From positions 1 through 64,000 of the forward strand of contig BPQB01000051.1 of NCBI GenBank assembly GCA_019973155.2: DNA of 64,000 bases, written 5' to 3'. The notes under the pieces were generated by a model. It saw only the letters and a program-made list of their open reading frames with translations, ran no database searches and was not told where the DNA came from. The stretch comes from Phanerochaete sordida. Its lineage: Eukaryota > Basidiomycota > Agaricomycetes > Polyporales > Phanerochaetaceae. The translations under genes were made by a program, and so were the position numbers. Positions 1 to 64,000 of the stretch are shown here, one piece after another (positions within the stretch are counted from its first letter, which is position 1; each line of letters begins with the position of its first letter).

Positions 1-779
1 CACGCGCGTGCCCTGGGCGGCTATGACTCCGGATGCGTCGAGGGCTGCTCGAGCGCTGGATTAAACCAGGGAAAATCGCAATAAATCGGCGAAAAATAGG
101 GCAGGACCGTCATATCCATGACAGTGTGGTACTGACTGGGCCCATAGAGTCTCAGCACGCAGCCTATAGCGGCGCGCGCGGAAGACGAAGCAGAAGGCCG
201 AGAGTAGTCAACGAACGAACCCGTGAGGTATGTGGGACATGTTATACAGCGTCTGGAGGGTAAAGCGATCTGTCGTCGCTGGTCCTACTCTGCCATTGGA
301 CTCACGAAGCTCTGCAGGTGTCCATAGAAGTACTGCGATAATGAGCTTTGCATCAGTCACGAGAAGCGGTAGCAGCCGATAGCAATTGCCAGATGGATTC
401 ATACGTCACGCACACCGTATTATGGTACGAATGCTTCATCAAATAATACAAGCCAACTATGTGCGATTCAAAGAGGTGCGGCTTTGAGCTCGAACTTAGG
501 CTTGTTCAAGAAGCTGCCAACGACAAGCCTCGAAGTGCTCGCGCTCGGCTCGCTGCGACCGTGGGGAGAGAGGCATCCAGCTTCCGTTCTCACGTGGCGC
601 ACTTCGAGCTTCCCCGCATGCGCTTCGTCGACAAACCGACATCTAGATCCGCGGGCGCTGGAACGAAGCATTTTGTCACACGGAGGGCTCGACAATTCGA
701 GCTTCGAGTTCGGCGTCGGATTTACCTCCGCCCCACTCCTCGCTGTGGCAAGGCCCGTCCACGCTCTACCACATCCTCT
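1..779. other. Region upstream of DUF6535 gene 1, no gene seen
   Basis: The frame of the first DUF6535 exon stays open back to about position 459, but the extra translation is arginine-rich and has nothing in common with the N-termini of the other two DUF6535 genes. I therefore treat this stretch as promoter, leader or unassigned DNA. No repeat or RNA gene is visible. Confidence 0.5.
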
Positions 780-3700
780 ATGCCCCCGACGCCCCCTGTG
801 TCCGGCGCAAGCTCTCCTCGCGGCGACTTTACGAATCCGAATTTGCCTGATATCACGGCAGCAGATCCAGGTCTGCCGGTCCCGGATTCGCCGAAAGTAT
901 CAACGGAGGGCTTGAACGACCATGTAGCGAGTGGTTTGGGCTCTGAACGGTCTAAGTCAGAGAACGGGCACGACAGGGCCTCGCACAGACTACCTGGTGG
1001 CGAAACGGACGCTCGCTCCAGCGAACCCGGGGATCCGCGTCCAGAACCCGACCCTAAGAAAATCCATGGACAGGGAGTTGACACGCAAGCCCAGGTATGT
1101 ATGTCGCGAGAAATGCCATGTCATCAACACTGATGTCTATCAGAAATTGCTGGTAAATGCCACAGGATGGGCAGGAATCGAGAGCCATCTTTTCAAGCAC
1201 GACACCGAGGAGATGAAGTATTACGCGGAGGACATCGACACGCTTCTCGTCTTCGTGCGTTATTACTACTTGTGTAAATGCTCGCTACTTATGATCCGGC
1301 CCTTGGTAGGCTGGCTTGTTCTCCGCGTTCCTCACCGCATTTGTTGTACAGACATACCCTATGCTCACAGACGACGACTCTTCCACCACAAACCAGCTCC
1401 TCGCGCTCAGCGTATCAGCACAGCTCCGTGCGACGGGAACCGTCATCCCTTCGACGATCAACTCGACTCTCACGTCCCTGTTAGATGCGCAGTTGTTCTC
1501 CCCTGCGACCTCTGCGCGCGCGATCAATATTCTCTTCTTCCTCAGCTTAATCCTCAGCCTCGCAGCCGCCTTCTTCGGAATCCTCGCGAAGCAATGGCTT
1601 CGCGAGTACCTACGCTGGAACTCTCCCCTGGCCTTGCCCCGCGAGAACGTGCTAGTTCGCCAAGATCGTATCGAGGCCTGGGAGGCCTGGAACGTCGCTG
1701 CGACAATCTCGTCCATTCCCGCTCTCCTGGAGCTCGCTATGGTTCTCTTCCTCTCCGGTGTTGTCGTTCTGCTGTGGACGCTCGACGATGTCGTCGCGAT
1801 CATCATCACCGTGTTCGCCGCGCTCTTCCTGGTCGCAACGTGCGCGTTCACCCTCCTCCCCGTCATCTACCGGCGCTGCCCATACAAATCGCCGACCGCG
1901 TGGGCATGCGTTGCTGCGTACCAGCCCGCGTGGAGGGTCTGGGTCTACTCCTCCACATCGCTCACTGTCAGGTGGGCCGAGCTTTATCGACACTGGCGCC
2001 GTGCGTCTGACGTCACGTCATTCTGGGCGCGTCTGCGCCAGACTGGACGTCATTACGCCGAAGCCAAGGTTTTGGACCAGAGGAGTGGCCAAGCGAGACT
2101 ACGAGGGCTCTGGATTCCTTTAGCTGGTAGCTGGAGAGCGCGGGATCTCGAGAGTTGCCGGGCACCTCGAGGCAAAGTTAACGGGAGGTCGTGCATGCTG
2201 CACGCTGCTCGGAGTGCGGTTACTGCTCATCTCAAAGAGTTTGTCGGCATCGACGTAGCTCTCAATCTGCGGGACGTAGTGATCGCAGACGTCGGAGAGA
2301 TGGCCCTGCTAATTCGCGCACTCGACTGGGTCAAGCTAGCATCCCAGGACGCACACGTGCACACGTGCATCGCCGAGTGCGTCGCTTCTATTCGAGGACA
2401 CGACTCCCCCGCAAACAGCTCGGCTGACGTGACTACGGCGAGCCTCATTGTATGGAGAACGATTCTTCTTTCCATGCAACGAAACCTTCTCGACTACCCG
2501 CACACTGGATTATTCTACTGGCACGGGTCTAGGAGGCGTATGCCCCGAGAGCCGATGCCAGACGTCGGTTGGACGTCTCCACAAATCACTCCTGACGGTA
2601 GCAGAGTATTCCCTGCGGTCTATGATGGCTCAAACCAAGCCGACGAATGGCGCTATCGTCAATGGTTTTTCGACATCATCCTCTCAATGGACAGCTGGAA
2701 CGAAGGCTTCGCCAAGTCTCAGAAGGAGCTCGTGAGCAATATCCTGGTCTCAGACTTGAGACGCACCCTTTCCTGCGATCTTCACCGATCAGGTTCCGTC
2801 TCTGCATTCGACCTCTGTGCTATCGTCCATTTTCTATCGGGGCTCGGCGACAAGCCGGCGTGGTATCCAGAAGTATCGCGGATCCTCTTCAGCGTACAAT
2901 CGCAGCTCCCTGTAGAATACGAAGTGCTCCAAGAATCTGTGTGCCTGGATTTCGTCGAGCAGGGAAGGTTGAAGATTATGCCAGACAATACTTTAGGTGC
3001 GTAGCTCTGCCCTGATTCGTCAGCGTGTGGAGCCTGCTCATCGTGGCGTTTTGTAGTGATGTCAAACGAGGAGACAACACATCATGAGACGGGTCAGCTA
3101 CTGATGCGGTGGTTCAGCAGCGACTGGGAAAATGCGAATGAGCGATATTTACGCGCGTATTTTCTTACCGCCGCGCGTTGGATCGTCGGACTACAACGGC
3201 ATAATCCTGGAAGTGAAATCACCTCCTCCCAGTTCTTCGACATCTCCTGGGCGATAGACGCATATATCTCTCGCCGTCGCCATCAGTTCTTGCCCGCAGC
3301 CGGGCTAGCGCTTCTATCCGCTGTCTTTGCGCTCCATAATAGGATCCGAAACGGCCAGCTGCACTTTCGGTCTGATGCATTCCTCGCTCTCGCACACTCG
3401 TGTGTGGCGACGTGCCTCATGGAGGATTCTGATTGGCCTATGTCGGCTGCGGTACACCTGATCGCACAAGCCGCGCACAGCGGCATTATCGAATGTCCGT
3501 CACACAACAACTGTCCTTGGTTGCTGCACCGTTGTGATGCAGATAATCTACCGCCGTTTGATTACACTGGCCAGACGAAACAGCTGCGCCCAATTATTCG
3601 TGATTCTTTAGAAGAGGAAGCTCGAATTCCAGTGCACACCTACACATCCCACTGCCAATTCTCGCCTTCATTCACACGCTGCTCGCCCAGTGCTCCCCGT

Positions 3701-4072
3701 ACGGAGTCGATACCACGCACGAGGACCGCAGATCCTTCGGACCACGACCACGCGGTACGCTCAGCGTCCGACCCCGAACTCCAGCGCATCCCCGCCGAGC
3801 GGGAGAGAGGTGCCACCTGGGTGCAGCAACTAGCCTCTCTACTTCTTTTTCGACGGTCTAGTGGCCCTGCTCAACGAAGCGAGCTATTCGTACTTCGCAC
3901 TGCCCTAGAGAGCAGCAGGCGGAGGTCGCGTTCAGTAGAGCATATCGTGCTGGAAGCTCGTCCAGAGACTTCACCTCGCGTTCAAGTACAAGATATCAGG
4001 GTTACACGTTTGGAAGCCATGGAACCCCTTGGAAGGATTGCTCAAGGTGTCGAGCTCGGTGGGGACCGGTAG
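780..4072 (+). CDS. DUF6535 domain membrane protein 1
   Basis: Spliced model: exons 780-1094, 1144-1254, 1310-2996, 3057-4072; 1042 aa; all three introns are GT-AG (49, 55 and 60 nt) and in phase. Residues 1-105 are a polar, Pro/Ser-rich tail. Exon 2 ends in the family hallmark EDIDTLLVF, and exon 3 opens with AGLFSAFLTAFVVQTYPML, the first of about four membrane segments. The others contain NILFFLSLILSLAAAFFG, PALLELAMVLFLSGVVVLLW and VVAIIITVFAALFLVATCAF. The long C-terminal half is soluble-looking. DUF6535 proteins are common, mostly uncharacterised membrane proteins of mushroom-forming fungi; no biochemical role is known to me. The ATG at 780 was chosen because it gives a tail like those of the other two copies; an in-frame start further upstream cannot be excluded. 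Confidence 0.88.
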
Positions 4073-5068
4073 TTCCATTGTAACACGGGAACCGTTTCGA
4101 TTCGTGCATTAGCCGCGGTCACGGGTGCACGGGGTCTGTGGTGACCGGTGTCCTCGCAGATCCCAGTCAAGAATGTCGCGCGTCGCTAACGGCTTTGTAT
4201 ACATGCAAACGCCGCCTACATTTTCTCATTGAATAGATAACTGATTGTAAGCCCAGTGTAACTATATCTCTTACTTTTACCCATATGCCCCGAAAGTAAG
4301 TAGCGTGTTTCTTATCCTTTTCTTTCCGCTTACCCCGCCCGTTGCTCCCTCTGACCCTTTATATACGCCCCACCCTTGCTTCCGCGCCCTCGATCGCCGC
4401 AATTTCCAACCGGCTTCCTGCTCCGCCCCGACGCGCACCAGATTGGCTCAGAGAGAGTCTGTTGAGCCGAGTCCTCGAGGGCCGCGAGGGCATCAACGGA
4501 GACAACAGCAACCGTTGAGCAAAACTAAAATGTGGCTCCCCTGACACTCTAGAAGCACATACTCGTCTGCCTCAGGCTCCGCGACCGTCAGCCTGGAAGA
4601 CACTTGCCGCGAGAGCAATAGCCACGGAGCGAAGCGGAGTTATCTCTTGTGCGCAACAAAAAATTCTCGTCACTCATACTCAATACACATCATCGAATTT
4701 CGAGGCAGAGCAAGAAAGTCACCTGACCAGCTCCCGGTTAACCGGGCCGGCATCCATTTTCCGTTGTGCGCTTTGACCTGACCGCGTTCCTCTGCCTCGA
4801 GTCTCGACATACTTTTAAGGCTCAACCAGCTCATCTCTCTGCGACACCCGATTGTAGAGGGAGGCTTCAGACAGGAGCTGTGCCTGTGCGCTAAGCAAGA
4901 GCTGGGGCGACGCGCACATCGACGAAGTCAACTTGAAAAGTGCTGCGAGCTACCTGGTCGACACGTCACGAAATACTGGGCTCAGCCAAACGTGAGTTGA
5001 AAAGCCACACTGTCTATTCTTCGAGACGTTGATAGGACAACCCTGACCCAGAACATTGACGTGTCGCC
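4073..5068. other. Intergenic stretch, nothing recognised
   Basis: About 1 kb between DUF6535 gene 1 and F-box-like gene 1. Only short, mutually overlapping open frames occur, with pyrimidine-rich runs near 4300-4400. I see no conserved protein, repeat or RNA gene. The last 200-300 bp probably carry the promoter of the F-box-like gene. Confidence 0.5.
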
Positions 5069-6660
5069 ATGCATCGTTGCCTCTGCGTCGCCGAAGTTGT
5101 GCAGCTCATTGCCGACAGCGCATGGCCGAACAGGAGCACGCTCCTGGCGATGAGCACGACGTGTCGTGCCTTCTTTGACCCCGCCATGAACTCTCTCTGG
5201 AGATCGCTGTCGTCTCCAACCCTCCTTATCACGGTCTTGCCGGAACACGCGCGAGGAGCTACCCATGAGACCCACCTCGTACGTTCACCCGTGTGCCAGC
5301 ATCTGCAGCTCGCGTCCTCATGCATGTTCTACAGACTGTCGTCAGACAGCCGTCTGAGGCCGACTGGCTTCGCTTCGATATGTACTCCCGCCGCGTGCGG
5401 TATCTCCAGTACTACTTCACCCTGGAAGATGGTGGCGATGGCTCACCGTTTCCTGCACCTCGAATCAACTGGAACTCCGTCCTGGAGTATCACCCTGGGG
5501 GCAAGTTGTTCCCAAATCTCCTTCATCTCACGACGACGGAACACTCTATAGGCGACCTTTGGTCCCTCTTCATCAAGCCATCCTTGCGCTTCTTGTCCCT
5601 CGACATCAGCCCAGGCGAGGAGGCCTCGGTATCCGAGTGCTTGCTCACATGCGCTACGACACTTCAAATATGTCATATCCGCAATTTTTGCGAGCAGAAC
5701 ACGCCGTCCTCGTACAATATCGCACACACCGTCTCCTCATTCCAATGTTTGACCCAATTGGTGGTCGGCCGTCTCCTTCCGCAGACACTCCAGAACCTCT
5801 CCCATCTTCCTGCAGTAACCCATCTCGATTTCTGGCTGGACATTCTCGACAACTCGAGTCAAAGGCTGCCATTCCGCTCCCTGCAGCGCCTTTCCGTCAC
5901 TGTGCTGACCGACGACATCATGTTTTCGGCACTATTACGACGAATAACCGCGCCTCGACTACTGCATCTGAATGTCGTCTACGCCACCAGAGATGAATTC
6001 GCTCTGGCCGGCGGAGGTCTGCTACAATATCGCTTCCCGACCGCGGTTTACACGGATGCGCTCCTGGCCGCCGCATCAACGTTCCCGACGCTGCAGGCAC
6101 TCGACGTCAAGGTGTACGCCGACCCGGACCTCGTGCCGTCCCCGCAAGAAATTTGCACCGCCAGCGTGCTGCAGCCGCTCCTCGCCCTCCGCGGCCTGCT
6201 CGCCGTGCGCCTGCCCACCGTGCCCATCGTCCTCACGCCGAACGACATCGCAGCGTTCGCAGGTGCGTGGCCGGCGCTGCGCGTCCTGCGCCTCAGCGAC
6301 GGACTCCGCCACGTCCGGTCGTCCGTGAAGGCCCCGGACCTCCTGCCGCTCGCGCAGTGCTGCGCGCACCTCTTCGAGCTTGGGCTCCCGCTCGCCATCG
6401 CGGCAGATGCGGGCGACGTGGACGGCGCGGCGCAGGTGCCGCCCCTAGGCGCGTCCGCCGCTCGCGTCCAGACGCTGCGCATCAGCAACGCGGACATCGA
6501 GTTCTCGCCGGGCGCCGCGGTGCACTTGGCCTGTCTGTTCCCTGACGCGGAGCTCCATGCGTCCGGAGAGGCCGTCCCCGCCTTTCACTTGCTCAAGCAG
6601 ACGAAGCGGGCGGTCGTTGAGGCGATAAGAAGGCAGCTCGCGTTGCGGGATGCAGCGTGA
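5069..6660 (+). CDS. F-box-like/leucine-rich-type protein 1
   Basis: Exons 5069-5278 and 5335-6660, one phase-0 GT-AG intron of 56 nt; 511 aa. The N-terminus has the layout of basidiomycete F-box-like proteins: an initial helix (CLCVAEVVQLIAD), then RSTLLAMSTTCRAFFDPAMN and an LW motif, the usual place of the F-box. After the intron the signature (P)SEADWLRF..YSRRVRYL is shared with the other three family members in this window. The rest is Leu-rich with irregular repeats of LxxLxxL type ending in a basic tail (RRQLALRDAA). Family knowledge suggests a substrate adaptor of an SCF ubiquitin ligase, but Skp1 binding cannot be shown from sequence alone. It is the most diverged intact member; F-box 3 and 4 are closer to each other. 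Confidence 0.78.
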
Positions 6661-6789
6661 AGAAGAGGAGCACTGTGACAATGGCAGGAGGATCACGATG
6701 GGTGTATATGCTGAATAAATGTTCAAACCTCTGGGAAATAAGCATGGAGGGCTACATCATTCGGAATCCCAGCGCTATCTTCGGTCGCA

Positions 6790-7150
6790 GATGTAAGCCG
6801 AAGCTGCCGTAGTCTCGGCTCGAGCTCGTGTAGGAAGGCCTAGACGGCCTGCTTCGCTCCAGCAAAATGGTCGTTCTGGTACTGCGTCTGCCAGATGTCG
6901 CGCATGAGCGTGAGCCGAATCTCAAACTGCCGGGATGTCAGTGCGCGCTAGACATACAAGATCGACCGCTCGCACCGGCAGGATGTTCACCGCGGCGTCG
7001 AGTGGCTCTGCAAAGCCCCAGCTCGCGCGCATACGCGCGTCGGTGTCTGCGATGTGACGTACAAGTCTTCAGATTTCGTGCACGAATGCCTGTAGCGCAT
7101 GAGCGATTTGCGGTGCGTAGGCCCTTGGAAGGATGTCGCACCCCAATCAT
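6790..7150 (-). pseudogene. Highly decayed family A relic (exons 4-6 region)
   Basis: Read on the minus strand, about 7070-6962 translates to an exon-5-like block (RMRASWGF..PLDAA) resembling LLRSTWTYSMSVDAAIG of copy A6. A GT-AG interval follows, and then from 6926 an exon-6-like block beginning FEIRLTLM, like FEDWILLF of A6. In-frame stops interrupt it, including a TAG near 6841. Exons 1-3 are not recognisable. It lies immediately downstream of A1 on the same strand. Similarity is low, so an unrelated decayed gene remains possible. Confidence 0.35.
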
Positions 7151-7613
7151 GACTGATTCCTGCCGCAATTCGACCATTGCTGGGCGGCATCGCGTAAGTG
7201 TGGTACTTCGAAGGCGACAAAGCACGCTCACTGTTCTACCTGTTGCAGATTTGTGACGATTATAAGGGACGCCTCAGGCCGCGCGTATGCGAGCGACGAG
7301 AGCTCGACAAGCACAGACGCGGCAGCGAAGAGCGAGCGGCCCAAGAACATCGACGTTCGGTCTGGTGGTGCGCAATACAGGCCGACCCAAACGCGCGCAC
7401 CGCTCAGGATTCACCGGGTAGCAGAGCGGCCCTCTGGTGGCGTTGAAGCTAACTGAGGACGGAGCTTCAAAAAATCCCTTCGCGTGCCGGTCCGCGGCCG
7501 GCAGTGGAGTCTCGACAGCGGCCTTGCCAGAGCTTCACATGAAGTTCCACTCGTTCACGGCGTGGAAGCAACGTAGAGCAAATGGGCGTGATAGTTGAGA
7601 TATGGGACAGAGG

Positions 7614-8956
7614 CTATGATTCAGATATGGCGGTATCGCTGCCCTTGTCGGCCCTACCCATACGCTCCTCGGCCGGCTCTCCTCTCTTTGCATGCTCGAG
7701 CCCGTGCAGGTCCACGAACCGCGCGTGAAGGTAGTCGGCAAAGTCCTGCGCGGCCTCGCGGAGCCGCTCGGCGCTCTCGGACTCGTGGTCCCAGTCCGCG
7801 ATAGCGTCGAAGAGCGTGAACCATTCTGCAAGCTGGGCAGCGGAACGGGTCAGCAGGCGACATGCGCGCGGAGCGATGGGGACGTACGCGCTCCGCGCCG
7901 ATTGCGACGTCCGCCGGCACCGCGAGCGGCCAGATGCGCAGGAGCTCGCGTTCGTGCGTGCGCACGGCGCCCAGTATCGTCACGAGGTTCGATACAATTT
8001 GCTGCTCCGATATGTGTAAGACTGCAGAGTTTGGATGGTGAGGTATAACGGTGCGTACTTCCATGGTTGTGATTGAGGCCGGCGGGGTCTCGCTGGTGAT
8101 GCTGTAAGAGAAATGCTCTATCTCTTCCCAGGCTTCGGATACAGAGGACATCACTCTGCCATAAGTGCGGGCTATGACAGGAGTCAGAACGTGGCGCAGA
8201 GTTCGTGAGGGTATTTGAAGCCTACATATCGTACTCTCGGCGAGTGTGCGCTGGAGACGCGCAGCCAGGACTTCTTGGAAAGCTTGCGGGCATAGCGCAT
8301 ACCGGTTTTGTGCGTGTGCCTCGAAGAATTCCACAGTCGTCTCCAAGTTCGCTTTGAGTGGCTCTCCTCCTCCTTCGACGGGAAACACGATGGGCTCGAA
8401 AGGACAGGCGGCCATTTCGTCCAAGACATGCATGTAGAGATAGGCGGCAGGGACAGGTGGCTCTGGATTCGTGGATTTGGCCTGGATTATCAACTTCATG
8501 AGGGCGCCTTCGTCGGCGTTGAAGTCGAGCACGCGGCGCAAAGCACGCCGCAAAGACTCGATCTTTGGCCAGAGCCTCTCTTCTAGCATGCGTGGCCAGA
8601 AATATCAGCCAGATAGAGCGAAATCGCAACGGTACGCACGCACCACCATACGCAGACGCGAGATAGGGGGATACCAAGTGCGCTGCTCAGAACGATGAGG
8701 GCGGTCTGGCGCACTTGGTACGAGACCCCTAGCAGGGCGATGATAGGTGCCCCTATCTACATTTCAAACCTAGAGAATTAGCGGGAAAGGAATACGGTAG
8801 AATGTGTGCACATACATGGCTGGTATAGTCTCTGTCGGAAAGAGAGACAGGGGAGGACAAGGATCCGACGAGAACCTCGTCCAAATGGCGCGCTATCGCC
8901 CGGGAAATAATCGCATGGAGTATTTCAGCGGGGAATGTAGCACTGTGTTCGAACAT
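7614..8956 (-). CDS. Family A paired protein, copy A1 (splice-site defect)
   Basis: Exons on the minus strand: 8956-8816, 8756-8644, 8587-8226, 8171-8059, 8001-7888, 7832-7614; 353 aa if intron 2 is removed at the ancestral place. Exon sizes (141, 113, 362, 113, 114, 219) match the other A copies. The N-terminus reads FPAEILHAIISRAIARHLDE. The acceptor of intron 2, CAG in the other copies, reads CAT at 8590-8588. Splicing to the next in-frame AG, 12 nt downstream, would only delete four residues (LEER). The gene may thus still be functional, or it may be starting to decay. It faces B1 across 321 bp. I know no function for this family. Confidence 0.72.
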
Positions 8957-9277
8957 ATCTAGAACACGCCGATAAAGAAGCTTGAAAGCTCGGGCGAAGA
9001 TGGTGCAGATGGAAGTCAACGTTGGGCGAGGCAAAGTACCGCAACCTGGGCGTTTCGGCGGTAAAAACGCTACCGGCGCCATCCGAAGAGCCGATGGCGC
9101 ATCAAAGCCCTTTCTGGGACTGAGGCGGGACTGCGACGGCTCCCACTCTCTCCAGAAACCCTCATCTTCGCGCTCGCCGCCCACCGACGAAACCGAAGTT
9201 CTCCACCACCTTGGGTTCGCCTCACGCGTAATACTCAAGAGCTGTTACATCCGACACGTCCTGCAGAACGTCCAGCC
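8957..9277. promoter_or_regulatory. Bidirectional promoter of pair A1/B1
   Basis: 321 bp between the two divergent start codons. The B-side core GGCGCATCAAAGCCC is at 9096-9110 and is followed toward B1 by a GC-rich block (GAGGCGGGACTGCGACGGCT) repeated in other pairs. The A-side element CTGGGCGTTTC (reverse of GAAACGCCCAG) is at 9046-9056. The CACGTG box present in most other pairs is missing here. Confidence 0.6.
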
Positions 9278-10523
9278 ATGACGAGACCACCCGCCGAAGT
9301 CCTTCACCTAATCATCACGTCCTACGTCGCCGGGTACGTCGACGAGACGTTCGGGCCACATTCACGCCCGACGGGAGAGGGTGGCGGCGGCGGTGGCGGC
9401 GAACAGGTGAGTCTGCCACATCTCGTTAAGTGCGCGCTGTGACGCTAAGGTTGACATGGACGAAGGCCGCGTTTGCTGTCCTGCCGCTCCTCTTGACGTC
9501 GTACCAGTTCCGCCAAATAACGCTGGGAATACTATCGCAGTACTCAGGGGTGCCCCTGGACGAATCTGGCGAAAGGTGCGTCGCGCAGACGATGGCACGT
9601 GCAGCAACCTCTCACCTCGTCTTAGACTCGAGACTCCCCCATGGCCCCGCACCTTCGACGTCTACGCCGTGCTGTCTACGCAACTCAAGCCGGGTGCGGT
9701 CCTCACGAAGGCAGTGTCTCAAACAGGATCGTCTCCGGCTGTCGCCCTGTGCATCTTCGCGAAGGCAGCACTTCGAGAGATCCGACGCCGGCGACGAATG
9801 CAAAACGTCTCCACGCTCGCTCCTACGGGCACCCCGCGCTGGAGCGACGACCAGGACATGTGGGAGAATGCTTTGCGCGATGCGCTCAACGCTTGTGACA
9901 CCGTGCCGCTCAGCCCTCCGACGACGCACGCGCTGCGCCAGTGTGCGCAGGATACACTGACGAAGGCTATCCTCGGTGCGCAACACTTTAGATTTCTCCC
10001 TCCTTCTTGGCCTGACGCTGCTGCAGAGAAACGATACGCGACGCTCATTTCAGCGCTCGTGGGCCGCCTGCAGCATCTGTGCAGGCTACGTACAGACGTC
10101 TCGACGATGCAAAATGAGAGATTCGTGCTGGTATGTGAGGTTCGATCGTCGTCGAAGCGCAGAGCTGATGTTCGCGCGTCAGTGGTCCCTCATTCACCTA
10201 CTCGGCGTGCTAAACCGTGCAGACGAAGAGACGCGGGACGAACGAACAGGCGAAGTGCGAGGTCCGGGGATGATGCCCGACACAGAGGATGTGCGTTCCT
10301 TTTGGACGAAGCGTTCTCGACGTCCGCCCGTCGGGCTAACTCATGCTTTCAGTTCGCCGACCTCTGCGTGCTGGCGCAGCGCGTTATAGACCTGGATTTG
10401 CCGCAATCGGATGGGCTCACGAGCTGCAAAGCTCTTGCGGGCACCCTGAAGGGCGAATGGGAGCAGCAGCTATTGCGGATGCGCCACGACGTGCGACCTG
10501 CAGCCCGCAGTTCCGATCTGTGA
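9278..10523 (+). pseudogene. Family B paired protein, copy B1 (frameshifted)
   Basis: Exons 9278-9406, 9450-9575, 9626-9975, 10027-10130, 10183-10290, 10353-10523. Exons 3-6 are intact and exon 3 has the family length of 350 nt. Exon 1 reads RPPAEVLHLIITSYVAGY and ends in an unusual run of seven glycines. Exon 2 is 126 nt instead of the 128 nt of its close relative B8: two bases are missing near 9474-9477. The frame that joins exon 1 therefore does not lead into the conserved LPLLLTSYQFRQITL segment. No alternative splice site that I tested restores the frame. Pseudogene or sequencing indel; the partner A1 also has a defect. Confidence 0.65.
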
Positions 10524-11912
10524 CGCATATCCATCAGCATGAGCTTTCACACTCGAGCTCGATAAAACTATATATCTATATGAGGAACGTACCTATTGAT
10601 ATCCTGGCCGAGGTGTTTGGTTGCTACGTTGCCACATCTATTGACTAAAGTGTTGCTCAGCACGTAGAGGCCGCCGAAGGCAAAGACGAAGGCAACAAGG
10701 TGTAGCATGGCGGTCCAGCGCGTTTGTTGCAGCGCTGAGCCAGTGGCGCTGTCCCGGATGCGCATCTCCGATCGACCTAGCGTTCCGTCCCTCCTCGCGT
10801 CTAATTGCTGCCGCCGAATATTTGTTGGTCAGCGTGCCCAAGTACATCGAAGTGATGCTACTCGGACTCGTCGACTGGTGCGCTGCACGTGTACAAACCT
10901 GCGGACGTCGGAAATGCTCACAACCTTGCCTGTAGCTCGACAGCGCCCCGCCCAATCGTTCCGCTCGCAACAGCTGGTGCGGGATTGGCCGTGCGGGAAG
11001 CGTCTCCAGAGCCAGGGCGGCCCCAATCTCGAGACGAATCAATCTTCGCACAAGCCACGCGCTCACAGATGGGATCGGTATGTAGCTGCCGCCTTATATA
11101 TCCTTAGATTTTCATATCTGACGAAGTCGCAGCTTAGCGATACTGCACGCACGGCGATATTCGTAGGAAATCTTGAGATGGTATATGCTCCGCAAATACG
11201 ACGCAAGTTGCAACGATAGTGATCTCGCGGGTGGGCCGGTACGCCATATCTTTGTATCAGCTAGACCGTCCTTGATTCGCATTTCGCAGGTGTAACCTAA
11301 CTACTCTGTCCGGTGGAGAACGGAGCGCGTGTACAGCGAGTACGCGGCATGGCGAGGGAGTGGCGGTGCCTACAGCACATACGGTGCACTCGTTCCTTGG
11401 GAACGCGAAGAGCGCGTGCTCGTTGCTCTGATATGCGCCGACGCAGCGAAGTGGTCTCTGCGCGGTGCTATAGGGTGTCGCGGACATAATTGTGTACGCT
11501 CTCTCACGGTCTCCGACAGTGATCACACGCAGGCTTCTCAGTGCTTCTTTTCCGCTGTCCTCGCGAGAAAATGATTCTATAATCCCACCGGTGGCTTTGA
11601 GAACGCACCGCGCCTCGCCCAACCGGATGCATATGGAAGGCGCGAAGTCGTCGAATCCACGTGACAAAAATACAGCCTTCAAGGGCAACCATCTCCACGC
11701 TCCCTCCTCTTCCCCTCACACTCCTCACCTCCTCGCCCTCGCCCTTGCCCGCCGGTTGTAACGTCTCTATCAGCGGCACAATCTGCGGAGTACGCACTCA
11801 AAGCGCCCTTCCACGGATTCTGATTCTCTATCAGCCTCAAACTATCGCTTCCTCACTTAATCCTTTTCCCTGTCCGCTTCTCCGTCCACCTTTGACTTCG
11901 ACGCTTGCAGCA
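10524..11912. other. Intergenic region with one doubtful minus-strand membrane ORF
   Basis: 1.4 kb between B1 and DUF6535 gene 2. On the minus strand, 10765-10568 encodes 65 aa with a convincing hydrophobic span (MLHLVAFVFAFGGLYVLS). An overlapping frame at 11066-10638 looks partly coding (SITSMYLGTLTNKYSAAA). They could be exons of one small gene or a decayed copy of something, but I cannot assemble a supported model. The last 200 bp before 11913 are pyrimidine-rich, fitting a promoter or leader of DUF6535 gene 2. Confidence 0.3.
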
Positions 11913-14799
11913 ATGAACACGCCCAGGCGACATCTGCGAGGTATTTCACCTATGAATGGCCCCGACGCGAAAATACGAAAGGAAACTGAGAGTAGCGCGC
12001 AGGCGACGGTGCGTTGCTATTATACTATCCAATCTATTCCACGCTGACCGAGGAGACATGCGGGGATCAAGGATATTTCTGGTTTGTCTGGGTTTGAGGG
12101 CATAGAACACCATATCATGCAAGACGATGAGACGAAGATGCAGGGGTATTCCAAGGATATGGACACTCTGCTTGTATTCGTACGTCTCCGTCTTCTTTGG
12201 GCAGGCTCGCGCTCATCACGAACACCAAGGCTGCGTTATACTCTGCCATTCTCACCGCATTCGTCGTTGAGACGTACCAAATGCTGCAGCAGTCCCCGTC
12301 CGACGTCGCGAACCAGCTTCTCGCGGCGAATAACAAGATGCTCAGGGACGGATTCACTGCCCTCATATCCCCACACTCCTCTGTCCCCCCTACGTTCTCC
12401 ACCGCTATCGTTCCGCCCTTCCAGCCCTCTTCGGCTGCCCGCTGGATCAACAGCCTGTTCTTCGTGAGCCTCGTGCTCAGCCTTTCGGCCGCGTTCCTTG
12501 GTATCCAGATCAAGCAGTGGATCGGCGAGTACATGCGCTGGAACTTGCTGCTGGGCGTGCCATCCCAAAACATCACAATTCGCCAGTTCCGATACGAAGC
12601 GTGGACATCCTGGCGGGTCGACGCCGTCATCTCGATAGTACCCGCGCTGCTCGGGCTGGCGATGATACTATTCTTCGTCGGCGTAGTCATCCTTCTATGG
12701 ACGTTGGACCAAGTCGTCGCTATCTGCGGCACTATGGCCGCCGCCACTTTCCTGCTGATCTTTGCCGCCTTCACCATCCTTCCTGTATTCTCCCGCCGAT
12801 GCCCGTACCGAACGCCTACGGTATGGGCGCTTCTCCTCGCCTGGAAGTCCATATCACGCCCGATATCGTTCGCTCTGCAATGGGCCAACAACACCCTGCT
12901 CTACCGTCGATGGAGACACTTTCGCAGATTGTCGCGAAGCTTTCGACAGGAATCCGAGGGGCGAAATGCCGCTCCTTCTACGACTACCCGAGGCATATCG
13001 CAGGATGGGACACTCACCTCCGCAGCCCATCTACACAGCACGCTCTGCCGCCTTCCATCCCTAGCTCACACTCTAGTTACGGCTGTTTATTCCGGCTCGT
13101 TTGATAGCGACATCGAAGAACCGGAAGAAATACAATGGCCTTCCCTTCCCGCGAGCTGGCGAGACCACGATCTATACTCTCTCAGAGATATTCCCGCGAA
13201 TTTCGGCAGCTGCATCCTGGCGGCAGGCGACATGCGCAAGCTCGAACAAGCGATTCTGCAATACCACAACCCTAAGAATGTTGACGCTTGGGGCAACGCG
13301 ACGCATTTGAAGGACCTGATTCCCACGTCGATCACTCCACTGAAATGGCCGTGCTGTAAGCCGCAGGACAAGCAAAAGCGAGCCGCCAATCGCTGCGGAT
13401 ACCGGCCTCCTGGTCATCCTGATCTGCACAAGCTTCGAGAATTCCTACTTCTCCTACGCGCCCTCGGATACGTGTCCGCATCCTCTCAAAATGCGTACAT
13501 TGACCGGTATCTTGCGGAGTGTATCCCTTCGCTACTCGACGGAGATAGCGACGCGCAGCGGGAGCCGCTATCTCGGGACACGGGCAAGCCTTTCTGGGTC
13601 TTAAATCTCGAGTATCTGCTGTCGCACAAGGCTGCTAAGGACTTGGCGGGTCCTACCGTTGCGACATCGTTGCCGTACCTGCGTCAGTTCGTCCTCGCGA
13701 GGACCTCGCAGCTTCCCGAAGAACACGCGGACGTATACAGACGCGTAATCAAGAAAAACAGAGTGACATACAAAAACGGTCGCCTAGGCAAGTCGTTCGA
13801 GTCTCCTAATCGTATTGCTTTCGTGCTAAACGACTTTATGAATATTCAGAAGTCAGAAACGGGCACTCCAGGAGCTCCGAGTGCGAAATCATCCTCCTCG
13901 ACTACTTCCCGGAGAACGTCTGCTGCCATACCAATGCGCTCATGCTTCCAGGCTTGCTTGTCACGTTCGCGCGGTGGATCCAGCGACCTCGGCTACGGGG
14001 CGCATCGATCACAACCATCGAGACTATCATGCGGAAGGTCATCAGAGCTCTGGAGGCGCTATTGGCACGATGCACTACAGAGGCGGACCGTCAGGTCTCG
14101 CTCGTTGAGACGTACGGCGAAGACCTCGGCCAAATCGTTGTCAGCTTCGCGAACCCCAAAAACCGCAGCAAAGAGCAGCGGAAGGCGCGCTTCCTCCCCC
14201 TCCTCTCCGCCTGTGACCCGCGTCTCTGCCGGCGACTCATGCACCTGCTCGAGTCGCTGCACCAGCATGGCATGGTCAGACTCCCAGAAAGGGAGGGCGA
14301 CGCGAAAAAGCATCCTGAAGAGAACGTGGACGTGACGCTGGTACTGCACGATCAACTCAAGGAGGCGCACAAGGACCAGATCTGCGAAGTCGCGGGCTGC
14401 CCGTGGGTCATACGCCGCAGCGATGGCGAGGATCACCGCGACGGCTGTGATCGACTTCATGACGCGCCGGCGGTATTCACGCCTGCCTTGTTAGACTCAA
14501 GCTTCCGCACATCGTCGTCGACCGCCATTTCTAGTGCAAGATCATCCATGCTGCGCAGTCCTCTCACACGTTCCCGGGAGCATGCGGTCGACGGGTCGGA
14601 CAGTACCCTCCAGGAGCGCGCGCAAGGCGCATTCGACATCTCGCCTTTTAGCAGCGCCTCCACACTCGCCACTTCGCATAGCGAAGAGGATACCAACGAC
14701 ATAGACTCGTCCAAAATGACTCGTGCGGACAGCGGTGCAACTGCGATGGACCGCGGACCTGACGGCACGGGATGCAATGGTCGTGAGACCTTAGCGTAA
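11913..14799 (+). CDS. DUF6535 domain membrane protein 2
   Basis: Exons 11913-12008, 12072-12179, 12230-13778, 13850-14799; 900 aa. The introns are 63, 50 and 71 nt. The third has a good branch site (GCTAAAC) and explains the frame change near 13.8 kb. Exon 2 starts DISGLSGFEGIEHH and ends MDTLLVF; exon 3 continues AALYSAILTAFVVETYQML, the first membrane segment. Three more follow (SLFFVSLVLSLSAAFLGI, PALLGLAMILFFVGVVILLW, VVAICGTMAAATFLLIFAAF). The exon-4 part aligns with DUF6535 protein 3 around a Cys-containing segment (HKDQICEVAGCPW). The C-terminal 100 residues are Ser/Thr-rich and acidic, probably disordered. Closer to copy 3 than to copy 1. Confidence 0.88.
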
Positions 14800-15391
14800 C
14801 AAGCGTGGCGGGTATGCTTCTTTCGTGGGTCGTTCACCCTCTCGCGCAAGGATGTGCATTTGTAAGTTGGTGTCAGACTCGTCGACACAGTTCCTCCGCG
14901 TAGAGCATGTATTATATTCCATTGATACCGAGGATATATATTATACGCGCTCACTTCACTGCGACTCCGCGTACACCACCTAGAAACCTTCCCGTCGTGC
15001 TCGCGGAGTGTTGGCGGAGCCTTGGACAGCCTTCTGGAGCTCATGTACGCATATCGACGAGGCTCGTACGCGGAGGCGACAGAAGAGGAAGAGAATGACG
15101 AGCCTGGAAAGGTGCTTGCAGGTGTATCTGTTTACCGTGTCCAGCGCGTCATTGAGCCAGCACCACACGTCAAACGGGACGAAGACACTATACAAAGGCG
15201 TTTTTCGGCAGCAAGACTGCCATCCAGGCCAGCCTTCGCTTTGCTGCGCGCACATCGAATCAACGACAAAGCAAGATTGGCATGCGTCCGACCCCTGCGT
15301 TCTTGAGCGAAAAGGAATATTGGCCCTACTTCTAGTACAATTTTCGTCCGCTCTCGGTCGGAACAATGCAAGAATAAGTACAACAGCCGAG
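14800..15391. other. Intergenic, nothing firm
   Basis: 592 bp between the convergent ends of DUF6535 gene 2 and A2. A short stretch near 15240 (TTTGCTGCGCGCA) resembles one near 18830, downstream of A3, which suggests leftover 3' flanking homology between A copies. No gene is supported. Confidence 0.4.
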
Positions 15392-16721
15392 CTAAGAATT
15401 CGAGATGGTCGTGTAACTTCCTGTCTCACCCGTCCTCGCACATTCGGCGAGCTCTCTCTCATACGCACGTTCCATCTCCCGGAGGCGTTCGTAGAAGTAT
15501 GCGGCAAAGTCCCCTGCCGCCTCTCGGAGCCTCTCTGCGCATTCAGAGTCGTACTCCCAGTCTGCGATGACGTCTAGCAGGGTGAACCATTCGGTAAGCT
15601 AGCAGCATCGGTAGTGAGCAAGGAGCGCATGCACGATGTAGAGGACATACGCGTTCTTCGCCGATTGCTACGTCAGGCGGGATTGTGAGATACCACGTGC
15701 GAATAAGCTCTCGTTCCTGCACGCGCACGCCTTCCAGGACCATCTCGAGGTTCGATATGATTTGCTTTCCGGACATGTGTTAGGCCCATATTCATGGACG
15801 GTACAGTACGAGAGTGCGTACCTCCAGAGTCGCGACAGAGACCAGCGGAGTCTCGCTGGCAATGCTATCGGCGAGCTCCTGTACCTTTTCCCAGGCAGCA
15901 GTGATTGACGAAAGCACTATGACATAGGTGCGTGCTGTGGAAGGTATGAGCCGTTAATGCCCGCCTCGCCCGGGTCGATGACACGTACATATCGTGCTCT
16001 CTGCGAGCGTGCGCTCCAGCCGTGCAAATAGCACGTCCTGAAAAGCTACTGGACATTCAGCGTATTTCTCCGAGACGTGGGCCTCGAAGAACTGGGCAGC
16101 CGTTACGATGTCCACGGTGAGCGGCGCGTCCCCTTCAACAGGAAGGATGAGTGGCTCGAACGGGCGGGCGGAGATTTCGTCCAAGACGTGCAGGTAGGAG
16201 TAAACGGCAGGGACGGGGGCTTCTGGCTGTTCGGATGTCGCCTGGGCTATGAAGTCTATGAGGGTGTATCTGTCAGCGTTGAAGTCGAGCTTGCTACGCA
16301 GAACGCGCCGGACAGGCTCAATCCTGGACCAGGGCTTTTCTTCCAGTCTACAGGGCCACTCATTTAAGCCATCTCTGAAATAAAAATAAGAGATGGTGCG
16401 CACCGCCATATGCCGACGCGAGATAAGGGGATGCTGAGTGCGCTGCTCAGGACCATGAGGGCTGTCTGGCGCACTTGGTACGAGACGGCCAGCAGCACAG
16501 CGATAGGTGCACTTATCTACAGACACCCACATCGCATGAGTCAGCGCACAGAAACCCTGTAAAAGTGCATGGATGCATACATAGGTGAGATAGTTCCTGT
16601 CGAAAGCAAATCTACGCGCGGATAGATACCCAACAAGGACGTTGTTGACATGACGTGCTATCACGTGAGAGACTATTGCGTGAAGAATCTCTGGAGGAAG
16701 TATCGGACGGTGGCCTTGCAT
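15392..16721 (-). CDS. Family A paired protein, copy A2
   Basis: Exons 16721-16581, 16516-16404, 16347-15989, 15934-15822, 15764-15651, 15598-15392; 348 aa; sizes 141, 113, 359, 113, 114, 207. Every splice site is GT-AG and all phases fit, so the copy looks intact. It begins MQGHRPILPPEILHAIVS. Exon 2 carries SYQVRQTALMVLSSALSI, the block most clearly shared with family B, and exon 3 opens RLEEKPWSRIEPVRR. The acceptor of intron 4 is AAG rather than CAG. Its divergent partner B2 is a pseudogene, so A2 may act alone or with a B protein from another pair. Unknown function; no signal peptide or membrane span is evident. Confidence 0.82.
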
Positions 16722-17035
16722 GGCTGCAACACGCCAGCGAGCAGTTTCGAGAGTTGAAGCTGAAGACAGAAGACGCAGATGGAGGTCGAGGTCGAGTGGG
16801 GCTCGGAGCCTCGGACGGCTCGGTTCGCGGGTGACCGGGCGTCTCTGGGTACACGTGGGACACGGGCGCATCAAAGCCCCGTTTTGGCTGGAGGCGGGAC
16901 TGCGATGGCTCTCACACTCTACAGCAACTCTCATCTCAGCGTCCGCCGACGTGTCCGACGACGTCCAGCATCTTCAAGTGAGTGCCAGTGCGTCATATAG
17001 AGTCACGTCCAACACATCGCGCAGACCATCCCGAC
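16722..17035. promoter_or_regulatory. Bidirectional promoter of pair A2/B2
   Basis: 314 bp between start codons. The core GGCGCATCAAAGCCC is at 16865-16879, and the following block toward B2 (GAGGCGGGACTGCGATGGCT) is nearly identical to that of pair A1/B1. CACGTG is at 16852-16857, with a GAGACGCCC-like element on its A side. The promoter is well preserved although B2 is broken. Confidence 0.62.
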
Positions 17036-18301
17036 ATGACACGGCTACCGCTCGACGTCCTTCACTTGGTTATCGCGGTGTATGTCATCGGGTTCATCGA
17101 GGACATGTTTGGTCCACGTTTCAGCAGGCTCGAGGAGGAAAACGACGGTGAAGAAAAGGTGCGCCTCCTGCATCGCCAAAAGTGCTCAATGCAACGCTGA
17201 AGCAGACGTGAAGCAAGACAGCGTTCGATCTGTCCTCCCGCTTCTCTTGACGTCGTGCCAGTTCAGACAGACTACACTGAAAATCCTGTCGTAGTACCTG
17301 GACGTACCGTTGGATAAATCGGGCGAAAGGTGAGTTACGCCCTCGATGGCACGTGATGGGGATCTCACCTCGTCACAGGTTCGAAACACGCCCATGGCCA
17401 CGCTCCATCGACATCCAAGCGGCCGTTGCTAGCCTTTCAAGCACGGAAACTATCTTCACGGAGCTCGTATCTGTTACAGGCCCGCCGCCCGCCGTCGCCT
17501 TGTGTGTGTTCGCGAAGGCTGCCCTGCGCGAGATCCAACGCCTGCGACGGGTGGAGGTGCGCCATGTCTCCCCGTGGACCACCGGCGCAGAAGTAGGAAG
17601 GTGGGGAGACGACCGGGCCAAGTGGGAGTATGCTCTGGAAAATGCGCGTACTGCCTGCCATGAGCCGCTCCGGGTCCCCTCGACGGCGCAGACGGTGCTG
17701 CGGCGGTGCGCACGGGACACCCTGGGAAAGGCTGCGGTCGGTACGTATCACATTGTCTTGCCGCCCTGCAAAACCCAACGCCGGCGCAGTCATGCACTAC
17801 TTTGGTGTAGCTGCAGACGTTATGCACCAGATTAGGATCATACGCCGCCGCGCGCTGGCGAATACTGCGCTCCATGGCGCTGACTCCGAGGTGCGCCAGT
17901 CGCCGCATTGCCGGTCAGGCCAGAAGCTGATTTTTGTACAAGATGGCTCTCGCGCACCTCTTTACGGCGCCTCTGCTCTTCGACGCGTATATCTGCGATG
18001 GTCGAGGGGATGAGATGCGCACAGCAGCAACCGCGCCCAACAGAGACGAGGTATTCTCCGGTTTGAGAGACTGCAGCCGTGTTGCTTTGCATGCTCATTG
18101 ATGTCTTAGATCAACGACGCCTGTACCCTGATGCAGCGCATTCTGGACATAAATTTCACCGGGTCCTACACGCTGGCCAAGTGCAAGACTCAAGCGCGCG
18201 ACTTGAAGGACAAATGGGAGCGACAGTTGATGCAGATGAGCGACGTTCGACAGTCTGTGACGGTGGATATCGACGAGTTCAGCTACGTTCTGGAAAAATG
18301 A
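17036..18301 (+). pseudogene. Family B paired protein, copy B2 (pseudogene)
   Basis: Recognisable exons: 17036-17158, about 17205-17329, 17379-17740, about 17772-17890, 17943-18050, 18110-18301. Three independent lesions are visible. The intron-1 acceptor is altered relative to B8 (GCTGAG to GCTGAA), so the nearest AG brings in an immediate stop. Exon 2 has an in-frame TAG at 17292-17294 within LPLLLTSCQFRQTTLKILS. The intron-3 acceptor is CAA at 17769-17771 instead of CAG. Exon 3 is open and conserved (ETRPWPRSIDIQAA, VALCVFAKAALREIQR). Exon 6 has a longer tail than other copies. Nearest relative B8. Confidence 0.72.
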
Positions 18302-19030
18302 GCTACGACGGGGTGTGCTTCCACTCCCGCATCTTGCTTTATGTGACTCCGCGGACGTCGATATATCCTCCCACCCAATACGAATATACTGAACTCATCA
18401 ACGAGAGCCGCACGCCACGCGTAGCTGTAGCTAGTATAACCGTCAAAAATACGCGTTCCATCCCAACAATCTGCGCTAATGATGACGTCGACTGCGACGC
18501 TGTGCGGGCAGGCATGCCGGATGTCGCGAGCTTGAATCAATGCGCGAAGACTTCTCTGCCAGGCCTGCCGGTCGTGCTCGCCTGCTCGATGGCGAGATCG
18601 ATGAGACGTGACGCGGGTCTTAGCCATGCGAAGGGCGAGAGCTCAAAAATAATGGCCGCAGCACGGAAATCGGTTACTGCCAATCGGACGCCGATGCAGG
18701 AGGGGCTCAATCATGAATGGAGAGTCCAGTTCCATGATGAGCAGTGCAAGCCAGGTCGGGCGAGCACATCAGCAGGGCGAAATTGTGTAGCAGGGATACG
18801 GTCGTTACCATTCCCGCCGGCTTTCCTTTGCTGCGCGCGTCGAGTATACAGAACAACAAAGACGAGCGTCATAAAGCGGCAGTTCACATGCCGGCGTCGA
18901 CGGAGAGAGGGTACTATCCCGCGCTGACCGACTGTGACAAAGCTTCAGATGTGGCTCCTGCCTGTAGTATGCGGGCGGGGCAATGCCAGGGCAGCAAAAT
19001 GAGTGCAATATTCAAAGGGTGTGACGAGCA
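18302..19030. other. Intergenic between B2 and A3, nothing firm
   Basis: 729 bp between convergent 3' ends. A stretch near 18825-18880 resembles sequence near 15235-15290, downstream of A2 in the same orientation, consistent with duplicated A flanks. No gene is supported. Confidence 0.4.
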
Positions 19031-20366
19031 TTACGAATCCGAGATAGCAGTGTAGCTCTCCCTCTCAATTATATCCGCATGTTCGGCGAGCGCGATCTTC
19101 TGAGCACACTGGAGACGCTCCAGCTCCAGGGCCCGGTCGCAAAACTCCTCGTAGAAGTCGTCTGCCGCCGCGCGCAGCCGCTCTGCGCACTCGGCGTCGA
19201 ATGCCCATCCGGAGATGATCTCGAACACGGCGATCCACTCGTTGAACTGCGGCCGGAGCGGGTCAGCACTGCGTGTGTGCGCGGGGCGGCAGACGTACAC
19301 GGGCGACGCCGATCACGACGTCAAGCGGCACTGCAAACGGCCAGATGTGCCGGACCTCTCGGTCGTAGGCGTGCATCTTGCCCAGTGTGTCCATGAGCTC
19401 CGACACCGCGCCCTGTTTATGTGTTAGGACAGAGCGTACGGCCGTTCGGCGTGAAAGCGCGTACGTCCACAGCCGAGAAGGCGCCCGGCGAGGTCTCGCT
19501 GGTGAGGTTCTTGGCAAAAGCCTCGAGTTCCTCCCAGGCTTCGTACACCGAGGAAATCACCGCGCCATAGATGCGTGCTAGGGCAGCGCTCAGCGCTGGA
19601 CGGATGGCGCGCGAGGGTAGCGGAAGCACATACACACTGCGCTCTCCGCAAGCGAGTGCTGCAGACGCATGAACAGGACTTCCTGGAACGCTGCCGGGCA
19701 GGCGGCGAACTGAATTTTGACGTAGCGTTCGAAAAGCTGCACGGTGGTCTCTTGGTCCGCTGTGAATGGCGCGCTGCGCCCTGGCACGGGTAGGACCACC
19801 GGCTTGAAAGGGCGAGCGGAGATCTCGTCCAACACATGCGTGTAGACATACACGGAGGGTATCGGCGGCTCGCGCTCCGGCGATGCCGCTTGAGACATCA
19901 ACCTGATGAGGATGTGCTTGTCGGTGTTGAAGTCGAGCTCGCGACGCAGGAGACGCCGTATGGACTCGAGCACCGGCCAGGGCCTTTCCTCTAGCCTAAA
20001 AAACGGACCTTTAATTCAGTCACACAGAAAGAGCGAAACAGCACGCGTACCGCCATAATCCAACGCGAGATAAGGGGATACCGAACGCGCTGCTCAGTAT
20101 GATGAGGGTGGTCTGGCGCATCTGGCACGAAGCGACCAGAAGCGCGACAATTGGTGCACTCGCCTGGATATCCACATCAAAAAGAGATCGCTGAATACCT
20201 AGAGATCGGAACAATATATGCATACACGACTGCTGTGGTCTGTGTCGAAGGGAGACACAGGCGACGATAAAGATCCGACGAGACAGTCGTCGAGATGACG
20301 GGCTATGACATGAGAGATGACCTTGTGGACTATCTCGGGAGGGAGTACGGGACCACAGCTGGTCAT
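19031..20366 (-). CDS. Family A paired protein, copy A3
   Basis: Exons 20366-20226, 20163-20051, 19995-19634, 19577-19465, 19412-19299, 19246-19031; 352 aa; sizes 141, 113, 362, 113, 114, 216. All sites are GT-AG and in phase. The start MTSCGPVLPPEIVHKVIS gives the exact family exon-1 length. Exon 5 (GAVSELMDTLGKMHAYDREV) is more diverged than in A1 or A2. Its own promoter core lies at 20501-20516, but the B gene expected beyond it is absent. A3 is therefore an orphan member of a former pair. Confidence 0.8.
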
Positions 20367-20839
20367 TACTCAGACGAGCCGAAGGAGCAGCTAGAGAGCA
20401 CAGGTAGGACGAAGTAGAGGTCAAGGTCAAGGTGAGACAGCTCGATTCGCTGGCGAGCGGGATTCCCGGCTCCCACGTGATATTCGCTTGGCGAGTGGAG
20501 GGCGCATCAAAAACCCGTTTTGGTGCGAGGCGGGACTCTGCAGCACCCTCAGGTGGCGTTGACGGGCTAAACATGTCCCAATGTGCGTCTGGTAAGCATA
20601 ATGTGCGTATGATATATGCTGATCGTTCATGTCACAACGATGTGCGCGTCTCTGCCGGGTATTCGGAGAACGGTGATGCAGCTATAATACAGAGGGCGAG
20701 TCGCAGAGCGGAGCACGATGCCGGTGAGCGGCTGAGAAGCGTATCGTTACGCAAGTTTGAGTCACGAAGCCTATCCTGTATCTTCTCGATGACGAGCTAG
20801 AAGAAGCTCTGCTTTTGATGCAGATTCGATACGATTCTC
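20367..20839. promoter_or_regulatory. Promoter of A3; expected B partner missing
   Basis: CACGTG at 20474-20479 and core GGCGCATCAAAAACCC at 20501-20516 followed by GAGGCGGGACTC, in the usual order away from A3. Beyond about 20560, where a family B exon 1 should begin, I find no B sequence up to the A relic at 20840. Confidence 0.5.
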
Positions 20840-21160
20840 TCAGCACGGCCGCCCCACCCCAAGCCTAAGCCGTACCAGCCGCGCACGCAAGGCGGCCGCC
20901 GAGGCCCGCGCTGCCTTCCGGAGCTCCGGCACGCCCTCGCACGCGCACTCCCACGCGGCGATCTCCTCTAACAGCGCGAGCCACTCCGCAAGCTGCGCGA
21001 TAGGTAGTCAGCCGAAGGACGCTCAGGCAACGGGTGTGTGACGCACGCGTTCCGCACCGAGCGCCGCGTCGAGCGCGACGGCGTGCGCCCAGGTAAAGAG
21101 CGTGCGCAGGTGGTCGTTGGAGCGACGTCCAAGAACGGCGATGAGGAAGGTGCAGCTCGA
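20840..21160 (-). pseudogene. Truncated family A relic (exons 5-6 only)
   Basis: Exon 5 at 21160-21047 reads LIAVLGRRSNDHLRTLF...DAALGAER and keeps the exact 114-nt length and the GT donor. Exon 6 at 20992-20840 reads LAEWLALLEEIAAWECACEG and ends in TGA. Exons 1-4 are gone: the DNA upstream of exon 5 is already the pair promoter facing B3. This is the remnant of B3's former A partner. Confidence 0.7.
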
Positions 21161-21432
21161 GAGACCGCATACAACGACTCGAGGAAGGCGGAGGGGTGCG
21201 CCACGTGGGGCAAAGTCCATTCAAGCACAGGACATGCCATATGCAGTCAACATGGAAGTTGCCGATGGCGCGTCAATGGAACCCCGCGCCTGCCCCTAAC
21301 CTCGAATCCACCTTCCACCGTCGCTGTCACCGCCGCCGACGCGTTAGCCTGGCCAGTCGCTCTGGCCTGCATGAAACGCGTTCTCTGCCAGTGCGACACC
21401 CACCAGACCCTGCAATCCGCCCGGGACTAGTC
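21161..21432. promoter_or_regulatory. Promoter of B3 (former bidirectional)
   Basis: CACGTG at 21202-21207 and a core variant GGCGCGTCAATGG at 21267-21279, 150-160 bp before the B3 ATG. The same variant (GCGCGTC...TGGAAC) is found at B5, in line with B3 and B5 being the closest B paralogues. Confidence 0.5.
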
Positions 21433-22648
21433 ATGACGACACTGCCTGTCGAGATCCTACAAACGGTCCTCGCGTTCCACGTCGCGTCGTACGTCCACGA
21501 GATGGTCGGCCCACACGCGGAGATCACGGAGGACGAGAAGAAAGGTGGCAAAGATGTGCTGCAGTTGCTCTTTGGCGTCTATGCAACTCTTCTAACCCAG
21601 CCCCGCAGGCCGTGATACGGACCGTCGCCCGCCCGGTCCTGCCACTCCTCCTCACGTCATACCAATTCCACGACATCACGCTGGAGACGCTGTCCACGCA
21701 CCTAATGATACCGTTTAGTGGGCCGCGCGACAGGTGCGTGGCATGTTCACACGCCCACACCGGTGATACTGACCTAACAGCAGAGTTGAGGACAACCCGT
21801 GGTACCGTCTGGCCCTCGTCCGCGCGTTCGTGCTCGACGGAAGGCTGAGCGGACCGCTGCTCTCAGACCCCATATCCGTCGCGCACACGTCCACCACCCT
21901 CGCCGTGTACGTCTTCGCCAAACGCGCCCTCCTGGAGCTCGCGCGCGTGCAGTGCCCGTACGACCTCGCGACGTGCACCATGGACCGGCAGCAGTTCTCC
22001 GTCGCGCGCAGCGCGTCGCAGGACGCGCTGCTCAGCATCGAGGCCGCCTTCCGCAGGCTCCCTCGCGTGCCCCCCGCGCTGCTCCCGCCGCTCCGGCAGC
22101 ACGTCATCGACGTCTTCTGCCCGGTCCTGCTCGGTGCGTCGCTCATCGACGCCTCGCGCCATCGCTGACCGCCCCCCCCCCAGCGTGCCGCGTCGGCATC
22201 CCGCTCGCGATGCTCGTACACTCCTTCGGCATCCTTCGGCAGTTCCAGGCCCTCGACGCGAGGCGCGAGCCGGGCGCGCCCGCGAGCCTGCCGGTGGGTG
22301 CATGCGCTGTGCGTTTAGAGCTGGGGCTGACGCCGCCGCGCTAGCTCTTCCTCCCAGACTTCCGCGCGTCGCTCCGCCTCGCACACGTGCAAGACGCGCA
22401 GATCCTCGGGATGTTCACGATGCGCACGCGCGGGACGGCGCTCGACGCGCCGATGGTGCGTCCTCTCCCGCCAGTCGCGTCCGTGGTCCGCTCACGATGC
22501 GCTGCGCCAGATATTGGATCTGTGCGCAGTCCTGCAGCGTATTGTGGACAACGACGTCCCCGAGTGCGAGCTGTATGAGGAGTGCAGGGACGTCGCGCGC
22601 AGTATTCACGACGAGGTTGACGCGCTGCTGCCGCTCATACAAGGATGA
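21433..22648 (+). CDS. Family B paired protein, copy B3
   Basis: Exons 21433-21555, 21609-21733, 21784-22133, 22184-22293, 22345-22455, 22511-22648; 318 aa; sizes 123, 125, 350, 110, 111, 138, identical one by one to B5. Intron phases 0,2,1,0,0; all GT-AG, the third acceptor following a run of nine C. The N-terminus is MTTLPVEILQTVLAFHVASY. Exon 2 contains VLPLLLTSYQFHDITLETLS, exon 3 contains TLAVYVFAKRALLELARVQ, and exon 6 reads ILDLCAVLQRIVDNDVPE. The protein is soluble-looking, helical and Leu-rich. Its GC content is clearly higher than that of its neighbours. Unknown function; its own A partner is reduced to a relic. Confidence 0.83.
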
Positions 22649-23022
22649 TCCATTGACACAAATCGTGCGCCTTGGACATCCCGCTGAGAAGTGGTAGGGG
22701 CCATAGATTTCGACTTAGCCATGTCCACAGTCCACCTTCGTCGTAATCGTGACTTGCGAGCCTGGTCTAGATCCGCGGAAGGAGTATCGTGCCTCGGACT
22801 ATCTGGCCTGTCATGTGATGTCCTTCTCGGGTGCTCGTTGGACTTCCTCAGGTTCTGCACGCCCACCACCAGCGACGCGCCGCGCTATCTCCTCCCTCCT
22901 TCGCGGTTATCCCCACCGAAAGGCATCGAACCGCGCTCCACCGCGCTCTCCAGACCACAGAGTGGACCCGGCATGCCGACGACACGCGCGCACCGCCGCC
23001 AGCCCCCGCGCATACACCCAGA

Positions 23023-24667
23023 CTCCGTCGCTGTCTCCGCATCCTCGAGGTCCTCCGCGTCGTAATTGGCGTGCCGCGCGTTCTGCGACGGACGCGGGGA
23101 CGCTCCTGCACATGGCGCTCGCGTGCCGCGCGTGCTTCGACCCCGCGGTGGACGCGCTTTGGAGGACGATCCCCGACCCGCGCTATCTGCTCATGGTCCT
23201 CCCGGAGAACATACGCGCGGTACAGCAGAACGGCGGGCAGCGTGTGCGCTTTTCCGCCCTCGCTTGTCTGGTATTTGCTCACGAGAAGCTGCAGAAACTT
23301 GCCAGACGACCGACGGCAGCCCAGTGGACGCGCTTCACCGAATATGCCCGGCGCGTGCAGGTCCTCGAAGACACAGAATACGTGACCGGCACGCGCAGTC
23401 CGCGCTTTGCCCTCGTAGACTGGGACTCATTCCTGCAGTACTTCCCCGATGGCCAAGTTCTACCGAACCTGCGCTCGTACACCGTCGGCGCGCACTTAGG
23501 TCCTGACGCTGCAGTCGCGCGGGACTACGCTACGCTGTTTGTCAAGCCTCCGCTGCGCCATTTGACATTCTACTCCTTCGAGATCCGACCCCTCGAGCCA
23601 CTATTCGACGCGATTACTGCGTGCTCAGAGACACCGGAAACGCTCGCCATTCGTCCGGTTTGCTGGGGAGATCCTGATGATCTTGACTACGATATCGACA
23701 CTCTGATCCAGCTCTCCGACACGACTTTCGATCTGCCAACTCTTGTCTCCTTAGATGTTCCGATGCTGTTCTCCTGCGCATTGGATCATCTTGCCACCCT
23801 CCCAGGCTTGCGTGAGCTTCGCTTCACGATCGACGAGGTGGACGTGGACCCTCGTGCGCCGCCCCTCATGTTCCCTGCCCTGGAGCATCTGAACCTGACC
23901 GTCCGTATCGACGACCCATTCCCTCCGGCTGCCTTCCTGCGACAGCTCGTGGCCCCTGTCCTACACGACCTGGTGTTTCATTACGACTTCGGCAACCACC
24001 CGTTCGCCTGGTCAGATGACCCCGGGCCTCCGACGCCTGAGTACCTGCAAGACCTCTTCGAAGCGGTCACCACTCTACCCTCGCTCCGCTCCTTTGAGCT
24101 GGACTGCTGGGGCAACCAGATTGCCCGCGAGCTGAACATCGTGGACGCTTCCGCGCTGCTCCCACTTCTCCCCCTGGCCGACCTCGAGCGACTCGACGTC
24201 CGCCGCGCCCCCTTCCACCTCGTCCCCCGCGACCTCGAGCGCATGGCCCGCGCCTGGCCGCGCATGCACTGCCTGCGGCTAGGCGACCTCTGGCGGAACA
24301 GCACGCACCGCGAGTCCCACCTCGACGTCGGCGGCCTGCTCGCGCTCGCGCGCCTGTTCCCGGACCTCACCACGCTCGGCGTGCCTGTCTGGATCTACGG
24401 CCCCTCGACGCGCCCGTCCTCTCCCGTGGCGCCCTACAGCCCGCTGCCGGCGCTCAAGGCGCTCAAGGTGCCGAGGTCGACGACGACTTCTCTGTCGGGG
24501 ATGGCGCCGCCCGAGCGAAGATGTGTCCGGACGCGGAGGTGAAGCGCGGTGCGTGGCGTGCCAGGGATAACAAACGTGCCCTGCATGCGCTCAACGAGCG
24601 GAAGGCGCTGCTCGTAAGCGGGCTTTGCGTGGATGCCTCCGTCGGCAATGGGGGCAAAGCCGAGTAA
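23023..24667 (+). pseudogene. F-box-like protein 2 (pseudogene, two frameshifts)
   Basis: Homologous to the other F-box-like genes, but the conserved start (CLRILEVLRVVIG, at 23032-23070) has CTC where the ATG should be. It lies in a different frame from the continuation DAGTLLHMALACRACFDPAV, so one indel sits near 23070-23100. The family intron is recognisable at 23244-23294 (51 nt, divisible by three), followed by KLARRPTAAQWTRF. The long Leu-rich body is open. Near 24470 the frame shifts again: the reading VPEVDDDFSVGDG...AEVKRGAWRAR, ending at 24667, resembles the C-terminus of F-box 1, whereas the uninterrupted frame ends at 24542 in unrelated sequence. A shorter product from an internal ATG cannot be excluded. 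Confidence 0.65.
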
Positions 24668-25127
24668 AGAGCTTCAGGTGAGCTCGTACGCTTTTCTCTT
24701 CGTGCTCGTGTCACTGACCCTGGAATTCCTGGACCTCGCGCTACCTGTCCCAATTGTTTTGTACTTCCTTCTATATTGTTCACGCTGTGTATAGACCATC
24801 TTTGGCCCTGACATTGCGTACAACGGGACTGCAAGATCTCGTCCGGCCTGCCCGGCCAAATCTTGCTTCGACCGAAGCCACGACACCACGACTGATGAAG
24901 AACCACAAGTAAGGTGGAAGTGTCCTCTGCTCGCGGGTACGGTACTGGCGGCCGCGAAGTGCCTGCCTCTGCTGCTGGTTTGCGGTACGGTGGCATCAGG
25001 TAATCTTCGTGCGGCGCAGGTGCGTTCTGCAAAGCGTTCTCGGCCAGTCCAAAATGCTTTCGGTGTTCGTGGCCCTTTACAGTATGGTAATGAACTTACT
25101 CATCCGCGAAGACGCTTCCCGTTCTCA
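24668..25127. other. Convergent intergenic region
   Basis: 460 bp between the 3' ends of the F-box 2 pseudogene and F-box 3. Nothing is recognised beyond 3' flanking sequence. Confidence 0.5.
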
Positions 25128-26757
25128 TCATAATAAGCTTCCACTCTCCTGTGCTGCCTCCCCTTCCTGCTCCTCTTCGTCGGCTTCGTCTTCATCTCCA
25201 CCTTCCTCCTCCTGAAGAGCTCCTCTGACGCTGATGAGCGAAATAGCCTCGCTTCCAAGCGCACCAGGCACCTTCACATCCGCCCATGGGAAGACCCTCG
25301 TGAACAGCTCGAGCATGTCCTGCGAGACCTCCTTGGCCACGCTCGACACGAACAGCTTGTTGATGCGCGACGGCGGCGGCAGGTCCGGGGCGCCCGTGGG
25401 TACCGACGTCCCCACGATCTCGAGCGGGAGGGCCAGCACCTCGAGGGCGGGACAGTGCCGCGCAAAGGGGAGCAGGTCGTCCGCCTGCAGGAGACGCCGC
25501 CGGAGCGGCTCTCTGAAGTGCACTTTGTCGGCGATCCGCAGGCACTTCAGCAGCGGCCACGCGCTTGCCACGGCTGCGGACTCTTCGGATGAGAAAAGCA
25601 CCGGGAAACCGCACATCTCCAGGGTCTCCATTTGGCGGAGCAAGAGTAGTGGTGCGAGCATCGCCATGGTGAGAATGTGCTCGTCTTCCGGCGGCCGCGC
25701 GAGCTCGGAGCCCTGCAGTGTAAACGAGCGCATTTGCGGGAACCTTGACACTCTCAGAAGGACATTGTGGATCTGCTTGGCAGCGGGGCGAAGATCTACG
25801 AACAGGTGCAGTCGGATATCGTAGTGTATCTTCAGCTCGCTCAGATTGGGTGCTCCCAGTCTGTCCAACAGCGGTAGCAAGAAGGGTTCTGTAGTGTTGA
25901 TGATGAGGATGGATAGCTTCGTCAAGGCACGGAAGGGGAGAGTCACGGTCCCCGTGGTAGAGATGTCGACTAGTCGGAGCTCGCATAGAGTGGGGAGTAA
26001 CGCCAGGTGGGGGACGGCTTGGGAGCATGGAATTTGAACATGCAGCGCTATAAGCTTCTCAAGCTTCGTAAGCACATGGCAAAACCTCTTCGCAAATCGC
26101 TGATGGTGGACGTAACCGAACTCGGTGTCAATGTAGACGGTCTCGAGCGTTGATGAGGAGTTCAGTAAAGCCTCTACGAGGCCCGCAATAGTATCGTCGC
26201 TCACTGAGACGACGTGTAGGTGGCGTAATGGCGGAGTGATGAGCAACTCAAAGTGCTGGGATTGCTTCTCCCATCCCAAGAACAGAGTGTGGAGGTTTGG
26301 AAAGATCTGAAGCCCTGAAAAGTGCTGCATGGTCGCGCCCAAGTATGGTGTTGATGGTGCGTCCAGAAGCGTAAGAAAGGCGTCAAGCTGGTAACGGCAG
26401 TCCAGTACGCGTACACGACGAGCGTACTGTGCAAAGCGTTTCCAGTCCGCAGCAGATGGTAACTTCACAATTTTCTGTAGACCGCCGCGACGGTCAGCCA
26501 TCATACATACGGCCGTAGGAGTCTGTACGCACCAAGTGCGGTCGCACGTAGACAGTCTCTACGGTGGTCCAGGTGTGTTCGGGCAGTGTTCGAATCAGAC
26601 GATCCGGCTCGCGCAGCGTGGCCCACAACACGTCCATGGCCGGGTCGAAGAACGCTCGACATGCCAGCGCCAAGCGCAGAAGGTCTCCCCTATTGTACTC
26701 TCCCAGGCTGTTCACGATTTCCTGAAGAATCTCGGATATGTTCAAGCAGACGTGCAT
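25128..26757 (-). CDS. F-box-like/leucine-rich-type protein 3
   Basis: Exons 26757-26533 and 26474-25128, one 58-nt phase-0 intron; 523 aa. The N-terminal 60 residues carry the F-box-like signature: CLNISEILQEIVNSL, then LLRLALACRAFFDPAMDVLW and LIRTLPEH. After the intron comes KIVKLPSAADWKRFAQYARR, followed by about 350 residues of Leu-rich irregular repeats and an acidic tail (EEEGGDEDEADEEEQEGEA). It is nearest to F-box 4, which shares the intron position, the RRRLLQADDLLPFARHCP segment and the acidic tail. It lies 522 bp downstream of A4 on the same strand. Probable SCF-type adaptor by family analogy only. Confidence 0.82.
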
Positions 26758-27279
26758 CCTACTACAGCTGCAGACGGTTCAGTTCTGCCGATGACAACGC
26801 AGAGACAGGTGTAAGCTCTTACAATCTTTCTTCGCCGGTTTCAAGTGCAAAACACCTGATATTACGTCCCCAAAGAAAGCGCAATAGATACAGATGTGCC
26901 GTCTGTGCAGTGGATGATTGGGTTGAGATGAACGTCCAGAGCGAAGAAACGAACGACCTCCACATCTGCGCCGATAACACATAGCCTGTCCGGGTATCAC
27001 CGACGGCTAAAGGCAGTGCAACTGTGCAAGTACAAGATCATGATCGCAAGGGGAGTATTTCATAATCTGACAGCGACTCCAGCGAGGCAGATGGCTATAT
27101 GCACATTCGCAAAGTGACATTGAACCTTGCAGGAATATGCTACACTCCGTAGAATATAGTTTAGTGCAGGGTGAGAGAAACGAGATCTAGCCATATGACG
27201 ACGCATATGACGACCTCAAAGGCGGAGCGGAAGGTTTTGAAGGGCAGGCACGCTTTCCACGGCCGCCGAGCAAATGCTA
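26758..27279. other. Intergenic between F-box 3 and A4
   Basis: 522 bp, AT-richer than its surroundings near 26980-27200. It must hold the F-box 3 promoter and the A4 3' end. No gene or repeat recognised. Confidence 0.5.
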
Positions 27280-28591
27280 CTAATTCGATGGAAACGTTGA
27301 CCTTTCTGCTTCCTCAGACTCGGCGAGCCCACCCGCGGCGCCCGCGTCCGTGCCCTCGGAGGCACCCAGGGCAAGCAGCCGTGCGTGGAAATAATCGGCA
27401 AAGTCCTTCGCGACCTCCTTGAGCTCCTGCGCGCTTTCGCATTCGTACTCCCACCGGGCCATGTCATCGAAGAGCCCACACCATTCCGCGAGCTAGTCGA
27501 ATGTTCAGCAGCGTTCCTATACGGGGCGCGGGAGACGTACGCGGTCTGCGCCGATGGCGACGTCGATGGGCACGGTGTGCGGCCAGTTGCGCCGCACCGC
27601 ACGCTCTCTCACGTGCATCTCGCGCAAGATCGTCGCCAGCTCCTGCGCCACCCGCTGCTGTGTGTCAGCGCGTGCCCCGTGAAGTTACGAACGGCTGCGT
27701 ACGGCGCATGTGGCAGCAGGCTCGGCGCCCACGGTCTCGCTAGCAATGCGACGCGCGAGGTTTGCTGTCGCGGTCCAGGCTTCTGATATAGGGAGGATCA
27801 CCCCAGTATGGAATTGTGCTGGCAAACTAGTCAGGATGTGGTGCGGGTCTGTGAAGGGCGGGTTGGGCGTACCGATGGCGTTGCGAGCGAGCGAGCGGTC
27901 CATGCGCGTGTACAGCATTTCTTGAAAGGCGCTTGGACATTTTGCGTAGTTCTCCTGGATGTGGCGGTCGACGAGGAGGGCGATTCCGCATGAATCTAGA
28001 GTTATAGGTGTTTGGCCCTCCGGGCCGGGAATAAAGAGCGAGTCGGGGAGACGTGCAGACAACTCGTCCAAAACGTGCGTGTAGACATACACGACCAGAA
28101 CTGGCGGCTCTGGATGTGTCATTACGACTAGAAATCCGGTAAAGGAGCGTTTGTCTGCGTGGAAGTCGAACGTGTGACGCAGCAGTTGTCGGACACGGTC
28201 GATCTTCTTCCACGGCTTGTCTGCCAGCCTGAATGGTGGGGTTGGTAGGCTCCACTGATGCGGCAGAAGAGACACGTACTTCCATATGCCAACTCGGGAC
28301 AAAGGAATCCTGAGCGCATCGGACAGGACGATGAGCGCGCTCTGGCGCACTTGGCACGAGACAGCGAGTAGGGCGGTCACAGGGGCCGCCATCTAGAGCT
28401 AGTATTCAGACGGCACGGCATTTCATGAGTAGCTATTTCGCACATACCTTGTTGTTCCTGTCTCTCTCTTCCTCAGGAGCGGTACCGAGGGACAGAGGCC
28501 CAACGAGGACGTCGTCGAAATGACGCGCAATCGCGCGAGAAACGATTGCGTGGACTATCTCCGGGGGAAGCACAGGGTAAGAGGCGGCCAT
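27280..28591 (-). CDS. Family A paired protein, copy A4
   Basis: Exons 28591-28448, 28392-28280, 28228-27873, 27818-27703, 27654-27541, 27492-27280; 351 aa. Exons 1 and 4 are each one codon longer than in A5 (144 and 116 nt); the phases are unchanged and all sites are GT-AG. It begins MAASYPVLPPEIVHAIVSRA. Exon 4 has lost the ARTYG motif typical of other copies and reads AQFHTGVILPISEAWTATAN. This is the only A copy whose B partner (B4) is intact on the left half of the array, but the two starts are 1.7 kb apart. Confidence 0.82.
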
Positions 28592-30286
28592 GTCGTGGAT
28601 GGCAGACGGAGGCTGGGGGCAAGGCGCGAAGGATATCGTCGGGCACGCTCCGCCACGTGGCGGCACCTGCCAAATGCAGCCTCGAGGGCGCATCAAACGA
28701 CCGGCCCTGAACCCCAGTGAAAAGCCCGTCCAGGCAGAGCCACGGACGTCCATGGAGAACCATCTCATCCACTCCCAGCTACGCGACGGGCGCGGGCAGA
28801 CGCCCGAGGGGTGGCTCTTCGCGCCATCAGCAGCTTCTCGGACGTTTGATTGACAGCCTGCTCCCGCCCCCGTCGGCGCGTCCCCAGCACCCCGACGCCA
28901 CCAGTCCCCGACCGCGTCCAAAATCGATGTGCAATCCAGGTCAGTCACCTCAATCAAAGCCCCAACTCAACGACATCAATGCGCCCTCGATCCGCGGCCC
29001 GACGAACGTCTCGAAACCTCGCCATATCGGGACAGAAGCTTCGCGTCGACGTACATAAGGCCGAGCCTTCTGCGACAGGCCGCGTCGCTCTTTCCCTTTC
29101 TCCCCCACCTTGCCACCCGCGTCGTATCCCGTCGAACTCTCGTCGCCCCCGCCTGTGCTTCCAGCCTCCCGCCTCTGTTTCTCACGGCTTCGCTCCGGTG
29201 CAACTCCCGCCTCTTCGCGCAGGTCCCACATGGCGAGTATATGCTGTATGGCGTGGTGCGAAAGTGAGTGCCATCGTCCTCTGTCGTTCTGAGTCGCTGA
29301 ACATGGTTTGCCTAGATATATGCACCCGGCAAGAGAGCTCCCGCTCACGACACCGAGCCGGAGAAGATTGAACACAGTTACCGCCGAAGACGCACGAGTC
29401 AAGACGGGAGAAGGTGCAGAGACACGGAGGAATGGACGAGTCGCGGTATGTCTCCCACTAACGTTTTGGGTACGCGCGTGGTCATTCATGTACACTCGCG
29501 AGGTCCTCGCGGAAAGGTACGCGTGTCGTATTCCGTCTGGCTATGGGCGCCGTACTCACATCCCTTTCCAGGTCGTCAAGGCACGACGTCGGTCAGCAGC
29601 TCGTCGCATCTTGCACGCTGTGTTACGCGCGATCGCGAGGCGATACCTAGTGCACGGTGAGATGGTATTGCTATTGCTGCGTTGCTGCGTCTAACTCATT
29701 GCCCTGCCCCAGTGTAGGACCTGGCTCATCGAACTGCCACAAGAGGCGCACCGTGCGAGTGCGTGCGCAGGCATGGGACGCAGAGGGTAGGGCAGTTGGT
29801 GCAGAGCAGCAGCGAGACGCGGATCGCAGTGGCTGAGAGTAGAATCCGTAGATCACAATAGCTGGGAGTGTTTTGTACAATATCTGAGCAGATTTCAATA
29901 GAATTTCGTATTTCTATCGATCTGTGTACTGGATGTCGACAGCCTGGAGCTCATGTATTGAAATATATCGAGTACCACTGACCCGACCCTGCTCAGGGTG
30001 GATGAGCGTAGGAATTAATTCACTATGACCGTTTTTTCCATCTCCAACCATGCCCATCTGGCTCGCCAAGACCGGATGGATCTGTGTGGATACGGGTGGC
30101 TCCGAGTGGACGGGGTTCTCACTGGGCCTGAACGTTGAACGTTGAACTTTCTCGTGTCCCTTACCCCAACTTCGACGGTCGCAATCGTTCCGCAGACACG
30201 ATACACATCACCAGCTGCCTGCAGGTATGTGCAGCAGCTAACCCCTTTCAGCACGATGCTCATGCCGCCCTGCTAGGCCCTCAGAT
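28592..30286. promoter_or_regulatory. Enlarged intergenic region of pair A4/B4
   Basis: CACGTG at 28654-28659 and core GGCGCATCAAA at 28687-28697 lie close to A4, as in other pairs, but B4 starts about 1.6 kb further on instead of 200 bp. The extra 1.3 kb contains a pyrimidine-rich stretch around 29090-29220 and an ATG at 29230. It also has two consensus introns (29263-29314, and a donor at 29443), with possible coding readings such as APGKRAPAHDTEPEKIEH. I cannot assign a gene. Near B4 a 7-bp unit repeats (GAACGTTGAACGTTGAAC, about 30130-30147). Confidence 0.45.
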
Positions 30287-31512
30287 ATGACGATGTTGCC
30301 CGCCGAAATTCTCCACGGCGTGATTGAGCTCTACGTCGCCACGCATATCGACGAGACGGTCGAGTCGCAGGCGCAGGGGTTCCAAGATGAAGAGGACGAC
30401 GACAACCTACAGGTGCTGCAGCCGAGCTCAGTAGCTCGTGTGACGCACCATTGAGTCGACCACACAGGCCGCCAGGAGTATCGTCTCCCGGCCCATCGTC
30501 TCGTGTCTCCTTGCAACGTATCAGTTCCGCCAAATCACGCTCGAGATACTTTCCAAGTACCTTGGGATACCGCTTGCCGCAACGAATGACCGGTGCGCTG
30601 CACGTCCACCTACTTAGGAAAACGCTTTTGACCGTATCCCAGGCTCGAGAGCAGCCCGTGGCCGCGCCTCGCCGCCGTGCGCGCGTTCGCGCTCACCAAC
30701 TCTACGACGGGGATAGCCGCTGCAGAGTTCACTCTGATGATGCGCGCATCCCCGGCCCTGAGCGTATACGTGTTTGCGGCGGCCGCTCTGCACCAGCTGC
30801 ATCTCGTTCCGCGGCCGTACGACGTCGCCGCGCTCACCATCGACCACGCAGCTCTCAGCGCGGCGGAGGCCCAGTGGAAGGATGCGCTGCGTGTTGCGTC
30901 CACTGCCTGCGACAGGGTGGCGTCCGCGCCGTTGAGGATGCAGCTCGTGCTCCGACGCCACGCACATGGCGTCCTCGCCAAAGCGACGCTTGGTGTGCAG
31001 CTTCCGCTCTGTATACCCACGGGGCCCCGTCGCTGACGATGCTGCAGCCCAGAAATACGGCAGGCTTTTGCCGATGCTCGTACGCCGCCTGTCGGCCCTA
31101 TATCTGTTCCAGGCACACGATGCGAAGCGCGACTACGAGTATTTGCCGGTAAGGCGTTCGTCACATCAGGATTGTACAGGCTTGGACTTCAATACACTAG
31201 ACGTTCTGGCCGCACCTTTCCCGGACGCTCCGTAATGTCGAGAACGAGACGCTCGGAGAGCGGAAACCAAGACGTGGCGAGGAGGCGGTGATGCCCGAAG
31301 CTCACACAGTGCGCACGTTTCGACAGAGTGCGAGCGGTATCTGATTGTTTTCCTCACGTTTGTGGGAACAGATTACGGACCTCTGCGTGATGCTACAGCA
31401 GGTCGTCGACATCGACGTAGCCCAGTCTGAGGGATACAGTGCATGTCACGCTCGCGCATGCGCCCTCAAGGCCGACTTTGAGCAAATCTCGCGGATGAGC
31501 TCAGTATCATAG
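30287..31512 (+). CDS. Family B paired protein, copy B4
   Basis: Exons 30287-30412, 30468-30592, 30643-30992, 31048-31148, 31201-31308, 31372-31512; 316 aa; sizes 126, 125, 350, 101, 108, 141. All phases fit. It starts MTMLPAEILHGVIELYVATH and has an acidic end of exon 1 (DEEDDDN). Exon 2 carries IVSCLLATYQFRQITLEILS, exon 3 LSVYVFAAAALHQLHLVPR, and exon 5 begins TFWPHLSRTLRNVENETL. The closest copy is B6 (same exon-1 and exon-5 lengths, same FWP/YWP start of exon 5). Intact. Confidence 0.83.
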
Positions 31513-33863
31513 CTCAGGCTCGAGTGCTGCCTTGCACCGGCCGGCATCTCTCAGCTTTGTGCTAGGCGTGGCTCGTTGATAACTTGGTGACTGCTTGTCC
31601 CTCGGAGATGCTCTGCTATATGCCGTGTATCTACTTCTCGCGACCTTGTATTATTTTGTTTGCAAGGCAAGTACGGGCCTTCGAAGCCGGCCTGGATGGA
31701 TTCCGCGATCTCAACGCGCTCGTACAGCGGCAGTGCACGAGGACCCTGCTCTTCGCACCTAACTCGCGACTTGATCCCGAGTGTCTACGCTCTGTGAGTT
31801 TCAGTGCCTCGAGCTCAAGCTTCGCGCACGGCTCGTGCTGGAGCGTTCGCGATGCTGTTCTCGAGTCCAAGTCGACGTATCAGCCCGAGACCACGACATA
31901 GACGAGTAACGGGGCATAGTAAAGGTGCCGGGGGCTTCTGCGGGGGCTGTGCAGGGCAATTGGCAAGCACAGTCGCCCACGAAGACCCACAAGACCCCGG
32001 GGAGGGTGGACGTAGCACTGCGCAGTTTGGTGAGGCAAATGTGCGGGTCTTCGGCCGCTGATTTGCCGGCCCGGCGCCTCGGCACAATTGCCTCGCCGCA
32101 GAATTGCCTCGGCCGCCCGCTGCTCCTTCCCCCACCTATAAAAGCCTCACCGCCCCAGGGGCTCCTTTTTTTCTTCCCTTCCCCATCCCCCATCCCCCTG
32201 GCGCCGTCCTTCCTCCCCGCCTCCTCGCCCGCCGCGACACTGAGGGCTTGCGCAGGCGAGCTTCGTACGTACGCTCGTGCAGTCAGGGCCGTCCCCCCTG
32301 GTTGACGAGCCTCAGGAGGGACGATCTTCTGGTGCAGCTGGTATGTCGACATGTCACCTTCGTCTCTGTCAAGTGACTTGACCGTCCTTCGCAGCTGGCA
32401 GACCAGGCTCTCGTCGAGCCTTGCCTACGCAGACACGCGTTCAGTTCGCCTGCGCCATCAGACCAGCCGCACCGGGCGCTTTGTCCAAGCCGATCTGCCC
32501 TCGCCGCCGCCCTCGCAGAGCTCGCTGTCCGACTCAGCCTCGCTGTCTCCCCTCTCGCCTGCCGCCCGACAAATTCCGAAAGCCCCTGCCGCGTCATCGT
32601 CGGCCGTAGACGGCGAAACGATCCCGAACGAGGCCCCTCTCGTCCGGGGTCGCTTCGTCGTCGTCGCCGGTGGTGATCGGGGGTTTATTCTTGCGGGCAC
32701 CCTCGTTTCCTGCCCGCGCTGTCGCCGTCTCCGCCGTCTCGGACTCGAAGTCTCTGCTTTGGCGGCCTCGGCCTCAGTTTTCCCGCGCCTAGAAAGCTGG
32801 CTCGGGAACCGTGCGCTAGCCAGCCCCTGACCGTCGCCATTCGCCACCGCGTGATCAATACACGCTCCGATGAATCCCTTGGCTTTGCGCCAGCTCTATC
32901 CTCGTGTCCAGCACCCGCATGGCGCGCTGCACACCATTCGCGAAGATTTTGCGATAACGAGCCACCCCAGGCCGATGGTCGCTTCTAGCCTCTCATACTG
33001 CACTTTTCCGGCGTCTTCGGCATTGCCTGAGCCTCTGTGCTGCCAGCATACGTCAGCTTTGCGGCGTACGAGCCCGAACACCTCTTCTCTGTTTCTATCG
33101 CCTCGGATTTTTGCCGTGGCCAGAACGTGCCAAGACGGCCTCGTCGCCATTCATCGTCGCCCTCGGTCATTTGCCAGGTACGCCGTCCTATGTGTTTGAA
33201 ATTCGTGGACAGCCATCCAGGCTGTCCATGCGCTCGCGCGCACTCCGCGAAGGTGCGTGTACCTTCAGGACGCCCAGCCCTGTTCGCCTGACATTCCGGG
33301 CAGCGGTCTTCCTCCGCCGGTACTCGCGAACAGGTCGGCGTGTCTGGGGTCCTCAGGTGCGGGGCACGATAGCCCCGTCGGGCGTACGCCGGAGCATTTG
33401 CGGCTGCTCGTGCACGCTCTTGTCCGCCACGGCTTCGCCCGGCGACACTCCAGCCATCTCGTGCGCGCCGCGCCAAAATCGCCGTCCGGCGAGCAGTGCG
33501 ACCGACGAGCGTCCCTCTGACAGTTCTCATGAAGCTAGCGCAAAGGATGTTCGGCTCTGCGCGGCCTTTCGTTAGTACCGCCCGACCTGGTGCCTGAGCT
33601 TCGCCTTCTCTGTGAACGTCCCGACTCCCAGATTTGAGATGCTGTCGAAGTCTGGGGCGTGCTCGCAGCGTACGACGACGGCGCTTTGGCTCAGCGTCGG
33701 CCCACGCGTAGATTTCTCTTCATCGGTCTACGGGACACGAAGACGGCAAGTAATATATTTGCAGTCTCGCACAGGGTCGCGAATGGCCGAAAGTAACGCG
33801 AACGTATACACCCGAACACCCAGCCGGCAACGCCCAGTCGACAAAGTCGACGGCGCGCGCAGG
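31513..33863. other. Gene-poor GC-rich region, possible decayed element
   Basis: 2.35 kb with many overlapping open frames but no recognised protein. A TATA box (CTATAAAAG) near 32137 is followed by a long pyrimidine run to about 32220. The segment 31660-31810 has a coding-like reading (RQCTRTLLFAPNSRLDPECL), and 32350-32830 and 33037-33530 give Ser/Pro/Arg-rich readings with scattered Cys. Taken together this could be a decayed retroelement (an LTR with a gag-like frame) or an unassigned gene with a TATA promoter. I found neither a matching second LTR nor any polymerase motif. Confidence 0.25.
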
Positions 33864-36298
33864 TCACCAGCTGCGCCCAGAAGACGTTCGTCAGAGCTCA
33901 GGGTATCGCGAACGCGAAAAACGCACTCGTAAGCCTCAGCGTGCAGGAATATCTCCTCGCACGGGCTGCACCCGTCCAGGATCTCGCGCTGGCCCTCCGC
34001 GACGGCGTTGCGCACGTCGTACATGAACGCGGCCGGCCCGCACACTGCATCCGCACGTCAGCAGAGCCCGAGGGCACGACGCGCGAAGACGCACCTGCGA
34101 AAGCGATCCGCCCGCCGCGCTGCGACGCGCAGGCTTCGCGGACGAGCGTAGCCAGGTGCGGCCTGCCGAGCTGCGTCGCGCGTTCATCGTCGATGGCGTC
34201 CGACCCGCCCGCCTTTTCGAGGGCACTGTCTGCGCTGGCGACGCTTTCGAGGTCGGACCCGTCGCTCGTGATGTGTATCTGGGCGGCGAAGTCCACGCCC
34301 GCGGCGGCGGCGCGAGCGGTCGCGTCGGCGAGCGCGGGTTCGAACCAGCGGCGCGCACCTGATGTACGGGTCAGGCGGGTAGTTGGAAGGGAGGAAAGCG
34401 GACGCACCGGAGTGGCGGAGCGCGACGACGAAGGTCGCCTGTGTGCACTTGCTGCCGGTCCCGAAGCCGCGCGCGAGGTCTATCAGGAGCGGGACAGTAA
34501 AGGTCGCTCCTGCGACGGCGGCGTACGTCAGCACTGAAGTGAACAACCGGGAGGTGAGCACGCACCGCTGCCGCTCGCGAGCAGGTACACGCGGTCGTAG
34601 CCGCGGAGCGAGACGGGAAGACCGCCGTACGGGCCGTCGAGGAAGAGGCGGCCGCGCGGGCTGCTGAGCGCGAGTTCCTGGAGCGCCTTCGTGAGGCCGC
34701 GCCGGACGCGGAAGACGAGCTGGACGTCGTGCGTGTCGCCGCGCGCCTCGGCGGGGACGTTCGCGATGGTGAAAGGGTGCGTGCTGAAGGGGAGGAGCGA
34801 CGGCGCCGCGAGGATGCGCACGAAGACGTGCTGGCCCGGCGCCCAGCGGAAGCGCGCGGGCGCGGCGATGGTGAGCTGGACGAGGTGCGGGTCCGAGAGC
34901 TGCTCGAGCGTGTAGGGCAGGCCGAAGGCGCTGTTGTAGAGCGTGCGGAAGAGCTGGATGAGCCATGCGGTGCAGTAGATTGCGAGGGCCGCCCAGAAGT
35001 AGTCCCTACGCCTGCCGTGAGTTCTCGGTGAAGATCTTAAGTGGAAGATCACGAACCAGGATGTAAGGCGGAAATCGCAGTGGATAAAAAGCGCCACCAT
35101 GAAGATACCCGTGGCACTGGGGTATGGTGAGTAAATGATACGCGAGTTTGTATGCGAAGGTACGTACATGAAGTGAAGCTTCTTGAAGACTTCATAGTAC
35201 CGGCTCCTGATGATACCCCACGACATGAAGACGAGCCAGGTCTGCAAAGTGATCAGTCGCGTCTCGCAGGCGATATAGACTACGATAGATCTCACCTGAG
35301 GGATCAACGCGACGATTCCGGACCAATAGAACGGGCTCGTTTTGTACATGACTACCATGTCGCCCATGTCGATGTTGGTAACGATGAAAGGGAAGGTGTG
35401 CAGTAGCGACGTAATATCTAGGAGTACGCATGCAGCATGTCAGGGACCGCTCGCTGGAACCGTAAGGCGACGTACACATAAACAGAGCCGTCCAGCGATG
35501 GAAGGCCTGGAGCCTCTCGTGAGACACGCCGGTTAGCAGGCCGACGAAGTTGACCTTCGTAGCAAAAGCACTGTAGAGGTCGCCGTCAGCCGAGAGAAAT
35601 AAGTCACACCTGCAGGTAGACGTACATCATGAAGGGCATTATTGCGATAGAGATCCAGCCCGAACGCGTCGCCAGCGGAGGGCTGTGTCCCATCTGGTAG
35701 TTCGGCCAGTAGAACGGGCGAGCGGCGAGCGCGAGAGCTAAAGGTACGGCATTCAGATTCTGTGCATGAAGGGTGAAGAGAGGGCTAGGGCGTACCCATG
35801 ACGAAGGTGAAGATGCAAGAAATACCGATGATGGAGCCCGTGGGCGGGGCATAGTACCCAAGACTCTGCACGCGCCATTGCTTCGAGGTGACAAAGCGGA
35901 AGCCTGCGGTGAGCCTATCAAGAGGACCCGCCCTGTGCCGCGTGGACGCAGTGCTACAACGCACTCCATGAGAGGCTAGAGGACATACGCAAAGACGACG
36001 AAACGCACCTCTTGAAGCTGGCGCGGGCGCGGTACGTCGACGCGAGGTGCAGCAGTGTCATTGCGCCTACGCATGCGCACAGAAACTCCACAGTCGTCAG
36101 GCCGTAGTCCCAGTCCGCGGTGTACCACTGCGAACACGACGTCAGTATCCCAGCTAGATTCCAGTGACAGTCACGTACATCGTGCCAGCGCTCTCCTATA
36201 AGCTTGATCTGCTCTGCGGTCATCTTCGTGTAGTCGTATCCCGAGGGTACGCGCGAGGAGTGCCACATTACGGGCGTTCGGAGCCAGATGAGACCCAT
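33864..36298 (-). CDS. Ferric/cupric reductase (FRE-type metalloreductase)
   Basis: Thirteen exons: 36298-36179, 36127-36009, 35953-35796, 35737-35626, 35570-35476, 35417-35296, 35241-35168, 35116-35057, 35005-34566, 34509-34408, 34358-34095, 34044-33927, 33870-33864; 596 aa, the normal size; every junction is in phase. It is a plasma-membrane enzyme passing electrons from NADPH through FAD and two hemes to extracellular Fe(III) or Cu(II). The two heme pairs are visible: H194/H208 and H265/H279, each 14 residues apart on adjacent membrane helices. FAD motif HPFTIAN at 363-369; NADPH motifs GPYGG at 411-415, ASGSG at 430-434 and CGPA at 557-560. The last exon is only 7 nt and supplies the terminal AYDW. 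Divergent to the copper transporter, which suggests a shared metal-uptake role. Confidence 0.93.
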
Positions 36299-36761
36299 AG
36301 CGAACGTGGAAAGGAATGGGGACTTGGGGGTCGTACGTCTCTGCGTTGACTAAACGGCAAAGCAGTGAGGGTGAACCTTCTGGGCCTCTGGAGGGATAGA
36401 GTACAAATACGTGTGAGCGTGCTGGTCGGGCGAATGTAGCCAGCAAATCGGATTAATTCGAAAACGCACCGAGCTTCCAAGGCACCCCGCGCAGCGCCCA
36501 GGCTGCGACGGTTCTAGAGAATCGCACTAAGCCCATCATGACTCCAGATCGAATGGATTTGTGGGTCGCGGCGCACCGTGCAGGTCACAAAATTGGGGGT
36601 GCAAAAGGTGTAAAAGCTTTTTCCAGGTTTGTTTGGTCGAGCGTGCCCAGTGTACCTCCCATACAGACGGCTTTTGGCCGACAGTGCGGGCAGGTGATAA
36701 TGTGGGGTATTCTCCCTGAGCGCATACCTTGTTCCCCCTTCATCGACGACGGGGAGAAACC
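36299..36761. promoter_or_regulatory. Shared promoter of ferric reductase and copper transporter
   Basis: 463 bp between divergent starts. Co-regulation by metal availability is likely from the gene pairing. I looked for a clear Mac1/Cuf1-type TTTGCTC element and for HGATAR-type sites and found none that stands out, so no operator is assigned. Confidence 0.4.
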
Positions 36762-37448
36762 ATGGATTCTATGAACATGACCGACAGCTCCACGGGCTCT
36801 GGCTCGATGGGCTCGATGGGCAGCTCAACGACGGCATCCAACTCGACGATGAACATGTCCATGGACATGATGAAGATGTACTTCCACTTTACCCCCGGCG
36901 ACATCGTCCTCTTCAGCACCATCGTCCCGTCGTCGCCAGGCGCAGTCCTCGGGACTTGCCTGTTCTTCTTCTTCGTCTCTATCTTCAACTGCTGGCTGAG
37001 GGCCTACCGTCGTGGCGTAGAGAAGCAATTCGTCGCGCGGTGCGTATCTCTGGCATGTCCTTGCCATAGATCTGGCGAACCTGACGGGTCTCCTCCCTTC
37101 GTCGCAGCGCTCGCCGTCTCACTCTGCGGCGGTACGATAGCGAGCACTCTGTCGACCAGCCAAGTCTGCCGAAGGAAGTAGGAGCTGAAGAGTCCGTACC
37201 TGTGCCGCACGCCCCGACCGACAAGTTCCTGCTGTCGAACGAACTCGCGCGCGGCGCTCTCAATGGCATCGGCGAGACTTTGCACTACGCTTTGATGCTT
37301 GTGGTGATGTACGTCGCTTGAATCTACCCAAAAGCTCTCGTATTAACAATTCAAATTGATCAGGACGTACAACGCGAGTTACATCATCGCAATCATCGTC
37401 GGTAGTGTCGTGGGCGAGGTCGCGTTTGGGAGGTTGAACCGTTGCTGA
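36762..37448 (+). CDS. Ctr-type high-affinity copper transporter
   Basis: Exons 36762-37039, 37108-37308, 37364-37448; 187 aa; introns of 68 and 55 nt in phase. The N-terminus is the expected extracellular copper-collecting tail, rich in Met, Ser and Asn (MNMTDSS, STMNMSMDMMKMYFHF). A first hydrophobic span follows (GTCLFFFFVSIFNCW), then a cytosolic loop. The second span contains the pore motif MxxxM (M156, M160) followed by TYN, and the third the packing motif GxxxG (G173, G177). These are the defining Ctr features; the protein forms a trimeric Cu(I) channel at the plasma or vacuolar membrane. The length is typical. The neighbouring reductase would supply Cu(I). Confidence 0.93.
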
Positions 37449-37988
37449 GGCGGACGCTATGAAGATCGTCGATAATGTATCTGTTCTGGACTTATCTATC
37501 ATAATCATGCTAGACTTATGGATATCACTCCTGCTCACCTCTCCAGAACGCGAGCAATAGTACCCGTCGTCGCCGTCGAAGACAACCAGCGTCGGGCAAG
37601 GACCCCAGACAGCGCGCGGGCGGCAGGTAGGCGCCCAACTCTGTCTCATCGGAGCCACTGCCTTCACGCATCCGCATACCTACGGCCTCCGCGCCCACGA
37701 CTGCACTTCTCACCCCTTCGAATACTTACAAGATAAGCATTGAGATCCAGAAATATCTATATGCGGTCGCCACAAGCCTGCTGCAACGTTCGGAGGCATA
37801 CGCACACGTGTGTGTAAGGACACCAAACTTGAAAGAGCACCTGCCAGGTCCAAATCCTCAGGCTTTGGAGAGACAGTTATATTCCTTCATATTCCTCGTC
37901 TGATAGAGAGAAATGAGCAGAGTAGATAAAGCCGTTTGTGATACAAATACAGTCGTGCATGGTTTACCGATATTAATCTCACGCTGGT
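37449..37988. other. Convergent intergenic region
   Basis: 540 bp between the 3' ends of the copper transporter and the amidohydrolase; nothing recognised. Confidence 0.5.
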
Positions 37989-39410
37989 CTACTTATTCAA
38001 CTTGAGCACCTCGATCGCGCGGCCACGCTTCAGCGCAAGTGCCTGCTCGTTGTCAAGGAACGTCGGCACCTCGTCGTCGAGCCACGCCGCGCCCTCCTCC
38101 ATCGTGACGTAAGGGTAGTCGACCGAGTACAGGATGCGCGCGAGCCCGATCTGCGAGGCATGGAACTTGACGAGGTCCGTCGCGAAGTTGCCCGACGTCG
38201 TCTCGAGGATGTTGTTCTGGAAATAGAACGTGACGTTCTTCTGCATCGGCATCCCTGCGACGACCTGGCGCGCGAGCTCTGCAAGACCAGGTCAGGTCAG
38301 GCGAACTCGGTGGGGAGAGGCGACGTACGGTCGTCGATGCGCACGAGGTCAGACGGGATGCGCTCGCCGAGGTGTCCGGAGATGATGGTCAGGTTGGGGA
38401 AACGGCTGGAAATGCGCGCGTCAGTGAGCCATACATTCAGAGCGATGATGCTTGACCTACTCAAACACGCCATTCGTGCACAAGCCCAGTATATGCGTCG
38501 ACAGCGTCGACGCGAACTCTTGCGCAGGCCCGATGAGAAACTTCGCGTGGTCAAACAGCAGCGTCGACACCGGCGGCGGGTTCACACGCGGGTGCAGATA
38601 CACCGGAACGTCGAGGTCGACGACCGTCTCCCAGAACACGTCGAACTCAGGCTGGTCGTAGAATATGAACGTCTCTATAAGCCAGGAACACTCGTCAATG
38701 GCATTGGCACATTCAAGAATGGGATGTACTCACCGTTGCTAGCATCGCCCGCCTGCTGGTAGTCGTTGATGAGCGCGCCGAGGAAGCCAAGCTGGGTGAC
38801 CGTGCGGCGAAGCTCGGCCGCGGCGACGGCGGGGTCGTGCATCGCGAGCGCGGCGAACGCGCCGAAGCGCTGCGTGTTGTTTGAGATCTGGCGTGCGAGC
38901 TCGTCGTTGAGGGAGATCGCCGTCGTAGAGGCATTTGTGGGGTCGGTAATGCCTTGCACGCATGGCGAGGCGCAGGAGAGTACCATCTGTGTGCGAGGTC
39001 AGAGGATGGAGGGTGAGGGCAGAGATGATACGTGCGAAGTCGATGCCGGTCGCGTCCATGTGTGCAAGCCGTTGGTCATGAACGTCGAGCAGATTGGCCT
39101 CGAGCTCTGCTAGCGTCTGGTCTGCGCACGACGACCACGTAAGCTCGGCCTCTACCTGACCTCTCGGGCGCACTCACTGACTGGCGGTACAGTAAAGCTG
39201 TAAAGAACAATCAGCACTCCGTCTAGTCCTACGCAGAAGAAACGAAGAAACGTACTCTGCCTGGTGAATGAGCTCGGGCACGCTCCATGCCTCCTCGAAG
39301 GCGATCGCGCCGACGCCCGTGTTGTTCCACACGCGGGCGCGTACCCTTGACGCTGCGAAGAGGCTCGAGAGCAGGAAGACCCCGACGTGCGCCATCGCTC
39401 GCAGACCCAT
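37989..39410 (-). CDS. Amidohydrolase, 2,3-dihydroxybenzoate decarboxylase type
   Basis: Exons 39410-39256, 39197-39178 (a 20-nt microexon), 39121-39032, 38986-38734, 38674-38461, 38405-38329, 38278-37989; about 365 aa. Metal-dependent decarboxylases of this family act on ortho-hydroxybenzoates (2,3-dihydroxybenzoate, gamma-resorcylate). Expected ligand motifs are present: FEEAW near the N-terminus, YLHPR, SGHLGERIP and SVDYP. A hydrophobic leader (HVGVFLLSSLFAAS) precedes the domain; cytosolic relatives lack one, so secretion is possible. At the exon 3/4 junction the conserved frames (DATGIDFA and MVLSCASPCVQG) are one base out of phase with the only GT-AG sites I can find. The gene is either slightly damaged or spliced unusually there. 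The substrate is not predictable. Confidence 0.8.
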
Positions 39411-39836
39411 GGTTGCGCTGCAGGCACGCGCACCCACACCCGATGCACTCGTGTATTTATGCTCGGGGCCTGCGAGCGGCAGGCACGCGAAGCCCGGTGT
39501 CCCCGGCATGTGTCCCGCGCGTGGCCGTCATCTACGCGAATTTGAGTGTTGGGGTGCGCGTATGGGCGGATGTACTCACCCAGGGCTGATGCCCACACGC
39601 GGGGATGGGATGTGTTATAGTTAGACGGGCAGCCATGTGAAAGGTGCAGCGAAGGCAGAATCTGCAGCCCTTTGCCAGGCGTATGGGAGCTGGGGACAAC
39701 ATCAGGCACACGAAGTCACGCCCGTCGACGGATCATCGTCTTATGACGAAGGACCGTTACCAACCAGCAAGACGGCAGAAGCTATGAGAGCATGTGAAAA
39801 CTATTACATATAAGGACCGGAGTGGTTGTGGATACT

Positions 39837-40350
39837 TACTGCCGTTTGCATAAGTCCGTGAAATCGCAGGATTTCGCTCCGTTTGTTTGGTCTTGCTTGG
39901 CTCCGCCCGTGACCTAAGCTTCCACCAGCCGTGTATGTCAGATGTCTGGCTCAAAATGCTCTGAAATATTCAGGCATACTTCAATGGTATCATTGTACCT
40001 CTGAGCCAAGCATTGAGTAAATAGAGAGCGATCCAGGCTATAGAGGAGGGTATCGAGCAGCCCAGCGGACATAGCGCCCAATAACGCCCATTGATGCCCA
40101 AGCCTGCTGGCGCCAAGCTGGCAAGGGCAATGTTCTGCTACTCATGGCACTATCGGTCACAATCCTTTCCTATCTTCAGTTGTATTGCATACAGTGAGCA
40201 CAGCATGGGCTCTGCGAATTATTTGGAGTTTTATCTTGCCTTGCTTCATTTTTCATTGAATATTTCCACTTAGGTCACGGGCTGAGGCAAACAGGGCCAA
40301 ACAAACGAAGCGAAGTCTTGCGATTTCACAGACTTATGCAAACGGCAGTA
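39837..40350. mobile_element. MITE-like element 1 with about 82-bp inverted repeats
   Basis: Terminal segments 39837-39918 and 40269-40350 are imperfect inverted repeats. The left one starts TACTGCCGTTTGCATAAG and the right one ends with its complement. I count about ten mismatches over the 82 bp. The interior (about 350 bp) has no coding capacity. No target-site duplication is evident, so the insertion is probably old. A non-autonomous DNA transposon is the simplest explanation; a hairpin-forming locus is the alternative. Confidence 0.7.
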
Positions 40351-40569
40351 CCACGAACGTGTGAAGTGCACTGATATTTGCTCTTGCGAAGGCAGCCAAT
40401 GGGAGCAGAGGGCGGCAGAAAGTGTAATGGAAGTCTGAAGACCTGCAAGGTACGTACATGCGGAGAAATACAGTAGCTTAGATGGACAAAGGACGTGCGT
40501 TGGCTTGAACGGACGAAATGGACTTGAGTTCGGCCGTCCATGGCGCAAGGGCGGTTTGGCGAGAGCGCG

Positions 40570-40880
40570 GCGGGGCCCTTCGTTTGACGTCTGCTGCCAT
40601 CTGCAGAGTGGGACAGGTGTGAGGGCGCGGGTATGTCACTTTCACCTTCTCCTGAGCGTGCTGCCACAAGGTGAGCTGCGTCGACCCGTCGAGGGGTGGC
40701 GGACGCGGAGATGCGGAGATGAGAGTTTCTGGAGAGTGTGGGAGCCGTCGCGGCCCCGCCTCGAGCCAGAACGGGACATTGACGCGCCCTCGCATCCTCC
40801 TCAGTTCATTATTGGCTGTTCACGTGGCAGCCAACACGCCCAGTCACCCGCAAATCGAGGTTTCGCTCTGCCCCATGTCC
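40570..40880. pseudogene. Orphan A/B pair promoter with gene traces
   Basis: Read on the minus strand, 40788-40690 holds the pair core (GGCGCGTCAATGTCCC), the GAGGCGGGGCCGCGACGGCT block and the CTCCAGAAACTCTCATC segment in the order seen in pairs A1/B1 and B8/A8. On the B side (40660-40570) only a trace like the intron-1/exon-2 junction remains (GAGAAG followed by GTGAAAG, then GCAGACGTCAAACG). On the A side an ATG at 40875 begins a short frame with no A homology. A former pair has been lost, leaving its promoter. Confidence 0.55.
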
Positions 40881-41035
40881 TCCACCTGCTACTTCTGCCC
40901 AGGACTCGAGGACCGCACCGGCCTATTTGAGCCATGGGATGTCCGCCCGCAAGCGTCTTAGGGCGCCGAGTGGCAGCGCGGGCAATGCTATTTTGAATTT
41001 CAGTGCGAGGGAGGACGAGCACTCGCCATTCGTCT

Positions 41036-42251
41036 TCATCGTTGTATTACAGGCAGCAGCGCCTCTATCTCGCTGCGAAGATTGCGTGCGGCGGCCTTAC
41101 ATTCCTCATATATCTCGAACTCGGGAATATCGATGTCTATAATCCGTTGCAGAATCGCGCAGAGGTCCGATATCTGAGGCAACGCCTTATGAGCAAACCA
41201 TACGCGACCATGTTCGGAGGACGCACCACTGAAGTATCCAGCGCTGTCTCGCGAGAGCGCATTCTGAACATCGAAAGGACCTGCGCGTCCCTGACGTGTG
41301 CGATGCGGAGCGACGCGAGAAAATCCGGTAAAATTAGCTGGTGCGCAGACGTCAGCATCGGTCCGGTGTCGAGCGCATACATCGACATACCGGCAGACTC
41401 ACGGGAAATCCTTGGGCGTGCTTCGCATCGAAGGCCTGACACTGCAGCAGGGCGCTGAATGTCTGCACAAGCATCGCCAGAGGCACGCCGTATCTGCAAA
41501 CTTGAAGATAGTCAGCCATAGAGCGTTCCGTCTGCAAATACACTACGTACCGAGCAAGACCTTGCAGAACACGTCTATCGCGTGCTGTCGGAGGAGCGGC
41601 TGAAGGGTCGGCGGAGCGAGCACGAGCTTGCGGAAGGCATCTTCGATGTAGCGCAGCGCCTCTTGAGACGAGCTGCGCGCGAGGTCAAATAGCGACAGGT
41701 CCAAGGTCAGCGTTGAGATGTCGTACGCGCACGGCACGCGCTCGAGCTCTAGAAGCGCAGCTTGGGCCAGAATGTACGCGCCGAGTGTTACAGATGACTG
41801 GGATATCGGCATGAGCTCTGCTGGGACCGTCGCCATCGGAGACCCGGTAAGCACGAACCCGCGTACGGCGGCTAGACGGTGCCATGGGCTGGCTTGGAGT
41901 CTGGGATAGGGTTAGAATCCTCTATGTAGCTACAAGAACATGCCACGCACCTGTCGCGCGACGCGCTCAGCGGTATTCCAAAGTATATGGACAACATCTC
42001 GAGTGTGATTTGGCGGAATTGGTATGACGTGAGGAGGAGTGGGACGACAGGTCGGGCGACGACCCGTTTCACGGCCTACGTGGACGGCTCAGTGTCGTTG
42101 AACATGCAGTGACGAGTCACTACAGCACCTCATCTCCACTTTCCTCCTCGTCTTCCGTGAGCTCTGCGTGAGGTCCGACCATCTCGTGGACATACGCGGC
42201 GACATGGAACGCGACCACTCTCTGCACGATCTCGACGGGCAATGTCTTCAT
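41036..42251 (-). CDS. Family B paired protein, copy B5
   Basis: Exons 42251-42129, 42075-41951, 41900-41551, 41500-41391, 41337-41227, 41173-41036; 318 aa; exon lengths identical to B3. Start MKTLPVEIVQRVVAFHVAAY, then EMVGPHAELTEDEEESGDE. Exon 2 VVPLLLTSYQFRQITLEMLS; exon 3 ASPWHRLAAVRGFVLTGS and TLGAYILAQAALLELERV; exon 6 ISDLCAILQRIIDIDIPE. All junctions are GT-AG and in phase. Forms an intact divergent pair with A5, starts 297 bp apart. Confidence 0.85.
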
Positions 42252-42548
42252 GTCTGGACGTTCTGCGAGGTCGGATGAACACGGCATTGGCAGAGGAAGG
42301 CTGCTACACATACCTGAGAGCGGGTAGCTATGCCTACCCCGTCGTCGAGGGTGACGGCGACCGTCGAAGGAGAGGTCGAGGAGAGGGGAAGGAGCGAGTT
42401 CCAGTCGACGCGCTCTCGGCTGGCGCTCCTACCACGTGGCCGCCGAAACGCCCAGCTGGCCGCGAACCGAAGTTTCCCCCTGACCCCCACCTGAGCCTGT
42501 TATCCTGAGATTGAGAAACGGGCCCCTCCACGGGCATACTCGGGCTAT
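42252..42548. promoter_or_regulatory. Bidirectional promoter of pair B5/A5
   Basis: 297 bp. The B-side core variant (minus strand AGCGCGTCGACTGGAAC) is at 42414-42398. The A side has CACGTG at 42433-42438 followed by GAAACGCCCAG at 42445-42455, the same arrangement as in B8/A8. Confidence 0.6.
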
Positions 42549-43877
42549 ATGTCCTGCCGCAATCTTGTACTCCCTCCTGAAATTCTGCATGCCATTCTTT
42601 CCCGGGCGATAGCGCGTCATCTCGACGACGTCCTCGCCGCCTCTTCATCATCGCCCGCCTCTCCCTCTCACGAAGATCCTGACGCGCAGGTATGCACATA
42701 TGCACTAATATACAGCTCATCCGGCGATATATTTGACCAAAATTTAGATAGGCGCACTCGTCACCGCCCTGCTGGCCGTCTCGTGTCAAGTGCGCCAGAC
42801 CGCCCTCCTTATCTTAAGCAGCGCGTTCGGCATCGCTTTATCTCGCGTCGGCTTATGGCGGTGCGTCCGCTTCCTCATGATTCTTTATATTCGACTTAAT
42901 CTTTGGTCTCGCAGGCTGGAGGACAGGCCCTGGCCGAAAATCGAATCCGTCCGGCGTATTCTGCATCGCAAGTTCGACTTCGGCGCCGACAGAGACCTTC
43001 TCATACGCTTGATGACTCGGTCGGCATGTCCGGAACCACCCATACTCGCCGTTTATCTCTACGCACACGTCTTGAACGAAATCTCTGCTCACCATTTTGA
43101 GCCCATGGTCCTTCCTGTCCAAGGAGGCGGAGAGCCCCTTGCAGTGGACTCCGAATCAACTGCGCACTACTTCGAGGTGCACACGATGAATCAATACGCT
43201 GCATCTCCTACAGCGTTCCGCGAGCTTCTCTGGGCGCGTCTGGAGCACGCGTTTGCCGCGGGTACCATAGGTCCGCTTCAGCCATCCCCGCGAACTCCGC
43301 ACCGGCATCTGATGGTCTTCACAGCACGCACCTACGGCAAAGTCATGCTCTCGATTAACACTACCTGGGAGCGTATCGAAGATTTTGCGAGCAGCATCGA
43401 CGCGGAGACCCCGCCTTCCTCGGTCTCGACCCTGACCGTACGCACATTCACGCTACGCTACTTCACCCTAACACGCATGTATGCAGAAAATTATCTGCGA
43501 TCTCGTGGCGGTATTGCACACCATGCGCGCGCACGAAGAGCATTTTATGGGCTCTTGGCCGCACACCGTGCCGGCCGACGTCGCGATTGGCGCGGAGCGC
43601 GTACGTGTATCTCTCCGCGCATACATCCACGTCTGACCAGTCTCTTCACCAGCTTGCAGAGTGGTTTGACCTCTTCTACGCCATGGTCGAGTGGGACTAC
43701 GCTGGCGAAAGTGCCGATGACCTCCGAGAGGCGGCGCTGGACTTCGCCGACGACTTCCACGCACGGTTGATGGATTTATGCCATGCGGGGGGCGCAAACC
43801 AGGAAGAGCTCAGTGAAGGTGCAGGTGAGACCGAGACAGAAAGCCAGAGCGTCTTACCTGAATCATGTCCACCTTGA
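42549..43877 (+). CDS. Family A paired protein, copy A5
   Basis: Exons 42549-42689, 42748-42860, 42915-43261, 43325-43437, 43487-43600, 43641-43877; 354 aa; phases 0,2,1,0,0. Used here as the reference A copy. Exon 1 (1-47): LPPEILHAILSRAIARHLDD, superficially like the start of an F-box but without its Trp. Exon 2: LLAVSCQVRQTALLILSSAF. Exon 3: RLEDRPWPKIESVRRILHRK and ILAVYLYAHVLNEIS. Exon 4: ARTYGKVMLSINTTWERI. Exon 5: HTVPADVAIGAER. Exon 6: LAEWFDLFYAMVEWDYAGES and an acidic tail. No signal peptide, membrane span or catalytic motif is recognised. It is followed on the same strand by F-box 4. Confidence 0.85.
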
Positions 43878-44460
43878 TATGTTCCCCGCATCGCACTCAT
43901 TTTTCATGCATTGTCCCTGCGCGCGAACCATCTGAGATACACTCTAAGCTCTACGAATGCCGTCCTACGCTCGAAATCACGCTGTCTACCTCTAGAAAAT
44001 GCGGGGTAAATCGTCGCTCTGCCGGCGGTATTCGTACCGCGCTGGCGTTGCCGGTCGAAGACCTGCACAGCAGGGTTTTCCAGCGTGACCATGGCCGTCG
44101 TCGTCAGCTTTGCTGCTGGAAGAGATACTTGTCGTGTGCTAGCCTGAATTGGCGTGGGTCTCTGACTACTGTATAGCTGCCGCGAGGCAGCTGAGGCTTT
44201 CGGTGATTCCCGGCTCAACGTTCAACGCGGATCTTTGGCGAGTTCGTCACTTTTGCTCCGGACCTTCATCCCAGTCTGACTAGCGACTACCCACCGCAGA
44301 GAGGTCACACTGCAAATATTCGCTTCCATCGAACTTGCAGGACGTCATTGACCATTCGTCGCACCTGAGCGTGCTGCGACGAGAGCAGAGACCCGGTCAG
44401 GATTTCGCTGATCTCTGTGTCATCTTGAAATATTACTGATCAGTCTGCAGCTGCAGCAAG
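43878..44460. other. Intergenic with small family B traces
   Basis: 583 bp before F-box 4. Near 44410-44440, on the plus strand, an AG is followed by DFADLCVILKYY, resembling the start of B exon 6 (FADLCVLAQRV in B1); it is probably a relic. Around 43945-43980 a segment (LYECRPTLEI) recurs downstream of A8 near 54800 (LYECCPTLEI). No intact gene. Confidence 0.35.
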
Positions 44461-46084
44461 ATGCACAGATGTCTCAACATATCCGAAATCCTGCAGGCAA
44501 TCGCGGACAGGCTAGGAGAGCGTAATAGGGCGGCCCTCCTGCATTTGTCGCTTGCATGTCGAGCGTTCTTCGACCCAGCGATGAACGTGCTATGGAGCAC
44601 GCTGTACGACCCTGAGAACCTAGTTCGGATACTGCCAGAACACACACGAAGCAGAGAGACTGTCGATGGCATGTCGCAACTGGTGAGTACCTTCCTGTTC
44701 CTACATCACCCGCATTGCGGCTGACTGTCCATCTCGCACGCAGAAAATAGTGCGGTCGCCATCTGCCGCAGATTGGCAACGCCTCGCCGAGTATGCTTGC
44801 CGAGTCCGCGTACTGGAGTGTCCCCACTCCCTTGAGGTTCTCCTGGTATTTTCAGACGCACTTTCGACACCATATTGGGGCACGATCCTGCAGCACCTTC
44901 CAGCACCCCAGATATTTCCCAACCTCCACACTCTAATCTTGAAATGGGCGCGGCTGTTTCTCCACCTCGAGCTGCTCATCCTTCCACCGTTACGCCATCT
45001 GCACATCATATCGCTGCAAGAAGAAGCTATTGTAAATCTCATCGACGCGTTACCGCATTGCTCAACCACACTAGAAACCATTTCCATTTCTACCGAATTC
45101 GGCTCTCCCCATCAACACAGATTTTCGGACGGGTTTTCCCATGCGCTCATGCAGCTTCGAAGTATTGTATCACTGGATTCCCGGATCCCTTTCCCGCACG
45201 CCATCCCCCACCTGTCGTTACTCCCTACGCTGCGTAAGCTACGGCTTACCCACATTTCCGTACCGGGGACAATGTCTCTTCCTTTCCCTGCTCTACAGAG
45301 CCTATCCATCTCCATCGACGACGACACTGAACATCTCCTGCTGCCGTTTCTGGCCAGACTAGGAGTACCCGCCCTCGACGAGCTGACGATCCGCTACGAC
45401 ATCCGACTTAGCGTGACCGTAGATCGTCGCCTCCCGGCGACGCAAATTCACGACGTCCTCCTGAACGTCTCAAGGTCCACGCGCATGCGCTCGTTCACCC
45501 TCCAGGGCTTCGAACTCGCGGCACCGCCAGAGGACGAGCACGTCCTCGACCTCTCGATACTCGCACCCCTGCTTTCGCTGCACGACCTGGAGACGCTAGA
45601 GATGCGCGGTGTCCCAGTGCTGCTCTCGTCCGACGACGCTGCAACCGTAGCGCGCTCCTGGCCGAAGCTACGGTACCTGCGCATCTGCGACAAGGTGCGC
45701 TTCGAAGAGCCGCTCCGGCGGCGTCTCCTGCAAGCCGACGACCTGCTCCCCTTCGCGCGGCACTGTCCCAAGCTCGAGACACTGGGCCTCCCGCTCGAAA
45801 TCGTGGCGACGTCGGTACCCGCAGGCGCCCCGGACCTGCCGCCGCCGTCGCGCATCCACAAGCTGTGCGTCGCAGGCGTGGCTGAGCGGGTCTCACGGGA
45901 TATGCTCGAGCTGTTCACGAGGGTCTTTCCATGGGCGGATGTGAGGGCGCCGAGTCACAGCGCGGGCGAGGCTATCTGGAACCTCAGTGTTAGGGGAGAC
46001 CTTACGGACGAGGATGAGGACCACGAGGGAGAAGAAGAAGTAGAGCACGAGAGAGATGAGGACGAAAGCGCGGAGGAGAGTTGA
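44461..46084 (+). CDS. F-box-like/leucine-rich-type protein 4
   Basis: Exons 44461-44682 and 44744-46084, 61-nt phase-0 intron; 520 aa. N-terminus CLNISEILQAIADRLG, then LLHLSLACRAFFDPAMNVLW and LVRILPEH; after the intron KIVRSPSAADWQRLAEYACR. Leu-rich body with repeats around PALDELTIRYDIR and MRSFTLQGFELAAPPEDEHV, then RRRLLQADDLLPFARHCPKL, ending in a strongly acidic tail (DEDEDHEGEEEVEHERDEDE). Clearly the sister of F-box 3. It sits 583 bp downstream of A5, just as F-box 3 sits 522 bp downstream of A4. Probable SCF adaptor by family analogy. Confidence 0.84.
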
Positions 46085-46296
46085 AACGGAAATTTGACGT
46101 GTGGGAGGACTCATTCGCACCATATTACGCATAACACGGCTTGTCATCTGCCCTCTGACAGCCATGATCTATATTCAATGCTATCATTTCGTCTTTCATG
46201 CTAACCTTCAACACCTACAGGCCACATTGTTCTACTGCATATTATGCTAGGCCTCGTTCCGAGAGCACGGTCAATGAGGTACCTGTAGCCTAAATA

Positions 46297-47555
46297 CTAG
46301 ACACTCAGTTGTGCAGGCTGTGCCGCGAGACTCATCCGTGAAAGCTGCAGCTGGAAGTCGTCCTTGAGGGAGCATGAAAGAGCGTGACATGCGTCGTAGG
46401 CCTCAGACGCGGGAGCGTCCATATCGATGACCTTCTGCAGTAGGGTGCAGAGGTCAATGATCTGCAAAACCACATATTAGCATGAACATACATGCCGCGC
46501 GCAAGCACACGAAACGGGGCCCACCGTATGGGTTTCGGGCATCATCATGTCCTCGCTACGTTCTTGTTTCCGCTCAAAAAGCGTCTCTTCTTCCATCTGG
46601 CGAAGCTTCGGAAGAAGCCGAGGCCAGTATCTCTAAAGAGGGCCCGTAAAAGGCGCGCCAGTTTAGACGGGAAGAATGACGTACAGACAGAAACTGGGGA
46701 TTATCCTCACTGCTCTCCAGGTCGAGCTGCCGTGCGGCATGTAGAGCCTGCACGTTTCGTACGAGCGTCGTCAAGAGCCTTCCGTACTTTTGCGCTACAA
46801 CACCGTCAGATACAAAGCGCGATTCGAACATCAGACAGAAGCATACCAAGCGTTGCCTTGGGGAGTGTATGGTGTGCATGACGGAGAAGCAGTGGCTGTA
46901 TCATGGAGGGCGCAAGTGGCACCTGCTCGCAGGCAGCAGACGCGGCCTGCACCGCATCGTCCCACTGAACTGTTGCGTTCCAAAATTTCAGGCCGTCGAC
47001 ATCAAGCGTGGCGACGTCGTACGTCTTCGGGGCGACGCTAAGTTGGTGCAGCGCGGCCTTCACCCAGACGTATACGCCCAGGGTCGGAGACGTGCGCGCG
47101 ATCGACATGAGTTCGGCGACAATCATCCCGGTCCTTAACCCGGTGAGCACAAACGCGCGAACTGCAGCAAGGCGCGGCCATGGGCTGCTCTCGAGCCTGG
47201 GATAAGGTCAGAACCATCTCTGTCACGGCATGCACGTGCAGCGCACCTCGCGTTCGGCACGTCTAGTGGTATCACAAAGTACTTCGACAGCACGCCGAGA
47301 GTAATCTGGCGGAATTGGTATGACACAAGGAGGCATGACAGGATAGGCTGGGAAACGACGATCCTCGAGGCCTGCATGGTAGGCTCAGTAAATCATCAGA
47401 TAGTATGCCAGAGAGCTTCGATACAACACCGTTCCAGTGTCGTCGTCCTCTTCGTCTTCGATCGCCTGTGCACGCGGTCCCACCATTTCGTCGATGTGCA
47501 CAACGACGTAGAGCTCGAGCACTCCATCGAGGATCTCTACAGGCACTCTCGTCAT
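46297..47555 (-). CDS. Family B paired protein, copy B6
   Basis: Exons 47555-47430, 47371-47247, 47196-46847, 46794-46685, 46632-46525, 46461-46297; 327 aa; sizes 126, 125, 350, 110, 108, 165. Start MTRVPVEILDGVLELYVVVH followed by an acidic DEEDDDTGT. Exon 2 ILSCLLVSYQFRQITLGVLS; exon 3 SSPWPRLAAVRAFVLTGL and TLGVYVWVKAALHQLSVAP; exon 5 RYWPRLLPKLRQMEEETLFE. The longest C-terminal exon among the complete copies. All sites GT-AG, in phase, no lesion. Pair with A6. Confidence 0.85.
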
Positions 47556-47904
47556 TCTCGAGAGCTTCGTAAACGGCAAGCCTGGGTAAGCATCGTAATG
47601 AGAGGGCGTTCGCTGCGCATACCTGCGAGCTTTGGGCGATCGATATCGCGCTGGCAAAGGTCTCGGCGGCGGTCGAATGTAGAGCGATGTTAAGGGCATG
47701 AGAAAGTTCAGGGCCGTCCGCGTGATGCGCAGCGACCCGAACCTTCATGCCCGAATTTGGGCACGGGTGCGCCAGCGCCTGCACGTAACAGGCGCCTGGT
47801 TTCCCGCTTCCGCGTTTTGTCCGCATTCCCTGTTGTGGTCGATTGTCTACGAGGAAGGCTTTCGCCTGCAACTTTCGTCGACATTACTGAAGCAAACCGC
47901 TGCG
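47556..47904. promoter_or_regulatory. Bidirectional promoter of pair B6/A6
   Basis: 349 bp between start codons. The conserved elements are weak here: only GCGCATCACG on the minus strand near 47730-47721 and a CACGTA near 47780 recall the core and the CACGTG box. This is the most diverged promoter of the set. Confidence 0.4.
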
Positions 47905-49250
47905 ATGCTATACCGTCAACCCGTTCTTCCTCCGGAGATTGTCCACGCCATCGTTTCCCGAGTTGTTGTGCGTCACCTCGACGACGTCCTCGTGGGCCCG
48001 ATGTCTGCGCTCAATGCTCCTCATGTCGACGGATCCGATGTTGAAGTATGTTGTCGCGCACTAATATATGGAAATATGGGTCCTTTCGTAATCTGACTGA
48101 GCTTCAGACGGGTGGCCCAGTCGCCGCGTTGCTCGTCGTCTCATGCCAATTTCGGCAGGCGACTATCATGATCCTAGCCAATGCTCTCGACATCGCCATA
48201 TCTAGAGCTGGAGTATGGAGGTACAGTGGTGCACTTACCGGTCACTTCACGCGTCACATTGGTCATGTTCTTCTGCAGACTTCTAGAGAAGCCATTGGAG
48301 AAGATCGAGCCGGTGCGGGACTTCCTTGCAGCCCGTGTCGTCCACGACGGAGTGCCAGAGCACATAATCGACTTTGTGCTCACTGCCAAAATAGAACGGT
48401 CTCCCGTTCTATCGGTCTACGCTCATTTACATGTCTTTGAAGAGACCACTGCCAATCCCTTCCCACCAATCTCTGTTCCGAACGCAGAGGGAGAAGACCA
48501 CTTAACGCTGACTTTGGAGGTAGTCTACGACTTCTACGAGTCTCGACTGCGGGAGAAATACGACGAATGTCCCTCCGTGTTTCAAGACCTCTTTCACGCA
48601 CGTATGGAGGGCGTATTCGCGCGGTGTACCGCAAGTACGTATGTGTAGCATTCGTTTGTTGATTCTGCGCCTAATCAGGCTGGGCGTGGTCAGCATTGGT
48701 ATATGATAACCTCATGAAACTGATGGAAGAGTCATGGGGCAAAATATATGAGTTATCGGCCAACATTCTCGGCGACCCTCTGCTGATTTCCGGGGACGAA
48801 CTCGAAGTATGCACTTCCCCGTCGCTTGGCGAAGTAATACCCACTGAATTGTACAGATCCACATCACGTCACTCACGAGTTCCATCCGCCACCTGCCCGA
48901 GCACGAGCAGCTCCTTCGTTCGACATGGACGTACTCAATGTCTGTAGACGCCGCAATTGGCGAGTCGCGCGTACACCCCATGTTCTCCCCGCGCCACGAC
49001 CCCCGCTGACCTTCTGTCCCAGTTCGAGGATTGGATTCTGCTGTTTAGCATTATAGCGAGATGGACGTCCCGGTGCAAAAGCATGCCGGAGCTGCTGAAG
49101 GCGGCGCAGGACGCCGAAGACGCGTTCCGCGCACGGCTCGCGCGCCTACGCGGTGAAGATGTCCCCCGCGACAGCGACCATCGCGCCGTTCTATCGCAGG
49201 AAGTGGCAGGCGGAAGCAGTGAGGGAACCGCTATGCTGGAGAGTACCTAG
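47905..49250 (+). CDS. Family A paired protein, copy A6
   Basis: Exons 47905-48045, 48108-48220, 48279-48634, 48694-48806, 48857-48970, 49023-49250; 354 aa; sizes 141, 113, 356, 113, 114, 228. It begins MLYRQPVLPPEIVHAIVSRV. Exon 2 LLVVSCQFRQATIMILANAL uses the QFRQ form otherwise typical of family B. Exon 3 RLLEKPLEKIEPVRDFL lacks the conserved Trp after P. Exon 5 IHITSLTSSIRHLPEHEQLL. Intact; partner B6 intact; together a complete pair. Confidence 0.84.
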
Positions 49251-49384
49251 CGGTCCCGTGTACGTCGTCCGTGCTTTTGCTGCGCCACATCTTTGTTCAT
49301 CACGCGCGCGACCTCACAGGTCTTCACGCACGCCACACTCTGTCCTCTGCATACTGCGAAGTCTCGACGAGTGCTGGGTCTTAC

Positions 49385-49486
49385 GCCTGCACAGAACGTG
49401 ACTCTCTCTTTGTTCTTCCTGTGCATATACGCCACGACATAGAATTCAAGCATTGTCTTCGGAATTGCGGCAGATAATATCGTCGT
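49385..49486 (-). pseudogene. Family B relic B7 (exon 1 only, start codon lost)
   Basis: On the minus strand 49486-49385 reads TILSAAIPKTMLEFYVVAYM, aligning with TMLPAEILHGVIELYVATH of B4. The codon in the place of the initiator ATG is ACG. No exons 2-6 follow before the end of A6. It sits divergently upstream of A7, 323 bp from its start, at the normal pair spacing. Confidence 0.6.
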
Positions 49487-49809
49487 GATTGGAGGTTTTG
49501 CAGGGTCGAATGCATACCTTCCTGGAAGGAGGTTCCAAGGATCATTTGCCTCGGCGACGGCGACGGCGACAGTCTACATAAGGCAAAGACGAGATCAGAC
49601 ACGGAGAGGAGGAGTCCAAATGCGGGATTTGATACGCCGTCGGCATCCTGACTAGGTATGGCAAGGTCTGTGCTTGAACCGATTTTGAACCACGTGGCGG
49701 CCTCGTCGGGCCCATTCTCGTTGTATGCGCCCTGCCCGTACACCGCCTCCACCGGCTCAGCAACTCGTGCGCAATTTCTTCGCCGCTTCCAGCAACACTC
49801 ATTCAAGGC
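49487..49809. promoter_or_regulatory. Former bidirectional promoter of B7 relic/A7
   Basis: Core GGCGTATCAAATCCC on the minus strand at 49638-49624, pointing to the dead B7; CACGTG at 49691-49696 on the A7 side. The architecture is preserved although only A7 survives. Confidence 0.55.
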
Positions 49810-51117
49810 ATGGTCGACCTTCGCCCTGCTCTTCCTCCAGAAATTGTCTACACCATCGTATCTCGGGCAATAGCGCGACACCTCGACGATGTTCTCGTCG
49901 GACCCTTATCATTGCTAGCTGTGCCCTCTAATCAGAAATGCGATAACGAGGTGATCTACTGCTCAATGTGTGATGCTTTTGACGGAATATCTGACTCGAG
50001 AGCGGAGACAGGAGACCTTGTGAACAGCCTTCTCGCCGTCTCGTATCAAATACGCCGCACAACGCTCAATGTTCTGGCCACGTTTCTCGGAATAAAACTT
50101 TCCTGCTACGGAATATGGAGGCACGTATGGCTTCCGCTTCTGCGATACACAGCAGCTCAAACCCCCAATCCCTCGCAGACTACAAGCACCGCCCTGCTCC
50201 GTACTCAAACCTGTCAGAGGATACCTCATACAAAGGCTCGACCTCCGCGCCGACGACCGCGTGCTCAAAGCTCTATTGTGCAACACTGAGCACTCCGAGC
50301 CCCCGGCCTTGGCTGTGTATACATATACACATGCCCTCGAAGAGATTTGCGCGCGTCCATTCGACTCCGTGGCCGTCACTGATCCAGATGGGATATCGGC
50401 TCCGGTCGTTATACCCTTCAACTACATTTCGCAGCTGTTTCGGTTGCATGTGCTGAAGAACTACGCCGAATGCCCCGAGGCCCTTCAGGAGGTGCTGTTT
50501 GAGCGCATGGAGGGCGCGCTCGCCCGCAGTGACGCAGGTACGTCCCAACAGTCAGACGAGCTCTGCGTCTAAGTTTTTATGATCCTGGCAGAGATGTTCT
50601 ATGGCACGGTGCTGCCCCCGATAGAGGAGATGTGGGGAAGAATCAGCGCTGTCGCGCACCGCGTCACTGACGACGCGCTGTCGCTCGCTGTGACGGCCTT
50701 CGACGTACGTGCGCCTGCGTTACTGCCCGCTCCTTCGTTTAACTTTGTGCAGGAAGTCATTGGAAACCTCGTCAGGGTGCTGCGCAAGATACGCAGAGGC
50801 GAAGACGAGGTCCTACGCGGCTGGCCGCACAGCGTGTCGGTCGACGCCGCGATCGGCGCGAAACGCGTAGGTCCACGTGTACCTCCGCGCATATAGTCAC
50901 CCGTGTTCACCTTCCTGCCTAGCTTGATGCCTGGTGCGCGCTCTTCAACGAAATGGCCGACCTGGAGTGCGTTTGCGACAGCGCGGAGGAGCTGAGAGAG
51001 GTGGCGCAGGACCTCGCAGATTCGTTTCACGCGCGGCTGGAAAGCCTCGAGGCAGCGGAAGGGAGGCGAAGCGTGCGGCGAGCGGCTGGGACAGAAGCCG
51101 AAGTAGGAGTCGCGTAG
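49810..51117 (+). CDS. Family A paired protein, copy A7 (GC donor in intron 2)
   Basis: Exons 49810-49950, 50008-50120, 50179-50537, 50592-50704, 50753-50866, 50923-51117; 344 aa; sizes 141, 113, 359, 113, 114, 195. Start MVDLRPALPPEIVYTIVSRA. Intron 2 begins GCACGT instead of GT, a minor but functional donor class in fungi; exon lengths confirm the position. Exon 3 has lost the (R)PWPKIESVRR motif of other copies (RLQAPPCSVLKPVRGYL). Exon 4 reads AEMFYGTVLPPIEEMWGRI. Orphan of a broken pair. Confidence 0.78.
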
Positions 51118-51575
51118 TGTCCTCCTGCTGCTAGCCTGAGCAGCCTTGGTCTTCGCCGCCCTGTGGCGGTTCTTGCACGCTCTGCCGCGGGCAGCGCAGA
51201 GCATTGCTCGCAAACGGGCCAGTTTTCCGTCATCTTGTACCACACAAGGATACACGCGCTGTCAATGCATTATGGACGCGTTCCGGAGATTTGGAGGCCT
51301 AGGCGCGGCGCTGTGACGCGACATGTTCTTGTGCACGAGCGGGACATCCTAAAGCTGCAAGTGACTTGGAGGCACGGCTTCTTCCTCAGCGGCCCTGACG
51401 TTAGGGATACGAGGATGCTGGCATATAGTTCCATTTTTCGGACGTGACGCATGTAGGTAAAAATAACAGGATGTTGGTTCAGAAACAGAGGGCTACTCTA
51501 TCGTGCAGCAGGGTGGACGCTCATTCTCGTCGGTTCGCCTAAAAAGCCGGGAATCGCAGGTAGAGGCTGCATATA
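51118..51575. other. Convergent intergenic region
   Basis: 458 bp between the 3' ends of A7 and B8; nothing recognised. Confidence 0.5.
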
Positions 51576-52790
51576 TTAGCGCATCCGTAACAACCGTTGC
51601 TCCCACTCGCCCTTCAGAGTGCATGCAAGAGTTTTGCACTCGGTAAGCATATCTGATGACTCGGTGCATTGCACGTCCATGACGCGCTGCATAAGCGAGC
51701 AGGCGTCCTTGATCTGACAAGATCAATGAGTGCGATGGACGACATCTACGTACAATCCATGCAGATTGAACGTACGTCTTCTATTGCAGGCAGCGTTGCC
51801 TCTGCTCGCAAGTCGCCCTTTTGCTCTTCACGGATCTCTTCGCCCGCGCGCCGTAGAATCGGCAGCAACTGCAATACAGACACCTGAGAAGCAGATGTCA
51901 GTTCTGGACCAAAGCAGCGAGAGGAAGAACGGAATACCGGAATATACCCCATGTGGGGCGCGATGTTCACCATGATGCGTACATTTTGTATCATCTGCAC
52001 GCTATGCATGACTCGGGCGATCAGCGCGGTATACCTCACCGCTTTTCCAATGTTATCTGCAGGCCAAAAGAGGGGTAAGGTGCCACATACCGCGCAGAGC
52101 GTCTTTTAAGGTACCATGCGCACACTCCCGTAGCAGCGTCTGCGCCGCTGGAAGGACGAGTGGCTCCGTGTCGCAGGCATTCGACGCATCGGTCAATGCT
52201 TGCATCCACGCAGTACGCTGGTGGTCAGTCCATTCTCCGCCGTCGGCGATAGTGAACGCGGAGACGTTGCACATTCGCCGCCGGCATCGGATCTCTCGCA
52301 GCGCGGCCTTGGCGAAGATGCACAGGGCGACGATCGGGGTCGCAGCTGTGAAAGAGACCAGCTCTGCGACGATATTCTGCGGCGTAGGCTGACTGAACAC
52401 GAATGCTCGAACATCGAACGCGCGCGACCATGGGCGGGTCTCGAGCCTGAGACGAGGTGAGATTCCTCTTTGCATGCCATCGAACGTGTAGCGCACCTTT
52501 CGCCAGACATGTCCAGAGACACCCCCAGATACCGCGATAATATCGCCAGCGTAATCTCTCGGAACTGATACGACGTCAAGAGGAGCGAGAGGACCGATTG
52601 AACGTGGCTCTGCTCCTTGTCTGCCTCAGCGTCACCTCGCACACGTTATGGCATGCGGCAAGCTCACCTGCACCTCGCCATCATGTTCACTTCCTACTCG
52701 GCTTGAACAAGGTCCGAACGTGTCCTCGAAGTACCCGGCGACGTAGGACGAGATGACTAAGTGGGAAACCTCAACGGGTAGTCTCGTCAT
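51576..52790 (-). CDS. Family B paired protein, copy B8
   Basis: Exons 52790-52668, 52624-52497, 52446-52091, 52056-51938, 51883-51776, 51713-51576; 323 aa; sizes 123, 128, 356, 119, 108, 138. Start MTRLPVEVSHLVISSYVAGY. Exon 2 VLSLLLTSYQFREITLAILS; exon 3 RLETRPWSRAFDVRAF and IVALCIFAKAALREIRCRR; exon 4 starts DNIGKAVRYTALIARVMHS; exon 6 IKDACSLMQRVMDVQ. Intron 3 is only 34 nt, unusually short. Exons 1, 2 and 4 identify it as the closest relative of the pseudogenes B1 and B2, for which it is the intact reference. Pair with A8. Confidence 0.83.
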
Positions 52791-53382
52791 GTCTGTAGGT
52801 TCTGCGGAATTTATGAGACATACCGGCACTGATATATCAACTTACCTGAAGCTCCTAGAAGAGGTCGGTCCTGGCGGTGAGCGTGGAGAGTGAAGATGAG
52901 GGTTCCTGGAGAGTGGGAGCCATCGCGATCCCGCCTCAAGCCAAAAGAGGCGTTTGGCGCGCCCTCGGTTGAGCGGGCCGACTGGACCACGTGGGTAGCG
53001 AAACGCCCAGCCACTCGTAAATTGCTGTTTCTCCTCGACCTTCACCTGGGCCTCACAGGGTGATTCTGGGGATTGTTTTCGTTGGAAAATGGGCTCAAAA
53101 TTGGACAATAATGGCGTGGTTTTATGACCGTTTTCTGGATTCCAAAAGTGATGCTAACTTACAGCTTTTGTGCCATTTTCGCGCGTTTTTCCATGATTGT
53201 ACCCGAAATCTACCGTTTTTCGCCAGTTGATAGACCAATTTACAGTGGCGTTCAACTGTTAGAAAACGATGACTTTGTCGCCCAATTTTATGACCGTTTT
53301 CCGACCAAACAAAGTCCCGGAATCACCCTGTGCCTGTCATCCCGGAGTTGAGAGACGAGGACATCCGCGTCCGTTTTGAGTC
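52791..53382. promoter_or_regulatory. Bidirectional promoter of pair B8/A8, interrupted by a MITE
   Basis: 592 bp. Core on the minus strand about 52963-52949 (GGCGCGCCAAACGCC) with the GAGGCGGGATCGCGATGGCT block toward B8. CACGTG at 52988-52993 and GAAACGCCCAG at 53000-53010 toward A8. Removing the 279-bp element at 53054-53332 and its duplicated CCT leaves 310 bp, the normal pair spacing. Confidence 0.68.
53054..53332. mobile_element. MITE-like element 2 (279 bp) in the B8/A8 promoter
   Basis: Starts CACAGGGTGATTCTGGG and ends with the complement of CACAGGGTGATTCCGGG; the match continues imperfectly for about 38 bp. It is flanked on both sides by CCT (53051-53053 and 53333-53335), a 3-bp target-site duplication. 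It is much more AT-rich than the host DNA, with an internal repeat (TTTTATGACCGTTTTC near 53115 and 53287) and no coding capacity. A 3-bp duplication fits CMC/EnSpm- or Harbinger-type elements; the class is not decided. Confidence 0.8.
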
Positions 53383-54710
53383 ATGTCCTCCCGCAAGCCT
53401 ACACTTCCTCCTGAGATACTTCATACAGTCATCTCCCAGGCGATAGCGCGTCATCTCGACGACATTCTCGTCGAAACTTCGTCCTCGCTCGTACCTCCGT
53501 CCGACACAGATACTGATAATGAGGTATGCACATGTGCCTTACCATGCGAACTCACGCCGATATTCTTGACGTGAAAACTCAGATAGAAGCACCTGTCGTC
53601 GCTGCGTCTTTGCTTGCGGCCTCGTGCCAAATGCGCCACATCGCTCTCATCGTCTTGAGCAAAGCGCTAGGCATCGCCTTATCTCGCGTCGGCATATGGA
53701 GGTGCGCCCTTTCGTCTATCGATTTTGCAGAGTCTCATCCCCCGTTTTGTCTCGCAGGCTGGAAGGGAACCCCTGGGCAGCGATCCACTCCGTCCGGCTC
53801 ACTCTTCGCCGCACCTACGACTTCAACGGGTACAGAGACATCATCGACAATCTGGATCCGCAATCGGAATCCACAGAATCCCCCGTCCTCTCTGTTTATT
53901 TCTGCATTCATCTCATTGCCGAAGTCTTCGCCCACCCTTTTGGGCCACTGGTTATACCTGTCGCTGGGCAAGAGCCACGCACAGTAAGCTCGGACTGGTT
54001 CGCGCGCTACTTTGAGATCCAGGCGCAGAAGTATTTCGAAGCGTGCCCGCCAGCGTTTCAAGAAGTCATCTTTCCGCGGCTAGATGCTGTGCGTGCGGAG
54101 AGCTTGATCGGTTCGCTTTATGTTCCCTCACAATCTCCACGTCAAGTTCTGATTACCTTCATAGCACGCACTTGCGGAAGAGTGATGCCCACTATTAGCG
54201 CTGCCTGGGAACGTCTGGAGGATTTTGCGAGTAGGGTGGACTCAGAGTCCCCGCGTGCTTCAGTCTTGGACGTACGCATGATTGCGCCACAGCCTCTATA
54301 TATTCCGGGCTGACATGCGATTGAGCAGAGAACTATTCGCAACATCGTAGGAGGGCTGGAAGATCTGCGCACGGAAGAGCGGAACCTCTTACGCTCCTGG
54401 CCGCATACCATCACCGCCGACGCTGCAATCGGCGTGGGTCGCGTCAGTCTACCCCTCCATGCGCGCTTCCACTGCTGACACGCTTCTTGGACAGCTTACG
54501 AAGTGGTTCTCACTCTTCTGTGACATGGCAGAGTGGGAGTACGACTCCGAAAGCGCGCAGACGCTGCGAGAGATTGCGCAAGACATCGCGGATGACTATC
54601 ATGCGCGGTTCGTAGCGCTTCACCGGCTCGCGCGCGCAAAGGAAGAAAAACTCGCCGAGTGTTCAGCCGCAATCGAGAGAGAAGGTTATACTGCTATAGC
54701 TGGTCCATAG
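53383..54710 (+). CDS. Family A paired protein, copy A8
   Basis: Exons 53383-53523, 53583-53701, 53758-54110, 54165-54271, 54329-54442, 54495-54710; 349 aa; sizes 141, 119, 353, 107, 114, 216. Exon 2 has two extra codons and exon 4 two fewer than A5, with phases kept. Start MSSRKPTLPPEILHTVISQA; exon 2 LLAASCQMRHIALIVLSKAL; exon 3 RLEGNPWAAIHSVRLTLRR. Exon 4 starts ARTCGRVMPTISAAWERL. Exon 6 LTKWFSLFCDMAEWEYDSES. Intact. Its upstream region carries the MITE-like insertion, which may affect expression. Confidence 0.84.
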
Positions 54711-57053
54711 CGTCGGTTATACATTCAAAGCTGTACTCATCTGCCTTGTATTGCTCTAGGATTGCGAAGAACATGAACTAAATCTGGGGCTGTACGAATG
54801 CTGCCCTACTCTAGAGATCTCGTTGATCGCCTTCACCAGCCTCGCCAAGCGGATCTTCACTTTTAAGCCTGCGTTCTCATGCTGGCCGGAGAGCAGGGCT
54901 CGCAGCGCAGCTATGGCTGCTCGTCTTGCTCTCGACGAGGTGCTCGTCGATCGCTCGCCCGAGTCGGCGGACGCTGCGCACCTTCTCGCCGAACTTCGAT
55001 ATCCCAACGGGGACATTCATGAGTCGGTACCTCCACGGTGATCAGTTGCAACGTTCCCGGCTGCGCATTCGGATCTCGTAAGTCGGTTCTCATTGTGCAC
55101 ACTAGACAGATGCAGTACCATGTGCTCCCATTTCACGTAATTCAACACAGAGCGAACCGTGAACGTATTTTCTTTGCCTAAGTGTCACGCTCATAGGAAT
55201 AATTCCAGTTCGCGCCCGCGGCTGTAGGATATCCCAAGAGTCTAGTAGGTAGGGCGATAGACTGACTCGCCGACATGTTGCTTCTGCTGCTGCGCTGCAA
55301 CCGGCGTCATCGCTCATAGCCATCCAGGACGCCGTTAGGAGATCTCGTCTACGTCAAGGTCCGCGACCGTTGGGTATGTCCTCGCATCTTATGGCCTTTC
55401 TTCGATTTATCGAGCTGCACATCGTAGACGGACGCTTGACTCCGAGGACTTAGTCTCGCGTCCCATTTTTTGCGCTCGAAATTTCCCGTGCGCCGTCGCC
55501 CACGGCGTCCAAGTGCACGCCATCGCCCGGTAGATATCGCGTAAACGGGTTCGCAGATCGGCTAGAGCCTCGACATAACAATTGGGTCGCTCGTGAGCCC
55601 ACATATGTATGACAGTCGAGCTCTGCAAAATGGTGTACGCCCATGACCTCGGTACTTCCTATTATTTACACGCACAAAAGGCGCGATTAACGACGTCACC
55701 GCCACACCTAGATTGCACGAACATCTCCCAGATCCTCGTTTATCCATACTGTAGCCTAAGTCTATTTTCTGTACTTTTATCGCGCGCAGAACGGACATGA
55801 CCGCCGTTTGAATCCAATCCGCAGCTTTGGTATCAGACACCGAGCGGCACTCGTATGCTCAGCAGCCAGCACATGCGCAGCGTGCGGCACATCCCCGTCT
55901 CTAAGCTCATCCTCCAAGTTGGCTCCACGTCAAGAGCAGATTAATATCAAAATGAGCGGCATCGTCGAATTTAAATGATACTGACGTCCTGTGCCACCTA
56001 GAAACGGCGCGAGCTCAATCTCAGAGAACCCGGCGTCAGTGAGCGGACAGTCTCTCGCGGGCCACCCACTGGGTACTGATAGCTCGGTATGGTCTCGTAG
56101 GCCCTAATCTACACTGACGACGATTGAGCCAAAGTGGTCTCGTAGGCCCTAATCTACACTGACGACGATTGAGCCAAAGTGATCATTAGAGGAGAGAGCT
56201 CAGACTGCAATAGTCAATATTCCAATACCCATCCAATTCCATGAGCAAAAGAGTCCTCATCCGGCACTGCTAAGATTTCGGCTTGGATAACGGCACGCTT
56301 TGCCGGGCGATGTATATCATTAGCGAAGTTCCATGGTTCACACGCCCGCTGAGTCCGTTCAGGGCCGCCTGTGTTCTAGGAAGGCATCGGGTGAGCTACG
56401 ATGTTAACAAGGCAGTGATCGCTTTTGTGAAGGAGTTTGACCTCGCGTCAGATGGTCACAAGCCTGTCGCGGTCGTATAAGACGTATTGTAGACCACTGG
56501 ACGCGACGCGCAGCTTCCTCCGAAGATTGCCCGCCGAACACTCTCTTCCACCCTGGCGTGCCGACATCTCATGGGAGTAATGTGTGCCGGAGATCTGGCT
56601 AGATCACACGCTGTCCGATGGGAATATCCAGGTGAATTCATCTCTGGCATAGCCCGTCGTCCGTGTCGAGTGTATAATATTCATGTGACACATTATCTTG
56701 TCCGCTGCATATATCACGATTGGAACGATCAATTGGCGGCTCCTTGTCTGTCACCAAGGTCTATACCGGCGGCATCCATCTTATCCTGTGCACGCGCGTG
56801 AAATGCGACAGTCGCGTGGGAGGACTTCCATCCCGGCGCCCGGATAGGCGGTGCAGGGAAGCTCGCCATGATGGGTTAGGGTACTGTAGGCCTTGTCCGT
56901 GTGCGCGCAGCCATGAGGGTCCACTACCCTGCGACTCCGAGCTCCCTCTCGTCCGCTCTCCACCACCGTGCGTATACCTACCGCTCAATCACTGCCTTCT
57001 TCATTCTCGGTCGCAATCAAGAGGCTCCAAAAAACTACGCCATATCTTCTCGA
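54711..57053. other. 2.3-kb intergenic region
   Basis: Near 54760-54850 lies a segment (LYECCPTLEI) also found downstream of A5. A perfect 45-bp tandem duplication is at 56091-56180 (listed separately). Otherwise only short frames with no conserved protein. The final 150 bp before 57054 probably form the promoter and leader of DUF6535 gene 3. Confidence 0.45.
56091..56180. repeat. Perfect 45-bp tandem duplication
   Basis: Units 56091-56135 and 56136-56180 are identical, starting GGTCTCGTAGGCCCTAATCT. Complete identity in non-coding DNA points to a recent event or to sequence-assembly duplication. Confidence 0.95.
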
Positions 57054-59894
57054 TGGATAATCCAGGCGCATCTACCAAGACCGCGGGGGAAGCAGCCGAA
57101 GGCTCCAAGGTAGGCGTAAGCTATCACAATAGTCTCTCCCAACGCTGCACGAATTATTACCAGGACAAGTCCGGCCTCTACGGGTGGGAGGGTCTCGAGC
57201 AGCATGTTTTGAAGGACGACAAGGGGAAGATGGACGGTTATTCTAAGGACATTGATACGCTGCTTGTCTTCGTGCGTCTTCACTATTGCTCCAAGTGACC
57301 GATGCAGCTTACTATGATTTAGGCCGGTTTGTTTTCAGCCATCCTTTCCGCGTTTGTCGTCCAGACCTACCCCATGCTGCAGCCCTCCCCCACATCCATC
57401 ACCAACCAGCTTCTGGCTGCGAACAACAAGATGCTTGTTCAGGGATTCTCCGCACTGCTATCACAGCCGATCCCCTCCCCTTCCATGTTTACTCTCGAGG
57501 ACCCCGCTCCGTTCCAGGTTTCTACAGCTGCCCAATGGATCAACTGCCTCTTCTTTGTGAGCCTGGTGCTCAGCCTTGCCGCTGCTATGATTGGAATTCT
57601 GGTGCAACAATGGATCCGCGAGTACATGCAGTGGAACTCAGCCCTGGCGCAACCACGAGAGAATATCCTAGTGCGCCAATTTCGCTTCGAGGCATGGGAA
57701 TCATGGAACGTCAGTGCGGTCATTTCGACCGTTCCTGCATTGCTTGAAATTGCCATGATTCTCTTCCTCGTCGGCATGGTCATACTCCTTTGGACGCTGG
57801 ATAGTGTTGTTGCCATCTGCTTGACGGCGGTCACTATCAGTTTCTTGCTGGTGATTGCCATCTTCACCGTCCTACCGGTCTTTGCTCGCCGCTGTCCATA
57901 CAAGTCGCCGACAGCATGGGCGATTATTCTCGCATGGAACTCATTCCACAATTCTGTCATGTTTGCCATGCAGTGGTGCAACAACAATATTCTCAGCCGC
58001 AGATGGAAGTATTTCTGCGCGACATTACAAGGCCCAGGAACCAGTGGGGCACAATACGCCATCGAGTTGCCCACCCTCCCTGGAAGACAATTGTTACCTG
58101 CATCTGTCACACAGCCACATATCCCCCGTAGCATGCAGCCCTCGTTTGCCATCCTGCAACCCATAGGTCGCTTTGTACAGCGACTCCTTAAGGTCGTGGT
58201 CATGGGTGTATCTGACAAGCATTTGCGAAAACGTGACCCTGTTATCTGGGTGGATCCCCCACTGCGCTGGCGAGAATTTGACATTGGCAACATTCACAAC
58301 ACGCCAATAAATCTGGGTGGCCATCTTTCAAACTCACATATAATGCGGAGGATTGAAGATATCATCGTTCAACCCATCATAGATACCATTCACTGGACGA
58401 ATGCCAGAGCGATAGAGGACCTGATCATTGACACAGCTGAGGAATACTCTATGCCTCTGGAAATGCGGAACTCGATGCCAGACGCGACCAGTCTATCACA
58501 GAGCTCAAAAGCCCATTATATTTCCCCTCTCGCTAGCCTCAGAGAGCTCTGCATCATCTTCCGAGCATTACAATGGGCCTCAAAATCTTCGCAAAGCTTG
58601 CATGTGATTCGGTACATCACTCAGTGCGCTTATGCATTGCCTGCGAATAATCCTGCCAGCTGGGAACAATATTGGCCTGTCAATCTCTCAAGTTTTCTCT
58701 CAGTTTCAAATCGCGTCGCATCAGGCCTGGTAGCGCAGGCAAATGCTGGAATATGGCAGCAATACCTTCTTCAACACATATCCATTGCTGCTTCAAAGGC
58801 TGGTGTAAAGGGCGACGAATTGCTTCCACATTATACACTGGCATTGGAAGCCTATGCTTTGACATATGATGTGCAGAAAGGCTGTCTACGTGAGTGACAT
58901 CTCTCCACCTCAGTGTGCGACACTAAAGGCCAAATATTTAGTAGTGGGATCGGGAGGAGCAAGCAGCAGTGATAGGGAGCAGCTGCTTACCCACTTCTTT
59001 TCTCCAGACCCCTATAAGGAGCGGAATATCAAAGCCTATCTTATCACCTTCGAGAAGTGGCTCGACAAAGGCTGCATACCAAGCATACCTCCAGACACTG
59101 CTGATTGTGTGCTGACTAAGGCAATTGACTATGTTCAATGTGCCACAAGATACCACGAGGACTATCATGCTGAAATTGTGCAACTCATCTCACAAGGCTT
59201 GGGCGAATTATGGGAAGAAGAATGTACGCATCTGCGAGCCCACCATGGCAAGCTCTTCAGGAAGCTAATTCATCTCTTGGAGGACACGTACAAAAGCAAA
59301 ATGAACTTCACCAACAATACTCCTGATGTCATATCCTACGTTCGCAGAATTCTGCACGAAAAGCTCGTGGATTCGCATAAGAACGAGATTTGCGAGGCCA
59401 GAGCCTGTCTTTGGAGCGGTCATCCTCGTGCCTCCGAAGATCACGATCCGGACTGCCACCTACTTCTCACTGAAGAAGCTGCAAAGAAAGCACGGGCACG
59501 TTGGCGAAGGCTTACCTTGAGTATTACCGTCGTCATCCGGTTCCGCCACTCCGTGCAGTATTCCCATCGTTGCCGCCTCCGCTGCACTTTCTGGGTCGCT
59601 TTTGCCGCGGTCAGGTTGCGCCACATGATGCAGTCGCGTCGTGCACGCGCTCTCGAGGCAGCGTCAAGCGGAGACGCCTTTGACAACGTCTTGCACTCGA
59701 ATATCGCTCTTGTACTGGGCTCAGACGCGTACTACGAGCCTGAAGGCGCGATAACTCGCAAGGAGCGCGATAAAGATATCGCGGAGCTACTGCTCTCTGC
59801 GGTGGCGAGGTGGACGGAGGAGTCAGGTCAAGGCTTCGATGCAGATTTGCTTGAGTCAGACGACGAAGGGATGAGCCTGCAGGAGCAGGCTTGA
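57054..59894 (+). CDS. DUF6535 domain membrane protein 3
   Basis: Exons 57054-57110, 57164-57271, 57323-58889, 58942-59894; 894 aa; introns of 53, 51 and 52 nt, all GT-AG and in phase (the last needs the acceptor TTTAG at 58941). Exon 2 reads DKSGLYGWEGLEQHVL and ends DIDTLLVF, then AGLFSAILSAFVVQTYPML. The four membrane segments also include CLFFVSLVLSLAAAMIGI, PALLEIAMILFLVGMVILLW and VVAICLTAVTISFLLVIAIF. The 570-residue soluble part shares with protein 2 a Cys-containing segment (HKNEICEARACLW) and an acidic, helical end. GC content is lower than in the other two DUF6535 genes and codon use is less biased. Function unknown. Confidence 0.9.
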
Positions 59895-62518
59895 GGATTC
59901 TGGTTCATCTTGGAAAGGTCTTGTCAGCGTTCGTATCTCAGAAGGGGGTTTGAAGCGGTGTTGTACTTGTATTTCGCTACGGCAGAATCGATTTGCTAGG
60001 ATTGGGACTAGTTTATTTACTGGGCTTGCCCACGGTCGTAGAGTATGATTGTATGAATGTCTCGCAGCACAGTCAGATCATCTGTTATTTATGTAGGTAC
60101 AACTGAGCCCGAGCGGGACTAGCAGACTCTGCAGTGCAGCATAATTTTCCGTGACGTATTCGTCATCTTACTCTGTCTTACTTCAGTGACGGTTGGCATA
60201 GAACGACTAAAGAGAAGGATTTATTAGCGGGTATGATCGTAGTAGATGTAGAGTATGCCATACTTGGGGACCAGCGGTGAGCCGCCCCAGGGTTCGCGCG
60301 TGGGACCAAAGCGACGACGCGCAAAGATCGATCCTGCTGACCATCACACTCGCGTCAGATTGCCGTGCGGAGAATACGAAGGTATTGGTGATGTAAGGCG
60401 TGAAGTGCTGGGAGATCGTTGGACGATACATCGATCATGCAACGCCCGTGGCCTTGGACAGTTCGGTGGGACCAAGAGTCTACGCTTTAATACCTGGAGG
60501 CCGACTGTGTTAATCTTCTATGGACAATTTCGAGCTCGGACTCACGGCGCCCATGCGCTATTTGTTTACCGTTATTTATCACGACCGTACGTACCGAGAC
60601 TGGATGTAACTACGGCCCGCGCGCGACCCGAGACACCCTGTAGCGTACTTAAGGACTCGGGAATCGATAGCGAACGCTAGCGCGTTTGCTCCTCAGCCGA
60701 CGTACTTCGCACCGCGCGACCCCGATTTCTGACAGACTGCCGCAACTGTCAGCGTGTAGCTCCACTGCATTGCGGTACAAGATTACGTATCCAGCGATAC
60801 TCCGGACGTACCCGTGTCCGTGGCCGGCGGACACAGTCTCAGCTAGCCTTTAGAACCAGGGTGCCGAGGGGCACGCTTCGAACAAGCAGGGAAAGCCCAA
60901 CGAACCGACCTCCAGACAAGCGAGATAATCTGGTCGCAGATGTGAATTGAGCGAATGTCATGGCACGCGATGGATCCCTGTACATGAGCTGAAAGCTGAA
61001 ATGTAGGGACGTTGACATGCCGTTAGAGGCAAGGCGCAACAGAAGATGCCGGAGGATTGCAGCTCCAGGCCCGCGTCTACGCGGACGTCGCGCTACAATC
61101 CCATAGTTAGGACAACAAGAAAAGAACGATAGCATAGGCTTACATGTCTCAATTGCAATCGAAGCGAGTGTACAGTAGCGCCTCCAAGTGCACGAAGTGT
61201 TTTCCCGACCGCGAGGCATCTCGCACAATCACAGGCCCGACATGAAGGAAAAGCCTCTCGAGAAAACGTCAGTATTATCGCGGAAGTCCCTTGAATCTGC
61301 GACTTACAGAAAGCTTGGCCCGGCTTCGCTTCGCAATGCACGACGAAATCATACCCAAAAAGCAAGGTGTGGGTGTAGTCTTGGGCACTGGTAAGCCGCT
61401 ACCGCCGCCTTCGAAGCGTTTCTGTAATATCGAAGCAATACATTTGCGCGTATAATTGCGACGAACCTTCTATCATCTCAGCGCTGCGTGTAGCAGGTCT
61501 AGAGCAGCGAAGGTGCCGTTGCTCTTGGATCGCGCTGATTCTGGGGAAATCGCGACCACTTCTGGACTTCGTGTAAGCTCCATTTCGTGAAAGCTGAACC
61601 TGGCCTTTACACATACGTAGTGTGTGTAGCGCAGAGTCTTCAGCACGACTACGACGAAGGAGAACGGGTGGATGTGAATTCACTGGTGTTGCCACGGCCA
61701 TGCAGCGGCCTGCCAGAGCACAACCGGACCACGCTATTGCTCACGAAGGTGTTAGGTTGTCCAGAGAATATATTTATGACTATTACAGTACACTGTATAG
61801 CAAACACAAATGAATGAGCTACAGCCTCCAAGGGGTCCAGAGTACGCGCACCATATGGCTCCAGCAACTCGGCTCCCGTCGCTATTTACAGGCCCGCTGA
61901 GTATGTTTCCATGCATTGAGATCATACGCTGCTCCTATATTCGCCCTGGGTGACATCCAGGAGCGACGTCCGCCTGTGCGGTCGTCGGCTCTCGAAGCTC
62001 GCAATGCACTGCCAGCCTGAGTGCCGGGTAAGTAGGGGGCGAGGCATGCGAGAATCAAGCTAAGAGGTCGAAGGGCGGAACGCGACAACTATCGAGTTCT
62101 CAAGGTGGAAAGTGCAGGGTGCAGGCGCTGTGGGATTGAAGAATGGGCGAAGGCAACATGCGTGCCGCGACTCGCGAGGCACACAGAGCGCGCATCACGG
62201 AGCGCCCTTGCCGAAATCCGAAAGGGACCTCGCAGACGCGGAAGAGGAGGAAAACGACGCGGAGACACATGCGAACGGGAGGCTGATGCAGGAGTTATCT
62301 CTTGATAGTGTGTTGTTTAAAATGGAAGTCGAGGTCGCGTTTTACGTTGCATAAAGATGAAGAGCGGTCTATACAGAGTTTGAAAGACATAGAGGTAAAA
62401 ATAAAACAACAATTGGGTAGGTAGCGCGTAGTCCAGAGTGGCGAAGTCTCGGTCTTCTACTGATATCGAAGGGGTGGGTGTCCTATGCTAACGGAAGCGG
62501 TCTACACCCCGCGTTCAG
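59895..62518. other. 2.6-kb gene-free region
   Basis: No frame of convincing coding character. Several short ORFs (for example 60255-60680 plus, 61228-60839 minus) have no conserved motif. No inverted or tandem repeat of note was seen by eye. Diverged relics below my detection are possible. Confidence 0.45.
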
Positions 62519-62990
62519 TCAGAAGGCAGGTCGGCGAGAGAGGCACATGAGCTCACCTACAGCTTGCTGCTCGAAGCTGGCATTCCTATCATTGCCGAAC
62601 CCATACACGCCCAGCTCTTGTACAAACAAGGCTTTGCGATCGTTGAGCGTACGCAGGATCTGCTCGCTTTCGTAGCAGCGCCTCGCGCCGCGCTTCACCT
62701 CAGCGTTCGGACATATCTTAGCTCAGTTCAACACATTGCGGTGGGATACATACGTGGGGGGAGGGAGAGGATCTCGCAAGAGGGCGGGGTCTGGGTGTAT
62801 GCGCTCGGGCAGGCTGCGGTGGGAGCGCGTCGTCGGCATGCCGAGGTCACTGTGTGGTCTAGAGAGCGCGGGTCAGCTCAGTTCAAGAGATTTCGTTGGG
62901 ATACACACGTAGGGGAGCAGGAGAGAATCTCGCAAGAGGTCGCTGGTACCTGGTGGTCGAGAAGATCCTGAAGAAGTCCAACCACTCAAA
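62519..62990 (-). pseudogene. Collapsed F-box-like relic (promoter joined to C-terminus)
   Basis: On the minus strand 62715-62519 reads ICPNAEVKRGARRCYESEQI...LNDRKALF and ends in TGA, homologous to the C-terminus of F-box 2 (MCPDAEVKRGAWRARDNKRA...LNERKALL). Directly upstream, 62990-62740 aligns with the DNA before F-box 2 (about 22860-23020), sharing GGCATGCCGACGAC and GCGCATACACCCAGA. The roughly 1.5 kb between promoter and C-terminus are missing. The preserved C-terminal frame independently confirms the frameshift I infer near 24470 in F-box 2. Confidence 0.68.
62721..62955. repeat. Partial tandem duplication, period 155 bp
   Basis: Segments 62721-62800 and 62876-62955 both start GCTCAGTTCAA and share GGGATACA, ACGT and ATCTCGCAAGAGG at the same spacing. 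The duplication lies in the promoter part of the F-box relic. Confidence 0.65.
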
Positions 62991-63672
62991 TCCGCACCTC
63001 GAGGGTATGACGTCACGTGCGTTCGACCGCCTCCCACGCCTCTGCGGCCCAGTCCGGCGTGGAGAGTTGGACAAGCAGCAGACAGAAAGGTATCAGACAT
63101 GGTCGGCAGGGAAGGAGTCGAAGAAGTGTTCGAGAGATGGCAGAGACTGAGGGCAGACAGGTCGTCGATGCCCACCATAATTTTCAACGACAGTCGTCCC
63201 GGGTGTTGGGCGACTAGACGGAGGGGTTGTCTGTGATATATCCTCAGAGATGGGGCCTCGACGTTTGGTTCAGCGATGAGCCCGAGGACGCGTAGTCAAC
63301 TTGGAAGTCAGGACGCAGACGAGCACCATCCTGCGATGAGTTCTGACGGATCGCCGATAAGGACCGACGAGGGAGCCTCACCGCCCTGCTACACGCACGC
63401 CAGCTCGGATCCAGACCTGTGACGAAGAACGGATGCGATTACGCAAAACTGGTAGTTTAATGCCCTCGCGCGGTAGCTATTGCTCCTCGGCGAGGTTCCT
63501 AAGGGTCGTGAGAGTCGTGATGTACAGCGGTGAGGCGGGTAGGGGAGATGCATGAGTTGACCGGAACCGCATGTGTGACAAACAGAGAAGATCCAGGGAA
63601 TATCCAAAGGGGAAAGGAGAGAGAGGGGTCGAATGGAGGGCGAGAAATAGCATGAGGGCATGTAGTCGTCCG
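62991..63672. other. Intergenic, nothing recognised
   Basis: 680 bp between the F-box relic and B9. No conserved protein or repeat seen. Confidence 0.45.
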
Positions 63673-64000
63673 TTACGACGACGGCGGTACGGTTGCGCTA
63701 GTGGCCTGCGCTGTTCCACGGATCCTAGCGAGCTGCTCCTCGTATTCATCCTTGAGCGTGCGCGCGAGGGCCTTGCACTCCTCGTACACCTCCGAGTCGG
63801 GCACGTCAGTGTCGAGGACACGCTGCATCAGCTTGCACAGGTTCGCGATCTGCACCGCGCAGATCAGCACGACGTCACAGGCACACCACCGCGAAACGAA
63901 CGCACATCCTGCGTCTCAGGCATCCTGACGTCCGCACGCCCGCCATGTTTCCGCTCTACGTGCGTGCCCGTGTCCGCGTGGCGCAGCATCTGCAGGAAGC
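63673..64000 (-). CDS. Family B paired protein, copy B9 (cut by window end)
   Basis: Exon 6 at 63849-63673 reads IANLCKLMQRVLDTDVPDSE and YEECKALARTLKDEYEEQLA, the family C-terminus. Exon 5 runs from 63906 past the window end and finishes RMPETQD before a GT donor, like MMPDTED of B1. Exons 1-4 and the A partner must lie beyond 64000. No lesion in the visible part. Confidence 0.75.

Follow-up and report, generated by a model that had tools for sequence, protein, structure and literature searches.

The beginning of contig C51 of Phanerochaete sordida YK-624 raises the question of why two genes, here termed A and B, recur head to head and whether their products act together. The window, i.e., the whole stretch analyzed, comprises 64,000 nucleotides of the forward strand (C51:1-64000; BPQB01000051.1, GCA_019973155.2). 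Gene models for A and B were built from separate seeds, with P0001 (A5) as a seed, and are listed together with the corresponding GenBank models in Table 1. The annotation of this genome was generated with BRAKER2 using the fungus option plus manual curation (PMC8530024).

A third intron of 49-59 bases in phase 1, overlooked in the first reading of both genes, is present in A5 and B1 as modelled in GenBank. The many broken B genes turned out to be a product of naive five-exon models, and nearly all breaks are cleared by this intron. Since it had been missed, the first census contained an excess of "broken" copies, and the at least six broken copies and five complete B genes of the original prediction have to be revised. 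Eight B loci were found, of which B8 crosses the edge of the window and was completed from the contig, and seven of them (B1 and B3-B8) are open with the corrected intron model. Likewise, the eight A genes predicted to be complete were confirmed as loci by spliced alignment (A1-A8), whereas only A1-A6 and A8 are open. In A7, the naive five-exon model features a frameshift, and a break-free reading exists only with introns shifted off the family positions, for which reason this copy was counted as damaged. The exon 2/3 junction of A1 is unlike that of the remaining A models, and many B genes show a 5'-leader intron pattern, as judged from sequence only.

All seven B loci lying wholly inside the window have a divergent A upstream, in agreement with the expectation that both partners diverge wherever they survive; seven of the eight A loci have a B partner, A7 being the one without. 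The A/B copies are clearly more than chance. As they share descent, their common orientation provides no independent test. Relics in the window include a 3' A remnant and an orphan promoter block (Table 1).

Table 1. Genes, spacers and relics of the A/B array (window coordinates; PsYK624 locus tags and P numbers refer to GenBank models)
Feature	Position	Strand	Remarks
A1	7614..8956	-	open; spliced alignment
A1/B1 spacer	8957..9277	.	321 bp; block 9090-9186; GGCGCATCAAA at 9096
B1	9278..10523	+	open; PsYK624_118190, P0004, identical
A2	15392..16721	-	open; spliced alignment
A2/B2 spacer	16722..17035	.	314 bp; conserved block 16859-16960
B2	17036..18301	+	single in-frame stop at 17292; spliced alignment
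A3	19031..20366	-	open; PsYK624_118230, P0008
A3/B3 spacer	20367..21432	.	1066 bp; promoter blocks 20496-20551 (A3 side) and 21261-21350 (B3 side)
3' remnant of another A, in A3/B3 spacer	20849-21145	-	
B3	21433..22648	+	open; PsYK624_118240, P0006
A4	27280..28591	-	open; PsYK624_118270, P0002
A4/B4 spacer	28592..30286	.	1695 bp; GGCGCATCAAA at 28687
Dispersed repeat in A4/B4 spacer	about 28708-30131		81-90% copies on contig C11
B4	30287..31512	+	open; spliced alignment
Orphan promoter block	40711..40792	-	no A or B found attached
B5	41036..42251	-	open; PsYK624_118330, P0005; GenBank version longer internally by a few residues
A5/B5 spacer	42252..42548	.	297 bp; block 42331-42420
A5	42549..43877	+	open; PsYK624_118340, P0001, identical
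B6	46297..47555	-	open; spliced alignment
A6/B6 spacer	47556..47904	.	349 bp
A6	47905..49250	+	open; PsYK624_118370, P0010; C-terminal splicing differs between models
Weak promoter block upstream of A7	49545-49644		
A7	49810..51114	+	without B partner; frame apparently broken near 50.2 kb
B7	51576..52790	-	open; PsYK624_118390, P0003
A8/B7 spacer	52791..53382	.	592 bp; block 52873-52969
MITE-like element in A8/B7 spacer	53054-53332		spacer of 313 bp without it
A8	53383..54710	+	open; PsYK624_118400, P0009; last residues differ between models
B8, 3' part	63691..64000	-	start codon beyond window, C51:64924; open in contig

Contrary to the assumption that the two unrecognised proteins differ in kind, A and B proved to be homologous. 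Their profiles matched with an HHalign probability of 99.2 and an E-value of 1.9e-19 over 307 columns (without shuffle control). In the joint A/B alignment, the phase-1 intron 3 and the phase-0 intron 5 occupy the same column in all 15 models; for introns 2 and 4, this holds in 13 of the 15. AlphaFold2 models of A and B, predicted singly from input alignments that both contained A and B rows, feature the same helix order (pLDDT 77.9 and 71.7, pTM 0.67 and 0.62, respectively). Foldseek and VIA, covering mainly residues 197-341 of A, revealed no usable fold. Exon 2 shows 39% identity between A and B, compared to 10-26% in the other exons. Profile match, introns and helix order mark A and B as ancient paralogues of one family with a length of about 300-350 residues, and the pair probably originated from an ancient head-to-head duplication.

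None of ten family proteins contains a Pfam domain over the curated cut-off. An F-box was likewise listed in none of the ten at E-values up to 10, the sole line being one weak unrelated match, with the HMMER filters discarding most matches above about 0.1 and thereby limiting this listing. The genome of P. sordida features at least 148 F-box-like places over the cut-off. HHalign comparison with ten of the 148 yielded a probability of 25 over 13 columns, and of 46 over 43 columns after excision of a loop; none of 60 column shuffles matched the score, with the loop kept or cut. A sequence search of the PDB gave nothing significant (best E 0.95). Among the matches listed in protein searches, one relative outside P. 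sordida was present, on a contig of 1170 bases. A copies with 46-48% identity escaped the first protein search and were recovered by alignment search, and due to this low sensitivity the lack of matches in other fungi is no indication of absence. The literature search retrieved no paper on these A/B genes and no match for the locus-tag stem PsYK624. Tentatively, the family can be described as fast-evolving, Pfam-less and mostly helical, with an F-box-like N-terminus.

The start codons of the seven pairs are 297, 314, 321, 349, 592, 1066, and 1695 bp apart, so that the typical distance of 297-349 bp given originally applies to four of them and the three largest gaps fall outside. The spacers of 592 and 1695 bp carry dispersed repeats (279 bp and about 1.42 kb), leaving 313 and about 271 bp. 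With these insertions set aside and A3/B3 excluded, six spacers measure 271-349 bp. The A3/B3 spacer resembles the remains of two pairs joined through a deletion. Within it, the A remnant next to B3 has too little length for placement, its top scores being A7, A6, and A4. The description as a divergent two-gene unit with compact spacers is supported, and one oriented conserved block occurs in four of the six. An nhmmer profile of this block, built from five spacers, also matches the B8/C1 spacer, the A3 side of the A3/B3 spacer, the region upstream of A7 and the orphan at 40.7 kb (84% identity to the pair 1 block over 80 bases), and found no block in the A6/B6 spacer. The motif GGCGCRYCAAA was picked post hoc, after inspection of the alignment; its five exact matches in the window are all located inside A/B spacers and in one orientation. 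It is located 163-183 bp upstream of the B start in p1, p2, p3R, p5 (three mismatches), p8 (A8/B7), and C1/B8, and likewise has three mismatches in the p6 spacer. With one mismatch allowed, the total of ten is not above chance (reached by 8 of 100 shuffles). TATA, CCAAT, and telomere signals were uninformative. Among p1, p2, and p8, the block is 78-80% identical over 73-96 bases, compared to about 58-62% for B1/B2/B7 coding DNA as derived from codon-position differences, a comparison that favours the block as the best local match.

The copies are old duplicates which are mostly open, confirming that several were kept intact. The dN/dS values of 0.29-0.40 in A (nine comparisons listed of 36) and 0.29-0.71 in B (all 28 comparisons) are rough because dS, which ranges from 0.71-1.94 among the listed comparisons of both genes, is near saturation. 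An amplification of both genes together is in accordance with the grouping of pairs 4 and 6 in both trees, but no topology fits A and B alike. Out of 105 six-pair topologies, 18 were accepted by A, three by B and none by both, and the best joint tree reached a p-AU of 0.42 for A and 0.026 for B. Mantel correlations between A and B amounted to -0.07 for seven pairs and -0.08 for six. Whole-unit co-duplication of all seven couples finds no support: it is rejected by the AU tests, and no Mantel correlation is present. Removal of the A3/B3 couple made the conflict smaller, with part of it still present, in one test with 99 of the 105 trees parsed and in another with all 105. A clade of A1, A2, A3, and A8, which would match the promoter types, was not rejected (p-AU 0.33), and one of A1, A2, and A8 without A3 was weakly rejected (p-AU 0.039).

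The gene facing B8 beyond the window is a third paralogue (C type), which starts near C51:65441, and A10, a distant copy on another contig that is open without a neighbouring B, faces a degraded fourth paralogue (E type). No B was found upstream of three C copies in the stretches read. These cases, together with A7, show that pairing with B is not obligatory, and the claim that the genes always occur as a pair has to be abandoned. A clear B match is restricted to C51, the best one elsewhere being located on contig C131 with an E-value of 0.003 and two stops.

The explanation tentatively preferred here, with a probability of roughly 0.45, is that A and B are old paralogues on a common promoter, which are made together and act in one complex as adaptors. 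In this reading, copying and flipping of the unit took place on a single contig, where it also received transposon-like insertions and underwent partial loss, and units to some extent traded partners. The conserved oriented spacer block would represent the common promoter of both partners and could ensure that their products are made at the same time and place. Within the same complex, A and B would most likely function as alternative or heteromeric adaptor subunits. Their conserved N-terminal half, consisting of an LPxEI helix and an LLxxSxQxRQ helix, may dock to a common partner in the fashion of F-box proteins in SCF, and the variable helical C-terminal half may select the client. Joint action of A and B is inferred. 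An unlikely extension would be a second pair-based recognition system with matched A-B heteromers and pair-specific partner choice, convergent with the homeodomain mating locus. If this applied, the partner exchange indicated by the conflicting A/B trees would generate new specificities.

Hardly less likely than the preferred explanation is a by-product of birth and death, in which a single ancient inverted duplication was followed by inheritance of the gene order through copying, the proteins being independent and their neighbourhood functionless. The C copies, A7 and A10 exist without B, the positions of B8 beside C and A10 beside E imply that the neighbour may be another paralogue, the trees of A and B conflict, and A3 and B3 are apparently neighbours only through a deletion. 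Nevertheless, the six compact spacers kept their length range at a dS of about 1 between copies, the p1/p2/p8 block exceeds coding DNA in identity (even if the comparison favours the block), and clear B matches are confined to C51. Paired retention, rapid divergence and dead-pair relics would also suit a poison-antidote or incompatibility pair, in which one partner harms and the other restrains, explaining both retention and decay. This is very unlikely, as the partners are homologues that agree in predicted helix order and are under similar constraint, A10 is open without an adjacent B, A2 is open despite the stop in B2, and no known domain exceeds the Pfam cut-off.

The repeats within two spacers might suggest that the A/B unit belongs to a mobile element, as its cargo or as one of its genes. 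However, these repeats represent insertions, of which further copies are scattered over other contigs, and a single contig carries the closest copies of A and B (for A, also C72), which makes this origin highly improbable. A homeodomain (A) mating-type locus with divergent HD1/HD2 pairs would share the architecture of divergent pairs described in PMC3140503, but is refuted for the A/B proteins, since Pfam lists a homeodomain in none of the ten family proteins and the three Homeobox_KN matches of the genome are situated on contigs C3 and C23. These matches include a divergent couple at C3:261442(-)/262936(+), which may be the real mating-type locus.

The array comprises a family without Pfam entry and, within the searches conducted, without significant PDB fold match that was kept as compact-spacer paralogue pairs long after duplication. 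Should the partners cooperate, the six spacers, the dead-pair relics and the C and E partners would offer a natural series on how a duplicate pair develops into a two-part machine. Paired plant NLR immune receptors are likewise head-to-head paralogue pairs in clusters, from which A and B differ by their size of only about 300-350 residues and by having no Pfam-listed NB-ARC, LRR or TIR. P. sordida is transformable (PMC8530024). With F-box proteins, the substrate adaptors of SCF, A and B may share an LPxEI-type first helix and a conservation that is higher in the N-terminal part than in most other regions; they differ in having neither an F-box nor a client domain of known type among the Pfam listings, and in a predicted loop between the two N-terminal helices, with about 12 residues in A and 25 in B. 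The HD1/HD2 pairs of Agaricomycetes, described in PMC3140503 as divergent with dimerising products, resemble the A/B pairs in orientation (seven of seven B loci), whereas A and B carry no homeodomain, the homeobox couple is found on another contig, and an A-B dimer is hypothetical. Bidirectional gene pairs are characterized as divergent with start sites within 1 kb (PMC2648788) and as often co-regulated in the accounts of PMC3024869 and PMC4997330. The A/B genes, known here from their start codons only, are similar to these in their divergent orientation and short common spacer, with 271-349 bp in six pairs when insertions are set aside, and differ from them in that the partners are paralogues and the pair is multicopy.

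The genes of types A and B (loci A1 to A8 and B1 to B8, numbered along the window), described in the original prediction as two unrecognised proteins, are homologous. A profile of eight A sequences matched a profile of seven B sequences over 307 columns with 19% identity (HHalign probability 99.2, E 1.9e-19), the third intron still being included as residues in both, and the A profile matched 7/7 B proteins, which made up the searched set, with E 1.4e-10 or better. In the joint A and B alignment, intron 3 (phase 1) and intron 5 (phase 0) coincide in 15/15 corrected models and intron 2 (phase 2) and intron 4 (phase 0) in 13/15; intron 1, positioned within a variable loop, is in phase 0 in 14/15, and A6 and A7 feature one extra intron each near the end. 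The predicted structures of A5 and B5, for which both input alignments contained both families, share the same helix order. Conservation between A and B is highest in exon 2 (39%) and lowest in exon 4 (10%). Judged from profiles, introns and predicted helices, A and B are relatives.

All A/B loci were modelled with a purpose-written spliced protein-to-DNA aligner. With a five-exon seed, several copies appeared broken; the GenBank model of A5 revealed an additional 54-base intron, and with seeds corrected for it nearly every copy was open. This applies to seven of the eight A loci in the window, with A7 showing a frameshift and a break-free reading only if introns are shifted off the family positions. 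Six of the eight B loci are open inside the window, B2 contains one stop, and B8, running past the edge, is open when read from the contig (C51 of the Phanerochaete sordida YK-624 genome, 235,257 bases, the window covering its first 64 kb). The earlier count of five complete B genes and six or more broken copies was too pessimistic, as the corrected models leave A7 and B2 damaged. GenBank proteins tagged between PsYK624_118190 and 118400 derive from a contig of this length; the GenBank model of B1 is identical to our own, and the models of A6, A8 and B5 deviate from ours, either at the end or by a few residues. The genome was annotated by BRAKER2 (fungus option) and manual curation, transcript data not being mentioned (PMC8530024), and thus transcript support is known for none of the A/B models.

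The array itself is real and tidier than described, and 7/7 B loci lying wholly within the window have a divergent A upstream. Start-to-start gaps amount to 297, 314, 321, 349, 592, 1066, and 1695 bp. The longest (A4/B4) contains a dispersed repeat of ~1.42 kb that has 81-90% copies on contig C11 as well as shorter copies in other places, featuring similar ends beginning CCCAGTGA, a possible 7-bp target duplication (CCTGAAC) and a location near the conserved GGCGCATCAAA at 28687. Part of the 592-bp gap (A8/B7) is taken up by a MITE-like element of 279 bp, which has inverted ends and recurs at 93-97% identity on contigs C30, C27 and C8. Without these insertions, the two gaps measure 271 and 313 bp, and the six pairs other than A3/B3 fall within 271-349 bp. 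The 1066-bp gap (A3/B3) comprises the 3'-most exons of a further A gene and one putative promoter block per side, so that A3 and B3 seem to be what is left of two separate pairs.

Features within and beyond the window (C51 coordinates unless another contig is given)
Feature	Position	Strand	Remark
DUF6535 (PF20153) genes	1316-3001, 12197-14332, 57329-58894		flank and interrupt the A/B array
Second multicopy family	5060-6657, 22719-24539		
Second multicopy family	25131-26778	-	
Second multicopy family	44440-46081	+	
Dispersed repeat, A4/B4 spacer	about 28708-30131		
Ferric-reductase-type gene piece	34528-35367	-	FAD_binding_8, E 8e-13
MITE-like element, A8/B7 spacer	53054-53332		
B8	64924-63691		faces C1
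C1 (third subtype, C)	from about 65441		opposite B8
A10 (A copy)	C72:120334		open; faces degraded fourth subtype E
Homeobox_KN matches, divergent couple	C3:261442, C3:262936	-, +	genome G000
Block match, orphan copy	40.7 kb		E 1.9e-16, five-spacer profile
Block match, B8/C1 spacer			E 4.6e-6, five-spacer profile
Block match, A3 side of A3/B3 gap			E 3e-5, five-spacer profile
Block match, upstream of A7			E 0.0013, five-spacer profile

That A and B were amplified together holds in part. Pairs 4 and 6 group in both gene sets, but the conflicting topologies speak against the simplest form of the claim. For the seven pairs, the A and B trees share one of four splits, which is equalled or exceeded by 1840/5040 label permutations; in AU tests, the data of either set reject the tree obtained from the other set (p 0.001 and 4e-40), and the Mantel correlation is -0.07 (exact P 0.65). 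When A3/B3 is left out, A accepts 18 and B accepts 3 of 105 topologies, with 0 common to both; under the best tree for the two sets together, the log-likelihood falls by 3.5 units for A (p 0.42) and by 9.1 units for B (p 0.026). From these trees we infer an early copying of whole units, followed by partner exchange or gene conversion.

When the contigs of the genome were searched, a clear B match was found on C51 only. The C subtype shares 25-31% identity with A and 19-25% with B, and for its copies at 67088, 69319 and 80552 no B was found upstream in the stretches read. Given the pairs B8/C1 and A10/E, divergent pairing within the family is not limited to A with B. C-type copies continue past the window (65438-82870), with a further diverged copy at ~82.6-82.9 kb (-). 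Among the matches listed, the only relative outside P. sordida was a B-like protein, 60% identical to B8, on a JGI metagenome contig of 1170 bases (P0007).

The spacers of pairs 1, 2 and 8 (the latter A8/B7) share 78-80% identity over 73-96 bases, with weaker BLASTN matches in other spacers. A candidate promoter block profile built from five spacers (pairs 1, 2, 5, 8 and the B side of pair 3) matched four places outside this training set; for pairs 4 and 6, it gave no match in the spacer. The core motif GGCGCRYCAAA, chosen after the alignment was seen, has five exact matches in the window (9096, 16865, 20501, 28687, 52953), all within A/B spacers and all oriented alike with respect to the two genes. 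If one mismatch is allowed, its 10 occurrences in the window are not above chance (mean 6.0; 8/100 shuffles reach 10), and the case for the motif consequently rests on position. By eye, a splice-donor pattern lies ~60 bases before the B start in six of eight B-side spacers (pairs 2, 4, 5, 6, 8 and C1/B8), and the block alignment features an acceptor 11 bases before it in pairs 1, 2, 5 and 8; together, these patterns are read as a putative leader intron.

Among the neighbouring genes, the second multicopy family looks by eye like F-box/LRR genes, its sole Pfam support being an F-box-like match below the cut-off (5069-5548, E 0.0068); two of its copies, one at 25 kb and one at 45 kb, lie in opposite orientations and share 74% identity over 1097 bases. 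The ferric-reductase-type piece is apparently unrelated to the array. The Homeobox_KN couple on another contig is possibly the real A mating-type locus.

Across copies, dS reaches 0.71-1.94 (NG86), and dN/dS by the same method is 0.29-0.40 for A (9 comparisons listed of 36), 0.29-0.71 for B (28 comparisons) and 0.26-0.48 for C (6 comparisons). By these substitution estimates, the copies are old and under moderate constraint. A and B may plausibly function jointly, and the central puzzle is no longer two unrelated unknown proteins but duplicates that have diverged and are still kept together on a single compact spacer.
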